This document shows, in pieces, positions 1 to 64,000 of a stretch of 64,000 bases of DNA. The stretch comes from Ereboglobus sp. (GTDB taxonomy: Bacteria; Verrucomicrobiota; Verrucomicrobiia; Opitutales; Opitutaceae), in assembly GCA_029974595.1 (NCBI GenBank), contig JARKRC010000011.1:1-64000 (forward strand). The letters run 5' to 3'. Under the pieces are notes generated by a model. It had not been told where the DNA came from. It did not search any database and saw nothing but the letters and a program-made list of their open reading frames with translations. Numbering within the stretch: the first letter of the stretch is position 1; every line of letters begins with the position of its first letter. The translations under genes and the position numbers were made by a program.

Positions 1-72
1 GTCGCCTATGACCAAACCCGTTACCTGAGCGCCCTGGCCAAACGGGCCCGCCCCCGGATCGCCCCAGCCTGA
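1..72 (+). CDS. C-terminal fragment of an unidentified protein, cut by the window edge
   Basis: Frame 1 is open from the first base to a TGA at 70-72 and encodes 23 residues rich in Arg and Ala (it starts VAYDQTRYLSAL). Basic tails of this kind occur in transposases and other DNA-binding proteins, but 23 residues are too few to assign a family. No start is visible because the gene begins upstream of the window. The fragment could be a chance open frame. Confidence 0.35.
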   Translation, partial: VAYDQTRYLSALAKRARPRIAPA

Positions 73-149
73 AAATCCTTCAAAAAAAGACTTGCGCGGA
101 CCACCTCAGCTTTTGGGCTGCCAGCCCGTGCCACACGACCCGCTCGCGT

Positions 150-211
150 CTCTCCTCCGACTTCTATCTTCTACATTTTGATCTCTTCTGTGTTTCCGTG
201 ATTTATAAAAC
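150..211. repeat. Short intergenic repeat, related to the core of the 41.1-41.5 kb element
   Basis: Positions 190-211 are a 22-nt exact match to 41305-41326, which lies inside the large inverted-repeat element there. The pyrimidine-rich stretch just upstream (about 160-188) has a loose 7-nt rhythm like the arms of that element family. This could be a degraded relative. Apart from this repeat, nothing is recognisable between 73 and 259. Confidence 0.5.
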
Positions 212-259
212 GCCGTCGTCTTGCATGAGATCACCGTTCTATTTGAAATGCCCTACTTT

Positions 260-1309
260 CTAATGCCTCCTTTGCGTGGACTCGCGCAAATAGACAGGCG
301 GAACAACCAGGATTTCGCGGGGGCGGTCGCTGGAACCTTCAAGCTGGTGGAAGAGCAGTGGAACCGCCTCGGACACCATGGCGTCATTTGCGCCGGCGAG
401 CGTGGAAAGCGGCGGCGTGAAAAACTCCGCCAGTTCATGATCGCCGACACCGACCACTGCCACGTCGCCGGGAATGGACAGATTACGTTGCTGGAACACG
501 CGATACGCTCCCACCGCGAGGCTGTCTGTCACGGCAAAGAGTCCGTCGCACCTGCCGCCGCCTGCGAAGAATTCGTCGAGCGCGACGATGGCGTTGTGTG
601 GTTGCAGACCCTCGCTCACGATGATGGCGGGCGGTTGTTTGCGGCGCGCCCTGATCGTCCGTTGAAACGCGGACACACGCTCCGAGGTCGCCTGTGTGAG
701 CAATTGGCCGTGAATGACCGCGGGGTTCTTGCAGCCCGCGTCCAGCAGGACTTCCGCCGAGCGGCGTCCCACGAAATCGGGCACCTCCAGCACGCAGAAA
801 TAACCGGGAATGCGGCGGCCAAGCACGACGGCGGGGAAGGGGAGCCTGGCCTTGGCGAGAAATGCATCATCGGCGGGGAGCGTGTTGGTGATGATGACGC
901 CATGGTAGCGATCCGCGTCGAGCAGCCCCGGTTTTTCGGAAAGGCGTCCGGCATGGAACATCTCGATGGCGATGGCGTGGCGCGTGTGTTGCGTCGAGCG
1001 CGCGTCCGCCTCGGCTTGGAGGGTATGCAACGCCTGTGCGACGAGCGGCAGCGGAGCCTCGAACGAGGTGAGGATGGCGAGATTGAACTCCCGTGTGGCA
1101 GGACGATGTGAACGCAGGCGGCGCCCGGCCATGTTGGGCACGTAGCCGAGTTTCTGGATTGCTTCGCGTATGCGCTTTGCCGTGGCGTCGGAGATACGCC
1201 GCTCGACTTGGCGGTTCGACAACACGGAGGATACCGCGGCCGACGACACGCCCAGATGTTGCGCGATTTCATGAATGGTGACGGCTGGCCGGTTCTCACT
1301 TGTTTTCAT
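260..1309 (-). CDS. LacI/GalR-family transcriptional regulator
   Basis: A 349-residue protein of normal length for the family. Residues about 10-62 form the LacI helix-turn-helix plus hinge (TIHEIAQHLGVSSAAVSSVL, then LGYVPNMAGRRLR). The rest is a periplasmic-binding-protein-like effector domain ending in a GVGDHELAEFFTPPLSTL segment typical of LacI proteins. The ATG at 1309 is the natural start, since the HTH begins a few residues later. The gene is divergent from the TonB-dependent receptor at 1702. The 392-bp spacer contains three related inverted repeats, so it probably controls both itself and the downstream carbohydrate locus in response to a sugar. The effector cannot be read from the sequence. 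Confidence 0.93.
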   Translation of the reverse strand: MKTSENRPAVTIHEIAQHLGVSSAAVSSVLSNRQVERRISDATAKRIREAIQKLGYVPNMAGRRLRSHRPATREFNLAILTSFEAPLPLVAQALHTLQAEADARSTQHTRHAIAIEMFHAGRLSEKPGLLDADRYHGVIITNTLPADDAFLAKARLPFPAVVLGRRIPGYFCVLEVPDFVGRRSAEVLLDAGCKNPAVIHGQLLTQATSERVSAFQRTIRARRKQPPAIIVSEGLQPHNAIVALDEFFAGGGRCDGLFAVTDSLAVGAYRVFQQRNLSIPGDVAVVGVGDHELAEFFTPPLSTLAGANDAMVSEAVPLLFHQLEGSSDRPREILVVPPVYLRESTQRRH

Positions 1310-1328
1310 AGTGTATCAGAAAATGGAT

Positions 1329-1353
1329 TTTGCTAAAATGAAAGTTTAGCAAA
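1329..1353. promoter_or_regulatory. Candidate operator 1 (lacI-proximal)
   Basis: A perfect 9-bp inverted repeat, TTTGCTAAA and TTTAGCAAA, separated by 7 nt. It starts 19 bp upstream of the lacI-type start codon, where binding could give autorepression. The half-site matches those at 1470 and 1607, but its spacer is 3 nt longer. Confidence 0.55.
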
Positions 1354-1469
1354 CGGGGAAGTCGATAATATTTTTGCCCTGGCTTCTGGGGGTCGCAATC
1401 GGCGGTTTGGCTGGTTTGCCGATTGGGCACGCAAATTTTGCCAAAAAAAACGAAAAAAAGCTTGACGAA

Positions 1470-1487
1470 TGCTAAATCATTTTAGCC
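1470..1487. promoter_or_regulatory. Candidate operator 2 (receptor side)
   Basis: The 18-bp site TGCTAAATCATTTTAGCC has half-sites GCTAAA and TTTAGC around a 4-nt centre. It overlaps the area just downstream of a TTGACG hexamer (1462-1467), a plausible -35 element, although no convincing -10 follows. It shares its half-site with 1329-1353 and 1607-1624, as expected for sites of the adjacent LacI-type protein. The rest of the 1310-1701 spacer holds a CT-rich tract (about 1529-1565) and no gene. Confidence 0.55.
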
Positions 1488-1606
1488 AAATCGTGCAGTT
1501 TTCAAAAAAGCGTACCCATCCAGCCCTTCCTTCTTCCCATCTTCCCCAACTTTCCCTGCTTATGCTTTTCCTAACTCAATTCGGTCATTTTAACCTTCAG
1601 TTGCGA

Positions 1607-1624
1607 TGCTAAAGCGATTCAGCA
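1607..1624. promoter_or_regulatory. Candidate operator 3 (receptor leader)
   Basis: The 18-bp site TGCTAAAGCGATTCAGCA has the same architecture as the site at 1470-1487, with one mismatch between the half-sites. It lies 77 bp upstream of the receptor start. Two sites about 137 bp apart would allow looping. Confidence 0.5.
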
Positions 1625-1701
1625 AAACAAATTTCAACCTTTGTCATGAGCGGACACACTGCGTGTTCCCTTCTGCAATCCACTGATGTTTTTCAACAAT
1701 A

Positions 1702-4700
1702 ATGCCTCCCATGCCACGTATTCCTTCATTTACACATCTCCGCCGCCTGTGCCTGGTCATCGTTATCGGCTTGTTTCCCGCCGCATATCCTTCCGGTTTT
1801 GCGCAATCCGCCGGTACCCTCCTCGTCAATGTCAGTAATCAGAGAACCAACGAGTATCTGCAAAAGGCCCGGGTTGAGATTCACGGCACAAACCGGGTCG
1901 AAAACACCAACGAATTCGGCGCAGTGGTGTTTGCCGGCGTGCCGGCGGGCGAGCATTCCGTGAAGGTTTCCTATGTCGGTCTGGCGGACGGCATATACAC
2001 AGTCACTATTACCGCCGGGCGGACCACCGAGTTATCCGCCGAGTTGGTCGATGATGATGTCGTCCTGCTTGAGAGATTCGTGGTGTCGGAGGAGCGCGAG
2101 GGCAACGCCGCTTCGCAAGCCCGCCAGAAAAACGCCGACAATCTCACCAATGTCATCGCGACCGACGCGCTCGGAATGCTCGTCAACGACAACCCCGCCG
2201 AGATACTCATTCGCATGCCTGGCATCTACGCGTTGCCGTCGGCGGAGGGCAACAGCGACCGCCCCACCATCCGCGGCATGAGCGGCGAGATGAACGCCGT
2301 TACCGCTGACGGCGGGGCTATCGCTTCCGGCCTCGGCATGAATCGCAGCCCTATCTTCACCAATATCGTCGCCAGCGGCTATGACGAGATCGAGGTCACC
2401 AAGGCCAACCGCCCCGACCAGCCTGCCGACTCGATCAGCGGTCGCATCAATTTTAAAACTAAGTCAGGCCTGACCATGAGGCGGCCCGGCCATGAATTCA
2501 CTTATCGCGTGGGCGGCAAATGGTGGCCGGGGTTCTTTGACTACAGCACCCGTCGTGCCACGCCGCCCTTCATGCCCAACCTCACGTTCGGATACCGCGG
2601 CCTGTTCGACGTTCTCGGGGAGAAGCGCAACCTGGGTGTCGTGTTGAATTTTTCCTACCTTGAAAACGGCACCCAGCGCGTCCAGCCCTACACTTATCTC
2701 GACGTGAACAACCCCGATGCCAGCACCCCGCGCTTCAGCACCAGTTACCAACGCTACAATAACATGCAGGATCGCCAGCTCACGGTGGGCAGCATGCGCC
2801 TTGATTACAAACTTTCGCGCCACTCGCGCTTCACGTTCAGCTACGAGTGGAAGAAGCAGGACCAGAACTTCGACAATCCCGATCATTTCAACATAATCGC
2901 CTATGCCTATCTGAATCCGCTAAACCATTCTTTTGGCGCCTCGACCACAAGCGCCGGCTACATCACCCACGATTCCACGCTGGATTTCACCAAGGTCAAC
3001 GCGGCGACCAACAACCGCACCTATTTCCGCTCTTACTCGACGACTTTCATCGCCGCAGACATGACCAACTCGCTTCGGTTCGCCGGCAACCATCGCCTGG
3101 GGGCGTGGGAGATTGATTACAACATCAACTACTCGCGCGCCATCCGCAAGGTCGGCGGTGGAGGGGTGGATTACGACGGCATGATGATCAGCAGTGTCAA
3201 CGCCTATGTATATAATATTGGCTGGACCCTCGATCGCCGGCAATCGGAGGTGTTCCCAGAGTTCACGCAGACCGATGGCCAGGATATTTATGACATCAAC
3301 AGCTACACCTACGGCAACGCCTCGGGAAGCCACGGCCACTCGAAAAACGAACTGGGCTCGGTTGATATCAACGTGGCCCGCACCGTAACGTTGCTGGGCC
3401 TGCCCGTGAGGCTGAGCACCGGCGGTGTCGCCGCGCGCAACCAGTATGACGAAAATCGCCACACCACGACATTCTACTATGTCGGCGAGGACGGGGTGCG
3501 CGGGACCAATTCGCTCACGGGATTGAACGACGACAACTTTGCCCTTTTCGAGACGTGGGCGCGCAAGGATCCCCGGTTGGATATTGGCGACATCCCCGTC
3601 TTCGACATCAAGGCCGCCGAGCGTTCAATTAGAAACGATCCGCGTCTTTGGCGTGTGAACGCCTACACAGAGGCATCCAATCTCATGGAGGGCATAAAGT
3701 CCGCGGAGGAGACCTCGTGGGCTGCGTTTATCCAAGCCCAGGCTCACATTGGACGCCTTGGAGTCGTCACCGGGGTGCGCATGGAAACAACGGACGTCAA
3801 GACCAGCGCTTGGGTGAAACAGAGAAACCGGCCCGAAATGAACGTGCCTGATGCGCAAGGCTGGGTGACGCCCGAGTCCGCCCAGCGGCGCATCGCCGAG
3901 GAATTCGGCCTTGTGCACGGAGCCACATCCTACACCAATTATTTTCCCTCCGTGCATTTGCGCTACGCCCTTGCTGAAAACACCATCCTGCGCGCCAGTT
4001 GGTCCACGGCGATGGGGCGCCCGACGCTCAGCAACATCCTGCCGGGCGCGTCGGACAATACCGACGCTCTGCGCGTCACCTTCGGCAACCCCACCCTCAA
4101 GCCGCAATACGCCACCTCCATCGACGTGTCGTTCGAGCAATATTACAAGCCGCTGGGCATGTTCACCATCGGATTTTTCCAAAAGAAACTGAGGGACTTC
4201 ATGTATGGGCAGCAACTGACGGACGCGGACATGGATGCCAACGGCATGATATTGGGCCTTTATGATTATATTGAATATACGGAACTCTATCCCGAATATG
4301 AATTCTTTCGATTTAACAACGGCGGGACAGGACAGGTGCGGGGCTTGGAAGTCGCGTGGGAACAGCAGTTCACTTTCCTGCCGAGTTACTTCAGCGGGCT
4401 TGCGCTTTCGGCCAACTGCACCTGGCTGAAGACCTCGGGCGATTATGGCCCGGGAGGCAACGAAGCGCTCACCGGTTTCATTCCCAGAACCGCCAATATC
4501 AGGCTCAGTTTCAAGCTGAACCGGCTTTATGCCTTTGTGCAATGGTCCGGCATGGATCGCTACCTTGCCACCTATGATGTGAATCCGCAGCGCCGGATAA
4601 GTGTGCTGAAACGAAGCGTTTTCAATGTCGGCGCCTCAATAAAACTGGGACGTTTTGCGACCCTGTCGGCGACGGCCAGCAACATCCTCGATGAACCGCA

Positions 4701-4788
4701 GCGGCGTGTTCACCACGTGAGCGGCGCCCGGCTCAGCACCACTTACAACGGCCCCTTCGTGACCGTTGCGTTGAACGGAAGATTTTAA
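1702..4788 (+). CDS. TonB-dependent outer-membrane receptor
   Basis: A 1028-residue outer-membrane protein. An N-terminal signal sequence (LCLVIVIGLFPAAYPSGFAQ) is followed by a carboxypeptidase-regulatory-like beta domain (about 38-115), a plug domain (about 135-250, with the PTIRGMSGEMNAVTADG and YDEIEVTKA segments) and a 22-strand-type barrel ending in a terminal Phe (VTVALNGRF). Receptors of this kind import oligosaccharides using energy from a TonB-ExbBD complex, and two TonB-like proteins are encoded at 41.5-43.2 kb. It lies first in the plus-strand locus, directly behind the putative LacI operators, so it is the likely entry port for the locus substrate. No SusD-like partner is present. 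The ligand is unknown. Confidence 0.92.
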   Translation: MPPMPRIPSFTHLRRLCLVIVIGLFPAAYPSGFAQSAGTLLVNVSNQRTNEYLQKARVEIHGTNRVENTNEFGAVVFAGVPAGEHSVKVSYVGLADGIYTVTITAGRTTELSAELVDDDVVLLERFVVSEEREGNAASQARQKNADNLTNVIATDALGMLVNDNPAEILIRMPGIYALPSAEGNSDRPTIRGMSGEMNAVTADGGAIASGLGMNRSPIFTNIVASGYDEIEVTKANRPDQPADSISGRINFKTKSGLTMRRPGHEFTYRVGGKWWPGFFDYSTRRATPPFMPNLTFGYRGLFDVLGEKRNLGVVLNFSYLENGTQRVQPYTYLDVNNPDASTPRFSTSYQRYNNMQDRQLTVGSMRLDYKLSRHSRFTFSYEWKKQDQNFDNPDHFNIIAYAYLNPLNHSFGASTTSAGYITHDSTLDFTKVNAATNNRTYFRSYSTTFIAADMTNSLRFAGNHRLGAWEIDYNINYSRAIRKVGGGGVDYDGMMISSVNAYVYNIGWTLDRRQSEVFPEFTQTDGQDIYDINSYTYGNASGSHGHSKNELGSVDINVARTVTLLGLPVRLSTGGVAARNQYDENRHTTTFYYVGEDGVRGTNSLTGLNDDNFALFETWARKDPRLDIGDIPVFDIKAAERSIRNDPRLWRVNAYTEASNLMEGIKSAEETSWAAFIQAQAHIGRLGVVTGVRMETTDVKTSAWVKQRNRPEMNVPDAQGWVTPESAQRRIAEEFGLVHGATSYTNYFPSVHLRYALAENTILRASWSTAMGRPTLSNILPGASDNTDALRVTFGNPTLKPQYATSIDVSFEQYYKPLGMFTIGFFQKKLRDFMYGQQLTDADMDANGMILGLYDYIEYTELYPEYEFFRFNNGGTGQVRGLEVAWEQQFTFLPSYFSGLALSANCTWLKTSGDYGPGGNEALTGFIPRTANIRLSFKLNRLYAFVQWSGMDRYLATYDVNPQRRISVLKRSVFNVGASIKLGRFATLSATASNILDEPQRRVHHVSGARLSTTYNGPFVTVALNGRF

Positions 4789-4842
4789 ACGGAAGAATGA
4801 ATCGCGAGCAAACAGCCATCATTGATTATATAATATAATATC

Positions 4843-7800
4843 ATGAAAAAAGAAATTTTGCATATTTACGAACGCGCAATGAAACTGCGTTGCCGCATTA
4901 TTAATCCGTGCCTTGCCATTATCATGGCGTTTTTCATCGTGCCACACCTTGCAGGCCAGTTGCCCACGGAGACGGTATATTGGGATCCGCAGGGGACGCA
5001 TTCGTCCGATACGGGCGGCTCGGGCGCGTGGAATTCGACCGATGCATTCTGGTGGAATGGCACATCCCCGGAAGCATGGGTTCCCGGCGTCAGCACGGCC
5101 AAATATGTGGAAATGATATTTGGCGCGGCAGGACAGGCGTCTCCCTACACCGTGACCATTGATTTTGCCGACCTGCGATGGCCGAACGGCACGAGCTCGA
5201 CCGTTGTTTACGCCACCAAATTGAGATTTCAGGGGGATTACATCGTCCAGAGCGGACTGGCTGGCGGAACGGTGATAGGAAGCGGCGATGGCTCCGCAGG
5301 CTATTATAATTATTTGGATCTCGTGAGCGTGCCGGGCTCAACCGTCACGTTTGGCGGCAATGGCAATCCGATCACACTTAATTCTTATGGCAACAACTCG
5401 ACAAATCCCAGTTTGAATTTTTATGGAGGCGGGACGTTCGTAATCGAGGCCGCCGCGCGTTTGTCGCAGGGGCAGGTCAACGGGCGCATCACCATTGGCG
5501 GCACAAGCGAGGCGCCGACGGCCATGTTTATGAAGCTAGGTTCATCCGCGACTGGCTCGCGCATTTTTGTGAACAATGGCGTGCTCAATGTCGACGGAGC
5601 TTATATAACATTAGCCAATTCGCTTAACACGGCAAACCGCTCCACAATCCAGATCGGCGCCACGGCTGCCGCGTCAGCGACCAACCGCCCCTCGGTTTTC
5701 AATTTGAACAGCGGCACCGTCATCGCCAACCCGACATGGACCGCGGCTGACAGGAACTCGGGCGTCCTGTTCGGCCATGCCACCACCAACGGCTACAGTG
5801 GCGGCACGTTCAACCTGAACGGCGGCCTGCTTGTCACCACGGACATCATGGTGAGCGCAACTGCGAATGCCGCCGTCACGGCGTTATTTGTATTCAACGG
5901 CGGCACATTGAGCGTCAGCGGCAACGCGACCCAATCGCACCTGAATGATTTTATATACGGCTTCAAGACCGCGGCAAACAATGCTGTCATAATCAAGGAA
6001 GGCGGCGCTTTTATTGATACAAGCAACATAGCGGCCAGCACCAATGGCGTCGCGGTGATACCATCAATCATGGGCGGCTCCGGTAATCTTACGAAGCTCG
6101 GCACGAAAACACTGGTATTGGCCGCGGCGAACACTTACACCGGTACGACAATCGTCAACGGCGGCACGCTCGTGGCAGGCGTGAGCGACGCCTTCGCCGC
6201 GAGCGCGGCGCTGGACATCGGCGCAGGCGCCGTGTTCGACGCTGGCGCGACCACCCAGACCGTTCGCAATCTTTCCGGGGCGGGCGCGCTTGTCGTCGCC
6301 GCTTCCGGAAAAGTGGTGTCCGTGAACGAAGAGGACAGCATTTTCGCGGGGAAATTCTCCGGCGCCGGTGCCTTTGAAAAAACGGGATCCGGTATGTTGA
6401 CCCTCGACGGCGATAACTCCGCCACTGAGACGACGATCACCTTTTCGGAAGGCACTCTTCTGCTCGGCGCCAATGGCAAACTCGCCGGCGCCGTGAACGT
6501 CGGCGCGGGGATGACATTTGGCGGACAAGGTGCCGCCGGTAATGCCTCCGCCGTCACCCTGGCGTCCGGCGCGCATCTTCGCGTGGGCTCTTTTCGCGCG
6601 ACCACGAGCGAGGTGCTCTCGCTTGGCTCACTGAGCCTCGCGGCAGGCTCGGTCATTGATTTCACCATGGCGTCGGGCAACATCAACACGCGCATCGGCC
6701 TCGCCTCGGCGCCCGTGCTGGCTGGCGGCGCGCAAGCCTCCGGCATCACGCTTAATTTCGAGCGGCTCGCCTCGGGCACCTACACATTGGGCAACATCGC
6801 GGCGTTGAACGGCGCGTCCATCCTGATCAACGGCGACGCCGCCGGCCCGCGCCAGACGGCGGCCTTGCGGGTGGACGGCTCCGATCTCGTGCTCGACGCC
6901 GCGTTCTCCGCCGCCGAGCGCATCACATGGACGGGTGGCGCGAGTGCCGCTTGGAATCGCACCGGCACAAACTGGAAAGTCTCGGGCGGCTCGACACCGA
7001 TCACGTTTGCCGATGGCGACAGCATGACGTTTGACAGCGTCTCCGATGCCGCTGACAAGCGCGACATCACCATCGCCGGCACTTATATGCGCGTGGCCGA
7101 CATGACCGTGACTGGAAACGGCAATTACTCATTCTCCGGCGCGGCGCTTGTGGGCGAGGCAAATCCCGATCTGGCCAGCACCCAAGGCCGTCTCCTCATG
7201 CAAGGTACCGGCACGCTCACCCTCGCAAACTCCGGAGTCAACGAGTTTGCGGGCGGCATTGAGCTGCAATCCGGCGCCATCCGCGCAGTCTCGGCGGGCG
7301 CGCTTGCTTCGAATAATATCAACGTTACCGATAACGCCGCACTCATCCTCGACGCTGCTGTGCTCGACGCGTCCGGCGCCATCGCCATCGCCGCAGGAAA
7401 AACACTCACACTCGATGCCACGGCAACGACCGAGGCGACGTTGTCCGGCAACATCGCTGGCGGCAATCTCACGAAAACCGGCGACGGTCTCGTGATCCTA
7501 GCCGCTGCTAACACCCACGCCGCCACCACGTTGGCAGGCGGCACGCTCGCGGTAGCCCATGCCGGTGCGCTCGGCTCTGGAGTAATCACCGCCGGCGCGT
7601 CCGCCTCGTCGGTGCCGGTGTTGCGGATCGACCTTGCCAATCACACCGTCAACAACGCCCTCGATCTTGGCGCCAATTTCATCGCGGTTGACACGCTTTC
7701 CAACAACACCACATGGGCCGGTGCCATCACAGGCAGCGGCACGCTCGGCAAATTCGGCTCAGGCACTCTATATATAAACGGTTCTATGCTGGCCGCCACC

Positions 7801-10512
7801 GCGGGGCTGCATATTGGCGAAGGTGCCATCCGTCTCGTGCCACCAGCCGCAGGCTCTTACACCCTGTCAAACGAGCTGACCGGTTCCGGCATGCTGGACA
7901 TCCGCCTTTCCGGCATTTCGGGCACGCTCACGCTCGGCGCCGGCGCGGCTTCCGGTTTTGCCGGCACACTGGGCATACGCGACGCATCCTTCACGCTCGA
8001 TTCCGCCGCCGCCGCGCAACTCGCCAACGCCACCCTCGCCATCGGCGAAAATAGCTTTGTCAGCAAGGGCGCCGGCGCGATGTCCATGAGCGGGATCCAT
8101 TTCGACGGAGGCTTGTTCAAACTGGCCACGACCGCCGATTCGGTGGACGGCGTGCTCACAGTGGACACGCTCCACACTGGCGAGGCTGGCATGACGATCA
8201 CCATCATGATCGACCCCTCAATCCTCACGGTGAGCGGCACATTGCACAATCCCGCCCCGACTCCCGGCAATCTGTTCGACCAGGACGCGGCCTCGGGCGG
8301 ATTCAAGGCGGTTGACGCCGCCCACGTTGATGGCGCGGGCTCGTTCAAGCTCGTCGATTTGTCAGGCAATGCGATCGTCGGCAATCTTCCGGCTGTCATT
8401 ATGCAGGACGGCGCCCCAGTGGCCGACGGTGTCTATGGCTACATAGCTGGCGTCCAATCCGACGGCCTCCATGTCGGGATCGGGCTGCAATCCATCGAGG
8501 TGTTTTCAGGAAAACAACTCATCCTCAATCCCGACCAGGCCGCCGACAAAACCCTGTCCGCCGCGATCAGCGGCGCGGGCGGCGTGATCATCCAGACCAC
8601 TGGCACCGCCATCATCGCCGGGGCCAACACCTATACGGGAGCCACGCTAATCGCCTCGGGCGTCGCCCGGGCGGGAGCCAGGGACATCTTCAGGGACAGC
8701 GCCTCCGTGGACATCGCCGCGGGCGCGGTCTTTGACCTTGGCGGCCATGTCCAGAATATCAAACAGCTCACGGGAAGCGGGAAAGTGGAGCTTTCCAACG
8801 GCGAACTTATACTAAATACCGCATCCAATACCGCCCTCACCACGGCGCTGTCGGGCGTGGGCACGCTTACCAAGAACGGCTCGGGCACGCTCACCCTTTC
8901 CTCAGCCGATTCACGCGGCGCGCTCAGCATCACCAACGTGAACGCGGGGCGTCTCGTGGCACGCGGCAAGGAATCGCTCGGCACCAGCGGCACCATCAAC
9001 GTCGCTGCCAACGCCGCGCTCGAATTCAACGGAATAGTCAGCGGCACATACAGCCTTGCGATTCTGGCCAGCGCCGCGACGGTGGATGTGGTGGACAGCT
9101 CGATGGTGTTTCGCAACAGCGCGACCCGCATCCGCAATCTCAACCTCATCAACTCCACCGTCACCGCCGCCGGCAGTTTCAACGCCATCGGCAGCACGGG
9201 CGTGAGCGTCAACGTGGGGCCGAATTCTACGCTCAGCATCACCACCAACCCTGGCGCGACTCTCGCCATGAACGCGCTGAATGTGACCGTGGAACGCACG
9301 GGCCGGCTCCTGTTCGGCGCATTCGGCTCCATCAACCGCCTCAACCTCGGCGCCACCGGCTTGCTCACTCTGAAGGACGGATCGTCTGTCGGTTTCGCCG
9401 GCGTGGTCAGCGATGGCATCTATGAGGTTTTGCAGGCCGGCACGACCGTGTTCGAAAGCGAACTCGAGGCAATCAACGTCTATGCCGGCCCGAACAAAGG
9501 CGTCTCGCTCATCATGACTCCGGACGGCGACTTCGCCATCGCCAAGCTCACCACCGACCCGCGTAAGGACATCCTCATGACCTTTGACGCTATGAGCGCC
9601 GCCATGAGCACCATTTACAGCCGGATCAGCGAAAGCTTCCTGCTCCCGTTTTCCGCCGAGGCTGCGCGGAATGCCCCGCGCGACAGTCTCTGGCTGAAAG
9701 GCCTCGCCACCTTCGCCGAATACGACGACACCTCCGAGCAATACGGCCACTCCGAAAACACCTACGGCTTCATCGTCGGCTACGACAGGCTCAGCCGCAA
9801 CCATCGGGGCATGGTCGGGCTCTACGGCGGTTTTGCCAACAGCAAGATCGACTCCGTGGGAACGCAGTCCAAGGCCGACGCCGACCAGCAGTTCCTCGGT
9901 GTTTATGGCGCGGCCAAATGGGGCAAATTCTACACCGGGGCCGACATCGCCGCCGGTTGGTCGCAATCCAACAACACCCGCGCGCTCGGCTTCGATCCCG
10001 GCGGCTCCGCCACCAGTGGCGCCAGCGACGCCATGTGGTATGGCGCCAGTGTTGAGTTTGGTTATCTCTTCACTCCCTCGAAAACATTCACCCTGAAACC
10101 CTCCGCCGGGCTGCACTACATGAATGTGGCCTTCGACGCCTACCGCGAATACGGCGCCTCCGCCGTGCAGTATCCCGACATCACCCAGGATATCCTCCAA
10201 AGCATCGTCGCGTTGCAGGGAAGCTGGAAGTTCAAGACTCCGTGGGGTTGGCCCGCGCTCTTCGACCTGAGCTATGGATGGCGGCAAAACCTTGCCCAAG
10301 CCGACGACGAGATCATCATCTTCTTCGTCGAGCGCCCCGACCTGCCCCAAACCGTTCGCAGCGGCGGCTACTCGCGCGGCGGCCAGATGGTCGGTCTCGG
10401 CCTGCGCCTCGCCGCCGGCAGGATGACAACCCTCGGCATCACCTACGACTACGAAACCGCCGCCGGACGCAACCGCCACACACTCACCGGCAGCATCCGC
10501 TTCTCTTGGTAG
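4843..10512 (+). CDS. Giant autotransporter with beta-strand passenger repeats (copy 1)
   Basis: An 1889-residue type V secretion protein. A signal sequence within residues 1-42 (long n-region, core CLAIIMAFFIVPHLAG) precedes a conserved N-terminal block (YWDPQGTHSS...GGSGAWNST). A long beta-helical passenger carries autotransporter-associated repeats such as GSGNLTKLGTKTLVLAAANT near residue 410, with further copies near 865, 1240 and 1340. The C-terminal beta-barrel spans about 1614-1889 and ends SIRFSW, a typical Phe-x-Trp barrel terminus. The product is probably displayed on or released from the cell surface. An AT-rich stretch (4826-4841) lies immediately before the ATG. It is followed after 68 bp by a paralogue of the same design. 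The function of the passenger is unknown. Confidence 0.93.
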   Translation: MKKEILHIYERAMKLRCRIINPCLAIIMAFFIVPHLAGQLPTETVYWDPQGTHSSDTGGSGAWNSTDAFWWNGTSPEAWVPGVSTAKYVEMIFGAAGQASPYTVTIDFADLRWPNGTSSTVVYATKLRFQGDYIVQSGLAGGTVIGSGDGSAGYYNYLDLVSVPGSTVTFGGNGNPITLNSYGNNSTNPSLNFYGGGTFVIEAAARLSQGQVNGRITIGGTSEAPTAMFMKLGSSATGSRIFVNNGVLNVDGAYITLANSLNTANRSTIQIGATAAASATNRPSVFNLNSGTVIANPTWTAADRNSGVLFGHATTNGYSGGTFNLNGGLLVTTDIMVSATANAAVTALFVFNGGTLSVSGNATQSHLNDFIYGFKTAANNAVIIKEGGAFIDTSNIAASTNGVAVIPSIMGGSGNLTKLGTKTLVLAAANTYTGTTIVNGGTLVAGVSDAFAASAALDIGAGAVFDAGATTQTVRNLSGAGALVVAASGKVVSVNEEDSIFAGKFSGAGAFEKTGSGMLTLDGDNSATETTITFSEGTLLLGANGKLAGAVNVGAGMTFGGQGAAGNASAVTLASGAHLRVGSFRATTSEVLSLGSLSLAAGSVIDFTMASGNINTRIGLASAPVLAGGAQASGITLNFERLASGTYTLGNIAALNGASILINGDAAGPRQTAALRVDGSDLVLDAAFSAAERITWTGGASAAWNRTGTNWKVSGGSTPITFADGDSMTFDSVSDAADKRDITIAGTYMRVADMTVTGNGNYSFSGAALVGEANPDLASTQGRLLMQGTGTLTLANSGVNEFAGGIELQSGAIRAVSAGALASNNINVTDNAALILDAAVLDASGAIAIAAGKTLTLDATATTEATLSGNIAGGNLTKTGDGLVILAAANTHAATTLAGGTLAVAHAGALGSGVITAGASASSVPVLRIDLANHTVNNALDLGANFIAVDTLSNNTTWAGAITGSGTLGKFGSGTLYINGSMLAATAGLHIGEGAIRLVPPAAGSYTLSNELTGSGMLDIRLSGISGTLTLGAGAASGFAGTLGIRDASFTLDSAAAAQLANATLAIGENSFVSKGAGAMSMSGIHFDGGLFKLATTADSVDGVLTVDTLHTGEAGMTITIMIDPSILTVSGTLHNPAPTPGNLFDQDAASGGFKAVDAAHVDGAGSFKLVDLSGNAIVGNLPAVIMQDGAPVADGVYGYIAGVQSDGLHVGIGLQSIEVFSGKQLILNPDQAADKTLSAAISGAGGVIIQTTGTAIIAGANTYTGATLIASGVARAGARDIFRDSASVDIAAGAVFDLGGHVQNIKQLTGSGKVELSNGELILNTASNTALTTALSGVGTLTKNGSGTLTLSSADSRGALSITNVNAGRLVARGKESLGTSGTINVAANAALEFNGIVSGTYSLAILASAATVDVVDSSMVFRNSATRIRNLNLINSTVTAAGSFNAIGSTGVSVNVGPNSTLSITTNPGATLAMNALNVTVERTGRLLFGAFGSINRLNLGATGLLTLKDGSSVGFAGVVSDGIYEVLQAGTTVFESELEAINVYAGPNKGVSLIMTPDGDFAIAKLTTDPRKDILMTFDAMSAAMSTIYSRISESFLLPFSAEAARNAPRDSLWLKGLATFAEYDDTSEQYGHSENTYGFIVGYDRLSRNHRGMVGLYGGFANSKIDSVGTQSKADADQQFLGVYGAAKWGKFYTGADIAAGWSQSNNTRALGFDPGGSATSGASDAMWYGASVEFGYLFTPSKTFTLKPSAGLHYMNVAFDAYREYGASAVQYPDITQDILQSIVALQGSWKFKTPWGWPALFDLSYGWRQNLAQADDEIIIFFVERPDLPQTVRSGGYSRGGQMVGLGLRLAAGRMTTLGITYDYETAAGRNRHTLTGSIRFSW

Positions 10513-10580
10513 GCCGCGCCGCGACAGCGCCATTTTTATACAACCACAGAACGACAATCACAAGTCAACCCGCACATCCT

Positions 10581-13500
10581 ATGAAAACACCAATTATCAA
10601 TACCTCCGCCAAGCGTCCGCGTCTGTTGGCCGCCGTGCTGCTAGTCGCGACGACACTGGCGCTGCCCGCCGCGCCGCTGGGAAAACTTTATTGGGATCCG
10701 CTGGGCACCAGCTCCACGAATGCCGGCGGCGCGGGCACGTGGGACGATTCCACCGCGAACTGGTGGACAGGGTCGGCGCCCTACACATGGATTCCAGGCA
10801 CTGCCGGCTCGGTTGCCACCTATACCGATTTGTATTTTGGCGGCACCGCGGGCGGCGCGCCTTATATGATTTCCCTTGCGCTCGACAGCATTCAGGCGCC
10901 GTCGATATCGAGCACCGATCTATATTATTTCACATTCAATTTTTCCGGAAATTATATAATACAATCCACCCATGCCGCGGGCACGATACTCGGAATCACC
11001 GGCGGAAAATACGCTTACGTTACCATGCTGGCCACCCCGGGGAGCACCGTGACTTTCAACAGCCCTGTAAACCGCATCACGATTACAAGCGATGGCAACA
11101 ACTCGACCAACCCGTCGGTAAGGTTCGCGGGCGGCGGCACCTTCGACTTCATGGGCAATGCGACCATCTCCAACACCGACAAGAACGGTCGCGTCACCGT
11201 CGGCAACATCGCCGACGCGTCCATAACCACGCTCAACTTGATCGGTTCGTCGGTGGAAATGAGCGCCAGCCGCCTGTGGCTGGACAAAGCGGTCGTGAAT
11301 GTTGACGGAGCGGTGCTGAACCTGGACAAGAATGACACCAACAGCGATGCCGCCGGCATCCGCTCGGCGTTGCATATTGGCGGGATGGCGGCGGCCGGCG
11401 GAGCGCCGTCAATCTTCAACCTGAACAGCGGAACTGTCCGGGCGATCGGCACCACCGGCACCGCCCGCGGTGTCATGTTTGGCTATGCCGCCAACTCACC
11501 CGGCGGTACGATCAACCTCAACGGCGGCGTGCTCGCCGCAACCAGCATTCAAGTCTCCCCAAGCGCCAACGCAAACACCACTGCGGTTTTCGTGTTCAAC
11601 GGCGGCACACTCGCCGCGCTGGCCGAGGGCATCACGGATAGCGTCGCGATGTATGACAACCAGTATCACCTCGGCGGCTTCATCTCCGGGTTCGCCAACA
11701 CCGAGCGAAGCAAAGTGGTGATCGAGACAGGCGGCGCCTTTATCGACACCGGCGCGATCGGCGGGCGCACCGCCACCATCGCATCGGTCATCAGCGGCTC
11801 CGGCAATCTCACGAAACTCGGCACCGACACCCTGCGTTTCTCCGCTGCATCCACCTACACCGGCACGACCTTCGTCAACGGCGGCACGCTCACGGCAAGT
11901 GTGAATAACGCCTTCGCCGCAAGCGCGGCGCTGAACATAGGCGCGGGCGGCGTGTTCGACGCCGGCGCGACCACCCAGACCATCCGCAACCTTTCCGGCG
12001 CGGGCACGCTTGCAAACGGGACTGGCCAGATAAATGCCTTCAACGACACCGGCGAGACGAGCACGTTTGCCGGAACCTTCGCGCTTGGCACTGGCGGCTT
12101 TGCCAAGACCGGAGCCGGCACTCTGGTTCTCACCACGGACAACACGGCAAACACCCGCGCAATCACCGTTTCCGCTGGCAGGCTTCTGCTCGGCAACACT
12201 GCCAGCGCCAAGCTCGGCGGCCTCGTCACCGTGGAAAGCGGCGCGATTTTCGGCGGCCTCGGCACGGCCACCGGCACCGTCGCGCTCAACTCCGGCGGCA
12301 TCCTCCAGTCCGGCACCGTCGCGGCTGGCGCGCTTTCCGTCAACACCCTCCAACTCAACGCTGGCTCGATCCTCGGCTTCAACATCGACACCGGCAACGC
12401 CAGCACCAGCCTCAACGTCACCAACCCTATCGCGTTCCTTTCCGGCGCCACCGCCGCCGACATCACCATCAATCTCAGCGCCCTCATCAACGGCACCTAC
12501 AACTTGGGCAACATCATCTCGCTGGAAAATGCCGTCGTCAAATACGACGGCATGACCTTAGGCGGGGGACGCCAGATCGCGAACTTGGATGTCATCGGCG
12601 GCTCCACGCTCCAGCTCACACTCGACGTCGGCACGAGCCTCAGGGTCATCTGGACGGGATTGACCGACGGAAACTGGAACCTCTCCGGCACCAATTGGAA
12701 AAAAGCAAGCGACTCCGGCGCCATTCCCTTCATCCTCGGCGACACGGTCGTCTTTGACGACTCGCTCACGACCAACCGGCGCGACATCATGCTCGCTGCC
12801 GCCATCACTGTCTCAGACATGATTGTCAGCGGCACCGGCAATTACTCCTTTAGCGAATATTCCATCACCGCGGACGCAGCCAGCGTCATGGGAACCGCCC
12901 TCACCGGCGCCACCGGCAAGCTCGTCATGGAAGGCACCGGCACGCTCACACTCGCGCCCGACGGCACGAACGATTTCAAGGGCGGCATCGAGCTTCAAAG
13001 CGGCGTGCTCGTGGCCGCCTCCTCGGGCGCGCTCGGCTCCGCCAGCATTACTGGCAGCGGCACCCTTGCCAAAACCGGCACGGACACCCTCGCCATCGCA
13101 ACCGACAAACTCGCCACCACTATCGCCCTCAAAATCTACGAAGGCACCCTGAGCCTCTCGAAACCAACCTCCGGCGCCTACACCTTCGCCAATCAACTCA
13201 CTGGCAACGGCACGCTCGCCATCAAGCTCACCGGCACCGCCGATGTCCTCTCGCTCGGCGCCGGCTCGACCAACGGCTTCGCCGGCATCCTCGCCATCGA
13301 GGACGCCTCCTTCACGCTCAACACCGCCTCCGCCGCCCAACTCGCCGCCGCGACCCTCGGTGTTGGCGCGGGCAGCCTCATCAGCAAAACCGCCGGCGAC
13401 ATGACTATCGGCGGGCTTGCCCTCGACGGCGGCACGCTCCAACTCGCCACCGACGGACTCTTGCCCGACGGCATCCTCACCGTGGGCGCGCTCAACACCG

Positions 13501-15851
13501 GCGACGCGGGCACGGTGACCGACGTCATTATGGATTTGGGCGCCGATGGCGGTCTCACGCAGTTCAATCCGGCGGTTCCTCCCTCCACCAACATCCTCGA
13601 CCACGACAACGGCAGCGCCACAGGCGAGCTGGTCATCGCGGTTACCGGCGCCATCACCGGCGCGGGCACGCTCAGGCTCACCGGCACAGACGGCAATCCC
13701 GCCGCCAGCTCCATCACCTCGGTGATCGAGCAATACGTTCCCGGCAGCACGATCATCAAGGAAAACGTCGCCGACGCCACCTACGGCATCGCGCTGGTCA
13801 CTGGTTCCGACGGCGTTTACCTCGGCAGCGCGCTCACTGGTATCTCCGTTCGCGATGGCAAGCAGCTCATTCTCGATAACTCCGCCCCCGGCGTGGACAA
13901 TGTCTTCACCGTCGGTATCAGCGGCCCGGGAGGCCTGCTGGTTCAGGCCAGCGGCACCATCATCCTCTCCGGCAGCAACTCATACACAGGGATCACCACG
14001 CTTGCGACGGGCGTCACCCGCGCGGCCCGCGCCGACATTTTCAAGGACAGCGCATCCGTCCAGATCGATAGCGGCGCGACATTTGAGACCGGTGGCAACG
14101 CCCAGACACTTCGCAATCTCTCCGGCGGCGGCACGGTCGATCTCGGCGGCGCGAATCTCACGCTGGCGGCAGCGGATGCATCCGCGACCGAGTTTTCCGG
14201 CGCGCTCACCGGTGCCGGCAACATCACGAAAATTGGCAGCGGCACACTCACGCTCTCCGGCATCAGCACGCGCGGCACCGGAACCACCTCCATCAACGAC
14301 GGACGCTTGATCGTGAAAAACAATTTCTCCGCGCTTGGCTCGGGCGCGGTCAATTTCACGTCGCCCACGGCGTCACTGGAATTCAACAACATCACCACTG
14401 GAACCTTCGACCTCGCCGTCACCGGCGGCGGCATCGTGGCAATCCGCGACAGCGATTTCATCTTCGGCAACACCGCCAACCGCTTGTCCGAGTTTCATCT
14501 CATCAACTCCACCGTGCTGCCGACCGCGAGCATCCATGCCCTCGGCAGCACCACCTCGCATGTGTATATTGATCCCACGTCCGCATTGTATGTCTCCTAC
14601 GCGCACGGCACGCACACCAACCCGCTTCGCATCGCGAACATGACCGTGGCCCCGGGCGGAAGATTGCTCTACGGACTCAACGCAGCCGTGACCAAGATCG
14701 ACCTCGGCGGCGGCGTGCTCACGCTTGAGGACGGCGCGGTGCTCGGTTTCGCCGGGCGCGTGCCCGACGGCATCTACGACCTCATCGAGGATGGCACCGG
14801 CACCGTCCTCCGCCAGGGCGCCATCGTCCTCGACAAAGGCCCGAACAAAATGGTCCAGTGGCGCGCGACCGACAACGACGACATCGAACTCATCACCCTC
14901 TCCTACGACCCCTCCATCCAGGTTTCCATGACCTTCGACGCAATGATGGCAGCGATGTCCGCCATCCAAAATCGCGTGAGCGCGAACTTCCTGCTCCCGC
15001 TCGTCGAGGCGCATCGCGCATCCAAGATCAACGGACTCTGGATGAGCGGCTTCTCCTCCTCGGCCAACTACAAGGAGACAGACAACCAATACGGACACTC
15101 CGAGGACACCCTCGGCATGGTTGTCGGGTTCGACGCGCTATCCAAAAACCGCAAATACATGATGGGCGTTTACGGCGGTTTTGCCGGCAGTACGCTGGAC
15201 ACCGACGCCAACGCCAGGAGCGACTCCGACCAGCAATTTGCCGGCCTCTACGGCGCCGCCAAGTGGGGCAAATTCTACCTCGGCATCGACGGCATGGCCG
15301 GATGGTCGAAGTCCTCCATCACCCGCCATCAATCCGACGGCGGCATCAGCGACGGCACCAGCAAAGTCAACTACTTCGGCGGCGGCGTTGAAGCCGGCTA
15401 TGTCTTCCAGCCCTTCCAGGCCATCACCCTCAAACCGTCCGCCGGCCTGCAATACCTGAACGCCGAATTCGGCAGCTACAAGGAGCGCGGTGACAGCGCG
15501 ATCGCCTATCCGGACATCGACCGGGACCTCCTGCAAAGCTGCGTCTCGATGCAGCTCAGTTGGAAATTTTCCACGCCCTGGGGCCAGCCCTGCGTTGTCG
15601 ACCTCGGCTATGCGTGGCGCCAGAACATCTCCGAAAAATCCGACGATGTCACCGTGCGCTTCGTTTCCGACACGACCCAGGCGCCCTACACGATCCGCGC
15701 CGGCAACTATGTTCGCGGCAGTCGCGTTGTCAGCGGTGGCCTTCGCTGCATCGTGAACAGCTCGCTCTCATTCGGAATTGGTTACGAATTCGAAGTCGCC
15801 AGCCACCGCAGCCGCCACACCGCGCACGGCACCGTGCGCTACGCGTGGTAA
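10581..15851 (+). CDS. Giant autotransporter with beta-strand passenger repeats (copy 2)
   Basis: A 1756-residue paralogue of the preceding gene. The ATG at 10581 gives a clean signal peptide (core LLAAVLLVATTLALPAAP), while the longer open frame upstream overlaps the previous gene and is not credible. It has the same N-terminal block (YWDPLGTSSTNAGGAGTW), passenger repeats of the GSGNLTKLGTDTLRFSAAST type, and a C-terminal barrel from about residue 1483 ending TVRYAW. Alignment by eye shows N-terminal and barrel regions clearly related to copy 1, with more divergence and a shorter central passenger. Tandem placement suggests duplication. It is probably a surface adhesin or a scaffold for polymer handling, which is inference only. 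Confidence 0.93.
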   Translation: MKTPIINTSAKRPRLLAAVLLVATTLALPAAPLGKLYWDPLGTSSTNAGGAGTWDDSTANWWTGSAPYTWIPGTAGSVATYTDLYFGGTAGGAPYMISLALDSIQAPSISSTDLYYFTFNFSGNYIIQSTHAAGTILGITGGKYAYVTMLATPGSTVTFNSPVNRITITSDGNNSTNPSVRFAGGGTFDFMGNATISNTDKNGRVTVGNIADASITTLNLIGSSVEMSASRLWLDKAVVNVDGAVLNLDKNDTNSDAAGIRSALHIGGMAAAGGAPSIFNLNSGTVRAIGTTGTARGVMFGYAANSPGGTINLNGGVLAATSIQVSPSANANTTAVFVFNGGTLAALAEGITDSVAMYDNQYHLGGFISGFANTERSKVVIETGGAFIDTGAIGGRTATIASVISGSGNLTKLGTDTLRFSAASTYTGTTFVNGGTLTASVNNAFAASAALNIGAGGVFDAGATTQTIRNLSGAGTLANGTGQINAFNDTGETSTFAGTFALGTGGFAKTGAGTLVLTTDNTANTRAITVSAGRLLLGNTASAKLGGLVTVESGAIFGGLGTATGTVALNSGGILQSGTVAAGALSVNTLQLNAGSILGFNIDTGNASTSLNVTNPIAFLSGATAADITINLSALINGTYNLGNIISLENAVVKYDGMTLGGGRQIANLDVIGGSTLQLTLDVGTSLRVIWTGLTDGNWNLSGTNWKKASDSGAIPFILGDTVVFDDSLTTNRRDIMLAAAITVSDMIVSGTGNYSFSEYSITADAASVMGTALTGATGKLVMEGTGTLTLAPDGTNDFKGGIELQSGVLVAASSGALGSASITGSGTLAKTGTDTLAIATDKLATTIALKIYEGTLSLSKPTSGAYTFANQLTGNGTLAIKLTGTADVLSLGAGSTNGFAGILAIEDASFTLNTASAAQLAAATLGVGAGSLISKTAGDMTIGGLALDGGTLQLATDGLLPDGILTVGALNTGDAGTVTDVIMDLGADGGLTQFNPAVPPSTNILDHDNGSATGELVIAVTGAITGAGTLRLTGTDGNPAASSITSVIEQYVPGSTIIKENVADATYGIALVTGSDGVYLGSALTGISVRDGKQLILDNSAPGVDNVFTVGISGPGGLLVQASGTIILSGSNSYTGITTLATGVTRAARADIFKDSASVQIDSGATFETGGNAQTLRNLSGGGTVDLGGANLTLAAADASATEFSGALTGAGNITKIGSGTLTLSGISTRGTGTTSINDGRLIVKNNFSALGSGAVNFTSPTASLEFNNITTGTFDLAVTGGGIVAIRDSDFIFGNTANRLSEFHLINSTVLPTASIHALGSTTSHVYIDPTSALYVSYAHGTHTNPLRIANMTVAPGGRLLYGLNAAVTKIDLGGGVLTLEDGAVLGFAGRVPDGIYDLIEDGTGTVLRQGAIVLDKGPNKMVQWRATDNDDIELITLSYDPSIQVSMTFDAMMAAMSAIQNRVSANFLLPLVEAHRASKINGLWMSGFSSSANYKETDNQYGHSEDTLGMVVGFDALSKNRKYMMGVYGGFAGSTLDTDANARSDSDQQFAGLYGAAKWGKFYLGIDGMAGWSKSSITRHQSDGGISDGTSKVNYFGGGVEAGYVFQPFQAITLKPSAGLQYLNAEFGSYKERGDSAIAYPDIDRDLLQSCVSMQLSWKFSTPWGQPCVVDLGYAWRQNISEKSDDVTVRFVSDTTQAPYTIRAGNYVRGSRVVSGGLRCIVNSSLSFGIGYEFEVASHRSRHTAHGTVRYAW

Positions 15852-15900
15852 TATATTCGGAAAAAAGAAAACCACGGATGAACACAGAAAGCCTCCTTTC

Positions 15901-17211
15901 ATGAAAATCCTGCGCCGCCCAGCCTGTATCATTTTTTGCCTCGCGAGCCTTCTCTCCACCGTCTCCGCCGGGCCGATTCGCCCGCTGGCGAATGATTTTG
16001 TCGTAGTGGGCGAATCCGACGCCCCCCTGACCACGCCGCTCTATTCCCCGACCATCCTGCGGCTGGACTCGGGGCGCCTGGTCGCCGCCTATACAATATG
16101 GCACCCGGGCAAAAAACCGAGTTGCTCGGTCCTGCTCACGTCCGACGACGGCGGGCGCTCGTGGAAACAGCGTGCTGAACTGTCCAGTTCGCAGGGGCGC
16201 GTTTTCAAGGCGGGGCGGTCGCTATATTATCTGGCGACCGGCGCCGGCCTGCCCATTTCACGCTCCAATGACGACGGCGAGACATGGTCGGCCCCGGTGA
16301 ATATCACCGGGAAAGAGCTGGTCTGGCAGCAGACCCCGGCGAATGTCTGGCACGCGAAGGGCAATGTCTATATAGCCTACGAGATAAAGGGCCGGACTAT
16401 AAATGCCTGGGCAGCCTCCGAAAAGGCGCTCGTGCTCTTGCGCGCCCCGGAAAAATCAGACCTCACCAAACCGCAAAACTGGACCATCTCCAGCCGCCTG
16501 ACCTTTGCCGATGTGCTGCCGGGCGTGCGCGAAAACAACCCGCAGACAGATTATTTTGGGATCCCATTTTATCCACAGAGTTATCCCAACCGGCGGCCAA
16601 TCGCGCCGAGGCGCAGCTTTTCACCCATCGGCTGGGTCGAGCCGGGGGTCGTGCAAATCCTCGACCCCGATCATTACTGGTATGACCCGTCAGGCCGTAC
16701 CTTTCACATCATCGCCCGCGCCCACACTGGCGGCACGGGATTCGCGTGTCTGGCCAAGGTCGTGGAGAACGACGATGGCACCATGACCATGTCGTTGCAG
16801 GACGCTCCCTCGGGCAAGCGCATGCTCTTCCTGCCCGTGCCCGGCGGGCAGATGCGTTTCCATATTCTCTACGACGCCAAGACCAAACTCTACTGGCTGC
16901 TCGGCACACAGGCCACCGATTCGATGCGCCGCGCCGACAGACTTCCGCCCGACCGCTTCGATCTCGCTTTCAACGAACGCCAGCGCCTGGTGCTGCACTT
17001 TTCAAAAAACCTCGTTGACTGGTGCTTCGCCGGACTGGTCGCCACCTCGGGCGAAAATGGAAAGACCTCGCGCCACTACGCCAGCATGGACATCGACGGC
17101 GACGATCTTGTCATTCTTTCCCGCAGTGGCGACGAACGCGCCAAGAGTGCCCACAACGGAAACATCATCACCTTCCACCGCGTGAAGAACTTCCGCGACC
17201 TTGTATATTGA
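15901..17211 (+). CDS. Secreted BNR/Asp-box protein, paralogue A (sialidase-like fold)
   Basis: A 436-residue secreted protein starting at ATG 15901, where a signal peptide begins (MKILRRPACIIFCLASLLST, cleavage near SAG). Two Asp-box motifs are visible: LTSDDGGRSW near residue 80 and SNDDGETW near 120. The C-terminal part (GQMRFHILYDAKTKLYWLLG to TFHRVKNFRDLVY) is shared with the proteins at 17238 and 28060. The fold is that of six-bladed sialidases. However, the region that should hold the FRIP arginine reads LYSPTILRLDSGRLVAAY, so true sialidase activity is doubtful. It may be a hydrolase of another glycan or a binding protein. The gene sits 26 bp before its paralogue. Confidence 0.85.
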   Translation: MKILRRPACIIFCLASLLSTVSAGPIRPLANDFVVVGESDAPLTTPLYSPTILRLDSGRLVAAYTIWHPGKKPSCSVLLTSDDGGRSWKQRAELSSSQGRVFKAGRSLYYLATGAGLPISRSNDDGETWSAPVNITGKELVWQQTPANVWHAKGNVYIAYEIKGRTINAWAASEKALVLLRAPEKSDLTKPQNWTISSRLTFADVLPGVRENNPQTDYFGIPFYPQSYPNRRPIAPRRSFSPIGWVEPGVVQILDPDHYWYDPSGRTFHIIARAHTGGTGFACLAKVVENDDGTMTMSLQDAPSGKRMLFLPVPGGQMRFHILYDAKTKLYWLLGTQATDSMRRADRLPPDRFDLAFNERQRLVLHFSKNLVDWCFAGLVATSGENGKTSRHYASMDIDGDDLVILSRSGDERAKSAHNGNIITFHRVKNFRDLVY

Positions 17212-17237
17212 ATAATATTAATAACTCTTGGAAAATC

Positions 17238-18611
17238 ATGAAACGACACCCACACCCACACCCACACCCACACCCACACCCACACCCACACCCACACCCA
17301 CTCATCACGGCATTCCTCGCTCTTTGTACATTTGCCACAACTGCCGCCGGGCAGCCCGGCGGCCCGATCCGTCCGCTGGCACAGGAACACGTCGTTGTCG
17401 CCGAGTCGCCCAACCCGCAAAAATTGCCGCTCTATAATCCCACCATCCTGCGCCTGCCATCCGGGCGGCTCGTGGCTGGATATTCACTCAGTAACAAGCA
17501 CGACAAGAAATACACCGAGGGCGTGGGCATGCACTTCCTCACATCCGACGACGGCGGCCTCACTTGGAAACATCGCGCACTGCGCCGCATCGGACAAGCC
17601 CGCCTGTTGCTCGCCGACGGTGTCGTGTATGCCCTCGGCTCGAGCAACCTGAGCATCATCCGCTCCGATGACGAAGGTGCCACATGGTCGGAACCGGTGC
17701 GGTTGGTGAAGGAGACCGGCTGGCACAACCACGCCGCGAATTTCATTCGTGCCAAAGGCAACATCTACCTTGTCATCGAGCGCGCCGTGAAGAAGGAAAT
17801 CAACGCATGGGTGCCCGGGGATCTTTCTCCCATCCTCATGCGCGCCCGCGAAAAATCCGATCTCACCAAGCCCAATAGCTGGACCTTCGCCAGCAGTCTC
17901 GCATTCAAGGACACCATTCCGGGCTACCGCGAAAACAAGCTGCAAATCGACGGGTTTGGCGTGCCGTTTTATCCGCAGAATTTTCCCACTCGCACCAACT
18001 TCCCCGGCACGAAAGCCAATAGCGCGCCCATCGGCTGGCTCGAGGCCAATGTCGCGCAGATCACCGATCCGGATCACTACTGGTTCGATCCGAAGGGCAG
18101 GACATTCCACATCCTCATGCGGGCGCACACCGGCGGCACCGGCTATGCCGCGCTCGCGAAGGTCGTGGAGAATAACGACGGCACCATGACCACGATGCTT
18201 GAGACCGCGCCATCCGGGAAGCTCATGCTTTTTCTGCCCATGCCCGGCGGTCAGATGCGTTTTCACATCACCTACGATGAAAAAACAAAACTCTACTGGT
18301 TGCTCAGCTCGCAATCCACCGACTCGATGACACGCGTCGAAAAACTCCCGCCCGATCGTTACAACCTTCCCAACAACGAACGCCACCGTCTCGTTCTTCA
18401 CTTCTCGAAAAACCTCGTTGACTGGTGCTTCGCCGGCGTGGTGGCAATCGGCGGCACACCCGGGCAAGCGCGCCACTACGCGGCGATGGACATCGACGGC
18501 GACGATCTCATCATCCTCTCCCGCAGCGGTGACGCCCGCGCAAGAAACGCCCACGACGGCAACATCATCACCTTTCACCGCGTCAAAAACTTCCGGGAAC
18601 TTGTGTATTAG
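17238..18611 (+). CDS. Secreted BNR/Asp-box protein, paralogue B, with a His-Pro repeat in its signal peptide
   Basis: A 457-residue protein. The ATG at 17238 is preferred because the longer frame overlaps the previous gene. The n-region is MKR followed by nine His-Pro pairs encoded by a perfect hexamer repeat. A hydrophobic core (LITAFLALCTFATTAAG) follows. Asp boxes are LTSDDGGLTW and IRSDDEGATW. It is closely similar to the proteins at 15901 and 28060 over the whole mature part, including the NGNIITFHRVKNF tail. As in paralogue A, no FRIP motif is seen; the equivalent segment is YNPTILRLPSGRLVAGY. It probably acts in the periplasm or outside the cell on the same glycan as its neighbours. 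An FG-GAP gene starts one base after its stop. Confidence 0.85.
   Translation: MKRHPHPHPHPHPHPHPHPHPLITAFLALCTFATTAAGQPGGPIRPLAQEHVVVAESPNPQKLPLYNPTILRLPSGRLVAGYSLSNKHDKKYTEGVGMHFLTSDDGGLTWKHRALRRIGQARLLLADGVVYALGSSNLSIIRSDDEGATWSEPVRLVKETGWHNHAANFIRAKGNIYLVIERAVKKEINAWVPGDLSPILMRAREKSDLTKPNSWTFASSLAFKDTIPGYRENKLQIDGFGVPFYPQNFPTRTNFPGTKANSAPIGWLEANVAQITDPDHYWFDPKGRTFHILMRAHTGGTGYAALAKVVENNDGTMTTMLETAPSGKLMLFLPMPGGQMRFHITYDEKTKLYWLLSSQSTDSMTRVEKLPPDRYNLPNNERHRLVLHFSKNLVDWCFAGVVAIGGTPGQARHYAAMDIDGDDLIILSRSGDARARNAHDGNIITFHRVKNFRELVY
17247..17300 (+). repeat. Hexanucleotide microsatellite, nine perfect CACCCA units
   Basis: Fifty-four bases of uninterrupted CACCCA, read as alternating His and Pro codons just after MKR of paralogue B. 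Because the unit is six bases, copy-number changes keep the frame and alter only the length of the signal-peptide n-region. Confidence 0.95.
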
Positions 18612-18612
18612 C

Positions 18613-19083
18613 ATGAAGCCGGAACACCACATCACCCCGACAACAATCTCGTGTCTGTCAACGAGTGTCGTCATGCTGGCTTGCTTGGGGATGTTCATAT
18701 GTATGAGCGCCGGGGCCACCGGGCGGCTGAAGCTGCTTCTCACCGATTGGGACGGCGACGGCGTGGTGGACTTGTTGATTGGCACGGGCTCGGGATCGTC
18801 CGTGCCGGGCAAGAACAACGGCTTGCCTCACGGTTGGTCCGGGCACGGACGCGGTGCGGCGGTGTTGTTCCTGAAAAATGTCGGCACCAATGAAAACCCC
18901 GTCATGGCCTACCCCGCGTTTATTTCGCACAAGGGCGCGCCGATTTTTCTCGGTCATCACGAAATCGGCGTCGCCGTCGGCGAAATCGCCGGCGAACCTT
19001 GCCTCATTGTCGGACGCGAGACAGGCCGCCTCTACTATTACAAAAAAAGCGAGCTTGGCCTGATCGAACATGCGCCAAGATAA
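18613..19083 (+). CDS. Short secreted FG-GAP/VCBS-repeat protein, possibly a truncated paralogue
   Basis: A 156-residue protein starting one base after the previous stop. A long signal sequence (STSVVMLACLGMFICMSAG) leads directly into a calcium-binding FG-GAP motif (LTDWDGDGVVDLLIG) and the segment FLKNVGTNENPVMAYPAF. The same pattern (DFDGDGKLDLVLG, then MKNIGTNEKPKYAPPF) occurs repeatedly in the 689-residue protein at 21130. The small protein therefore looks like a signal peptide joined to one or two repeat blades. It may be a decayed copy or a minimal binding module. The frame is intact and the position suggests co-transcription. Confidence 0.7.
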   Translation: MKPEHHITPTTISCLSTSVVMLACLGMFICMSAGATGRLKLLLTDWDGDGVVDLLIGTGSGSSVPGKNNGLPHGWSGHGRGAAVLFLKNVGTNENPVMAYPAFISHKGAPIFLGHHEIGVAVGEIAGEPCLIVGRETGRLYYYKKSELGLIEHAPR

Positions 19084-19124
19084 GACCGCCCCTCTCATTT
19101 TCACCCTTCCATCCTCACCAAACC

Positions 19125-21104
19125 ATGAAAACCACGTTCCTCTCCCTGCTCTCCGCCTTCTGTCTCCTGGCCTTTGCTCCCGCTGTCCTCCCGGCGGAAA
19201 CCCTCCTTAACGCCGGCTTCGAAAGAGGCTTGCCGCCAAATATCGACACCTACCGCCTTGACGCCTCCATCGACACTTCCCGCGCGCATTCCGGGCGCGC
19301 CTCCTTGCGTCTCGACAAAAAAACGAAGGATTCACACGGTACTTTCAGTTTCAATCTCGGCAGGCAGCTCGACTCCTCCTCCAATTGTGAATATTCCCTC
19401 TGGGTTTACACCGGGCCTGACACACAGGTCAGACTCTTTATCACGGCGGAGGACGATGCCGGCGAGCGGCTTACCGTCGCCAATACCACCGGCCAAATCA
19501 AGCCGGGCCAATGGAACCGGATAAGCGGCATGGTATACGCGGGAGACTGGCGTAAGGAGTTTCGCAATCCCAGGTTTGATGTCCGCGTCTACGGAGACTG
19601 CTGGATCGACGATGTTACAATGGTCTCCGGCCTGCCCGAGACACCCTCCCAGGTCTGGCCCAAGCTCAAGGATGCCCTCTACGCTGCAGCGGACAAACGC
19701 GCCTCCTCGCTCGCGCCCGGCGGCACTCTTGTGCTCGACGCCCGCAACGCCGCCCTCGCGCCCGACACCGCCCGTGCGGAAGCTACTCTGCCCGAAACCT
19801 CATCCACCATCATTCCCGCCCAAGGGATGCTCGTCTTCGCCATCGACGCCGGGGATGACCTCGCCCTTGCCGGATCTCTTCAGCTCGAACCCGATGCCGA
19901 CCTGCGTCCCGGCCTGCGCGTTACCGTGCTTTCCGGCGATACCGTGATCGGCGCCCCGGCGGTGAAAGCCGAGCCTTGGAAAACACCAGCCAGCTCTGTT
20001 CCTCCCGGCCCCGCTCCGGATATTCGCGGCGAACGTCCGCCCGTCTCCGTTCCGCTCGCCAACTGGCGCATGACCAAGGGACGTCATTACATCGCCATCG
20101 CCGGCCCACACAACCGCCCCGGCGGCTCCTTTGCGCAACTCGAATTGCGGGCCAAGGAACGTCCCGCCGCCGCACCCCTCTACGCTTTCGCGCTGTTTGC
20201 CGACACACACATCGGTGTTGGGCGCGGTTTTGGCAGCTCCCCGTGGCAAAAAACCAGGCTCTTCAGCCGCACCGCCGGGGAAATGGAGGATGCGATCCGC
20301 CAGCTCAAGCGCGAGAACGCAACCTTCGCCATCATCGCTGGCGACTTGACCGCCAATGGGTACCGCAAGGAACTCCAAGACCTCGCCGATGTTGTCAAGC
20401 GCGCCAACTTTCCGGTTTATGCCTGCCTCGGCAATCATGACACCGTCCACCGCGGCTCGCGTGCCAGCATTGCGGCCTTGATTCCTGATCTCTTTCCCTC
20501 CGGCCCTCAGGACACTGACTATGTTTTCACCCGTCCGCCACTGCGCTTCATCGTGCTGGATGGCGCCTACTGGCGCGGCAAAAGTGGCCCTATCCATGGC
20601 CACAGGCCCGTTAAAACTGCCCAGAACACCTACCGCGACGGCATGATCGACTGGTTGCGCGAAACCCTCGCCAAGGACACCGTCTCGCCCACCATTGTCA
20701 TTTCCCATTTTCAGTTCTACCGCCAGCGCGGGGTGTCGGATGCAAGCGGTTACGACTTCGGCAAGGAACCTGCGCGAAACAAAGCCCTCATTGCCCTCCT
20801 CGCCGCCGCGCCCAATGTGGTGGCCGCAATGAGCGGACATCACCACTACAATGCGCTTTCCACCTATCGCGGCATCACCTGTCTCGAAACTCCGTCGCTC
20901 GTCGCGTGGCCCAATGCCTATCGAGTGTTCCGCGTTTATCCCGATCGCATGGAATGGGAAGTCCGCCAGATATCCAATCGCGGACTCATTCGCGAGGGCA
21001 TCATCCCGGAAATGGCGTTGCTGTGGGAACTCTCCACTGCCGAGGGCGACCTCTCCGGCTCCATAAACCTGTCTCCCATTCCTAAATTAATCTCTGAACG
21101 CTAA
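19125..21104 (+). CDS. Secreted calcineurin-like metallophosphoesterase with N-terminal carbohydrate-binding-like domain
   Basis: A 659-residue protein with ATG at 19125 and a signal peptide (FLSLLSAFCLLAFAPAVLPA). Residues about 25-170 resemble a jelly-roll carbohydrate-binding module (LNAGFERG start, CWIDDVTMVSG end). A middle region of unknown fold follows. The metallophosphoesterase domain occupies about 350-640, with metal-ligand motifs FADTHIG (Asp near 360), GDLTANGY, GNHD (near 436), ISHFQ and SGHHHYN (near 571). All the main ligands appear present, so it should be active on a phosphomonoester or diester. In this locus it may remove phosphate from a decorated glycan, which is inference from context. 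Confidence 0.85.
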   Translation: MKTTFLSLLSAFCLLAFAPAVLPAETLLNAGFERGLPPNIDTYRLDASIDTSRAHSGRASLRLDKKTKDSHGTFSFNLGRQLDSSSNCEYSLWVYTGPDTQVRLFITAEDDAGERLTVANTTGQIKPGQWNRISGMVYAGDWRKEFRNPRFDVRVYGDCWIDDVTMVSGLPETPSQVWPKLKDALYAAADKRASSLAPGGTLVLDARNAALAPDTARAEATLPETSSTIIPAQGMLVFAIDAGDDLALAGSLQLEPDADLRPGLRVTVLSGDTVIGAPAVKAEPWKTPASSVPPGPAPDIRGERPPVSVPLANWRMTKGRHYIAIAGPHNRPGGSFAQLELRAKERPAAAPLYAFALFADTHIGVGRGFGSSPWQKTRLFSRTAGEMEDAIRQLKRENATFAIIAGDLTANGYRKELQDLADVVKRANFPVYACLGNHDTVHRGSRASIAALIPDLFPSGPQDTDYVFTRPPLRFIVLDGAYWRGKSGPIHGHRPVKTAQNTYRDGMIDWLRETLAKDTVSPTIVISHFQFYRQRGVSDASGYDFGKEPARNKALIALLAAAPNVVAAMSGHHHYNALSTYRGITCLETPSLVAWPNAYRVFRVYPDRMEWEVRQISNRGLIREGIIPEMALLWELSTAEGDLSGSINLSPIPKLISER

Positions 21105-21129
21105 ACACGCGCCCTTTCACGCCAAAACC

Positions 21130-23199
21130 ATGAAAATGTATAATAAAATATCGTCGCCTTTGTCCTGCGTCGCCATGCTGCTCTGCCTGGGGGTGCTTGC
21201 TGGTGGAATAACATGCGCCCAGCCGGCGAAACTGCCCGAGCGCCTCATGCTTATCGACCACAATAATCCCGGATTGACCGCGGACCTCGGCGTCGGTCTC
21301 TGGGGATGGCCGGTTGTCCACGATGCCAACAACGACGGCCGCCCCGATTTGTATGTTGTCGCTGGCTCGTCGCCTTACAAAGGCACGTATTATTTTGAAA
21401 ACACCGGGCGCAAAGACCCGAAAACAGGAATGCCGGTTTTTAAGAAAGCGGTGTTTGTCGGGCCTGGAAGCAACGACATCACGCCCTCGAACACGCCCGC
21501 GGGGCTTCGTGTGACGGGCGGCGGTTTCGAATACCCCGATTTTCTGAAATCGGGCGTGAATACCGAGGCGCGCAAAAAACTGCCGTTCACTGCAAAAACG
21601 GTGCACAAAACATCGGGCCGCATTCGCGGCGAGCAGTGGAGCTATGTCGATTTCGACGGGGACGGCAAACTGGATCTCGTGCTCGGCGTCGGCGATTGGA
21701 GCGATTACGGTTGGGACAACGCCTTTGATGCCAACGGCCGCTGGACAAATGGACCGCTGCACGGGTTTGTCTATATAATGAAGAACATAGGCACCAACGA
21801 AAAACCCAAATATGCACCTCCGTTTCGTCTTCGCGCCGATAATCGCGACGTTGATGTCTATGGCATGCCGTCGCCTGTTTTCGGCGATTTCCGCGGAACC
21901 GGCAAGCTGGACCTGATTTGCGGCGAATTTGTGGACGGCTTCACCTTTTTCGAAAATATCGGCACTCGGGAAAAACCCGAATACGCGGCGGGAAAACGCC
22001 TCACGTTCAAAGGCGCTCCGATCACGATGCCGCTGGAAATGATTGTCGTCACGGCGTACGACTGGAACAAAACCGGGCGTCTCGACCTGATTGTCGCGCA
22101 GGAGGACGGGCGCGTGGCATGGCTCGAAAACACGGGCAATATAATCAAGACAACCCAGAGCTCCGGCCCCCGTGAAACGCTTGAGCGCAACATGCCGGAA
22201 TTCGCGCCTCCGCGTTTTTTCCGCCAGGAGGCCGATCACGTGAAATTCGGCGTGCTGACGACACCGGCCGCGGTCGATTGGGATGGTGACGGCTTGATTG
22301 ACATCGTCACCGGCAACGCGGCAGGAGAGCTCGCGTTTATTAAAAATCTGGGTGGAAACCCTGTCAAATGGGCCGAGCCGGAATTGCTCGCGGCGAACGG
22401 CGCGCCGATACGGATCATGGCCGGCTACAACGGTTCCATACAAGGACCGGCTGAAAGCAAGTGGGGCTATACCAATATACATGTGGCCGACTGGGACGGC
22501 GACGGCCTGCCCGACATCATGATAAATACAATCATAGGAAAAATACTATGGAGCAAAAACATCGGCACGCGCACGGCGCCGAAACTCGCCCCGCCGGAAC
22601 CCGTGCGCGCGTTGTGGAACGGCCCGGCTCCGAAACCCGCGTGGAATTGGTGGAACCCCGAGGCCGACGAGCTGGTTCTCCAGTGGCGCTGCACGGCTTA
22701 CATGATCGATATTGATGGCGATGGTATTCCCGACCTGGTCGCCCCGGATCACGAGGGATATCTGGCCTTCTTCAAACATGTGGTTCGCGACGGAAAACAT
22801 TATGTTCTTCCCGGCAAAAGGATTTTCAAGATGAAGGGTCATTCGGAGTTCGACTCCCGCGGCGTGGCGCGCTCCGACGGGCCCCGGGGCGGCGAATTGC
22901 GCATGAATTACGGCGAGGCCGGGCGCAGCGGGCGGAGGACGTTTCATTTCACGGATTGGGACGGCGATGGGAAACTGGATCTGCTCGTCAACAGCGTTAA
23001 TATCAATTTTTATAAAAACGTGTCCACGAAGCCGGGCGAATGGATTTTTCAAGACATGGGCCCCGTGGACGGTAAAAAACTTGCCGGGCACAGCACATCG
23101 CCCACGACCGCAGACTGGGATGGCGACGGCGTGGAGGAACTGCTCGTCGGCGCGGAGGACGGCTTCTTTTACCTGCTCAAAAATCCCCGCGCGAAATAA
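21130..23199 (+). CDS. Secreted FG-GAP/VCBS-repeat protein
   Basis: A 689-residue protein with an N-terminal signal sequence (VAMLLCLGVLAGGITCAQ). At least six integrin-type calcium-binding motifs are visible, including HDANNDGRPDLYV, DFDGDGKLDLVLG, DWDGDGLIDIVTG, DWDGDGLPDIMIN, DIDGDGIPDLVAP and DWDGDGKLDLLVN. These mark an FG-GAP beta-propeller. Such proteins bind ligands outside the cell or scaffold other secreted enzymes; no catalytic residues are recognisable. It lies between the metallophosphoesterase and the lyase, and shares its repeat type with the short protein at 18613. No function can be given beyond probable calcium-dependent binding. Confidence 0.82.
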   Translation: MKMYNKISSPLSCVAMLLCLGVLAGGITCAQPAKLPERLMLIDHNNPGLTADLGVGLWGWPVVHDANNDGRPDLYVVAGSSPYKGTYYFENTGRKDPKTGMPVFKKAVFVGPGSNDITPSNTPAGLRVTGGGFEYPDFLKSGVNTEARKKLPFTAKTVHKTSGRIRGEQWSYVDFDGDGKLDLVLGVGDWSDYGWDNAFDANGRWTNGPLHGFVYIMKNIGTNEKPKYAPPFRLRADNRDVDVYGMPSPVFGDFRGTGKLDLICGEFVDGFTFFENIGTREKPEYAAGKRLTFKGAPITMPLEMIVVTAYDWNKTGRLDLIVAQEDGRVAWLENTGNIIKTTQSSGPRETLERNMPEFAPPRFFRQEADHVKFGVLTTPAAVDWDGDGLIDIVTGNAAGELAFIKNLGGNPVKWAEPELLAANGAPIRIMAGYNGSIQGPAESKWGYTNIHVADWDGDGLPDIMINTIIGKILWSKNIGTRTAPKLAPPEPVRALWNGPAPKPAWNWWNPEADELVLQWRCTAYMIDIDGDGIPDLVAPDHEGYLAFFKHVVRDGKHYVLPGKRIFKMKGHSEFDSRGVARSDGPRGGELRMNYGEAGRSGRRTFHFTDWDGDGKLDLLVNSVNINFYKNVSTKPGEWIFQDMGPVDGKKLAGHSTSPTTADWDGDGVEELLVGAEDGFFYLLKNPRAK

Positions 23200-23230
23200 G
23201 CAAACAATTTTCTTCCAAGATCAAAATACA

Positions 23231-24169
23231 ATGATTCCAAGTGTTCCAAAAAAAGGAATTCTCGCGGCCTTGTGGCTGCCTTCCGACTCGAATGGCAATT
23301 TGCTCAAACGCGAGCTTGCCGCCAACATTGCTTGGCTGAAATCGAAGGGCATCCACGGCGTGCTGGCCCTCGGTAGCACCGGCGAGTTTCCGCAAATGAG
23401 CATCGATCAGCGCAAGGATGCGCTGGCGACGGTTGCGGAGCTGGCGGCCCCGCTGCCGGTCATCGCCAATATAAGCGACATACGCCCGCGGGCTGTCGCG
23501 GAGCTGGGCCGCTTTGCGCGCGAATTGCGCCTGCCCGCGGTCGCCATCATGGCGCCGGGGTTTTACCCGGGCGCACAGGATGACATTCTCGAGCATTTTT
23601 TGCATGCGGCGGATTGTTCCCAGCTGCCCGTGTTTTTATATAATTTCCCGGAGCTGACCGGCGCCCGCATCAATCTGGAAACCGTGGCGGCTTTCGCCGA
23701 CCGGGCCAACATGGCCGGAATCAAGCAAAGCGGCGGCGAATTCGCATATCATAAGGATCTGATCAAGCTGGGACGTGAAAAGGACTTCGTTGTCTTTTCC
23801 GGCGCCGACACCCGTTTGCCTGAGGTGTTCGGGCTCGGTGCAGTTGGCTGCATCGGCGGCCTGGTCAATATCGTTCCCGAATACATGTTGCATTTGTATA
23901 ATGTATGCCGGGAGGGTATTCCGGGTGAAACGAGTCCTGCATTCGAACGGGTGAAACTTGCGGGAGGCATCGTGGACAGGCTGACATTTCCCTTGAATGT
24001 CGCCGCCGGCATGGCGGCGCGCGGCGCGGCTGTGGGCGTTCCCAAGGCGCTTGTATCAGCGAAGTCCTGGGAAATCTACAACGGTATTGTTAGGGATCTG
24101 GGCGCGGCGTTCGCGGAGTGGGGACTCGAACGCCTCGACGCGGTTCCCGCAGAGACAACAAGAGTATGA
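23231..24169 (+). CDS. nanA: N-acetylneuraminate lyase / dihydrodipicolinate synthase family aldolase
   Basis: A 312-residue class I aldolase from ATG 23231; the longer upstream frame overlaps the FG-GAP gene. Family signatures are GSTGE (48-52), the catalytic tyrosine in FLYNFP (Tyr137) and the Schiff-base lysine in GIKQSGG (Lys165). Both positions coincide with those I recall for the E. coli lyase. There is no signal peptide, so it works in the cytoplasm, splitting a 2-keto-3-deoxy acid into pyruvate and an aldehyde sugar. The neighbours make sialic acid or a related keto-deoxy acid plausible, but subfamily members with other substrates cannot be excluded, so the symbol is tentative. Its stop overlaps the next start (ATGA), indicating coupled translation. 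Confidence 0.78.
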   Translation: MIPSVPKKGILAALWLPSDSNGNLLKRELAANIAWLKSKGIHGVLALGSTGEFPQMSIDQRKDALATVAELAAPLPVIANISDIRPRAVAELGRFARELRLPAVAIMAPGFYPGAQDDILEHFLHAADCSQLPVFLYNFPELTGARINLETVAAFADRANMAGIKQSGGEFAYHKDLIKLGREKDFVVFSGADTRLPEVFGLGAVGCIGGLVNIVPEYMLHLYNVCREGIPGETSPAFERVKLAGGIVDRLTFPLNVAAGMAARGAAVGVPKALVSAKSWEIYNGIVRDLGAAFAEWGLERLDAVPAETTRV

Positions 24170-25317
24170 ACACAATCGACAATATGATAAAAAACACAAC
24201 GAACAACGTCTCTCGTGCGAGCATGACGTCAAATAAAGCCGGCACAATCGTGCTTCTGATGGCGCTGGCATTGGGTTTGATGCTCCCGTTGGAAGCGGAT
24301 ACCGCTCATCCGCATCCATCAATACTGCACGCAACCTTTATAAATCAAAATGCGAGTTATCCAGAGAGCCATGCGTCCACGATTGTGGAGGTTTCGCCCG
24401 GACATCTCGTGTCGGCGTGGTTTGGCGGCACAAAGGAGAAAAATCCCGACGTGTGCATCTGGGTGTCGCATTTTGAAAACGGAAAATGGACGAATGCAGT
24501 CAATGTCGCCAACGGCATCCAGGAGGGCGGAAAGCGTTTTCCGACATGGAACCCGGTGCTCTTTCAGCCGCCGCAGCCCGGGGCTCCGTTGATTCTGTTC
24601 TATAAAGCCGGTCCTTCCGCAGCGTCATGGTGGGGCATGATGATCACTTCGAAAGACGGCGGCCGCACATGGAGCAAGCCCGTCCGGTTGCCTGAGGGCG
24701 TTTACGGGCCGGTCAAAAACAAGCCCGTTGTCCTGTCCGACGGCACGTGGCTTTCTGCATCGAGCACCGAGCACGGCAAGGAGGGCTGGCGTGTGCATTT
24801 TGAATATTCGCAAGACCAGGGAAAAACATGGACGGTCGTGAAGCCCGGCAAAGGCGCGGTGTCTTTTGATGCGATCCAGCCCAGCGTTCTCTTCCATAAG
24901 GCGGACAATCCGAACGGAGGCCTCCAGGCGTTGTGCCGCACGAAGCAGGGCGTCGTGGCGATGACATGGTCGAAGGACAACGGGAAAACGTGGAGCGCGC
25001 CTGTGGCGACCGAATTGCCGAATCCCAACTCCGGCACGGACGCCCTCACGCTCTCCGACGGGCGGCAGCTTATCGTATATAATCCCACGGCCCACAATCC
25101 CGGTAGTCCGGGCAAGGGGAGCCGTTATCCGCTTTCGGTGGCGCTTTCAAATGACGGGCTTTCGTGGAATCGCATTCTGGATCTGGACACGGAACCCTGC
25201 CGCTCCGGCTACTCCTATCCCGCCGTGATCCAGACATCCGACGGCCTCGTGCATGTGACCTACACCTACAACAGAAAGTGCATAAAGCATGTCGTGATCG
25301 ATCCGAAGAAATTGTGA
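24166..25317 (+). CDS. Secreted sialidase-family (BNR_2-like) protein
   Basis: A 383-residue protein whose ATG overlaps the aldolase stop by four bases. A long n-region precedes a hydrophobic segment (TIVLLMALALGLMLPLEA), so an inner start at MTSNK is also possible. Asp boxes include SKDGGRTW, SQDQGKTW and SKDNGKTW. The N-terminal mature part (ESHASTIVEVSPGHLVSAWF) and WNPVLF segment are characteristic of a BNR subgroup annotated as sialidase or neuraminidase-like. Histidine stands where canonical sialidases carry the FRIP arginine, so the substrate is open. It is a different subgroup from the three A/B/C paralogues. It probably acts in the periplasm, releasing sugars for the cytoplasmic lyase. 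Confidence 0.82.
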   Translation: MNTIDNMIKNTTNNVSRASMTSNKAGTIVLLMALALGLMLPLEADTAHPHPSILHATFINQNASYPESHASTIVEVSPGHLVSAWFGGTKEKNPDVCIWVSHFENGKWTNAVNVANGIQEGGKRFPTWNPVLFQPPQPGAPLILFYKAGPSAASWWGMMITSKDGGRTWSKPVRLPEGVYGPVKNKPVVLSDGTWLSASSTEHGKEGWRVHFEYSQDQGKTWTVVKPGKGAVSFDAIQPSVLFHKADNPNGGLQALCRTKQGVVAMTWSKDNGKTWSAPVATELPNPNSGTDALTLSDGRQLIVYNPTAHNPGSPGKGSRYPLSVALSNDGLSWNRILDLDTEPCRSGYSYPAVIQTSDGLVHVTYTYNRKCIKHVVIDPKKL

Positions 25318-25341
25318 ATAATAACAATTATTGAAACCAAT

Positions 25342-26601
25342 ATGATTAAAACAAACCTCAAGATGCCCTGTTTTATAATAAAAAAACAATTTTGTGCATT
25401 TTTAGTCATATTGATTTGCAGCGAGCCTTTTTTACCCGCTCCCGTGTCTGGCGCGGGCGTCCGGCCCGTCCCTGCTTTTGAGATCAGCGGTTATCATGTG
25501 CCCGTGATCGACCTTTCCCTCGATCAGGGGCGCATCGTTTCGGTGGATCGCGAGAACGGGCAGTATCTCGGGCACCCCACGACGGTGCTGCTGCCGGACG
25601 GAAAAACGATATACGCCATTTATCCGAAAGGTCATGCTGTCGGCGCGCTGGTTTTGAAGCGCAGCGATGACGGTGGCCTGACGTGGAGCGACCGCCTGCC
25701 TGTTCCCGAGAATTGGAAGACGTCGAAAAACCCGCCGAGCATCCACCGGCTGGAAGGCCCGGATGGGAAGTCCCGGCTAATTGTGCTCACCGGTTCGGCG
25801 GAAAATAAAAAGGAGGATCTTCCCGTGCGGATGTCCGTATCCGAGGACGATGGCAGGACATGGACCCCGCTTGCGCCCATCGGCGAAGGCGCGGAATATA
25901 ATGCCATTGTTGCGGCTTCGTGCATGTTGCGTTTGAAGGACGGCCGCTACATGGCGTTGCATCATTCGGATTATCTTTCGGGCCCCGAAGGCAGGCGCAA
26001 TATGAAGCTCTACAAAATGCTCTCCTCGGACGGCGGCCTGAGCTGGAGCAAGAGGCAATTTGTTGCCGATCATCCCGTGGCCGAGTTTTGCGAGCCCGGC
26101 GCGATCCGGTCTCCGGATGGCAGCCAGATCGCGGTTTTGATACGGGATAACAGCCGGTTCCGGCGCGGTGTTTCCGAATCCTATATTATATTCTCAAACG
26201 ATGAAGGCGAAACATGGACGCCCGCGCGGGCCTTGCCGCCTGTTCTCGCCGGAGACAAGCATGTGGCCAAATATGCGCCGGACGGGAGGCTCGTGATTGT
26301 TTTCAGGGACATGGATTTCGCAAGCCCGACACGCGGGCATTTCATGGCATGGATCGGAACGTATGAGGACCTGGCCAAAAACGGAAACGGGCAATATCGC
26401 GTCAAGCTCCTGAATAATTTTGAGGGCGTCGACTGCGGTTATGCCGGGCTGGAACTCCTCCCCGACGGAACGTTCGTGGCGGTCACTTATGTTCGCGATG
26501 TTCTTTATGTGCGGGACGGCAAACGATCCGCAAAGCATTCGATCGTGAGCGTGCGTTTCCGGCTGGATGAGCTGGATCAGCTTGTTGCGAAAAGGAGATA
26601 A
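25342..26601 (+). CDS. Secreted exo-sialidase-like BNR protein
   Basis: A 419-residue protein with a signal sequence (FCAFLVILICSEPFLPAPVSG). Asp boxes are RSDDGGLTW, SEDDGRTW, SSDGGLSW and SNDEGETW, four in all, as expected for a six-bladed propeller. The segment GQYLGHPTTVLLPDGKTIYA replaces the canonical FRIP region with GHPT. Other conserved patches are EFCEPGAIRSPDG and DCGYAGLELLPDGTF. This subgroup is usually labelled exo-alpha-sialidase, but the missing arginine leaves the activity unproven. It lies 24 bp after the previous BNR gene and its 3' end carries the ribosome-binding site of the next gene. Confidence 0.82.
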   Translation: MIKTNLKMPCFIIKKQFCAFLVILICSEPFLPAPVSGAGVRPVPAFEISGYHVPVIDLSLDQGRIVSVDRENGQYLGHPTTVLLPDGKTIYAIYPKGHAVGALVLKRSDDGGLTWSDRLPVPENWKTSKNPPSIHRLEGPDGKSRLIVLTGSAENKKEDLPVRMSVSEDDGRTWTPLAPIGEGAEYNAIVAASCMLRLKDGRYMALHHSDYLSGPEGRRNMKLYKMLSSDGGLSWSKRQFVADHPVAEFCEPGAIRSPDGSQIAVLIRDNSRFRRGVSESYIIFSNDEGETWTPARALPPVLAGDKHVAKYAPDGRLVIVFRDMDFASPTRGHFMAWIGTYEDLAKNGNGQYRVKLLNNFEGVDCGYAGLELLPDGTFVAVTYVRDVLYVRDGKRSAKHSIVSVRFRLDELDQLVAKRR

Positions 26602-26603
26602 GA

Positions 26604-28037
26604 ATGCGCGGACGAATCCCAACATTTCGCGAATTCGCGGGGACGCTTGCGCGGACCCTGATTGCCGGTTTGTGCGTTGCCTGCGCCGTGCGCGCGCAGG
26701 CGGGCGGCGAGCGCCAGCTCACATTTGATTCGTGGAATCACGATCTGGATAATAATGACAATTTCTCGCCCGACGACCAATGGATATTATACGATCATCG
26801 CGATGATGCGCTCGGCGTCGCGGCAACGGCGTCCATATCAAAAGTAAATATTGTGACCGGGAGGACGGAAGTTGTCTATGCGCACGCGGACAACCGGCGG
26901 TGGGGGCCGGGCGTGGCCGCGGCGAGTTTCAATCCGCGCGACGGCAGCGTGGTTGTGATGAGCGGCTTGGATGATGCGACGGAAACCCGTCCCTACGAAC
27001 TGTGGCGGCGCACATGCGCGCTCGTGAAGGACAGCCGCACGCTGGCGAGGCTGGATGCGCGCGACGTCACCGCGCCGTTCACTCCGGGCGCATTACGCGG
27101 CGGCTCGCACCGGCCCGAATGGAGCGCGGACGGGGAGTGGATTGGCTTTACCTATGATGACGAGGTGCTCGTGGAAAGCGGACGGCGCGCGGGAAAAACG
27201 ATCAGTCTTCGCACGGTTGGCGTGGCCTCCTATCACGGCGGCCCGGTGCGAGTGAATGCTGCGGAGGGCAATGCCAGCGGGCTCATGTTTTCCGTCGTCG
27301 TGGTCAGGGTGACGCCAAATCCGAAGCCCGGTTCGGATGAAATTAAAAAGGCGTTTGAGGACTCATGGGTGGGGCGCAATGGCTATCGCCACCCCGACGG
27401 CCACTGGCAAACACGCGCCCGCGCGTTTCTCGGGACGCTGGTCGATCGGGATGGTCGCGAGTTTACCGAGGTGTTTGTCGTGGATATTCCCGATCGCCTG
27501 AACAAGCCCGCAGCCGGCGAATATCTTGAGGGCACGCTTGAGACCATGCCGTCGCCCCCCGAAGGCACAAGGCAGCGGCGGCTCACGTTTACCGGTGATC
27601 GCAAACATCCGGGCGTTTCGCTCCTGCCCCGCCATTGGCTGCGCTCGTCGCCGGATGGATCGGAGATTGCATACCTCGCCAAGGATGATGCCGGAGTCAT
27701 ACAGGTTTTTCTTGTCAGTCCTGAAACGGGCCGGACGCGCCAGATAACCGAGCATCGCTCGTCGATACAAAGCTGCGTGCGCTGGAGTCCCGACGGACGC
27801 CATCTCCTTTATGTGTGCGATAACTCGGTGATGATTTGCGATACCGCTCCGGATGTGCCGTGGGAAAAACGCGCGCGCGCGCTCACCGCGCCGACCGCCC
27901 GGCCTCCTGAATCGCCCGTGTGGTCGAATGATGGCAGGCTCATTGCATTCAACCGCCGTGTCGCGGGACGGGGCGGATCGTGGAAACAGATTTTTTTAAT
28001 AAATGGAATCCATCATGCGGCGGAAAAACGGCCATAA
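26604..28037 (+). CDS. yidR: YidR-family protein (DUF3748, TolB-like propeller)
   Basis: A 477-residue protein. The start at 26604 is backed by AAGGAG at 26592-26597, inside the end of the previous gene. It has a signal sequence (LIAGLCVACAVRAQA) that I do not recall in E. coli YidR. Signature blocks match YidR closely from memory: NFSPDDQWILYDHR, DVTAPFTPGALRGGSH, GFTYDDEV, VTPNPKPGSDEI, SWVGRNGY and QRRLTFTGDRKHPGV. WSPDGRH and SSPDGSEIAY segments are PD40-type propeller blades. The role of YidR is not firmly known. Its presence in a catabolic cluster between BNR genes suggests it senses or processes the same glycan. Confidence 0.85.
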   Translation: MRGRIPTFREFAGTLARTLIAGLCVACAVRAQAGGERQLTFDSWNHDLDNNDNFSPDDQWILYDHRDDALGVAATASISKVNIVTGRTEVVYAHADNRRWGPGVAAASFNPRDGSVVVMSGLDDATETRPYELWRRTCALVKDSRTLARLDARDVTAPFTPGALRGGSHRPEWSADGEWIGFTYDDEVLVESGRRAGKTISLRTVGVASYHGGPVRVNAAEGNASGLMFSVVVVRVTPNPKPGSDEIKKAFEDSWVGRNGYRHPDGHWQTRARAFLGTLVDRDGREFTEVFVVDIPDRLNKPAAGEYLEGTLETMPSPPEGTRQRRLTFTGDRKHPGVSLLPRHWLRSSPDGSEIAYLAKDDAGVIQVFLVSPETGRTRQITEHRSSIQSCVRWSPDGRHLLYVCDNSVMICDTAPDVPWEKRARALTAPTARPPESPVWSNDGRLIAFNRRVAGRGGSWKQIFLINGIHHAAEKRP

Positions 28038-28059
28038 AACACCATCCTGGAATTGATAC

Positions 28060-29385
28060 ATGAAACCATATCATATAATTTCAATAGTCACCGCGTTCCT
28101 GACATTATGCGCATCCGCCCCCGCTGCGGCGTCCGGCGGTCCGGTGCGTCCGCTTGCGCAGGATTATGTCGTTGTGGGCGAGTCCCCCGCGCCCCGGACG
28201 ATACCTTTGTATAATCCGACGATTGTCCGCCTCGATTCGGGCCGTCTTGTGGCCGGCTATTTGCAGAGCAGCAAAACCGACAAGAAAACACCCGGCGCGG
28301 GCATGCACATCCTCACCTCCGACGACGGCGGGCGCACTTGGCATGAACGCGCCATCGTCCCGCGCATCGGACAGGCGCGTTTGATTCTCGCCGGCGGCAG
28401 GATTTACATGATCGGCTCCGGGAGCACGATGCGCATCATCCGTTCCGACGACGGCGGCGCGACGTGGACGAAGCCCGCCGACATCGCAAAGGGCCCGTGG
28501 CACCAAACCGCCTCCAATTTCATCCGCGCCAAGGGGAATGTCTATCTCGCCATTGAAAAGCGCATCGGCAGCGAAATCAAGGCATGGTCGCCGGGCGAGC
28601 TCGCGCCGATACTCATGCGCGCAAAAGAGACCGATGATCTCACGAAAAGAGCGAGCTGGACGTTCTCCAGCGAGCTTCCCTTCAAGGAGCTGATTTCCGG
28701 GTATCGGGCCAACAATCCCGAAATGGATTATTTCGGCGTGCCGTTTTTTCCGTCCGCTTTTCCGAGTCGTTACACCACCGCGCCGAGGCGGGATTCGGCA
28801 CCCATCGGCTGGCTCGAAGCGAATGTCGCGCAGATCACCGATCCCGATCATTACTGGTTCGATCCCGCCGGAAAAACATTTCACATCCTCATGCGCGCGC
28901 ACACCGGCGGGACCGGTTACGGCGCGCTGGCAAAAGTCGTGGAGCGCGACGACGGCACGATGCAGACGATGCTCGAAACCGTTCCCTCCGGAAAGAAGAT
29001 GCTCTTCCTTCCGCTGCCCGGTGGACAGATGCGTTTTCATATAACCTATGATGAAAAAACAAAACTCCACTGGCTGCTCGGCTCGCAGGCGACCGACTCG
29101 ATGACGCGTTCCGAAAAACTGCCCGCCGACCGCTACAATCTGCCCAACAACGAACGGCACCGCCTCGTGCTGCATTTCTCAAAAAATCTCGTCGATTGGT
29201 GTTTTGCCGGACTTGTCACCACCGGCGATTCGCCCGGCCAGGCGCGGCATTACGCATCGATGGATATTGACGGCGACGATCTGGTCATTCTCTCACGCAG
29301 CGGCGACGAGCGGGCCAAGAGCGCGCACGACGGCAATCTCATCACCTTTCACCGCGTGAAAAACTTCCGCGATCTCGTTTACTAA
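28060..29385 (+). CDS. Secreted BNR/Asp-box protein, paralogue C
   Basis: A 441-residue protein with signal peptide (IVTAFLTLCASAPAAASG). It is collinear and very similar to the proteins at 15901 and especially 17238 (for example NPTIVRLDSGRLVAGY, AQITDPDHYWFDPAGKTFHI, QMRFHITYDEKTKLHWLLGS and the HRVKNFRDLVY tail). Asp boxes are LTSDDGGRTW and IRSDDGGATW. As in the other two, no FRIP arginine is visible. Keeping three copies about 12 kb apart suggests dosage or specialised substrates. It lies 22 bp after the yidR-like gene and 14 bp before the esterase, in the same transcription unit. Confidence 0.85.
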   Translation: MKPYHIISIVTAFLTLCASAPAAASGGPVRPLAQDYVVVGESPAPRTIPLYNPTIVRLDSGRLVAGYLQSSKTDKKTPGAGMHILTSDDGGRTWHERAIVPRIGQARLILAGGRIYMIGSGSTMRIIRSDDGGATWTKPADIAKGPWHQTASNFIRAKGNVYLAIEKRIGSEIKAWSPGELAPILMRAKETDDLTKRASWTFSSELPFKELISGYRANNPEMDYFGVPFFPSAFPSRYTTAPRRDSAPIGWLEANVAQITDPDHYWFDPAGKTFHILMRAHTGGTGYGALAKVVERDDGTMQTMLETVPSGKKMLFLPLPGGQMRFHITYDEKTKLHWLLGSQATDSMTRSEKLPADRYNLPNNERHRLVLHFSKNLVDWCFAGLVTTGDSPGQARHYASMDIDGDDLVILSRSGDERAKSAHDGNLITFHRVKNFRDLVY

Positions 29386-29399
29386 AGACTCCTCAAACA

Positions 29400-30341
29400 A
29401 TGAATGCACAATCACGGTTTCTCCCGGCATTTCTCCTTGTGATTTTCACATTGGGCGCGTCCGTCCTTTCAGCGCAGACGACGGATGAGTTCCCGCTCCG
29501 TCCGGGAGCACGCTATGAAAAAACCGCGCAGCCTTTGCAGGAGGAGCTGGTTTTTCGCACCAATGCCCCCGATGACCACGGTCTCAACCGCATGTATAAG
29601 AACACGGTTTTTCCGACGGTGACCGTGTATCGTCCCGCGCCGGGAAAAGGCAACGGCACGGCGATTGTCGTTTGTCCGGGGGGCGGGTATTCGAGTGTCG
29701 TCATCGATCGCGAGGGGCACTGGATCGCCCGCTATTTTCGCGAGCTCGGATTCACGATTGTCGTTTTGAAATACCGTTTGCCGAAACCCGAAACCACCGG
29801 CGACGGCATGCCGCTCAGCCAGCAGGATGCGCTGGATGCCATTCGTTACGCGCGCGCCCATGCTGCTGAATGGGGCGTCCGCGCGGATCGCATCGGCATC
29901 ATGGGCTCCTCGGCGGGAGGGCATCTCGCGGGCAGCGCGGGGATTCTCGGCAGGGCGGAGGATGGCTCGAGGCCCGATTTTGTGGCGTTGCTTTATCCGG
30001 TGGTTACGATGGATCCCGCTTTCACGCATCGTGGCTCGCGCGACCGCCTGCTCGGGCAGAATCCGGCGAAGGAGCGCGTCGATTTCTTTTCACTCGAAAA
30101 ACAGGCGCGCGCCGGTTTGCCGCCGTTCTTCATCACACACGCGAGCGACGACAAAACCGTGCCGATTGAAAACAGCACTCGGCTCATCGCCGCGCTGGAA
30201 AAGGCCGGCGTGCCGGCGAAGCTCGTCAGCTACAAAACGGGCGGCCACGGCTATTCGCTCGGCCGCACGCCCGGGCATGAAACCGCAGGATGGAAGGCCG
30301 AGTTTCTCACATGGCTCGGCGGACTAGAAAAAACCCGCTGA
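29400..30341 (+). CDS. Secreted alpha/beta hydrolase, carbohydrate-esterase-like
   Basis: A 313-residue protein with a signal peptide ([16 protein letters not shown]). The fold is recognised from the oxyanion motif CPGGGYS (102-108), the nucleophile elbow GSSAGG (Ser171), the acid in HASDDKTVP (Asp250 or 251) and the histidine in GGHGYSLG (His283). This is the BD-FAE/acetylxylan-esterase-like group, whose members remove acetyl or feruloyl groups from sugars. In this locus a deacetylating role on the imported glycan is likely, for example on O-acetylated sialic acid or xylose, but the acyl group is unknown. The ATG at 29400 follows the previous stop by 14 bp. Confidence 0.85.
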
Positions 30342-30405
30342 ATCGGGCGGCTTTTCTGTGCAGACACCGCTTCAATTTCAATCACGCATACTAACTGAAA
30401 CTGAC

Positions 30406-32112
30406 ATGAAATATTACCTCGGCATCGATGTCGGCACGGGCAGCGCCCGGGCCGGGATTTTTGATGAAAACGGGCGCATGGCCGCCTCGGCCAGCAGGCG
30501 CATAAAAATGTGGAAACCCGCGCCCGACCACGTCGAGCAATCCGGCGATGACATCTGGCGCGCCTGCTGCGCGGCGACGCGCGCGGCCCTGCAAAAGGCG
30601 GGCCTCGCCGCCGGCGCGATTTGCGGCGTTGGTTTCGACGCGACGTGCTCGCTCGTCGCCGTCGATGTGGAGGGCAAACCCGTTTCGCTGAGCACCACGG
30701 GCCGCGATGAGCAAAACGTGATTGTATGGATGGATCACCGCGCCATCGCCGAGGCGGGGCGCATCAATGCCACGAAGCATCCGGTGCTGCGCTATGTCGG
30801 CGGTGTGATTTCGCCCGAGATGCAGACGCCGAAGCTGCTCTGGCTGAAACAAAACCTGCCCGCCGCGTGGAAGCGTGCCGCGCGTTTTTTTGACCTGCCG
30901 GATTTTCTCACCTGGCGCGCGACCGGCGATGACACGCGCTCGCTGTGCTCCGTCGTGTGCAAATGGACTTATCTCGGACACAAGGGTCCCGACGGCGCGG
31001 GCTGGGATCGCGGTTACTTTGAAAAAATCGGACTCGGCGATCTGGCGGCGGACGGCTTTGCGCGTATCGGCGCGCGGATTCGTCCGATGGGCGAGGCGAT
31101 TGGCGCGGGGCTTACGCAGAAGGCGGCGCGCGAGCTGGGATTGCGCGCGGGCACGCCGGTCGGCGTTTCCATAATCGACGCGCACGCGGGCGGCATCGGC
31201 ATGCTCGGCGCAAAAATCGGGAAGGAAAAAATCACGCCCGCGCTGCTCAACCGCCGTCTCGCGCTGATCGGCGGCACATCGACGTGCCACATGGCCGTCT
31301 CGCGCGATCCGCGTTTTATTCGCGGCATCTGGGGGCCGTATCATTCGGCGATGATTCCCGGATTGTGGCTCACCGAGGGCGGCCAGTCGGCGGTGGGGGC
31401 GCTGATCGACCATGTTGTTTTCACGCACGCGGCGTTTCCCGCCTTGAAAAAGGAGGCGGCGAAATCGGGCCGCTCGATTTATGATGTGCTCAACGACCGG
31501 CTGGATGCGCTCGCGAAAGCCGAAGGCGTCGCGCACGCCGCCGAGCTTACGGGGGATTTGCACGTGCAGCCCGATTTTCATGGCAACCGCTCGCCGCGCG
31601 CGAATCCGACGCTGCGCGGCGCGATCTCCGGTCTCGCGCTCTCCGCGACCGCCGACGACCTCGCGCGGCTCTACCTCGCCACGATACAGGCGCTCGCCCA
31701 CGGCACGCGGCACATCATCGAGGAAATGAATCGCAAAGGTTATCACATCGACTCGCTCTTCGCGTGCGGCGGCGGCACGAAAAACCGCGTTTTTATGCGC
31801 GAGCACGCAAACATCACCGGCTGCCGGCTGGTGCTTCCGCGCGAGCCGGAGGCGGTGCTTCTCGGCGCGGCGGTGCTTGGCGCCACGGCGGCGCGCGGCG
31901 ATGGCGACGTGTCCGCCACGATGGGCCGGATGAACGCCGCCGATGCCATCATCGCGCCCGAGGGCGGCGCGGTGGCGCGTTATCACGATGCCAAATACAA
32001 GGTGTTTCAACGCATGCACGTCGATTTCCTTGCCTATCGCGCGCTGATGCAAAAAGTCGGCTCCCGCTCCCGCAAAACCCACTCCATAAAACAAACAAAA
32101 CGTCTCCCGTGA
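30406..32112 (+). CDS. FGGY-family carbohydrate kinase, D-ribulokinase type
   Basis: A 568-residue cytoplasmic kinase from ATG 30406, which places the first ATP-binding strand ([16 protein letters not shown]) at the N-terminus; the upstream ATG at 30358 would add 16 unrelated residues. Signature segments [27 protein letters not shown] and the late FACGGGTKN correspond to the FGGY subgroup with human FGGY and yeast YDR109C. That subgroup phosphorylates D-ribulose or similar ketopentoses. It should therefore act on a ketose or polyol made in this pathway. A NanK-type ROK kinase, usual for sialic acid, is absent, which argues for another or a second sugar. Its TGA overlaps the transporter start (GTGA). 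Confidence 0.87.
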
Positions 32113-33350
32113 ATACCACATCGAATACCCAGTCAGTGATCCGTTACGCGTGGATTTTGCTCGCGCTGCTCGCGCCGGTCGCGCTTCTCAATTACATGGA
32201 CCGCCAGATGCTCGCGGCCATGAAATATTCGCTGATGCACGACATCACCGGCCTCGATACCGAGGCGAAATGGGGGTTGCTGCCGGCGGTGTTCAAATGG
32301 ACTTACGCGTTTCTCAGCCCGCTCGGCGGCTACATCGCGGACCGGTTCAGCAAAAAGCACGTCATCACGCTGAGCCTGTTTGTCTGGTCGGCGGTCACGT
32401 GGGCGACCGGCCATGCGGAGACGTTTGAACAGCTCATGTGGAGCCGCGGCATCATGGGAATCAGCGAGGCGTTTTATATTCCGGCGGCGCTCGCGCTGAT
32501 CGCGGATTATCACACGGGGCCGACGCGCTCGCGCGCCGTGGGCATTCACCAGATGGCGATCTATATCGGCGTCATGATCGGCGGGTTCAGCGGCTATGTG
32601 GCGGATGCGCCTTCGCTCGGCTGGCGCTTCGCGTTCGACGCGGCGGGAATCGTCGGCGTGATCTATGCGATTCCGCTTTTCTTCCTGCTGAAAAACGCGC
32701 CCCGCAACGAAGGCGTCGCGCAGGCCGACAAACCTTCCGCCGGACATGCGTTCGTCGAACTCGTGACCAACAAATATTTCATAATGATGGTGCTTTATTT
32801 CACGCTGCCCGCGCTCGCCGGCTGGGTCATCAAGGACTGGATGCCCGCGATTTTGAAGCAGCAGTTTGACATCGGACAGGGCAAGGCGGGCGTGTCCGCC
32901 GCGCTTTTTGTGAACATCGCCTCGCTGATCGGCGCGGTTGTCGGCGGCATCATGGCCGACCGCTGGATGCGGCGCACGGATCGCGGGCGCATTTATGTGA
33001 GCGCGATTGGCATGTGCTGCATCATTCCCGCGCTTTTCGGCGTGGGCAACGCGGGCGCGCTGGTCGTGGCGATTGGGTTCCTGATGTTGTTCGGCATCGG
33101 CTGGGGCTTTTTCGACACGAACAACATGCCCATCCTCTGCCAGATCGTGCGGCCCGAGCTGCGCGCGACGGGCTACGGCATCATGAATCTGGTGAGCATC
33201 AGTTGCGGCGGTTTTGCCGACTGGGGCTTTGGCGCGATGCGCGACCACGGCGTGCCGATCAATCTAATCTTCACCGCATTCGCCTCGGTGTGCGTCCTGT
33301 CGGCTGCGATTGTGCTGCTCATCAAACCGAACAAAAAACTGGTCAAGTAA
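32109..33350 (+). CDS. MFS sugar or sugar-acid transporter
   Basis: A 413-residue integral membrane protein with about 12 hydrophobic segments. The GTG at 32109 is chosen because it overlaps the kinase stop and begins just before the first membrane helix ([20 protein letters not shown]). Motifs [25 protein letters not shown] (loop 2-3, the MFS GxxxDRxGRR-like signature) and ESRG-like [17 protein letters not shown] place it in the anion:cation symporter-like branch that includes hexuronate transporters. It is the last plus-strand gene of the locus and probably carries the released sugar or acid across the inner membrane. Confidence 0.88.
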
Positions 33351-33374
33351 ACCGGGGCGGGGCGCGGCGGCCCG

Positions 33375-34691
33375 TCATGCCATCGCGAGCGCGGCGCGTC
33401 TTTTGAAAAAATTGCGCCGCCTCTCCTCGGTGAACTCCGCGCTGTAAACCTTGCCCGCCAGGTCGATCAATCCCGTGCGCAACTCCTGCGGCGACATGCG
33501 CGCGGGCTGGAAAGTCACGTCGAAGAGCGTGCGTTTTTCCCATGCGTGCGGCTCGGTCAGCCGGCCTGCCGCGCGCAGACGTTCGTAGAGCGGCGTGCCG
33601 GGAAACGGCGTCATCACGGTCAACTGCACTTCATACAAACCGCTTTCCCGAATGAAATCCCACAGGCGCGCGAAGGACTCCGGCGTGTGCGTGTCGAGGC
33701 CGAGCACGAGGCACCCGTTCACGGTGATGCCCGCGTCCTGTATTTTGCGGATGGCGGCGAGATAGCCGCCGCGCTGGCGCGCCTTCCAGTTTCCGCGCAG
33801 CTCGATGCCCTCGACGCCGTCGCCGGGGTCTTCGAGCCCGACGAGAATCTGCGCGCAACCGGCGCGTTTCATTTTGCGCAGCAGCGCGTCGTCCTGCGCC
33901 ACGGAAATGTCGGTCTCGGTAAACCAGCGCACGTTCGCGTCGCACAGCGCGTCCATGAGCGCGTGGCCGTGACGTTTGTCGGCAAAGGTGTTGTCGTCCG
34001 CGAACTCGATGAAGGGCGTGCGCCACAATTTCTTGATGCGCGCGATTTCCGCCATCACGCGCGCGACCGGCTTGACACGGTAGCGCGGGTTGAGGCGCAT
34101 CGACGCCGCGCAGAATTCGCAATGCCACGGGCACCCGCGCGTGGCCTGCACCGTGAGGCGGTTGTAGCGCGTGATGTCGAGCAGGTCGAAACGCGGCATC
34201 GGCGACTGCGCGAGATCGAACGGCTCCGCCGCCTGATAGCGCTGTTTCAGCGCGCCGCTTTCCAGGTCGGAGATCACGCGCGGCCACACCGGCTCGCCCT
34301 CGCCGACGACAATCGCATCGGCGTGCGCCGCCGCCTCGTCGGGGCAAAGCGTGACATGCAGCCCGCCGAGGATCACGCGCGCGCCCTGCGCCCGATAGCG
34401 CGCGGCGAGTGTGTAGGCGTCCTTTATCATCGCCGTGAAACTTGAAATCGCCACGACGTCAAACGGTCCCGGCAGGCGCGCGGCGATTTCGGGCGCGTCG
34501 ATGTCCGGCACCTCCACGTAGGCGATTTCGTGATGCGCGGGCGTCATGCCCGCGAGGGTGAGCAGGCCGAGGCTCGGCAGCGAGGCGATCACCTTGCTGC
34601 GCTCGACGAAGCCGGGAAGATTGACGCCGAGCTTCATCAATTCGGCGTCCGCGACGCGCACGCCGCTCAATGCGATGAATCCGATTTTCAT
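33375..34691 (-). CDS. B12-binding-domain radical SAM protein
   Basis: A 438-residue protein. Residues 1-150 form a cobalamin-binding-like domain (PSLGLLTLAGMTP, ILGGLHVTLCPDEA, VVGEGEP). The radical SAM domain follows, with the cluster motif GCPWHCEFC (three cysteines in CxxxCxxC spacing near residue 190) and FADDNTFADK. This architecture is the BchE/methyltransferase-like group, which performs methylations and ring rearrangements on unknown substrates. It converges with the MFS gene, 24 bp away. Upstream on the same strand are a small membrane protein and a MarR regulator, which may form one unit. The substrate cannot be deduced. Confidence 0.87.
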   Translation of the reverse strand: MKIGFIALSGVRVADAELMKLGVNLPGFVERSKVIASLPSLGLLTLAGMTPAHHEIAYVEVPDIDAPEIAARLPGPFDVVAISSFTAMIKDAYTLAARYRAQGARVILGGLHVTLCPDEAAAHADAIVVGEGEPVWPRVISDLESGALKQRYQAAEPFDLAQSPMPRFDLLDITRYNRLTVQATRGCPWHCEFCAASMRLNPRYRVKPVARVMAEIARIKKLWRTPFIEFADDNTFADKRHGHALMDALCDANVRWFTETDISVAQDDALLRKMKRAGCAQILVGLEDPGDGVEGIELRGNWKARQRGGYLAAIRKIQDAGITVNGCLVLGLDTHTPESFARLWDFIRESGLYEVQLTVMTPFPGTPLYERLRAAGRLTEPHAWEKRTLFDVTFQPARMSPQELRTGLIDLAGKVYSAEFTEERRRNFFKRRAALAMA

Positions 34692-34722
34692 GGGAAAAAA
34701 CGAGGGTTTTTTGGAACGCGAT

Positions 34723-35103
34723 TCAGGAAATCCAGTTCAGCAAAAACGCGCCGATGCCGCACAGGGTCAGCGACGCGGGAATGAAAAACGCATGGCGGAA
34801 TGCCGGGCGCCACGCCGTGAGAAAACAGTTGAGCGGCATCGTCGCTGCGCCGCCGGCCAGCAATGCCGAGGCGAGCCATGTCCATTGCGACGACGGCGCG
34901 CCCGGCGCGCTCAGCGCGAAAAGGATGTTGATGAGTCCGAGGCCGAAAAACGCGATATGCCCGAGCCGCAGCACGCGGCGGCGGAACGACTGGTAGCCGC
35001 CGAGCCAGTCCTCGCCGTGAAAGCGCAGCCCGATCAACGCGCCCGAGGCCGCGCCGAGAAGAAACGACACCCAGCCGGCAAGGAGGTTAATCGAGCAGCT
35101 CAT
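34723..35103 (-). CDS. Small four-helix membrane protein
   Basis: A 126-residue protein with four predicted membrane segments (for example LAGWVSFLLGAASGALIGL, LGHIAFFGLGLINILFAL, WLASALLAGGAATMPLNCFL and ASLTLCGIGAFLLNW). I do not recognise a family. Its start overlaps the end of the MarR gene by 17 bp, so the two are almost certainly co-transcribed and coupled. It is a candidate target or partner of the MarR regulator. Confidence 0.72.
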   Translation of the reverse strand: MSCSINLLAGWVSFLLGAASGALIGLRFHGEDWLGGYQSFRRRVLRLGHIAFFGLGLINILFALSAPGAPSSQWTWLASALLAGGAATMPLNCFLTAWRPAFRHAFFIPASLTLCGIGAFLLNWIS

Positions 35104-35524
35104 CGCAGTGGTCTTCGATTGCGCCGAGGGTTTTCATGGCGGCGCGGCGGCTGGCGTCCGACACGCCCTTTTCCGTGAGCGCGGCGTCGAGGCGCGAAAG
35201 CTCGGCGGCGTAGGCCGTGTGCGCCTTCTGCCAGCGCGCCCTGCCTTTTGCGGTGAGTTTTACGACGAGCCGCCGTCCGTCCTCGGGCGAGGGCGCGGTG
35301 GAGACAAAACCGTCGCGCGACATGCGCTTGAGGAGTCCGGTGATATTCGACGGATCAACCACAAGCTCCTCCGCGAGCGCGCCGGCGGACATGCCCGCCG
35401 GCTGGTCGGAAAGGAGGTTGAGGACGTTGAACTGGGCGGGCGAGAGACCGTGTTCGCCGAGGACGTCGGCAGCCGCCTTGCGAAGGCTTCCGGCGGTTTT
35501 GAGGATGAGAAGCGCGAGGTGCAT
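35087..35524 (-). CDS. MarR-family transcriptional regulator
   Basis: A 145-residue winged-helix regulator. I prefer ATG 35524 (MHLALLILKTAGSLR). The open frame extends to a TTG at 35560, but those 12 codons lie largely in a palindrome that looks like its operator. The DNA-binding part reads SPAQFNVLNLLSDQPAGMSA, then ELVVDPSNITGLLKRM and the wing SPEDGRRLVVKLTAKG. MarR dimers usually repress their own operon until a small phenolic or oxidant ligand binds. The downstream overlapping gene is a small membrane protein, followed by a radical SAM gene. The ligand is unknown. Confidence 0.9.
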   Translation of the reverse strand: MHLALLILKTAGSLRKAAADVLGEHGLSPAQFNVLNLLSDQPAGMSAGALAEELVVDPSNITGLLKRMSRDGFVSTAPSPEDGRRLVVKLTAKGRARWQKAHTAYAAELSRLDAALTEKGVSDASRRAAMKTLGAIEDHCDELLD

Positions 35525-35541
35525 GGGGCGGAACGAAGGCT

Positions 35542-35588
35542 GAATTGATTGATGTGTCAATTAAAATATTTGATACATCAATCAATTC
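35542..35588. promoter_or_regulatory. Long palindromic operator upstream of marR-type gene
   Basis: Two 19-bp arms (35542-35560 and 35570-35588) are reverse complements with one mismatch, separated by 9 AT-rich bases. The core half-site TTGATGNATCAA-like sequence is of the size and symmetry bound by MarR dimers. A TTGACA hexamer within the arm (minus strand) could be the -35 box. The rest of the 35589-35799 spacer shows nothing recognisable. Confidence 0.7.
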
Positions 35589-35799
35589 ACAAAATCCGGC
35601 CTTCCGGATGCGTTGCCGCGGTGATTGTGCTACTTATCAGGCGGAGCAAGAAACTGCATAAAGTAATGCGGATCTCGGCACTCCCAAGTTCATCGATGAG
35701 CAAATGGCTTGATGCGGGCCAGTGTCGCGAAAACGTCGAACAGTCTGATTTGTCTGGAAAAGTTTCCATTTTGCGCCGTGTTTCGGCTAGCTTCCCCAC

Positions 35800-38475
35800 A
35801 TGCCGCGCAAAAGCTTTCTTCTCATAATCCTCATTGCGTTTGTGACCACGCTCGCCGCACCCGCACAGATCCGGACACGCACTGCGTTTAACGACGGCTG
35901 GCTTTTCCAGAAGGGCGACCCGCTGCAGGCGGGCGAGGTTCTCAGCTATGAACGCGTGCGCAAGTGGGTTCTCCCCACCGGCGACGATCTGCTCAATCGC
36001 GCGCCCGAACGCATGCCGCGTCCTGCCGCCAATCCCGGCGCGCAGCCCGGCGGCGACATTGCCTGCCTGCGCGCTGATTTCGATGATTCCGGCTGGCGCA
36101 AGCTCAGTCTTCCGCACGATTGGGGCATCGAAGGACCGTTCGCGCAGGAGCTTCCCGGCGAAACGGGCAAGCTTCCCTGGGCCGGCGTTGCGTGGTATCG
36201 CAAACACTTCAAACTTTCAGCGGCCGACGCTGCTGACATCGTCAACGCTGGCGCGCACCTCCATCTTGAAATCGACGGCGCGATGGCCTACTCGGTCGTC
36301 TGGCTCAACGGACGCCTCGTGGGCGGCTGGCCTTATGGATATTCCTCGTGGCGCGTCGATCTCACGCCCTTTTTGAAAACGGATGCAAACGCCGACAACG
36401 TCCTCGCCATCCGCCTCGACAATCCGCGCGAATCATCGCGCTGGTATCCCGGCAGCGGCATTTATCGCAATGTCTGGCTTCTTAAAACAGCGCCCGTCGC
36501 CGTCGCGCAATGGGGCGTGTTCGTAACGACGCCGTCCGTTACCGGGGAACGCGCGCTTGTGGATATCGCCGTGACGCTCGACAACAAGACGGCTGCGCGC
36601 GTGGAAACACAAATCGCGGTCCGCATCTTCGCAGCCGATGAAAACGGCGCGCCAACCGGCGAACCCGTCGCTGGTGCGACCAGCGCCGCCGGCACGCCCT
36701 CGCGGGCGAAAATTCTCGTTCCGCCCGGGCGTCAGGCAAATCATGCGCTCACCGTTTCCGTTCCGTCGCCGCGCCTCTGGAGTCTGGCGAAGCGCAACCG
36801 CTACGTTGCCGAGACCACTGTCACGAACTCGGTCACGGGCGCGGTGGTTGACCGCGTGCTCACGCCGTTTGGCATACGCACCATCGCGCACACCACCAAA
36901 GGCTTTTTTCTCAACGGCGAACACATTCCCATTCGCGGCGTTTGCCAGCACCACGACCTTGGCGCGCTCGGCGCGGCGATCAATGTGCGCGCGCTCGAAC
37001 GCCAGCTCGAAATCCTGCAGGCGATGGGCTGCAACGCCATCCGCACCTCGCATAATCCGCCCGCGCCCGAGCTTCTCGAACTCTGCGACCGCATGGGCTT
37101 CCTCGTGATGGACGAGCCTTTCGACTGCTGGGCGATTGGGAAAAAGCGCGACGACTACAGCCGCATCTTCGACGACTGGCACGAAAAGGATCTTCGCGCC
37201 CTCGTGCGCCGCGATCGCAATCACCCTTGCGTCATCCAGTGGAGCATCGGCAACGAAATCCGCGAGCAATACGAAACGGACGGCTGGAAACTCGCCGCGC
37301 ACCTGGCCGCCATCGTGCGCGAGGAAGACCGCACGCGCCCCATCGTCGCCGGGCTCAATAACATTCAGGCCGCCTACAACGGATTCCAAAACGTCGTCGA
37401 TATAATCGGCTACAATTACAAGCCGCAGGAATATGCCGCGATCCGCCGCGCGCATCCGCAAATCCCGCTCATGGGCGCCGAGACGGCCTCGACCGTCAGT
37501 TCGCGCGGCGAATATTTTTTCCCGGTCACCGACAACAAACTCGACGGGCGCGCCGATTATCAAGTCAGCTCCTACGATCTTTACGCGACGCCCTGGGCTA
37601 CGACGCCCGACACCGAGTGGCGCGCGCACGACGAGGCGCCCGCCGTGATTGGTGAGTTTGTCTGGACGGGCTTCGACTACCTTGGCGAACCCTCGCCATA
37701 CAATAACGACTCCACCAATCTCCTCAACTACTCCGATCCCGCCGAGCGCGCCCGCGCCGCGAAGGAACTTGCCGCGCTGGGCAAAATCCGCGTGCCCTCG
37801 CGCAGTTCGTATTTCGGGATCATCGACCTCGCGGGGTTTCCGAAGGATCGCTACTATCTCTATCAATCGCGCTGGCGTCCCGATTTTCCGATGGCACACA
37901 TCCTGCCGCATTGGAACTGGCCCGACCGCATGGGACAAATCACGCCCGTGCATGTTTACACGAGTGGCAACGAGGCCGAGCTCTTTCTCAATGGCAAACC
38001 GCTTGGCCGCAAAAAACGCGCCGCGTTCGAATACCGCTTCCGCTGGGACGATGTTCGCTACGAACCGGGCGAGCTCCGCGTGCAAACATACAAAAACGGC
38101 AAGCCCTGGGCCGTGGCGGCGATGCGCACGGCGGACGCAGCCGCGAAGCTCATGCTCGCGCCGGATCGCGCGACGCTGCGCGCCGACGGCAGCGATCTCT
38201 CGTTCGTCACCGTGACGATAGCCGACAAAGGCGGGCAGCTTGTGCCGCGTTCGAAAAACCTTGTTCGTTTTTCGCTGACGGGTCCGGGTGAAATCGTCGC
38301 GGTGGACAATGGCGACGCGACGAGTTTTGAGCCGTTCCAGTCCAGCGAACGCAAAGCCTACAATGGCCTCGCGCTCGTGATCGTGCGCGCCAAGCGCGGC
38401 GAAAAAGGGGCGATCACGCTCACTGCACAGAGTGAAGGTCTGGCAGCCGCCAGCACGACGCTGCGCAGCGAATAG
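35800..38475 (+). CDS. Glycoside hydrolase family 2 enzyme (beta-galactosidase-like)
   Basis: An 891-residue secreted enzyme with a signal sequence (SFLLIILIAFVTTLAAPAQ). The sugar-binding domain (NDGWLFQKGD to SGIYRNVWL), the immunoglobulin-like domain and the TIM barrel (GVCQHHDLGALG, RTSHNPPAPELLELCDRMGF) follow the GH2 order. The acid/base glutamate lies in SIGNE (near 485) and the nucleophile in MGAETAS (near 561). A C-terminal DUF4982-type segment (VHVYTSGNEAELFLNGKPLG) and a further beta domain complete it. The family hydrolyses beta-linked galactose, mannose or glucuronate; galactosidase is most likely for this domain set. It is a single-gene unit, divergent from the MarR operon and convergent with the lipoprotein gene. 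Confidence 0.9.
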   Translation: MPRKSFLLIILIAFVTTLAAPAQIRTRTAFNDGWLFQKGDPLQAGEVLSYERVRKWVLPTGDDLLNRAPERMPRPAANPGAQPGGDIACLRADFDDSGWRKLSLPHDWGIEGPFAQELPGETGKLPWAGVAWYRKHFKLSAADAADIVNAGAHLHLEIDGAMAYSVVWLNGRLVGGWPYGYSSWRVDLTPFLKTDANADNVLAIRLDNPRESSRWYPGSGIYRNVWLLKTAPVAVAQWGVFVTTPSVTGERALVDIAVTLDNKTAARVETQIAVRIFAADENGAPTGEPVAGATSAAGTPSRAKILVPPGRQANHALTVSVPSPRLWSLAKRNRYVAETTVTNSVTGAVVDRVLTPFGIRTIAHTTKGFFLNGEHIPIRGVCQHHDLGALGAAINVRALERQLEILQAMGCNAIRTSHNPPAPELLELCDRMGFLVMDEPFDCWAIGKKRDDYSRIFDDWHEKDLRALVRRDRNHPCVIQWSIGNEIREQYETDGWKLAAHLAAIVREEDRTRPIVAGLNNIQAAYNGFQNVVDIIGYNYKPQEYAAIRRAHPQIPLMGAETASTVSSRGEYFFPVTDNKLDGRADYQVSSYDLYATPWATTPDTEWRAHDEAPAVIGEFVWTGFDYLGEPSPYNNDSTNLLNYSDPAERARAAKELAALGKIRVPSRSSYFGIIDLAGFPKDRYYLYQSRWRPDFPMAHILPHWNWPDRMGQITPVHVYTSGNEAELFLNGKPLGRKKRAAFEYRFRWDDVRYEPGELRVQTYKNGKPWAVAAMRTADAAAKLMLAPDRATLRADGSDLSFVTVTIADKGGQLVPRSKNLVRFSLTGPGEIVAVDNGDATSFEPFQSSERKAYNGLALVIVRAKRGEKGAITLTAQSEGLAAASTTLRSE

Positions 38476-38527
38476 GCACTCGCGTTGGAGGGTAGGTCTC
38501 CGCTCCCCTGATTCACTGCCGCCGGCA

Positions 38528-38974
38528 TTACTGCGCCTGCTCGATGGATTCGACTTTGCCGTTGCGGAAGACGACGCGGGCGATCTCGTCCACGCGGTCG
38601 CGATAGACGGCCTCGCTCACGGGCGTATAATAGACGCGCCAGACTTTTGCATGCGAATCGTAATACACATCGCGGCGATACCCTACAAACTGCCGGCCCA
38701 TGTATTCGTGATAATATTGATTGTAAACCCATGTGACGGCCTCGCCTTTCTGTGTGGCGCGGGTCTTCACGCTGTCGGGCTTGCCCATCGCCATGTAAAC
38801 CATGTCGGGCGTGTAATCGACGGCGACGATGCCTTGCTTGATATTCGCCTGGTCAACGGGCGCGAGCGAGTTGAACACGGATTGTTTTTCCTTGATGCGG
38901 CTGTCAACCGTGCTGCATGCGCCGAGCAGGAAGGCCGTTGTTGCGAGCAAAAGTGCGATAATGGAATGTTTCAT
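38528..38974 (-). CDS. Small lipoprotein
   Basis: A 148-residue protein with a type II signal peptide ending in the lipobox LLGAC (Cys20). The mature part contains a motif reminiscent of SmpA/OmlA-type outer-membrane lipoproteins (GIVAVDYTPDMVYMAMGKPD, where a conserved G-x-P follows the helix), then Tyr-rich strands (WVYNQYYHEYMGR). It may assist envelope assembly, but the assignment is only by pattern. It is convergent with the GH2 gene. Confidence 0.75.
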   Translation of the reverse strand: MKHSIIALLLATTAFLLGACSTVDSRIKEKQSVFNSLAPVDQANIKQGIVAVDYTPDMVYMAMGKPDSVKTRATQKGEAVTWVYNQYYHEYMGRQFVGYRRDVYYDSHAKVWRVYYTPVSEAVYRDRVDEIARVVFRNGKVESIEQAQ

Positions 38975-39030
38975 GACTTTCGTGACAGGTCCGGCGTCCG
39001 GCGGTTCCCGATGGGCTTATCAACAGGGAA

Positions 39031-41073
39031 TTACAAATCCAGTTTTCGCAGGCGGAGCGCGTTCAGCACGACGCACAGGCTGCTCACGGACATGGCGACG
39101 CCGGCATACATGGGATTGAGCGACCATCCGAAGAAGGGATAAAAAAGCCCCGCGGCGAGCGGAATGCCGAGCGCGTTGTAGAAGAATGCCCAGAAGAGGT
39201 TTTGCTTGATCGCGCGGAGCGTGGCGCGGCTCAGGCGCAGGGCTTTTGCGATGCCTTGGAGGTCGCCTTTCACGAGGACGATGCCGGCGCTCGCCATCGC
39301 GGCGTCGGTGCCGGCGCCCATCGCGATGCCGACGTCGGCGGCGGCAAGCGCGGGGGCGTCGTTGAGGCCGTCGCCCGCGAAGGCGACGATGCCGCCGTCC
39401 TGCTGGTGGCGGCGCACGAGGGTTTGTTTTTCGGCGGGCGTGGCGCCGGCGTGGAGTTCGCTGTTGGTGTTGTCGAGCGCGAGCTGCGCGGCGACGGCTT
39501 TCACGACGGCGAGGCGGTCGCCGGAGGCGATCACGATGCGCAGGCCCGCGTCGCGGAGCGCGGCGATGGCGGCTGGGGTGGTGGGCTTGAGCGTGTCGGT
39601 GAAGGCGAGCGTGGCGGCGTGCGCGCCGTCGATCGAGAGCGCGGCGAGGGTGTCGGCGCGCTGCGGCGCGTTGCGGTCGGCGCGGGTGATTCGTATTTGT
39701 TTTCCGGATACGGTGGCGGAGACGCCGAGGCCGGGCGTCGCGGTGAAGTTTTCGGCGTCGGGTACGGCGAGATTGCGCGCGCGGGCGGCGGCAAGCACGG
39801 CGAGGGCGAGGGGGTGCTCGCTGTGGGCCTCGGCGCCGGCGGCAAGGGCCAGGAGATCGTTTTCGGAGAGCGGGCAGCCGGGGTCCATGGCGATGCCGGT
39901 GAGCGCGGGACGCCCGGCGGTGAGGGTGCCGGTTTTGTCGATGACGAGGGTGCGGGCGCGGGCGAGGCGTTCGAGGGCGGTTGCGTTTTTTACGAGCACG
40001 CCGGCCTGCGCGCCGCGTCCGATGCCGGTGACGAGCGCGACGGGCGTGGCGAGCCCGAGAGCGCAGGGACAGGCGATGATGAGGACGGCGACGGCGTTCA
40101 GGAGCGCGTGCAGGAAGGCGGGGGCGGGGCCCCAGACGAGCCAGAGAACGAAGGTGAGCGCGGAAATGCCGAGCACGATGGGGACGAAGATGGCGGAGAC
40201 GCGGTCGGCGAGACGCGCGATGGGCGGCTCGCTTTCCTGCGCTTCCTCGACGAGGCGGATGATGTGCGCGAGGAGCGTCTCGCTGCCGACGCGTGTGGAG
40301 CGGAAGGTGAAGGCGCCGGTGCTGTTGAGCGTGCCGGCGGAGACGGGGTCGCCGGGGCGTTTGTCAACGGGGATGGGCTCGCCGGTGAGCATGGATTCGT
40401 CGATCGCGCTCGCGCCGGAGAGGATTTCGCCGTCAACGGCGATTTTTTCCCCGGGTCGCACGCGGATGATGTCGCCAGGATGGATGTCGTCGATGAGCAC
40501 GTCTTCCTCGGAGCCGTCGGCGTTAATGCGGCGGGCGGTAGCCGGCGCGAGGGACATGAGGGCGCGGATGGCGGCGTCTGTGCGTGCGTGGGCGCGCTGC
40601 TCGATGATTTGCCCGAAGAGGACGAGTGTGGTGATGACGGCGGCGGACTCGAAGTAGAGGGGGATGCCGTGCTCGCCGCGCATGGATGCCGGGAAGTGGT
40701 TGCCGAAGAGGAGCGCAGCGATGCTGTAGAGATAGGCAGCGCTCGTGCCGGTGACGGTGAGCGTGAACATGTTGGTGTCGCGTTCGACGATGGAGAGCCA
40801 CCAGCGGCGGATGAAGAACTTGCCGCACCAGAAAAAGATGACGCTTGTGAGCGCGAGCTGGAGCCAGCCGTTAAGGCGAGGGGCGTCTGCGAAGAGGTTG
40901 TGGAAAAAAGCCGGCGCGACCATTTCGCCCATCGAGAGGAAAAGCACCGGAAGGGTGAGCACGAGCGCGATCCAGAAACGCGGAAGCAGGACGCGGTAGT
41001 CCGGCAGACCCATGTAAACGGGAGCTTCCTTGGGCGTGGTCGTGGTGTCGTGATGCATGCGGGTTGCCATCAT
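39031..41073 (-). CDS. copA: Copper/heavy-metal-exporting P1B-type ATPase
   Basis: A 680-residue membrane pump. Motifs are [12 protein letters not shown] (ion-binding CPC near residue 335), DKTGTLTAG (phosphorylated Asp near 378), the HP motif region SEHPLALAV and the hinge [10 protein letters not shown]. Eight membrane helices are expected. It has no N-terminal CxxC heavy-metal domain, so it is a short CopB/CopA-like form. The first codons (MMATR) lie inside a perfect hairpin at 41059-41090. The start may be the ATG at 41058 (MHHDTTTT), directly after the hairpin. It probably expels Cu(I) or a related ion from the cytoplasm. It lies downstream of the inverted-repeat element on the same strand as the TonB-like genes. 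Confidence 0.9.
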
Positions 41074-41090
41074 TTATGATGGCAACCCGC
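41059..41090 (-). promoter_or_regulatory. Perfect hairpin at the copA start
   Basis: A 14-bp perfect stem (41059-41072 with 41077-41090) around a 4-base loop. It covers the upstream candidate ATG codons and ends one base before the ATG at 41058. In the mRNA it would sequester or flank the start. There is no U-run, so a terminator is less likely. Confidence 0.6.
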
Positions 41091-41486
41091 GAAGAGTGAA
41101 GTGTGAAAGGTGAAGTGTGAAAAAGGCAGAACAGTCTTTGCGCGCCAAAAGCGGGCGGGGCTGAAGATTACCGGCGAGTTGGCGCGAGACAGCGAATGCC
41201 TTTCGTGGCGCAGGCTTCCAGCCTGCATTCCGGAAGCAGGCTGGAAGCCTGCGCTACGGCGCTGTCGCGACAAACCCGACGCTTGCGTCTCTTTTCGTGC
41301 TTCCGTGTTTCCGTGATTTATAAAACACAAACGGCATTGCGCGTAAGGAGACTCACGCAACGGCGCGGCGACGCAACGGGAGCTGCCGCTCCGCCGTGTT
41401 TTTCGTTGCGGCGTTTTGCGGGTAATCTTTAGGGGTGGAGGGCGCGCTCCGATTTTTCACACTTCACCTTTCACACTTCACTCTTC
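41091..41486. repeat. Heptad-armed inverted-repeat element E (largest copy)
   Basis: Terminal arms 41091-41124 and 41453-41486 are a perfect 34-bp inverted repeat built from 7-nt units (GAAGAGT, GAAGTGT, GAAAGGT, GAAGTGT). The 328-bp core holds an 18-bp-stem hairpin (41209-41253), the 22-nt repeat shared with 190-211 (at 41305-41326), a small hairpin (GGAGCTGCCGCTCC) and no credible gene. The right arm contains the stop codon of the TonB-like gene ending at 41478. The element fills nearly the entire spacer between that gene and copA. Confidence 0.85.
41209..41253. repeat. REP-like hairpin inside element E
   Basis: A perfect 18-bp stem (41209-41226 pairs with 41236-41253) around a 9-base loop, built on CAGGCTTCCAGCCTG and its complement. 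Palindromes of this wording are, to my recollection, widespread in verrucomicrobial and planctomycete genomes. Confidence 0.75.
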
Positions 41487-42269
41487 TCTCATGCGGAAGT
41501 CGGCGATTTTGGCGTCGCTTTTGCCATCGGGGCGGGCACCGATGGGGCGGACGGCGCGGATGGCTTTGAGCACGGAATCGTCGAAAGCGCGGTTGCCGGA
41601 GCTGCGGATGATTTTCACCACGCCGATGTTGCCGTTCGCGAAAACCTGAAACTCAATGCGCACGACGAGTTCGCTGCTGAGGCCGTCGGGTTTTTCCTGA
41701 GCTTCGCGGATGTGCTGCGCAAGGTCTGCGAAATAGGCGTCCATCTGGTTTTGAACATGGGCGTTTGCCGGCGCGCCGGGTGTTGTCTGCGCCGTTGAAA
41801 GGGTGTCGGCTGGAAAGGTTGGCGCGTCGATTGGCCGGGCGTTTGCGGGGCGTGTGACGGGCGGGGCAATTTGCGTGAGCGGTTTCGAACTGATGGAGGT
41901 GGGCTGCCCGTGGATTGCGCGGAATTGATCAATCGTCATGCGCCGATCAGCCGGGCGGGTGGGGATGGCTTCAGCCGGGCGGGGCGATTTGGAGACAACA
42001 ATTTGAGGCGGTGGGTCAAAGTGTATCCGAGCGATGGATGTGGCTGTATCAAGCGCAGTCGGGATGCTTTCGCCGGAAATCGGAGGGGCTGTCTGGATGT
42101 CGATGATTATTTCCCGCAGGTTTTCCTGCGCGTTTTTCAGGGAAAGTGTGTAAAGAATGGCAGCAGCCGCAATGGCTCCGTGAATCAGAAGGGATATGCC
42201 GATGAAGCGGGGCCGGTGCGCCGGTGCGTAGTTGATGGCAGCCTGGAGGCTCATGCGAGGGGGCGTCAC
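41478..42269 (-). CDS. TonB/TolA-type energy transducer, tandem copy 2
   Basis: A 263-residue protein with one N-terminal membrane helix (FIGISLLIHGAIAAAAILYTL), a Pro-rich periplasmic linker and a C-terminal TonB/TolA-like domain of about 95 residues (VVRIEFQVFANGNIGVVKII, then AFDDSVLKAI). It starts with GTG at 42269, sharing one base with the upstream stop, so translation is coupled. Its C-terminal domain is almost identical to that of the neighbour, while the linkers differ. It probably energises TonB-dependent receptors such as that at 1702. No exbB or exbD is adjacent. Its last codons and stop are formed by the right arm of element E. Confidence 0.82.
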   Translation of the reverse strand: MTPPRMSLQAAINYAPAHRPRFIGISLLIHGAIAAAAILYTLSLKNAQENLREIIIDIQTAPPISGESIPTALDTATSIARIHFDPPPQIVVSKSPRPAEAIPTRPADRRMTIDQFRAIHGQPTSISSKPLTQIAPPVTRPANARPIDAPTFPADTLSTAQTTPGAPANAHVQNQMDAYFADLAQHIREAQEKPDGLSSELVVRIEFQVFANGNIGVVKIIRSSGNRAFDDSVLKAIRAVRPIGARPDGKSDAKIADFRMREE

Positions 42270-43159
42270 TAATCTTCTTCGCGCATGCGGAAGTCGGCGA
42301 TTTTGGCGCCGCTTTTGCCGTCGGGGCGGGCGCCGATGGGACGCACAGTGCGGATGGCTTTGAGCACGGAATCGTCGAAAGCGCGGTTACCGGAGCTGCG
42401 AATGACTTTCACGGCGCCGATGTTGCCGTTGGCAAAAACCTGAAATTCGATGCGCACGACGAGTTCGCTGCTGAGGCCGTCGGGTTTTTCCTGGGCTTCG
42501 CGGATGCGCTGCGCAAGGAGGGCGAAATAGCCCTCCATCTGGTCGCGTTCGGCGGCGGTGAGCGCGGTGCCTCCCGCGCCGGCTGCGCTGCCCGTGCCGC
42601 CGCGCACGCCGTCGGCAATGCCTTTGCCTACTTTTGGGGCGACAATGGATTTGCCGCCGCCGGTTTGTTTGCCGGCGGCCACTTTGCCCGAGGGCATGTT
42701 TTTGTTTTTGCCGGCGTTCTGTTTTTGAAATTCCTCCCACGTCATTTTTTTGCCTTGGGATTGGCGGTCGGCTTTCGGGGCGGTTTTTGGCGCCGGTGTT
42801 TTTTTTGCGGATGGAATCACGAGCGCGTCGGGTGGCGTGACGGGCACGGTGGGATTTTGCGGAGGTGGCGCGACGGCTTCGACAACGGGTTCCGCAGGGC
42901 GCGATTGCACGGCGGGCGGGGTGAAGGAGACTTCGGGCGCGCCGGTGGCGTCCGGACTGCCGATGGCGGGGGCTTCGGTCGCCATGTAGTTGTCCCCGGG
43001 GCCGGCGACGAGTTCGATGATCTGGTTGCCGGTGTTTTTGCGGGTGTCGTTGAAAACGTAGGCCGAGAGCAAAATCGCGGCCACGATGGCTCCGTGGATC
43101 ATCAGCGATATGCTGTATGATCCGGGCGAGTGCGCGTGCATCGTGGAGGCGTGGGCCAT
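42269..43159 (-). CDS. TonB/TolA-type energy transducer, tandem copy 1
   Basis: A 296-residue protein with an N-terminal helix (SISLMIHGAIVAAILLSAYVF), a Pro/Lys-rich linker (PVTPPDALVIPSAKKTPAP, then a Gly/Lys-rich stretch) and the TonB/TolA C-terminal domain. The terminal 95 residues match copy 2 with only a few changes (VVKII versus AVKVI, IRAV versus IRTV), which points to recent duplication or gene conversion. It is anchored in the inner membrane and should span the periplasm to contact receptors. The start at 43159 is supported by the position of the membrane helix about 20 residues later. Confidence 0.83.
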   Translation of the reverse strand: MAHASTMHAHSPGSYSISLMIHGAIVAAILLSAYVFNDTRKNTGNQIIELVAGPGDNYMATEAPAIGSPDATGAPEVSFTPPAVQSRPAEPVVEAVAPPPQNPTVPVTPPDALVIPSAKKTPAPKTAPKADRQSQGKKMTWEEFQKQNAGKNKNMPSGKVAAGKQTGGGKSIVAPKVGKGIADGVRGGTGSAAGAGGTALTAAERDQMEGYFALLAQRIREAQEKPDGLSSELVVRIEFQVFANGNIGAVKVIRSSGNRAFDDSVLKAIRTVRPIGARPDGKSGAKIADFRMREED

Positions 43160-43246
43160 GTGATTCTAGTTTGCGGATTCCGGCTTGAAAATGACTGCGG
43201 CCATAGCATGGGAAATCGCACGAATCCTGACAAGCGCGCGGTGCCT

Positions 43247-44059
43247 TTATTTATTCACAATGGGCGCGCTGACCGGCGTGACGGGCGGGGTGTAGTCGGT
43301 GATGTGGGCGGTGCCGGTACCGTATTTGAGGCCGAGTTGGAATTTCACGGGAAGGCGGCGCGCATCCTGCGAAATCCAGACGCGGACGGTGGTGCCTTTT
43401 TTGAACATGCCCTGGGGCGCGGAGCCGGGCGCGGGGGCGGGGGCGAGGATGAGGGTGTCGGCTTCGCCCCAGGGGGTCTTGACTTTTTCGTAGCCGACGG
43501 CGGTGACGAGGAGGTCGTAGAAGTGGTCTTCGAAGATGGCGGTGATAGGGCGGGTGTCGCCGGGTTTCATATCGGTCCAGGCGCGGGTTTGCACGAGGGC
43601 GGTGATGAGGTCCATCGCGTCGGACTTGGGGATGGGGAGGGTGCTGTTTTTGGCGGGGTTGAGAAAATCGTCGTAGCGGATGGAACCGGCGGCGTAGTTA
43701 AAAACGGCCATGGCGTGGGTGCGTTTTTTGCCGGAGATGGATTTGGTGGTGATGGCGAGGAGGCGTCCGTCGAAAGCATCGAAGATGCAGTCGCCGGCGG
43801 CTTCGAGGGTGTAGAGGGTGCGGATGATGCCGCTGGTCGCGAGTTTGGTGGTGACGCGGGTGTTGGGGAGACCGCCGATCATTTCCGTCCTGGCGTTCAC
43901 GGTGATTTCGCCGGCCTTGGGAAAGATGCCCCAGCTCACGCGGAATTTCATGCTTTCGCCGTTGCCGAGGGCGATGGCTTCGGCGCGGGCGGGGTGTGCG
44001 GCGGGGAGGATCATGGCGAGGAGGAGGACGGCGTGCGCGAGGCGGGCGGGAAGGTTCAT
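43247..44059 (-). CDS. DUF3108 periplasmic protein
   Basis: A 270-residue protein from ATG 44059, with a signal peptide (LAHAVLLLAMILPAAHPARA). The frame is open further upstream but overlaps the nuclease gene. The mature region has the DUF3108 pattern: ESMKFRVSWGIFPKAGEITV near the start, then GRLLAI, DLITALVQTR, RVWISQDARRLPVKFQ. The function of the family is unknown; it resembles beta-rich lipid-binding or LolA-like folds. Nothing else in the context helps. Confidence 0.82.
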   Translation of the reverse strand: MNLPARLAHAVLLLAMILPAAHPARAEAIALGNGESMKFRVSWGIFPKAGEITVNARTEMIGGLPNTRVTTKLATSGIIRTLYTLEAAGDCIFDAFDGRLLAITTKSISGKKRTHAMAVFNYAAGSIRYDDFLNPAKNSTLPIPKSDAMDLITALVQTRAWTDMKPGDTRPITAIFEDHFYDLLVTAVGYEKVKTPWGEADTLILAPAPAPGSAPQGMFKKGTTVRVWISQDARRLPVKFQLGLKYGTGTAHITDYTPPVTPVSAPIVNK

Positions 44060-44169
44060 GGATTGCAGGGTTGGGAATAGGGAATGCCGGGAAAGTATGA
44101 TTGAGTGGCGGGTGAAATGTGCAAGAGGCGCGTCTGGTTTGACGCAGAAATGTGCAAATGCGTTGTCAA

Positions 44170-45165
44170 TCAGCCAAGAGAAAGATCGAGCTGGGTGTTT
44201 TTGTCGAGCGGCCAGGCTTCGATGCCCCTGTCGCGCAGCGTTCTCGCAAACTCGGCGGTGTGGCCGTGCGTGGTGTAAACGAGGCGGGGGCGGACGAGTT
44301 CGACGAAACGCAGCAGGTCGTTGTAATCGGCGTGGTCGGAAAGCGGAAACGCGGTGTCGCAGCGCATCCGGTAAGGCGTCGAGCGGTCCACGGCCCAGCC
44401 GGAGATCATCGCGGTGCGGCGCGCGGGGATTTTTTTGAGGAAGGCGGAGTTTTCCCATTGCGGCGGGCAGATGACAACGTGGCCGGCGAGGGCGCGCGGA
44501 TCGGGGTCGAAGGGCGCGTGCGGAGGGAATGTGATGCCGAGGCTCTCGTAGACACGGGTCATGCGAGCGGTTTTTTCGTGGAGCATGACGGGGAGCTGCG
44601 CCTCGGCGAGGCAGCTGAGGATTTCCTGGCTTTTGCCGAGGCTGTAACCGTAGAGGACGGGCGTGGCGCCGGAGGCGAGCGTGTCGCGGCAGAAGGCGAT
44701 GATGTCGGCAAGGATTTTTTCGGCGGGGGGAAACACGTAGCGGGGTTTGCCGAAGGTGGTTTCCATGATAAGCGTGTCGGCATGCGGCGCGGCGCAGGGC
44801 TCGGCGGAGCGTCCGGGGCGGAGCTTGAAGTCGCCCGTATAGAGGAGCGTGCCGTGTTGCGCGTGGTCGATGAGGCATTGCGCGGAGCCGTGGATGTGGC
44901 CCGCGGGATGGAGCGTGATGGAGCTGTCGGCGGTAAATTGCTCGGTGCGTCCGAAGGGCAGCAGATGCTCGATGCGGCGTCCGCGCATCCGGGCGCGGGC
45001 GAGGCGCGCGGTGGCGGGCGTACAGAGGATTTCGTTGTGTGCGGCGAGGTGGTCGAAGTGCGCGTGCGAGACGAAGGAGCGCGGCACGGGCTTGTGCGCG
45101 TCGAGCCACCAGTCGATTTGCGGGAGGTGGATGCCGTGTTTGTGCTGGCGGATTTCCCAAGGCAT
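44170..45165 (-). CDS. MBL-fold exonuclease (ligase-associated / beta-CASP type)
   Basis: A 331-residue protein of the usual length. The metal-binding motif HAHFDH is at 34-39, followed by PAGHIHGSAQ, YTGDFK, a beta-CASP-like region (METTFGKPRY, YGYSLGKSQEI) and the late histidine motifs SDHADY and THGHTAEF. These place it with the SNM1-like, ligase-associated DNA exonucleases, and less likely RNA-processing homologues. It acts in the cytoplasm. No ATP-dependent ligase gene is adjacent here, although those usually lie nearby in other genomes. Confidence 0.85.
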   Translation of the reverse strand: MPWEIRQHKHGIHLPQIDWWLDAHKPVPRSFVSHAHFDHLAAHNEILCTPATARLARARMRGRRIEHLLPFGRTEQFTADSSITLHPAGHIHGSAQCLIDHAQHGTLLYTGDFKLRPGRSAEPCAAPHADTLIMETTFGKPRYVFPPAEKILADIIAFCRDTLASGATPVLYGYSLGKSQEILSCLAEAQLPVMLHEKTARMTRVYESLGITFPPHAPFDPDPRALAGHVVICPPQWENSAFLKKIPARRTAMISGWAVDRSTPYRMRCDTAFPLSDHADYNDLLRFVELVRPRLVYTTHGHTAEFARTLRDRGIEAWPLDKNTQLDLSLG

Positions 45166-45221
45166 GGCGGTAGCGAATATGCCGGAGCGAAAGACAGCCG
45201 CGCGGAGGCCGGCCTTCGCAT

Positions 45222-45512
45222 TTACCGCATCCGAAACATCGATATGAGGAACACGGCGACGATGCCGATGGTTACAACCACGATGGCCGCGTGCTTGAAG
45301 CGGTTGCGGCTACGGCGTGGCTCCATTTCGCGGAGAAAGCGCGCGTGTGCCTCGGCGGTGTCGTCGGGATCGGGCAGGTCGAGGCCGTCCGTGTAATCCT
45401 GCTCGCGCCAGCCGGTGCGCTCGTCCGCGCCGCATTCGGGACACGCGCGCGCATTGGGCGAGATTTCGGCGCCGCAGATGGCGCAGTGGCTTGGCGGACG
45501 TGGACGGGACAT
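45222..45512 (-). CDS. Small zinc-ribbon membrane protein
   Basis: A 96-residue protein. An N-terminal zinc ribbon (CAIC at 10-13, CPEC at 24-27) is followed by an acidic linker and one C-terminal membrane helix (AAIVVVTIGIVAVFLISMF). The family is not recognised; such proteins are common and uncharacterised. It lies downstream of the AI-2E transporter gene, separated only by element A. Confidence 0.75.
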   Translation of the reverse strand: MSRPRPPSHCAICGAEISPNARACPECGADERTGWREQDYTDGLDLPDPDDTAEAHARFLREMEPRRSRNRFKHAAIVVVTIGIVAVFLISMFRMR

Positions 45513-45515
45513 GGG

Positions 45516-45633
45516 TGAAAGTAGGAAGTAGGAATTAAGAATTAAGAAGTGGAAGACAGATGCGGATGCAATCGGTGGGTTTTAGAATGACGCGTGCGGG
45601 TTTGGTTTCTTAAATCTTAATTCTTAATTTCTT
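45516..45633. repeat. Heptad-armed inverted-repeat element A
   Basis: The left arm consists of 7-nt units (GAAAGTA, GGAAGTA, GGAATTA, AGAATTA, AGAAGTG). The right arm (45609-45633) is its imperfect reverse complement, with a 15-bp exact match (45533-45547 with 45615-45629). The element begins 3 bp upstream of the zinc-ribbon start and its right arm encodes the last residues and stop codon of the AI-2E transporter. Confidence 0.8.
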
Positions 45634-46795
45634 CGCCGTGCGTGAAGTATTTTCGTTTCAGCAGGCGCCAGAAGGTCACGAAGAACGCGGTGAGCGGTAT
45701 CGCGAGGATCATGCCCATGATACCGCCGAGCGCGGTGCCCCAGAAAAAGATCGCGAAGATGATCACGGCGGGATGCAGGCCGGTGCGGTCGCCCATGATT
45801 TTCGGGGTGAGGAACCATCCTTCCAGGAGCTGCACCACGATGTAAACAACCGCGAGCTTGAGGATGAGGATCAGGCCGCCGTCGGGCTGGAAAAACGCGA
45901 GCGGCAAGGTGATGAGTATGCCCGTGATCGTGCCGAGGTAGGGGATGATGTTGAGGATGCCCAGCGCGAGCCCGATGAGGATGCCGAACTGCAGGCCGAA
46001 GAACCAGAAACCGATTGCGAGGAGCACGCCCATGATGAGGCCAATGATGAACTGGCCGCGGAAAAACGAGACGATGATCGCGATGAATTCATTGACGAGA
46101 AAAACGACATCGTCGCGCAGGCCCGGCTTGAGAAACGTGAGCTGCGCGCCCAGTTTCGAAGTGGGCTCGGCGCGCGAGAGCAGGAAGAAAAACAGGTAGA
46201 TCGGAAAAACGGCGAAGTGGATCGTGAAGCTGATCGTCGAAAAGACGCCCGCGCTGAGCGCCTTGAGCGAGGGCAGGATGAGCGCCGGGAGTTTATTGAG
46301 TTCCTCGTGCGCGTTGTCGATCACGGCGGCGATGGCGGAGTTTCCGCGGAGGCGTTCGAGCAGTTGCATCCAGTCGGGATAGTGCGTTTGCACATAGGCC
46401 GTTGCGCTTGCCCAGAGCTTGGGAACGTAGGCGATCAATTCGAGCAACTGCCCTGCGAGCGGCGGGATGGCGATGACTGCGAGCACGGAGACCGCGATGA
46501 CAAAAAGCGCGTAGAGCACGATGACCGACACGAGGCGCCTGCCGCGCAAGAGCCGCTGCAACGCGTCCACCGCGGGACGGAGGATGAGCGCGAGCACGCC
46601 GGCGATGGCGACCGGCCAGAGCACGCCCGAAAACATGCCGAGCAACTGGCTGAGCAGCGTCAGGAAAAAAATGACGAGCGCGACGGCGAGCGTCGCGGCG
46701 AAGAGGGTGAGCGAAAAGCCGAGCACGCGGCGCTGTCGCGGGGAAAAGATGCGGTCGGGTTCCGGAGTCGTGGGCGTGGGCGTTGTATCGGCCAT
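45617..46795 (-). CDS. AI-2E-family transporter (PerM-like)
   Basis: A 392-residue inner-membrane protein from ATG 46795; the longer frame runs into uvrA on the other strand. About eight membrane helices are visible, with the characteristic family segments [32 protein letters not shown] and [20 protein letters not shown]. Members are linked to autoinducer-2 export or Na+/H+ antiport, so a precise substrate cannot be given. The final residues (EEIKN) and the stop are supplied by element A. It is divergent from uvrA. Confidence 0.9.
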
Positions 46796-46930
46796 GTTGT
46801 TATCTGGTCTGGTCTGCAATAAAAGTCGTGCGCAAAGACGGATGCGGCAACCAATAAAATGCGCGGCGCGCGGAAGCGCGGACATGTTTTGACGGAGAGC
46901 GGCCTTCTGTGATTCTGTCGGCTTCCGTCC

Positions 46931-49900
46931 ATGCAAGCCGTAGCGACACACATCCACGTCAAGGGGGCCCGCGAGCATAATCTCAAAAATATCGAGGTGC
47001 GTATTCCGAGGGGAAAACTGGTCGTGATCACCGGGCCGAGCGGCTCGGGAAAATCGTCGCTGGCGTTCGACACGATCTACGCCGAGGGCTACCGCAAATA
47101 CATGGAATCGCTTTCGACGCAGGCGCGCCAGGTGCTCGAACAATTGAAGCGGCCCGACGTAGATTACATCCATGGACTCTCGCCGGTGCTCGCCATCGAG
47201 CAGCGCACGGGAGGCGGGTCGCCGCGCAGCACGATTGCGACGGTGACGGAGATCGCCGACTACGCGCGGCTCCTGTGGGCGTTGCACGGCGAGCAAATCT
47301 GTCCGAAGGACGGCGGGCGTGTGAGGCAGCGTTCGCTCGACGACAATGTCGCGCGCGTGCTCGCGGTCGCGGCGGGCGAGCGCATCATGCTGCTCGCGCC
47401 GCTCATGCGCGCAAAGCCGAGCGTGCTGCGCGAGGAACTGCCGAGGCTGCGACAGCGCGGTTTTCAGCGCGTGCGGCTCGACGGCGAAATCAAGACGCTC
47501 GACGATCCGCACCTGATTCCGGCGGGCGCGAAGGAGATCGCGGTGGACCTTGTCGTGGACCGCCTCGTCGCGAGCGAGGAGCAGCGCAGCCGTCTCGCGG
47601 ACTCGCTGGAGCTTGCGTTTCGCGAGGGGCGCGATCGCGCGATTGTGCTCGCGCAGAAAAGCGGCGATGCGGCGGGCGCATGGCGCGAGATCAACCTGAG
47701 CCAGTCGCTGGCGTGCGAGATTTGCGGCGATGTTTTCGAAAAGCTCACGCCGAGGCATTTTTCGTTTAATCACACCGAGGGCGCGTGCCCGACATGCGGC
47801 GGGCTCGGACGAAAGATGCGTTTCGTGCCGGAGCTGATCGTGCCCGATCCGGAAAAATCGGTGCGCGAGGGCGCGATCAAGCCGTGGCGCATCGGCGGAA
47901 AAAACCTGATCATCAAGCACAACGCGCTGCTGAAACAACTCGCGGAACAACTGCCCTTCGACGCCGAGAAACCGTGGAAAGATTTGCCGGAGGAAACGCG
48001 GCGCGTAATTTTGTTCGGCGCGGGCGAGCGGTTGTTTGCGTTCAAGCTGAAGCGCATGCGCGAACCCAAGGCGATGCCGTTTCCCGGCGTGGTCGCCGAT
48101 TTGGAGGAAAGCTGGCGCGGCACGGACAGCGACGGATTCCGCGCGCGGCTGACGACGTTCATGGTGAGCGGGGATTGCCCCGAGTGCCACGGCGGGCGTC
48201 TGAATGCGCGCAGCGCGGCGGTCTTGGTGAATGCGGAATGCGGAGTGCGGAATGCGGAATTAGCTGCCTCCGGCGGCGGCACTGCGCGCAAAGTGCGCTC
48301 CGTAGATGCGCCGCGGAGCGGCGCGGACTTGGCGGCGCAGCCGCCCAATTCCGCATTCCGCAATCCGCATTCCGCATTTTCCTTTCCCCAATTCCTGTCG
48401 CTCGATGTCGCCACGGCGCACGCGGTGGCGCGCGACTTGTGTGCTGCGCTCGCGGGCAATGAGGCGTTGCGCGAAATTGTGACGGGTATCGAGCAGCGGC
48501 TGCATTTTCTCGTGCAAACGGGGCTGGGCTACCTGACGCTCAACCGCGATTATGACACGCTTTCGGGCGGCGAGGCGCAGCGCGTGCGGCTGGCGACGCA
48601 GCTTGGCATGGGGTTGATGGGCGTCATCTATGTGCTGGACGAGCCGAGCATCGGGTTGCATCCGGCGGACAACGAGCGGCTGCTCGCCCAACTGCGCGAG
48701 CTGCGCGATCGCGGCAACACGGTGCTCGTGGTCGAGCACGACGAGGAGACGATGCGCATCGCCGACGAGATCATCGAACTCGGTCCCGAGGCGGGCGTCG
48801 AGGGCGGGCGGATTTTGTTTCAAGGCACGCCGGCGGAGTGCGCCGCGCAACCGGAGCGCGTATCGCGCACGGGGCCGTATCTGGCGCGGAAGCGCTTTGT
48901 CGAGAAGGACGCAAAAACGAAAACGCCCGCGGGAGGGCCGGGCGCGTGGCTCACGGTGCGCGGCGCGAGCGAGCATAATTTGCGCAACATCGACGCGGCG
49001 TTTCCGGTGGGGCTGCTGACGTGCGTGACGGGCGTCTCGGGCTCGGGAAAAAGCACGCTCGTGAACGACATCCTCGCCATTGCCGCGGGCCGGAAACTGA
49101 ACGGGGTCACAAAGCTGTTTCCTGGAAAACACAGGGGTATCGAAAATCTGGATACATTTGAAAAGCTGGTGCAGGTTGACCAGGAGCCGATCGGGCGGAG
49201 CCCGCGCTCGAATCCGGCGACCTACACGAAGCTGCTCGACGCGCTGCGGGATTTGTTTGCGCAAGTGCCGCTCGCGAAGGTGCGCGGTTACAAGGCGAGC
49301 CGGTTTTCATTCAATGTGCGCGGCGGACGTTGCGAGCGCTGCCAGGGCGACGGTGTGATCAAGCTCGACATGCAATTCATGGCGGACGCCTATGCGCCGT
49401 GTCCGAGCTGCGGCGGGCGGCGGTTCAACCGAGAGACGCTGGAGATTTTGTTTCACGGAAAATCCATCGCCGACGTGCTCGACATGACGGTGCGCGAGGC
49501 GATGGCGCTGTTCCGAAACATCCCGCGCATCATGGAAAAGCTGGAGACGCTGAACGCGGTCGGGCTGGGTTACCTGACGCTCGGCCAGTCGGCGGTGACG
49601 CTTTCGGGAGGCGAGGCGCAGCGCATAAAACTGTCGCTGGAATTGAGCAAGCGCCAGCAGGGCGACACGCTGTATATTTTGGACGAGCCGACGACCGGCC
49701 TGCATTGGGCGGACATCCAGAACCTGATGGATTTGCTCTTCAAATTGCGCGACGCGGGCAACACGGTGATCGTGATCGAGCACAATCTCGACGTGATCAA
49801 CCTCGCCGATTGGATCGTGGATTTGGGGCCGGGCGGCGGGGCTGCGGGCGGCGAGGTGGTGTTCGCGGGCGCGCGCAGCGAGATCGAGCAGGCGGCGGCA

Positions 49901-49951
49901 AAATCGCTGACAGGCGTGGCGTTGCGGAAGTGGCGACTTAAATCGACTTAA
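46931..49951 (+). CDS. uvrA: Excinuclease ABC subunit A, with an in-frame repeat insertion
   Basis: A 1006-residue DNA-damage recognition ATPase of nucleotide excision repair. Walker A motifs are GPSGSGKS (35-42) and GVSGSGKS (from 701). ABC signatures [12 protein letters not shown] and [12 protein letters not shown] are each followed by a Walker B ([22 protein letters not shown]). Zinc motifs are CEIC with CPTCGG, CPECHGG, and CERC with CPSCGG. Usual UvrA length is about 940-960; the excess is explained by residues about 433-483, which are encoded by an inverted-repeat element (48229-48382). Removing it would leave about 955 residues and a normal loop between VLV and [13 protein letters not shown]. 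The frame is intact, so the protein is probably functional. The C-terminal codons overlap a decamer repeat. Confidence 0.95.
48229..48382. repeat. Heptad-armed inverted-repeat element D, inside uvrA
   Basis: Arms 48230-48261 and 48347-48378 are 32-bp reverse complements with one mismatch, built from GGAATGC/GAATGCG heptads. The GC-rich core of 85 bp can fold further. The element stays in the uvrA frame without stops and encodes a low-complexity insert ([11 protein letters not shown] ... [11 protein letters not shown]). Confidence 0.88.
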
Positions 49952-49977
49952 ATCGACTTATGCCGATTTAAATCGGC
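49934..49977. repeat. Decamer repeat and palindrome at the uvrA end
   Basis: CGACTTAAAT occurs twice in tandem plus a partial third copy (49934-49960). A perfect 16-bp palindrome, GCCGATTTAAATCGGC (49962-49977), follows. The repeat encodes the last uvrA codons and its TAA (49949-49951). uvrA and guaB converge here, so it may act as a structured 3' end, though no U-run follows. Confidence 0.7.
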
Positions 49978-49988
49978 GCGGGGACGCC

Positions 49989-51584
<1,596 letters not shown>

Positions 51585-51635
51585 GCACGAATTAGCGGGG
51601 TTTGGGGAAAGCGCAAGGGGGGATTTCAAAAAACA

Positions 51636-51665
51636 AAAAGCGACGCCCGCCCGGGCGTCGCTTTT
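51636..51665 (-). terminator. Rho-independent terminator of the FadL-type gene
   Basis: A 13-bp stem (51636-51648 with 51653-51665), GC-rich with A/T ends, and a 4-base loop. On the minus strand it is followed by a run of T residues. It lies 35 bp after the porin stop codon. Confidence 0.85.
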
Positions 51666-51699
51666 GCGTATGGTTTAAGTTTTTATCAAGGCGCTTTGC

Positions 51700-53016
51700 T
51701 TAGAAGCGGAAGTTGGCGCTGGCCGAGAAGATGTTGGCGTGGCCGGTGTTCACGAAGGCGTTGGTGAAGATGCCTTCGGCGGGGCGGGCGGCGATATTGC
51801 TGCTCCTGATTTTCAGGTAGGCATAGGCAAAGTCGAGAGTGATGGTTTTGTTGATGGTCCAGCCAAGGCCGAGGCTGAAAATCTGGCGGTCATTGGAAGG
51901 GACCATGAAGTCGGCGTAGTTTGTGTTGACGGGATCCTTGTCGATGACAAAGCCGCCGCGAAGGGCGAGGGCGTTGTTGACCTGGTATTCAGCGCCGACG
52001 CTGTAGCGCCAGACGTCCTTCCATTGCTTTTCGGAGGTGCGCGTCCAATTCATGGCGCCGTTGGTGAAACCGCGTGTCGCGATGGTGAGTTCATCGTAGG
52101 AAGACCAGTTGGTGCGGGTGGCCTGGACGCCGATGTTGAGGGGAGCGACGGGCGAGTAGTTCACGCCGAATGTCCAGGAGTCGGGCAGGTCGATTTCGCC
52201 GGAGGCCTTGGCTTTTTCAATGCCGACGTATTCGGCGGTGGCACGGTTGTATTCGAGTTTGAAGCCGGAGCGATAGACGATACCGAAGGAGACCTGATCA
52301 TTGACTTCCCATTGGAGGGCGAGGTTGTAGCCGTAATCCCAGCCGTTGCCTTGGAGGATCAAGGGGGTGTAGGTAAAGGTGTCAGGTGTTGCGCCACCAC
52401 CTGTGCGGGTTTGGCGGCGGAGGTCGATGTCGGAGTGCAGTATGGCGAGACCGACGGCGACGGAGATTTGCTTGGCCCAGCTTTGATCGTGAACGATGCG
52501 GTAGGCAAAGGTGGGGGCGATCTCGACGGTCTTGATCTCGGTCATGTAGTTGTTGTAAGCGCCAGCCCAGCTGTGCGGGTCTTTCTGGAAGTCGCTCTTG
52601 AGGCCGTAGGGCACGAAGACGCCGAGGCCGACAGCGATATCGTCGGTGATGCGGTAGGTGCTGTAGAGGTGCGGGATGACGGAGGTGTAGTCGTTCATCG
52701 AATACTTCGTCGATTGGCCGCTGTAGAGATCGGTCGTGGTGACGTCGACGCTGGGCTGGATCAGGCTGATGCCGGCCTTGATCTGGAAGCCGGGGAGCTG
52801 GGTGATGCCGGCGGGATTGGTGTAGAGGGCGGCGGCGTCATCGCTGCGTCCGACGTTGGCGTTGCCCATAGCGAAGCTGCGGGCGTCGTTTTCGTAAATG
52901 GCAAAACCGGCTCCGTGCACTGCGCTGGTGGTGGCGACGAGGGCGAGGGAGAGGGCAAGTGTGGTCAAAAGGCTGTGTTTGGCAGTCTTGGTGTTTTGGT
53001 GCATGGAGGTGTCCAT
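51700..53016 (-). CDS. OmpP1/FadL-family outer-membrane protein
   Basis: A 438-residue outer-membrane barrel. The signal peptide (LLTTLALSLALVATTSAVHG) ends before the family hallmark GFAIYENDARSFAMGNANVG, which continues DDAAALYTNPAGIT. These N-terminal residues form the FadL hatch. The C-terminus ANFRF carries the terminal Phe for barrel insertion. Members import long-chain fatty acids or aromatic hydrocarbons. The start is ATG 53016, with MHQNTK at 53004 as an alternative. A strong terminator follows the gene. Confidence 0.9.
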   Translation of the reverse strand: MDTSMHQNTKTAKHSLLTTLALSLALVATTSAVHGAGFAIYENDARSFAMGNANVGRSDDAAALYTNPAGITQLPGFQIKAGISLIQPSVDVTTTDLYSGQSTKYSMNDYTSVIPHLYSTYRITDDIAVGLGVFVPYGLKSDFQKDPHSWAGAYNNYMTEIKTVEIAPTFAYRIVHDQSWAKQISVAVGLAILHSDIDLRRQTRTGGGATPDTFTYTPLILQGNGWDYGYNLALQWEVNDQVSFGIVYRSGFKLEYNRATAEYVGIEKAKASGEIDLPDSWTFGVNYSPVAPLNIGVQATRTNWSSYDELTIATRGFTNGAMNWTRTSEKQWKDVWRYSVGAEYQVNNALALRGGFVIDKDPVNTNYADFMVPSNDRQIFSLGLGWTINKTITLDFAYAYLKIRSSNIAARPAEGIFTNAFVNTGHANIFSASANFRF

Positions 53017-53134
53017 AATTGATGGTCGTTTGGATTTCTGGTCGGTGCTATGCGACAGAGTACGGGAGCAAAAGTGCCCGGGGGCCGTCTGGCAATGCAG
53101 AATTTTTTACGTTGGCGCGGGCGGGTTGTGTGAA

Positions 53135-53166
53135 AAAGCCCGCCGGGTGTTGTGACGGCGGGCTTT
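53135..53166 (-). terminator. Probable terminator of the propionate minus-strand operon
   Basis: An 11-bp GC-rich stem (53135-53145 with 53156-53166) and a 10-base loop, 26 bp after the biotin-carrier stop. Only a short T-run follows on the minus strand. Confidence 0.65.
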
Positions 53167-53191
53167 GGCGGGAGATTTTATCGTGTCCGGC

Positions 53192-53584
53192 TCAGGCGTA
53201 TTTGATGATGAGGGCGCCTTCCTCAATGCCGTCGCCGACCTGGGTGTGGATCGAGGCGATGGCGCCGGTTTTCGGAGCGTAGATGTAGGTGTTCATCTTC
53301 ATGGCTTCGATGGTGGCGACCTGCGTGCCTTCCTCGACTTGCTGGCCGACTTTGACGTCGATGGAGACGACTTTGCCGGCGAGGGGGCTGGCGATGTCGT
53401 TCGCGCCGGCGACGGCGGGAGCGGCGGGTTTGGGAGCCGGCGCGGGCGCAGGCGCGGGGATGGGCGCGGAAAGGGGAGCGCTTTGCACTGGGGCAGGAGC
53501 GGCGGCGGGAGCGGCGCCTCCGTCCATGATTTCGACGAGGACGTCGTATGCTTTGCCTTCAACGGTTACGCGGAGTTTTTTCAT
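53192..53584 (-). CDS. Biotin carrier subunit of methylmalonyl-CoA decarboxylase
   Basis: A 130-residue protein. A short N-terminal strand region (MKKLRVTVEGKAYDVLVEIM) leads into a long Ala-Pro linker and a biotinyl domain (about 60-130) with the biotinylation motif EAMKM (Lys96). It carries CO2 from the carboxyltransferase to a membrane decarboxylase subunit. The Ala-Pro hinge gives the mobility typical of MmdC and oxaloacetate decarboxylase carriers. It is the last gene of the minus operon, 63 bp after the OadG-like gene. Confidence 0.9.
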   Translation of the reverse strand: MKKLRVTVEGKAYDVLVEIMDGGAAPAAAPAPVQSAPLSAPIPAPAPAPAPKPAAPAVAGANDIASPLAGKVVSIDVKVGQQVEEGTQVATIEAMKMNTYIYAPKTGAIASIHTQVGDGIEEGALIIKYA

Positions 53585-53647
53585 AGGTAGTGTTTTTTGG
53601 CTAAATGGGTGTTTGATTTGTGTGAGTGTGTCGCGGGTTGCCGGTGT

Positions 53648-54070
53648 TTAGCGGCGCGGGTTGTGCGAGGTGTAGATTTGCCGGCGGCCTTCGAGTGACC
53701 ACATTTGCATGAGGGCTTCGACGGAGGGCGGCTTAGCAGTTTGGAGTCCGGCGATGCGGGCCTTGGGGCCGCAGACGGTGGCGACGGCGGCGGCGATGAC
53801 GGCGAGCACATGTTCCGAGGGGGTGCCGGTGCCGGCGTTCGGGACATCCGCAACGACGGGCGCGGGAGTCGCGACTTGCACCGGGGCCGGAGCGGGCTTC
53901 TTTTTCTCGTCGGGATGCGTGGCCGCGAGGATTCGTCCGAAGAGCGCGATGAGGGCGATGAAGATCGCGACGCATGAGAGAATGATCGCGAGGACGAGCC
54001 ATTTGTTACCGGAGTCTCCGGCGGCGTTCTGTGCGGTGGCTTGCGCGAAGAGGATGGGCAGGTTGATCAT
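53648..54070 (-). CDS. OadG/MmdD-like small membrane subunit
   Basis: A 140-residue protein with one membrane helix (about 24-48, LVLAIILSCVAIFIALIALF), an Ala-Pro linker and a C-terminal region (SEHVLAVIAAAVATVCGPKA ... WSLEGRRQIYTSHNPRR). This is the layout of gamma/delta subunits of Na+-translocating decarboxylases, which assemble the soluble carboxyltransferase with the membrane pump. It lies between the carboxyltransferase and the biotin carrier. Its presence implies that a membrane beta subunit exists, though none is encoded in the window. Confidence 0.82.
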   Translation of the reverse strand: MINLPILFAQATAQNAAGDSGNKWLVLAIILSCVAIFIALIALFGRILAATHPDEKKKPAPAPVQVATPAPVVADVPNAGTGTPSEHVLAVIAAAVATVCGPKARIAGLQTAKPPSVEALMQMWSLEGRRQIYTSHNPRR

Positions 54071-54164
54071 GATTTCGTTTTTGGAGCGCGCCGGGCGGAA
54101 GCGGGGCTTTCGTCGGCGCGCTGTTACGAGTGTGTGACGTAGTTAAGTGGCTAACCGTTCGTTT

Positions 54165-55727
54165 TTAGAGCGGGATGTTGCCGTGTTTTTTGGGCGGGCG
54201 TGTCTCGCGTTTGCTGAGGGTCGCGCGGAGGGCCATCGCAATTTTGCCGCGGGTTTCGGCGGGCTCGATGACGTCGGTGATAAAGGCTTTGCTGGCGGCT
54301 TTGTAGGGGGCGGCGAACCGGGCGCGGTATTCGGCGGCGAGTTCGGCTGCCTTGGCCGCCTGGGCCTCCTTGTCTCCCGCGGCGGCGATTTCCTTCTTGA
54401 AGAGGATGTTCGCGGCGCCGGCCGCGCCCATGACGGCGATTTCGGCGGTGGGCCAGGCGAAGACCATGTCGGCGCCGAGGTCCTTGGAGCACATGGCGAT
54501 GTAGGCGCCGCCGTAGGCTTTGCGCATGATGACGGTGATCTTCGGAACGGTGGCCGCGGAGTAGGCGAAGAGCATTTTCGCGCCGTGGCGGATGATGCCG
54601 CCGCGTTCCTGCTGGATGCCGGGGAGGAAGCCGCCGGTGTCAACGAGGGTGACGAGGGGGATGTTGAAGATGTTGCAGAAGCGGATGAAGCGCGCGGCTT
54701 TGTCGGAGGCGTCGATGTCGATGGTGCCGGCCTTGAAGTTGGGCTGGTTGGCAATGATGCCGACGACGATGCCTTGGACGCGGCCAAAGCCGACGACCAT
54801 GTTGCGGGCAAACTCGCGCTGAACTTCGAGGAAGTCGGCTTCGTCCACGAGGCGGTTGATGACTTGCTTGACGTCGAAGGCTTCCTTGCCCTCGGCGGGC
54901 ACGATGTCGTTGAGAACCGGATCGGGGGTCAGGTCGAGCGGCACGTTGAGGTGGTGCGGCGGGTCCATGACGTTGTTGGAGGGGAGGAAGGAGTGGAGTT
55001 TCTTGGCGATCTGGAGGGCTTCGACGCCGCTGTCGGCGACGAAATGGATATTGCCGGAAACGGAGGCGTGGGTGATGGCGCTGCCGACGTCGTCCATGGT
55101 GACGGTCTGGCCGGTGGCGGCTTTGATGACTTCGGGGCCGCAGATGAACATTTGCGCGCCGTTTTTCGCCATGATGATGAAGTCGGTGAGGGCGGGGGAG
55201 TAGGCCGCGCCACCCGCGCAGGGGCCGGCGATCACGGAGATTTGCGGGACGACGCCGGAGAGGAGGGTGTTGCGGAAGAAGATCTGGCCGTAGCCGGAGA
55301 GGGCTTCGTCGCCTTCCTGAATGCGGGCGCCGCCGGAGTCGTTGATGCCGATGACGGGCATGCCGGACTGCTTGGCGTAGTCGAGAAGGTCGCAGATTTT
55401 CTTGGCGTGCATGCGCCCAACCGCGCCGCCGCCGACGGTGAAGTCTTGCGCGAAGACGGCTACGGGGCGTCCGCCGACGTAGCCGATGCCGGTGATGACG
55501 CCGTCGCCGGCCATGTGCTTGTCAGCCATGCCAAAGTCGGCGCAGGAGTGTTCGACGTGGAGGCCGAGTTCGAGGAACTGGCCGTCGTCAAAAAAGGATT
55601 CGAGGCGTTCGCGTGCCGTGTGGAGGCCTTTTTTCTTGCGCTCCGCGAGTTTTTCCGGGCCGCCGCCGGAGAGGGCGACTTTGCGTTTCTCTGCGAGTTC
55701 TTCGAGCAATTTAGGGGATATTGGCAT
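54165..55727 (-). CDS. mmdA: Methylmalonyl-CoA decarboxylase carboxyltransferase (alpha) subunit
   Basis: A 520-residue biotin-dependent carboxyltransferase of the crotonase fold. Conserved blocks include RERLESFFDDGQF, GDGVITGIGYVGGRP, FTVGGGAVGRMHAKK, GINDSGGARIQEG, SVIAGPCAGGAAYSPALTDF and VDTGGFLPGIQQERGGIIRHGAKM. It transfers the carboxyl of (S)-methylmalonyl-CoA to biotin, giving propionyl-CoA. PccB of propionyl-CoA carboxylase is very similar, but the OadG-like partner and lack of a biotin carboxylase favour the decarboxylase direction. It begins 8 bp from element B, which separates it from the upstream epimerase gene. Confidence 0.9.
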   Translation of the reverse strand: MPISPKLLEELAEKRKVALSGGGPEKLAERKKKGLHTARERLESFFDDGQFLELGLHVEHSCADFGMADKHMAGDGVITGIGYVGGRPVAVFAQDFTVGGGAVGRMHAKKICDLLDYAKQSGMPVIGINDSGGARIQEGDEALSGYGQIFFRNTLLSGVVPQISVIAGPCAGGAAYSPALTDFIIMAKNGAQMFICGPEVIKAATGQTVTMDDVGSAITHASVSGNIHFVADSGVEALQIAKKLHSFLPSNNVMDPPHHLNVPLDLTPDPVLNDIVPAEGKEAFDVKQVINRLVDEADFLEVQREFARNMVVGFGRVQGIVVGIIANQPNFKAGTIDIDASDKAARFIRFCNIFNIPLVTLVDTGGFLPGIQQERGGIIRHGAKMLFAYSAATVPKITVIMRKAYGGAYIAMCSKDLGADMVFAWPTAEIAVMGAAGAANILFKKEIAAAGDKEAQAAKAAELAAEYRARFAAPYKAASKAFITDVIEPAETRGKIAMALRATLSKRETRPPKKHGNIPL

Positions 55728-55734
55728 GGTGAAA

Positions 55735-55879
55735 AATTAAGAATTAAGATTTAAGGATTAAGAAGTTAGGTGAGTTGTTAAGCATTAAGGGTCAAGTTTG
55801 GAAGAAGTGCCGCGAGCGCGTGAGGGTGAGTGTGCGCCGGTTCCTGCTTCTTGATTCTCAACTCTTAATTCTTACTTCC
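55735..55879. repeat. Heptad-armed inverted-repeat element B
   Basis: The left arm (55735-55768 and beyond) reads as 7-nt units AGAATTA, AGATTTA, AGGATTA, AGAAGTT. The right arm (about 55847-55879) is the degenerate complement, with a 12-bp exact match (55738-55749 with 55863-55874). It fills the entire spacer between the epimerase stop and the mmdA start, both on the minus strand. Confidence 0.75.
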
Positions 55880-55881
55880 TC

Positions 55882-56304
55882 TCAGTGGTGGGCGGCGCCG
55901 GGTTTGCCCATGCAGAACTCGGTGAGGACGCCGTAGGTGAATTTGGGATGGAGGAACGCGACGAGTTTTTCGTGCGCGCCTTCAACCGGGACTTCGTTGA
56001 TGAGCTTGATGCCCGCGCCGCCGGCCTGGGCAAGCTGACCGGTTATATCGTTGGTTGCAAAGGCGATGTGATGGATGCCGCCATTGGGATTTTTCTCCAG
56101 AAATTTGGCGATCGGACTATCCGGGGAGGTGGGCTCCAAGAGCTCGATGTTGACTTGCCCGCAAGGGATGAATGCGGTGCGCACTTTCTGCGAGGGGACT
56201 TCCTCACGATGCGCGCATTTCAAGCCGAGCGCCTTTTCATAATAGCTCAACGTGGCATCGATTGAGCTGACTGCGATTCCCAGATGGTCGATATTGGTAA
56301 TCAT
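55882..56304 (-). CDS. mce: Methylmalonyl-CoA epimerase
   Basis: A 140-residue vicinal-oxygen-chelate enzyme interconverting (R)- and (S)-methylmalonyl-CoA. ATG 56304 gives the usual N-terminus (MITNIDHLGIAVSSID); the frame upstream of it is AT-rich and not conserved in style. Metal ligands are expected at the His of IDHLGIAV, the His of GGIHHIAF and the Glu of LTEFC. It provides the link between the mutase (plus strand, 380 bp away) and the carboxyltransferase next in its operon. Confidence 0.93.
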   Translation of the reverse strand: MITNIDHLGIAVSSIDATLSYYEKALGLKCAHREEVPSQKVRTAFIPCGQVNIELLEPTSPDSPIAKFLEKNPNGGIHHIAFATNDITGQLAQAGGAGIKLINEVPVEGAHEKLVAFLHPKFTYGVLTEFCMGKPGAAHH

Positions 56305-56556
56305 GTTGGAAAAATTGAGTAAATTGGGAAAGTTCCGACGCGCTGTAAATATAAAGTTTTCCTGATAATCGAGCACAAAGCGCATAACGTATCTTTAAGG
56401 GACATGGGCTCGCTGCGCATTGATTGGCGAAGGACATGCCTCCCTTGGCAAAATCTGCGGAACGACATGGCGAAAAGGGAATATATCCATGCCCCGATGC
56501 CTTCGCAACCGCCCCAACAACCGCGAGGTGGCGTTTTTAACGGTTTGCGGAATTTT

Positions 56557-56585
56557 TTGACTGTTTCTTTATCCAATTTTTTAAT
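56557..56585 (+). promoter_or_regulatory. Candidate promoter of the mutase operon
   Basis: TTGACT (56557-56562) and TTTAAT (56580-56585) are separated by 17 bp in an AT-rich stretch, about 100 bp upstream of the mutase small-subunit ATG. The 56305-56683 spacer between the divergent operons has no gene. I looked for a cobalamin riboswitch there and found none. Confidence 0.5.
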
Positions 56586-56683
56586 AACGTTCACTCTTTT
56601 CGACCAATTTTCTAATAGCATTTCTAATAACGACAGAGGATTTCGTTCCTGATTTTCTCATCCATTCCGCCCGTTTTTTCCAC

Positions 56684-58765
56684 ATGAGCAGCACAACCAA
56701 CGCATCGCAGTCACCTGAATCCCTCGACGCCGTCCGCGCCTCCTATGAGACATGGCGCAAGACGGTCGAAGCCGAACTCAAGGGCGTGCCCTTCGAGAAA
56801 AAGCTCGTCACAAAGACGCCGGAAGGGATTGCGCTCCAACCGCTCTACACGCGTCTCGACACCGCCGCGCTCCCCGCGCAGGATCTGGCCGCCGCCCGCG
56901 GTTCGCTCGCGAAGGGCTACTACAATGCCACATGGGAGTTTGCGCAGGAAATCGCGCTCTCCGAGCCTGTCGATTTTAACGCTGCCCTCCTCGGCGATCT
57001 CAATCGCGGCCAGAATGCCGTCGCCATCACGCTCGACTGCGCCAGCCGCGCCGCCAAGGACGCCGACGCCGCGCCCGCTTCCGAAGTCGGTTGCTGCGGC
57101 CTTTCCATCAGCGACCTGACCGATTTCGCCGCCGCGCTCAACAACGTCGAGCTCACCGCGCTCCCCATCCACATCCGCGCCGGCGCCACCGCGCTGCCCG
57201 TCGCCTCCCTTTTCGCCGCCCTCTGCAAAAAGCGCGGCATCGACCGGAAAAACGTCACCGGCTCGCTCACCGCCGATCCGCTCGGCGAATACGCCGCGCG
57301 CGGCACGCTCCCGATTTCCCTCGCTTCCGCGCTCGACGATCTCGCCGCATGGACGGCCTCGGCCTCCGAAAACGCCCCCAGCCTCAGCACCATCGGCATC
57401 GACGCCGCCCTCTGGCTCAACGCCGGCGGCAACGCCGCGCAGGACCTCGCCCACACGCTCGCCGCCCTCGTCGAATACGTCCGCGAGCTCACGAAACGCG
57501 GCCTCACCGCCGCGCAAGTCTTCGCCAAGGCCCGCGTCACCTTCGCCGTCGGCCCGCAATTCTTCATGGAGATCGCGAAGTTCCGCGCTTTCCGCAGCCT
57601 CGTCGCCCGCCTCGCCGCCGCTTACGGCCTCGATGCCGCCGCCGCCCTTCCGAAAATCCACGCCCGCACGGGCCGCTGGAACAAGACCATCCTCGACATC
57701 AACGTGAACATGCTCCGCGTCACCACCGAGGCGCTCTCGGCGGTTCTCGGCGGCGTCGATTCGCTCCACATCGCCCCCTACGACGAAGTCATGGGCGCGC
57801 CCGACGACTTCTCGCGCCGCATCTCGCGCAACATCCACACGCTCCTCGCCGAGGAGTTCCACATGACCGCCCCGAACGACCCCGCCGGCGGCTCCTTCTA
57901 TATCGAAAAACTCACCGACGAACTCGCCCGCAAAGCCTGGGCCGCCTTCCAGGGCATCGAAAAACAAGGCGGCTTCACCGCCGCCCTCCGCGCCGGCACG
58001 CTCCAAGCCGCCGTCGCCGCCGTTGCCAAGGATAAATCCGACGGCCTCGACAAGCGCCGCATCGGCCTCATCGGCACCAACCTCTTCCCGAACCTCAAGG
58101 AAAAGACGCCGCCTGCGCGCCCGACCAGCACGCCCGAGTTTGCCGCCGCCCGCGCTGCCGCGATCAAGGCCCGCCGTCCCGCCGCCATCCCCGCGCTTCC
58201 GAAAACCTGCGCCGAAGCCGCCATCAACGGCGCGACCCTCGGCCAGCTCCTCGTCGCGATCCATCCCGACGCGACACCCGAGGCCACCATCGTCCCCGTC
58301 GCCAGCACGCGCGGCTCCGAGGGTTACGAAGCCCTCCGCACCGCCGCCGACGCCTACGCGAAAAAGCACGGCGCGCGCCCGAAAATCTTCCTCGCGAAGA
58401 TGGGTCCTGTCCTCCAGCACAAGGCCCGCGCCGATTTCAGCGCCGGCTTCTTCAGCGCCGGTGGATTCGAAATGCTCGGCAAGGAAACCTTCGAGACCGC
58501 CGAGGCCGCAGCCAAGGCCGCCGTCGCCTCGGGCGCGCCTGCCGCGGTTCTCTGCTCGACGGACGACACCTACCCGGAGCTCGCCCCGGCCTTCGCGAAA
58601 GCCGTGAAAGCCGCCAAACCCGAGCTGAAAGTCATCCTCGCCGGCCTCCCGGCCGACGAAACCCTCGCCGCCGCCTACAAAGCCGCCGGCTTCGACGACT
58701 TCATCCACATCCGCGCCAACGTCCGCGGCATGTTGGCCGCCATCCAAAAATCGATCGGCTGCTGA
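56684..58765 (+). CDS. mutA: Methylmalonyl-CoA mutase small (beta) subunit
   Basis: A 693-residue subunit. The TIM-barrel part is recognised from EKKLVTKTPEGIALQPLYTR at the N-terminus and FFMEIAKFRAFRSLVARLAAAYG, TGRWNKTILDINVNMLRVTTEALSAVLGG and NDPAGGSFYIEKLTDELA in the middle. The C-terminal Rossmann domain (IFLAKMGPVLQHKARADFSA) lacks the DxHxxG histidine that binds cobalamin, as expected for the non-catalytic subunit. It pairs with the large subunit encoded 188 bp downstream. The two are separated by element C, an unusual break in this normally tight gene pair. Confidence 0.94.
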   Translation: MSSTTNASQSPESLDAVRASYETWRKTVEAELKGVPFEKKLVTKTPEGIALQPLYTRLDTAALPAQDLAAARGSLAKGYYNATWEFAQEIALSEPVDFNAALLGDLNRGQNAVAITLDCASRAAKDADAAPASEVGCCGLSISDLTDFAAALNNVELTALPIHIRAGATALPVASLFAALCKKRGIDRKNVTGSLTADPLGEYAARGTLPISLASALDDLAAWTASASENAPSLSTIGIDAALWLNAGGNAAQDLAHTLAALVEYVRELTKRGLTAAQVFAKARVTFAVGPQFFMEIAKFRAFRSLVARLAAAYGLDAAAALPKIHARTGRWNKTILDINVNMLRVTTEALSAVLGGVDSLHIAPYDEVMGAPDDFSRRISRNIHTLLAEEFHMTAPNDPAGGSFYIEKLTDELARKAWAAFQGIEKQGGFTAALRAGTLQAAVAAVAKDKSDGLDKRRIGLIGTNLFPNLKEKTPPARPTSTPEFAAARAAAIKARRPAAIPALPKTCAEAAINGATLGQLLVAIHPDATPEATIVPVASTRGSEGYEALRTAADAYAKKHGARPKIFLAKMGPVLQHKARADFSAGFFSAGGFEMLGKETFETAEAAAKAAVASGAPAAVLCSTDDTYPELAPAFAKAVKAAKPELKVILAGLPADETLAAAYKAAGFDDFIHIRANVRGMLAAIQKSIGC

Positions 58766-58770
58766 TATAA

Positions 58771-58904
58771 AATTACGAATTACGATTTACGAATTACGAT
58801 TGACCAAACCATCCCGACCACAGCCTCAGAAAACCACGAAAACTTTCCGAAGCCGAAGTCCTTCAATCGTAAATCGTAATTCGTAAATCGTAAATCGTAA
58901 ATCC
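58771..58904. repeat. Heptad-armed inverted-repeat element C, between mutA and mutB
   Basis: The left arm (58771-58802) and right arm (58864-58904) consist of GAATTAC/GATTTAC heptads and their complement. A 21-bp exact pairing exists (58781-58801 with 58872-58892). The 61-bp core has no notable feature. It begins 5 bp after the mutA stop and would form a long hairpin in the mutAB mRNA. Confidence 0.87.
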
Positions 58905-58953
58905 ACCCACCTGCCACCCACGCCATCACTTTAATTAAATAAAAAACAGCAAA

Positions 58954-61101
<2,148 letters not shown>

Positions 61102-61112
61102 GAAAAAGTAGA

Positions 61113-61134
61113 AGCGGCGGTCCCCGCTGCTTTT
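61113..61134 (+). terminator. Probable terminator of mutAB
   Basis: An 8-bp stem (61113-61120 with 61124-61131, one G-U pair) followed by TTTT, 11 bp after the mutB stop. Beyond it, up to 61457, the DNA becomes strikingly AT-rich and shows no gene, only short A/T runs. Confidence 0.6.
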
Positions 61135-61457
61135 CCGACCCAGCAGCGCGGGCCTCCCGGCTCGCGCTCATCATTAACCATCAACCTTTCAAAAAACACG
61201 ATTTGGAAAGGCTGTGTTTTTGTTTTAAGTAATTTACTTAGAAATATATGAGTATTTTATCTGTTGATTTAAGCTCACCTGTGTGCTCGTCCTTAAATCA
61301 ATATTCAGCATCTCTGACTGCATGATGGAATCCATAAAAAATTAGAAAAACTCATGAAAACCCTTGCATGGCGACCAAGATTCCACACATTTGCTGATGT
61401 TTCACATGCCAAAAACTCCCATATCCTTCAATGATATGGTTTTTTCTGCAGACTCCC

Positions 61458-61679
61458 ATGAATACATCTTGCACAATCTCTGCTCTTCCTACCAAAAATG
61501 TTCTTGAGATGACTGATGAGGAAATCAAAGAAAGCTATCATTTATTTTTTCCTGACATACAGCTCCCTGAGCCAACTGCCCCCGGATCTATTTTCGGTGA
61601 ATTTGGTGAATTCCAGAAATTGAGTTTTTTGAAAGACGTTCCAACCCATTACTCAGCCAGCACCAAATCTGGAGCATAA
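61458..61679 (+). CDS. Small protein of unknown function, paired with an SDH-type protease
   Basis: A 73-residue acidic protein (MNTSCTISALPTKNVLEMTD at its N-terminus) of unrecognised family. An ATG at 61431 would add nine hydrophobic residues. No clear ribosome-binding site precedes either start. It contains the segment NVLEMTDEEIKESYHLFFPD and ends SASTKSGA. Its last codons contain GGAG that serves the protease gene starting 3 bp later, so the two are probably one operon. Base composition is far lower in GC than the neighbouring genes, suggesting transfer. It might be an adaptor or substrate for the protease. Confidence 0.55.
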   Translation: MNTSCTISALPTKNVLEMTDEEIKESYHLFFPDIQLPEPTAPGSIFGEFGEFQKLSFLKDVPTHYSASTKSGA

Positions 61680-61682
61680 TTT

Positions 61683-62621
61683 ATGCCTCATTGGGGCCAA
61701 GTTCTTACGGAAATTCAAACAACCCAAGCAACCGATCCGTCCCCTTTGGATTCGGTGCGACGTAAGTATATTGCAAAGCTTGCAGAGAAGCGTGGACGCA
61801 ATATAATTGCGTATTATTCTGGGTGGCTTCAAAAGCCAGGTGCCCAACACGCTCATCAATCATCAATCAATGATGATGACATGAATGCATTCATGGCCGT
61901 TATGCATGGATTGGATCGTAAAAAAGGACTGGATCTCCTGCTGCACACGCCTGGTGGAGGCATGGCGGCGACGGAGTCTCTAATTAATTATCTCCATAAA
62001 ATGTTTAACGGTGATATTGAGGCCTTTGTGCCTCAAATTGCCATGTCAGCCGGAACTATGATTGCCTGTTCATGCAAGAAAATCCACATGGGCAAACAAT
62101 CAAGCATTGGTCCGATTGATCCGCAGATCAACGGTGTGCCAGCACATGGAGTCATCAAGGAATTTGAAGACGCGCTTCAGTGGATAAAAAGCGATCCAGC
62201 AGCCATCTCGCTATGGCAGGTTATTATTGGCAAGTATCATCCAACTCTTTTGGGCGAGTGCCGAAATGCTATTAAATTAGCTAATGAAATTGTCCGTGAT
62301 CGGCTGAAAAATGTAATGTTCTTTGGGATGCCAAAGTCAAAGGCTGCATCTAAAGCCAAGCGGATAGTCAACTACCTAAACGAGCATAATAAAAGCAATA
62401 AAGTTCATGATCGACATATAGACATGGATAAGGCGATTCGTTTTGGCCTGAAAATCGAACCACTGGAGAATGATAATGAGCTTCAAGATTTGGTGCTAAC
62501 CGTGCACCATTGTTACATTCATACTTTTTCAAATTCACGTTGTTTAAAAATCACAGAGAATCAGTGTGGGGTGGCTCTCATGGGCCAAGCGCCATCTCCG
62601 CCAGCCCCGGGACGAATTTGA
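61683..62621 (+). CDS. SDH-family Clp-fold serine protease
   Basis: A 312-residue protein with the ClpP/SppA-like fold. The oxyanion segment is HTPGGG (88-93), the nucleophile lies in AMSAGTMIA (Ser122), and KQSSIGPIDPQ follows as in serine-dehydrogenase-proteinase (SDH) family members. No signal peptide is visible; it may associate with the membrane through the hydrophobic stretch around the active site. The start at 61683 has GGAG about 10 bp upstream. The C-terminal 40 residues (after VLTVHHCYIHTF) look unusual and may result from a recombination junction with GC-rich DNA near 62600. Its AT-rich composition marks it as probably acquired. The role is unknown. Confidence 0.8.
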   Translation: MPHWGQVLTEIQTTQATDPSPLDSVRRKYIAKLAEKRGRNIIAYYSGWLQKPGAQHAHQSSINDDDMNAFMAVMHGLDRKKGLDLLLHTPGGGMAATESLINYLHKMFNGDIEAFVPQIAMSAGTMIACSCKKIHMGKQSSIGPIDPQINGVPAHGVIKEFEDALQWIKSDPAAISLWQVIIGKYHPTLLGECRNAIKLANEIVRDRLKNVMFFGMPKSKAASKAKRIVNYLNEHNKSNKVHDRHIDMDKAIRFGLKIEPLENDNELQDLVLTVHHCYIHTFSNSRCLKITENQCGVALMGQAPSPPAPGRI

Positions 62622-62741
62622 TAGTAGTTGGAGAAGCGGCAGACGACCGGAGGCGGTGTTTTGTCAATTTTTCAAGTAGGGAAGCAACCCAACGAAACGA
62701 GTCGTCACAAGTTCACCCAGCCCAATCCGCCACCTCGCCCA

Positions 62742-63899
62742 TCACCCAAACACCACCCCGCCGATTTCCCGCAACGGCAGCGCCGTGATCTTATCCGTCA
62801 ACCCGTAGCGCAACGTCCCCGGATACACCACCCATAGATGTTCCAGTTTCAAATCCTCCAGTGCCACGTGCATTGATTTCGTCGTGCGCGGTGCGTCGGC
62901 GCACTTGAACTCAAAACCCCAGCGCTTGCCCTTTCGCAACAGCAGCAAATCCAGCTCCGCGCCGCGCTGCGTCGCATAAAAATACGCGTCGCGCCCGCTG
63001 TGTGCGATGAGCGTCTGCTCAAGCGCAAATCCCGCCCAACTCGCGCCGTATGCCGGATGACTTGCCAGCTCCACCATGTTGCCGATTTGGAGCAGACCAT
63101 GCAAAATGCCACTGTCCCGCAGATAAACTTTCGGCGATTTCACGAGACGTTTGCCCACGTTCTCAAACCACGGCGGCAGCACGCGCACGATATAAGTTCC
63201 CGCCAGCAAATCGCGGTAATTTTCAACCGTGCTGCGTTTGCTGCCAAGAGACACCGCCAGGCGCGACGCATTCCACGTCTGCCCGTGATAGTGCGCCAGC
63301 ATCGTCCAGAAACGGCGCAGCGTCTCCGGTGCCACACGGAAACCCAGACTGGGAATATCGCGCTCCAAAAACGTTCGCGCAAAATCCTCGTGCCATTCGC
63401 GCGCGTCGTCGTCGGTTGCGGCACAATACGCCTGCGGAAACCCGCCGCGCATCCACAAACGCGACATCTGCCCGCCCCCGACCTCCGCAATCGAAAATCC
63501 GCTGACATCCACAAACTGCACGCGCCCGGCCAGTGATTCCGACACACCGCGCACCAAATCCCACGATGCGCTGCCGAGAAGCAAAAACCGGGTCGTCCGG
63601 TTTGGCCGGTCGCACAAAGGCCGCAGCAATTCGAACAACACCGGAAGACGCTGCACCTCGTCGATGATCACCAGCCCCTCAAGTTGATCGAGGAGCTCCT
63701 GTGCTCTTCCAGACAAAGCGTCCCTATCTGATGCGCGCTCTAAATCAAAATAGGTGACAGGCACGTCCTGTTTTTCAATCAATTGGCGCGCAAGGGTTGT
63801 CTTGCCAACCTGCCGCGCGCCCAAAATGGCAACGACGGGAGAATTTTTAAGCCGTCTCGAAATTTCAGAAAGCAGATGATTTCGGATTATTTGTTCCAT
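62742..63899 (-). CDS. AAA-family ATPase with DUF4143 domain
   Basis: A 385-residue ATPase of the AAA_14/DUF4143 group. Walker A is GARQVGKTT (27-35) and Walker B LVIIDEVQ (Asp80, Glu81), with the sensor segment FLLLGSAS. The C-terminal DUF4143 part contains RGAELDLLLLRKGKRWGFEFK, which resembles a PD-(D/E)xK nuclease core. Such proteins are widespread, often in accessory regions, and their function is unclear. An inverted repeat directly abuts the start codon. It is convergent with the protease gene, and GC content returns to the genome norm here. Confidence 0.87.
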   Translation of the reverse strand: MEQIIRNHLLSEISRRLKNSPVVAILGARQVGKTTLARQLIEKQDVPVTYFDLERASDRDALSGRAQELLDQLEGLVIIDEVQRLPVLFELLRPLCDRPNRTTRFLLLGSASWDLVRGVSESLAGRVQFVDVSGFSIAEVGGGQMSRLWMRGGFPQAYCAATDDDAREWHEDFARTFLERDIPSLGFRVAPETLRRFWTMLAHYHGQTWNASRLAVSLGSKRSTVENYRDLLAGTYIVRVLPPWFENVGKRLVKSPKVYLRDSGILHGLLQIGNMVELASHPAYGASWAGFALEQTLIAHSGRDAYFYATQRGAELDLLLLRKGKRWGFEFKCADAPRTTKSMHVALEDLKLEHLWVVYPGTLRYGLTDKITALPLREIGGVVFG

Positions 63900-63922
63900 A
63901 TTGAGCCTTTAGTGGTTCAATA
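63899..63922. promoter_or_regulatory. Inverted repeat at the ATPase start
   Basis: TATTGAGCC (63899-63907) and GGTTCAATA (63914-63922) pair over 9 bp with one G-T mismatch across a 6-base centre. The repeat touches the start codon, a position suited to autorepression. The last 78 bases of the window are AT-rich with no gene. Confidence 0.4.
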
Positions 63923-64000
63923 TTCAACAATTCCTGCCATTGATGCGAGGCAAAAACACTTTTGTCTATGCAACAAATTGAATACCAATAGAAAAAAAAG

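Follow-up and report, generated by a model that had tools for sequence, protein, structure and literature searches.

The question raised by this locus is which acidic sugar is the target of an operon that encodes five BNR proteins and an aldolase-type lyase, yet does not match a standard nan operon. The window, i.e., the whole 64,000-nucleotide stretch of an Ereboglobus sp. contig that was analyzed, contains what we consider, with about an even chance of being right, to be a polysaccharide-utilization operon whose target is a 3-deoxy-2-ulosonic acid, with Kdo of the rhamnogalacturonan-II (RG-II) side chain of plant pectin the likeliest candidate. Each enzymatic step, and the substrate, we infer from the genes present, their linkage and co-occurrence, the folds of the proteins and the residues that are conserved.

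Organization of the operon

Sixteen plus-strand genes (1702–33350), from a TonB receptor to an MFS carrier, follow one another with gaps of no more than 68 bp, and a LacI regulator (260–1309, minus strand) diverges from them (Table 1). The sequence-only reading had taken a shorter unit; the real one adds the LacI, the TonB receptor and two autotransporters. Its grouping of five BNR proteins with a lyase, an esterase, a phosphoesterase, a YidR homolog, a pentulokinase and an MFS carrier was confirmed, all of these genes having been located on the plus strand of the operon, and three of the BNR proteins are close paralogs as it had stated (62–72% identity to BNR3). The LacI is 63–71% identical to the LacI adjoining lyase orthologs at four loci in relatives (L092, L093, L094 and L017).

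Table 1. Genes of the operon and its divergent regulator, with positions in the window.
Feature	Position	Strand	Evidence
LacI-family regulator	260..1309	-	PF00356/PF13377
TonB-dependent receptor, outer-membrane uptake	1702..4788	+	PF00593/PF07715; TIGR01782
Autotransporter with PATR repeats	4843..10512	+	PF03797, PF12951
Second large protein, autotransporter-like	10581..15851	+	ORF and start; likeness from reading the sequence
BNR1, sialidase-fold, signal peptide	15901..17211	+	62% identity to BNR3; homologs at 47 public loci
BNR2, sialidase-fold, (His-Pro)n in signal region	17238..18611	+	72% identity to BNR3
Short protein, VCBS-like by eye	18613..19083	+	FG-GAP-like motifs read from sequence; no Pfam match
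Secreted calcineurin-like metallophosphoesterase	19125..21104	+	PF00149
FG-GAP/VCBS protein, 689 aa	21130..23199	+	PF13517, 113 bits
DHDPS-family lyase, proposed ulosonate (Kdo) aldolase	23231..24169	+	PF00701
ESHAST BNR with sialidase fold; putative ulosonidase, partner of the lyase	24166..25317	+	PF13088, 288 bits, all 277 positions
GHPTT BNR	25342..26601	+	PF13088, 65 bits; sialidase matches
YidR/TolB-like propeller, DUF3748	26604..28037	+	PF12566, 93 bits; 37% identity to E. coli YidR
BNR3, sialidase-fold, signal peptide	28060..29385	+	AF2 model, matches pneumococcal sialidase NanA
Alpha/beta-hydrolase esterase, signal peptide	29400..30341	+	PF20434/PF07859
FGGY pentulokinase, D-ribulokinase type	30406..32112	+	TIGR01315, 674 bits; PDB 3gg4, 702 bits
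MFS carrier	32109..33350	+	PF07690

The suggestion that the target might be phosphorylated was dropped because the phosphoesterase is not conserved, with no homolog in any of the relatives' neighborhoods examined. That the target might be acetylated is suggested by a single, rarely kept esterase, whose best named match is the pectin acetylesterase PaeX (NF041902, 191 bits, below the cut-off of 550).

The 689-residue FG-GAP protein, which had been passed over previously, is conserved adjoining the lyase and is fused to the ESHAST BNR in some genomes. No sequence match to it was found in the PDB, and a toxin link via PF12256 (TcdB_toxin_midN) was rejected since plain FG-GAP repeats gave the stronger match.

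Active sites of the BNR proteins

Structure prediction, the check that had been proposed for the BNR proteins, was undertaken for two of them, and both AF2 models are clearly six-bladed sialidase propellers, that of the ESHAST BNR with a Z of 36.2 to Neu2 and that of BNR3 (pLDDT 94) with a Z of 32.0 to pneumococcal NanA. An intact arginine triad is absent from both. As had been claimed, none of the five BNR proteins retains the FRIP segment, with the site of its Arg occupied by His69 in ESHAST, Tyr in BNR1–3 and Gly in GHPTT, a register with the M. viridifaciens sialidase (whose residue numbers we assumed) that derives from spacing and from alignments that are loose there. The accompanying claim that there is no recognizable arginine motif was too strong, because the sialidase fold, the two other triad Arg and the Tyr are kept. 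R258, R320, Y351 and R370 are invariant among 20 ESHAST-type sequences, R279 and R366 are the two kept triad arginines of BNR3, and two triad Arg and the Tyr are retained in most of 64 BNR1–3-type sequences. As read from the alignments, the catalytic Glu is also kept in BNR1–3 (E253), and ESHAST has Gln there. An additional conserved Arg lies 15–19 residues past the Tyr (R370 in ESHAST, R413 in BNR3) and, on a register taken from alignments and spacing, may substitute for the lost FRIP Arg. No relatives of ESHAST were found in viral contigs.

A candidate Kdo route and its alternatives

The view that this is not a standard nan operon held, and the absence of NanE noted within the locus could be extended to the genome, whose family search gave no match to PF04131 (genome-wide statements here are based on family and protein searches). 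None of the operon genes encodes NanK, NagA or NagB. The kinase belongs to the pentulokinases and passes the curated TIGR01315 cut-off (673.8 bits versus 408.7). In the lyase the equivalents of the Schiff-base Lys165 and of Tyr137 of the NAL/DHDPS superfamily are invariant, but Thr and Gly stand at the sites of NanA Glu192 and Ser208, which we take to be the substrate-tail contacts, and the NCBIfam nanA cut-off is not reached (TIGR00683, 78 bits versus 382). The absence of NanE, these lyase residues, the type of the kinase and the presence of a FucI-like isomerase adjoining it in two relatives support the earlier proposal of a different keto-deoxy acid as the target.

In the route that we propose, secreted sialidase-fold BNR proteins, chiefly ESHAST, would release a terminal ulosonic acid, which would be taken up by the MFS carrier and cleaved by the lyase to pyruvate and an aldopentose (D-arabinose if the acid is Kdo). 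The FucI-like isomerase, encoded elsewhere in the genome, would convert D-arabinose to D-ribulose and the FGGY kinase would convert the latter to D-ribulose 5-phosphate, with the divergent LacI repressor presumably governing the operon. The combination of aldolase, isomerase and D-ribulokinase matches these conversions of Kdo. In previous studies, neuraminate lyases formed Kdo from D-arabinose and pyruvate (PMC4016182), E. coli strains were found to have a D-ribulokinase for D-arabinose inserted in their fucose locus (PMC12307932), and RG-II breakdown was said to require a Kdo hydrolase, GH78 and GH95 (PMC11214529).

Linkage and co-occurrence among 273 genomes of the order are consistent with the Kdo route. 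By Fisher tests, which ignore shared ancestry, the ESHAST BNR was associated with the lyase (15 of 18 genomes with it versus 27 of 255 without, p = 3e-11) and the isomerase with the kinase (25 of 29 versus 62 of 244, p = 2e-10). The lyase and kinase are no more than about 13 kb apart in all six sampled genomes with both, and in 10 of 15 genomes ESHAST and the lyase are separated by at most 14 kb. Of the 25 genomes with both the kinase and the FucI-like gene, 11 have the two no more than 7 kb apart; in the operon's own genome the FucI-like gene is on another contig. One relative (G252) has the lyase, a transporter, the ESHAST BNR, YidR, the kinase and the isomerase in a single run, another (G008) has the lyase, BNR paralogs, kinase and isomerase inside 17 kb, and a third (G119, L137) has a second, divergent set comprising LacI, SSS, DHDPS (29%), kinase, BNRs and isomerase. 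Lyase or ESHAST clusters of relatives include the pectin enzymes GH78, GH28, GH95 and apiosidase-like PF13204, as well as GH43 and GH2, and an ESHAST paralog elsewhere in the same genome adjoins GH106, GH78, GH28 and GH2 (L130).

Several features count against Kdo. By identity, the lyase is nearer to the KDG aldolase YagE (31%) than to NanA (29%), ESHAST has Gln for Glu, the kinase is present in only six of the 18 lyase genomes, and the isomerase is both common (87 of 273 genomes) and weakly FucI-like (PF02952, 38 bits; BLAST E 0.05). In addition, 27 genomes have ESHAST without a lyase of the operon's type, and YidR carries a galacturonate annotation. The likeness to YagE and the annotation of YidR in galacturonate catabolism favor a reading in which the substrates are uronate-derived keto-deoxy acids of the KDG type, coming from ordinary pectin. 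The lyase would then be an aldolase of the KDG/KDGal type, the linkages cut by the BNR proteins would be neutral ones or those of uronic acids, and the pentulokinase would act on a different pentose from that polymer. This reading is also favored by the carrier being closest to the sugar-acid (DgoT) group (TIGR00893, 119.7 bits, below the cut-off of 395; 23% to DgoT), by the GH28 and GH78 of relatives, and by a fourth BNR1–3 paralog of the genome, which adjoins a KDG-type kinase and the KDPG aldolase Eda (L129) and so points to uronate-derived acids. However, uronate isomerase, reductase and dehydratase are absent among the operon genes, and the kinase and isomerase are left unexplained despite their linkage to the lyase, and we regard this reading as rather unlikely.

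Possibly, the BNR proteins are instead neutral-sugar glycosidases or binding proteins on the same propeller fold, comparable to GH93 arabinanases, and not ulosonidases at all. The best Foldseek E-value for BNR3 was to a GH93-type arabinanase, and the loss of the FRIP Arg in all five proteins and the Gln of ESHAST are in keeping with this, but sialidases head the structural Z list of BNR3, the retained arginines and Tyr are those of the sialidase site, and linkage to DHDPS-family aldolases is recurrent, making this explanation improbable. True sialic acid use (Neu5Ac or Kdn) by divergent sialidases and a divergent NanA is very improbable, as the fold (Z of 36 and 32), the conserved catalytic Lys and Tyr of the lyase and the precedent of GH181, active sialidases without one triad Arg (PMC10067855), are set against the absence of NanE, which disfavors Neu5Ac, the replaced NanA Glu192 and Ser208, an unexplained pentulokinase and the pectin-type enzymes of related clusters.

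Significance and comparison with known systems

Kdo breakdown is poorly assigned to genes, and no description of a Kdo catabolic operon was found in the open-license literature searched. If the Kdo reading is true, the operon supplies candidate genes for hydrolyzing, importing and cleaving a sugar that is present in the RG-II of land plants and in the lipopolysaccharide of most Gram-negative bacteria, and for salvaging the resulting pentose. Tentatively, and with somewhat less confidence than an even chance would convey, we propose that the ESHAST and BNR1–3 groups may be new families of glycosidases with a sialidase fold, their FRIP Arg being replaced by a C-terminal Arg, and that the operon may encode the whole of a Kdo catabolic pathway, which would link a sequence to Kdo aldolase (EC 4.1.2.23), an activity listed as orphan in a 2007 survey (PMC1940265). 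The former, if true, would represent a second way, besides that of GH181, of rebuilding the sialidase carboxylate site.

The operon BNR proteins resemble GH33 sialidases in the six-bladed propeller and the Asp boxes, and their Tyr and two of the triad Arg fall in register with those of GH33, whereas they differ at the FRIP Arg (His, Tyr or Gly), in the extra Arg past the Tyr and, for ESHAST, in Gln for Glu. Sialidase activity is established for GH181, which has two triad Arg plus Gln367, 17 residues past its Tyr-equivalent (PMC10067855). AmGH181 (Amuc_1547) is likewise a verrucomicrobial sialidase fold with its third Arg replaced C-terminal of the Tyr-equivalent; however, it has Gln, Glu and a CBM-like domain and lacks the Tyr, whereas the operon proteins keep the Tyr and have Arg. 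A lyase, an MFS carrier and a dedicated regulator are shared with the E. coli nan operon, but here NanE and NanK are absent, a pentulokinase takes their place, and a TonB receptor and many secreted proteins are present. The Bacteroides RG-II loci reportedly need a Kdo hydrolase with GH78 and GH95, families similar to those in relatives' clusters, but the operon itself has no SusD-type gene and no rhamnosidases, the latter being found in paralogous clusters. Lastly, the isomerase and D-ribulokinase logic is that of the E. coli D-arabinose route (FucI and the D-ribulokinase DarK), although here an aldolase and secreted proteins of sialidase fold are linked to it, and the isomerase is only distantly FucI-like.

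Extent and content of the operon

The genes recognised in the sequence-only reading were all confirmed at their positions, although that block is likely to be just part of a longer transcription unit. Beside a minus-strand LacI regulator it comprises genes for a TonB receptor and for two autotransporter-like proteins, followed by thirteen others up to 33350, with intergenic gaps of -4 to 68 bp. BNR3 is 62% identical to BNR1 and 72% to BNR2; the ESHAST BNR has a full-length PF13088 match (288 bits) and the GHPTT BNR a match of 65 bits. The lyase was assigned to the DHDPS-family aldolases. The kinase far exceeded the score threshold of TIGR01315, a model for FGGY pentulose kinases, and matched PDB 3gg4 (702 bits). 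PF13088 genes number some 30 in the Ereboglobus genome, an assembly of 4.07 Mb in 77 contigs, and the closest named relatives place it near Opitutaceae (Verrucomicrobiota).

The ACACCC 6-bp repeat of BNR2 (9.3 perfect copies) encodes (His-Pro)n just inside the signal region, and its length could possibly change in frame. A GH2 glycosidase lies shortly downstream of the operon, past a B12-binding radical SAM gene. Further on, a 14-bp unit, GTGAAGTGTGAAAG, and its near reverse complement make up a pair of short tandem arrays, with some 330 bp between them.

Positions of features in the window and in other neighbourhoods (L numbers)
Feature	Location	Position	Strand
LacI regulator	window	260-1309	minus
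BNR1	window	15901-17211	
BNR2	window	17238-18611	
BNR2 repeat	window	17246-17301	
FG-GAP protein	window	21130-23199	
Lyase	window	23231-24169	
ESHAST BNR	window	24166-25317	
GHPTT BNR	window	25342-26601	
YidR-type	window	26604-28037	
BNR3	window	28060-29385	
Kinase	window	30406-32112	
MFS carrier	window	32109-33350	
Radical SAM	window	33375-34691	minus
GH2	window	35800-38475	
Tandem arrays	window	41096-41122, 41455-41481	
Fourth BNR1-3 paralogue	L129, contig C71	9689-12854	
RraA-like aldolase	L093	9821-10564	
BNR/FG-GAP fusions	L154	7982-11005	
	L155	8246-11287	
	L156	5834-8893	

A candidate Kdo pathway and its linkage

The earlier proposal of a keto-deoxy or acidic sugar other than sialic acid is supported in part, and is now narrowed to a testable claim for Kdo. 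As the aldol products of Kdo are pyruvate and D-arabinose (PMC4016182), the predicted set of aldolase, FucI-family isomerase and D-ribulokinase would fit this sugar: the lyase would yield pyruvate, and the isomerase and kinase would perform the pentose steps. Growth on D-arabinose via a D-ribulokinase carried in the fucose locus is known from Escherichia (PMC12307932).

Among 273 genomes sampled from the order (lyase orthologues at E<=1e-60), the lyase was found in 18, the kinase in 29, the ESHAST BNR in 42 and the isomerase in 87. With phylogeny ignored, the lyase occurred together with the ESHAST BNR in 15 genomes, against 2.8 expected (p=3e-11), and the kinase with the isomerase in 25, against 9.2 expected (p=2e-10). 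The lyase was also accompanied by the isomerase in 14 genomes (p=5e-5) and by the kinase in 6 (p=0.006). Gene position is stronger evidence than these tests. Lyase and kinase lie within about 13 kb in all six genomes having both, lyase and ESHAST BNR within 14 kb in 10 of 15, and kinase and isomerase within 7 kb in 11 of 25. A single run in G252 (L094) comprises LacI, a TonB-receptor-sized ORF, sulfatase, FG-GAP, lyase, SSS transporter, ESHAST BNR, YidR, kinase and isomerase, and the order in G008 (L105, L132) is lyase, MFS, TonB receptor, two BNR1-3 paralogues, YidR, kinase, isomerase. G119 (L137, contig C415) has an equivalent set with divergent members, among them the DHDPS and the BNR proteins (LacI, SSS, DHDPS, pentulokinase, three BNR proteins, isomerase), and G003, of the same genus, a minimal version (L092: LacI, FG-GAP, lyase, ESHAST BNR, SSS). 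The LacI regulator is 63-71% identical to its counterparts in the closest of these clusters. In G070, an RraA-like aldolase (PF03737) lies between an FG-GAP protein and the lyase. In several relatives an ESHAST-type BNR and FG-GAP are fused into one protein, which suggests that both share a substrate.

Several findings count against Kdo. The lyase is closer to YagE than to NanA, from which it differs at two residues near the substrate tail, and the pentulokinase is absent from most lyase genomes (6/18 have both). The isomerase has weak FucI likeness, is common among the sampled genomes and is unlinked in Ereboglobus, adjoining a sugar ABC transporter on contig C64. In addition, the BNR1-3 group may serve uronate-derived acids, since its fourth paralogue in this genome adjoins a KDG-type kinase, a KDPG (Eda) aldolase and a DgoT-like MFS carrier, as well as a LacI regulator.

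A pectin setting

The ESHAST/lyase neighbourhoods are a pectin setting. GH78 was found in 6 of 23 lyase neighbourhoods and an apiosidase-like gene in 5, with GH28, GH43, GH95, GH88 and GH2 likewise present; in L100 ESHAST is fused to GH2. Where it occurs without the lyase (L149, L151, L153), ESHAST adjoins GH78, GH43 and apiosidase-like genes, and an ESHAST paralogue in the Ereboglobus genome (L130) is found with GH106, GH78, GH28, GH2 and a sulfatase-like gene. In rhamnogalacturonan-II (RG-II), rhamnose is borne on Kdo. A Kdo hydrolase of family GH33 is reportedly required for RG-II breakdown, as are GH78 and GH95 (PMC11214529). This setting does not prove Kdo, however, because RG-I clusters look alike.

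Sialidase fold and arginine triad

The AlphaFold2 models of the ESHAST BNR (pLDDT 83, pTM 0.87) and BNR3 (pLDDT 94, pTM 0.92) show the sialidase propeller, the former aligning with human Neu2 (Z 36.2, 2.2 A, 312 residues) and the latter with pneumococcal NanA (Z 32.0, 3.5 A, 324 residues). In 20 ESHAST-type sequences R258, R320, Y351 and R370 are invariant; by spacing, H69 would occupy the position of the FRIP arginine, one of the sialidase triad. Q238 aligns with the NanB/NanC Glu 16 residues ahead of the second Arg, and a sister subgroup has Glu there. In 64 BNR1-3 homologues E253, R366, R413 and H423 are invariant, Y398 is 98% and R279 87% conserved, and a Tyr aligns at the FRIP Arg position. 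The claim that no sialidase arginine motif is present thus holds for one arginine, that of FRIP, whereas the conservation in these 20 and 64 sequences and the alignments indicate that two arginines and the tyrosine are retained. R370 and R413 would complete the arginine site. In the verrucomicrobial sialidase AmGH181, Gln367 lies 17 residues past Gln350, its Tyr-equivalent (PMC10067855, PMC12018670); the ESHAST and BNR3 types have Arg 19 (Y351 to R370) and 15 (Y398 to R413) residues past Tyr.
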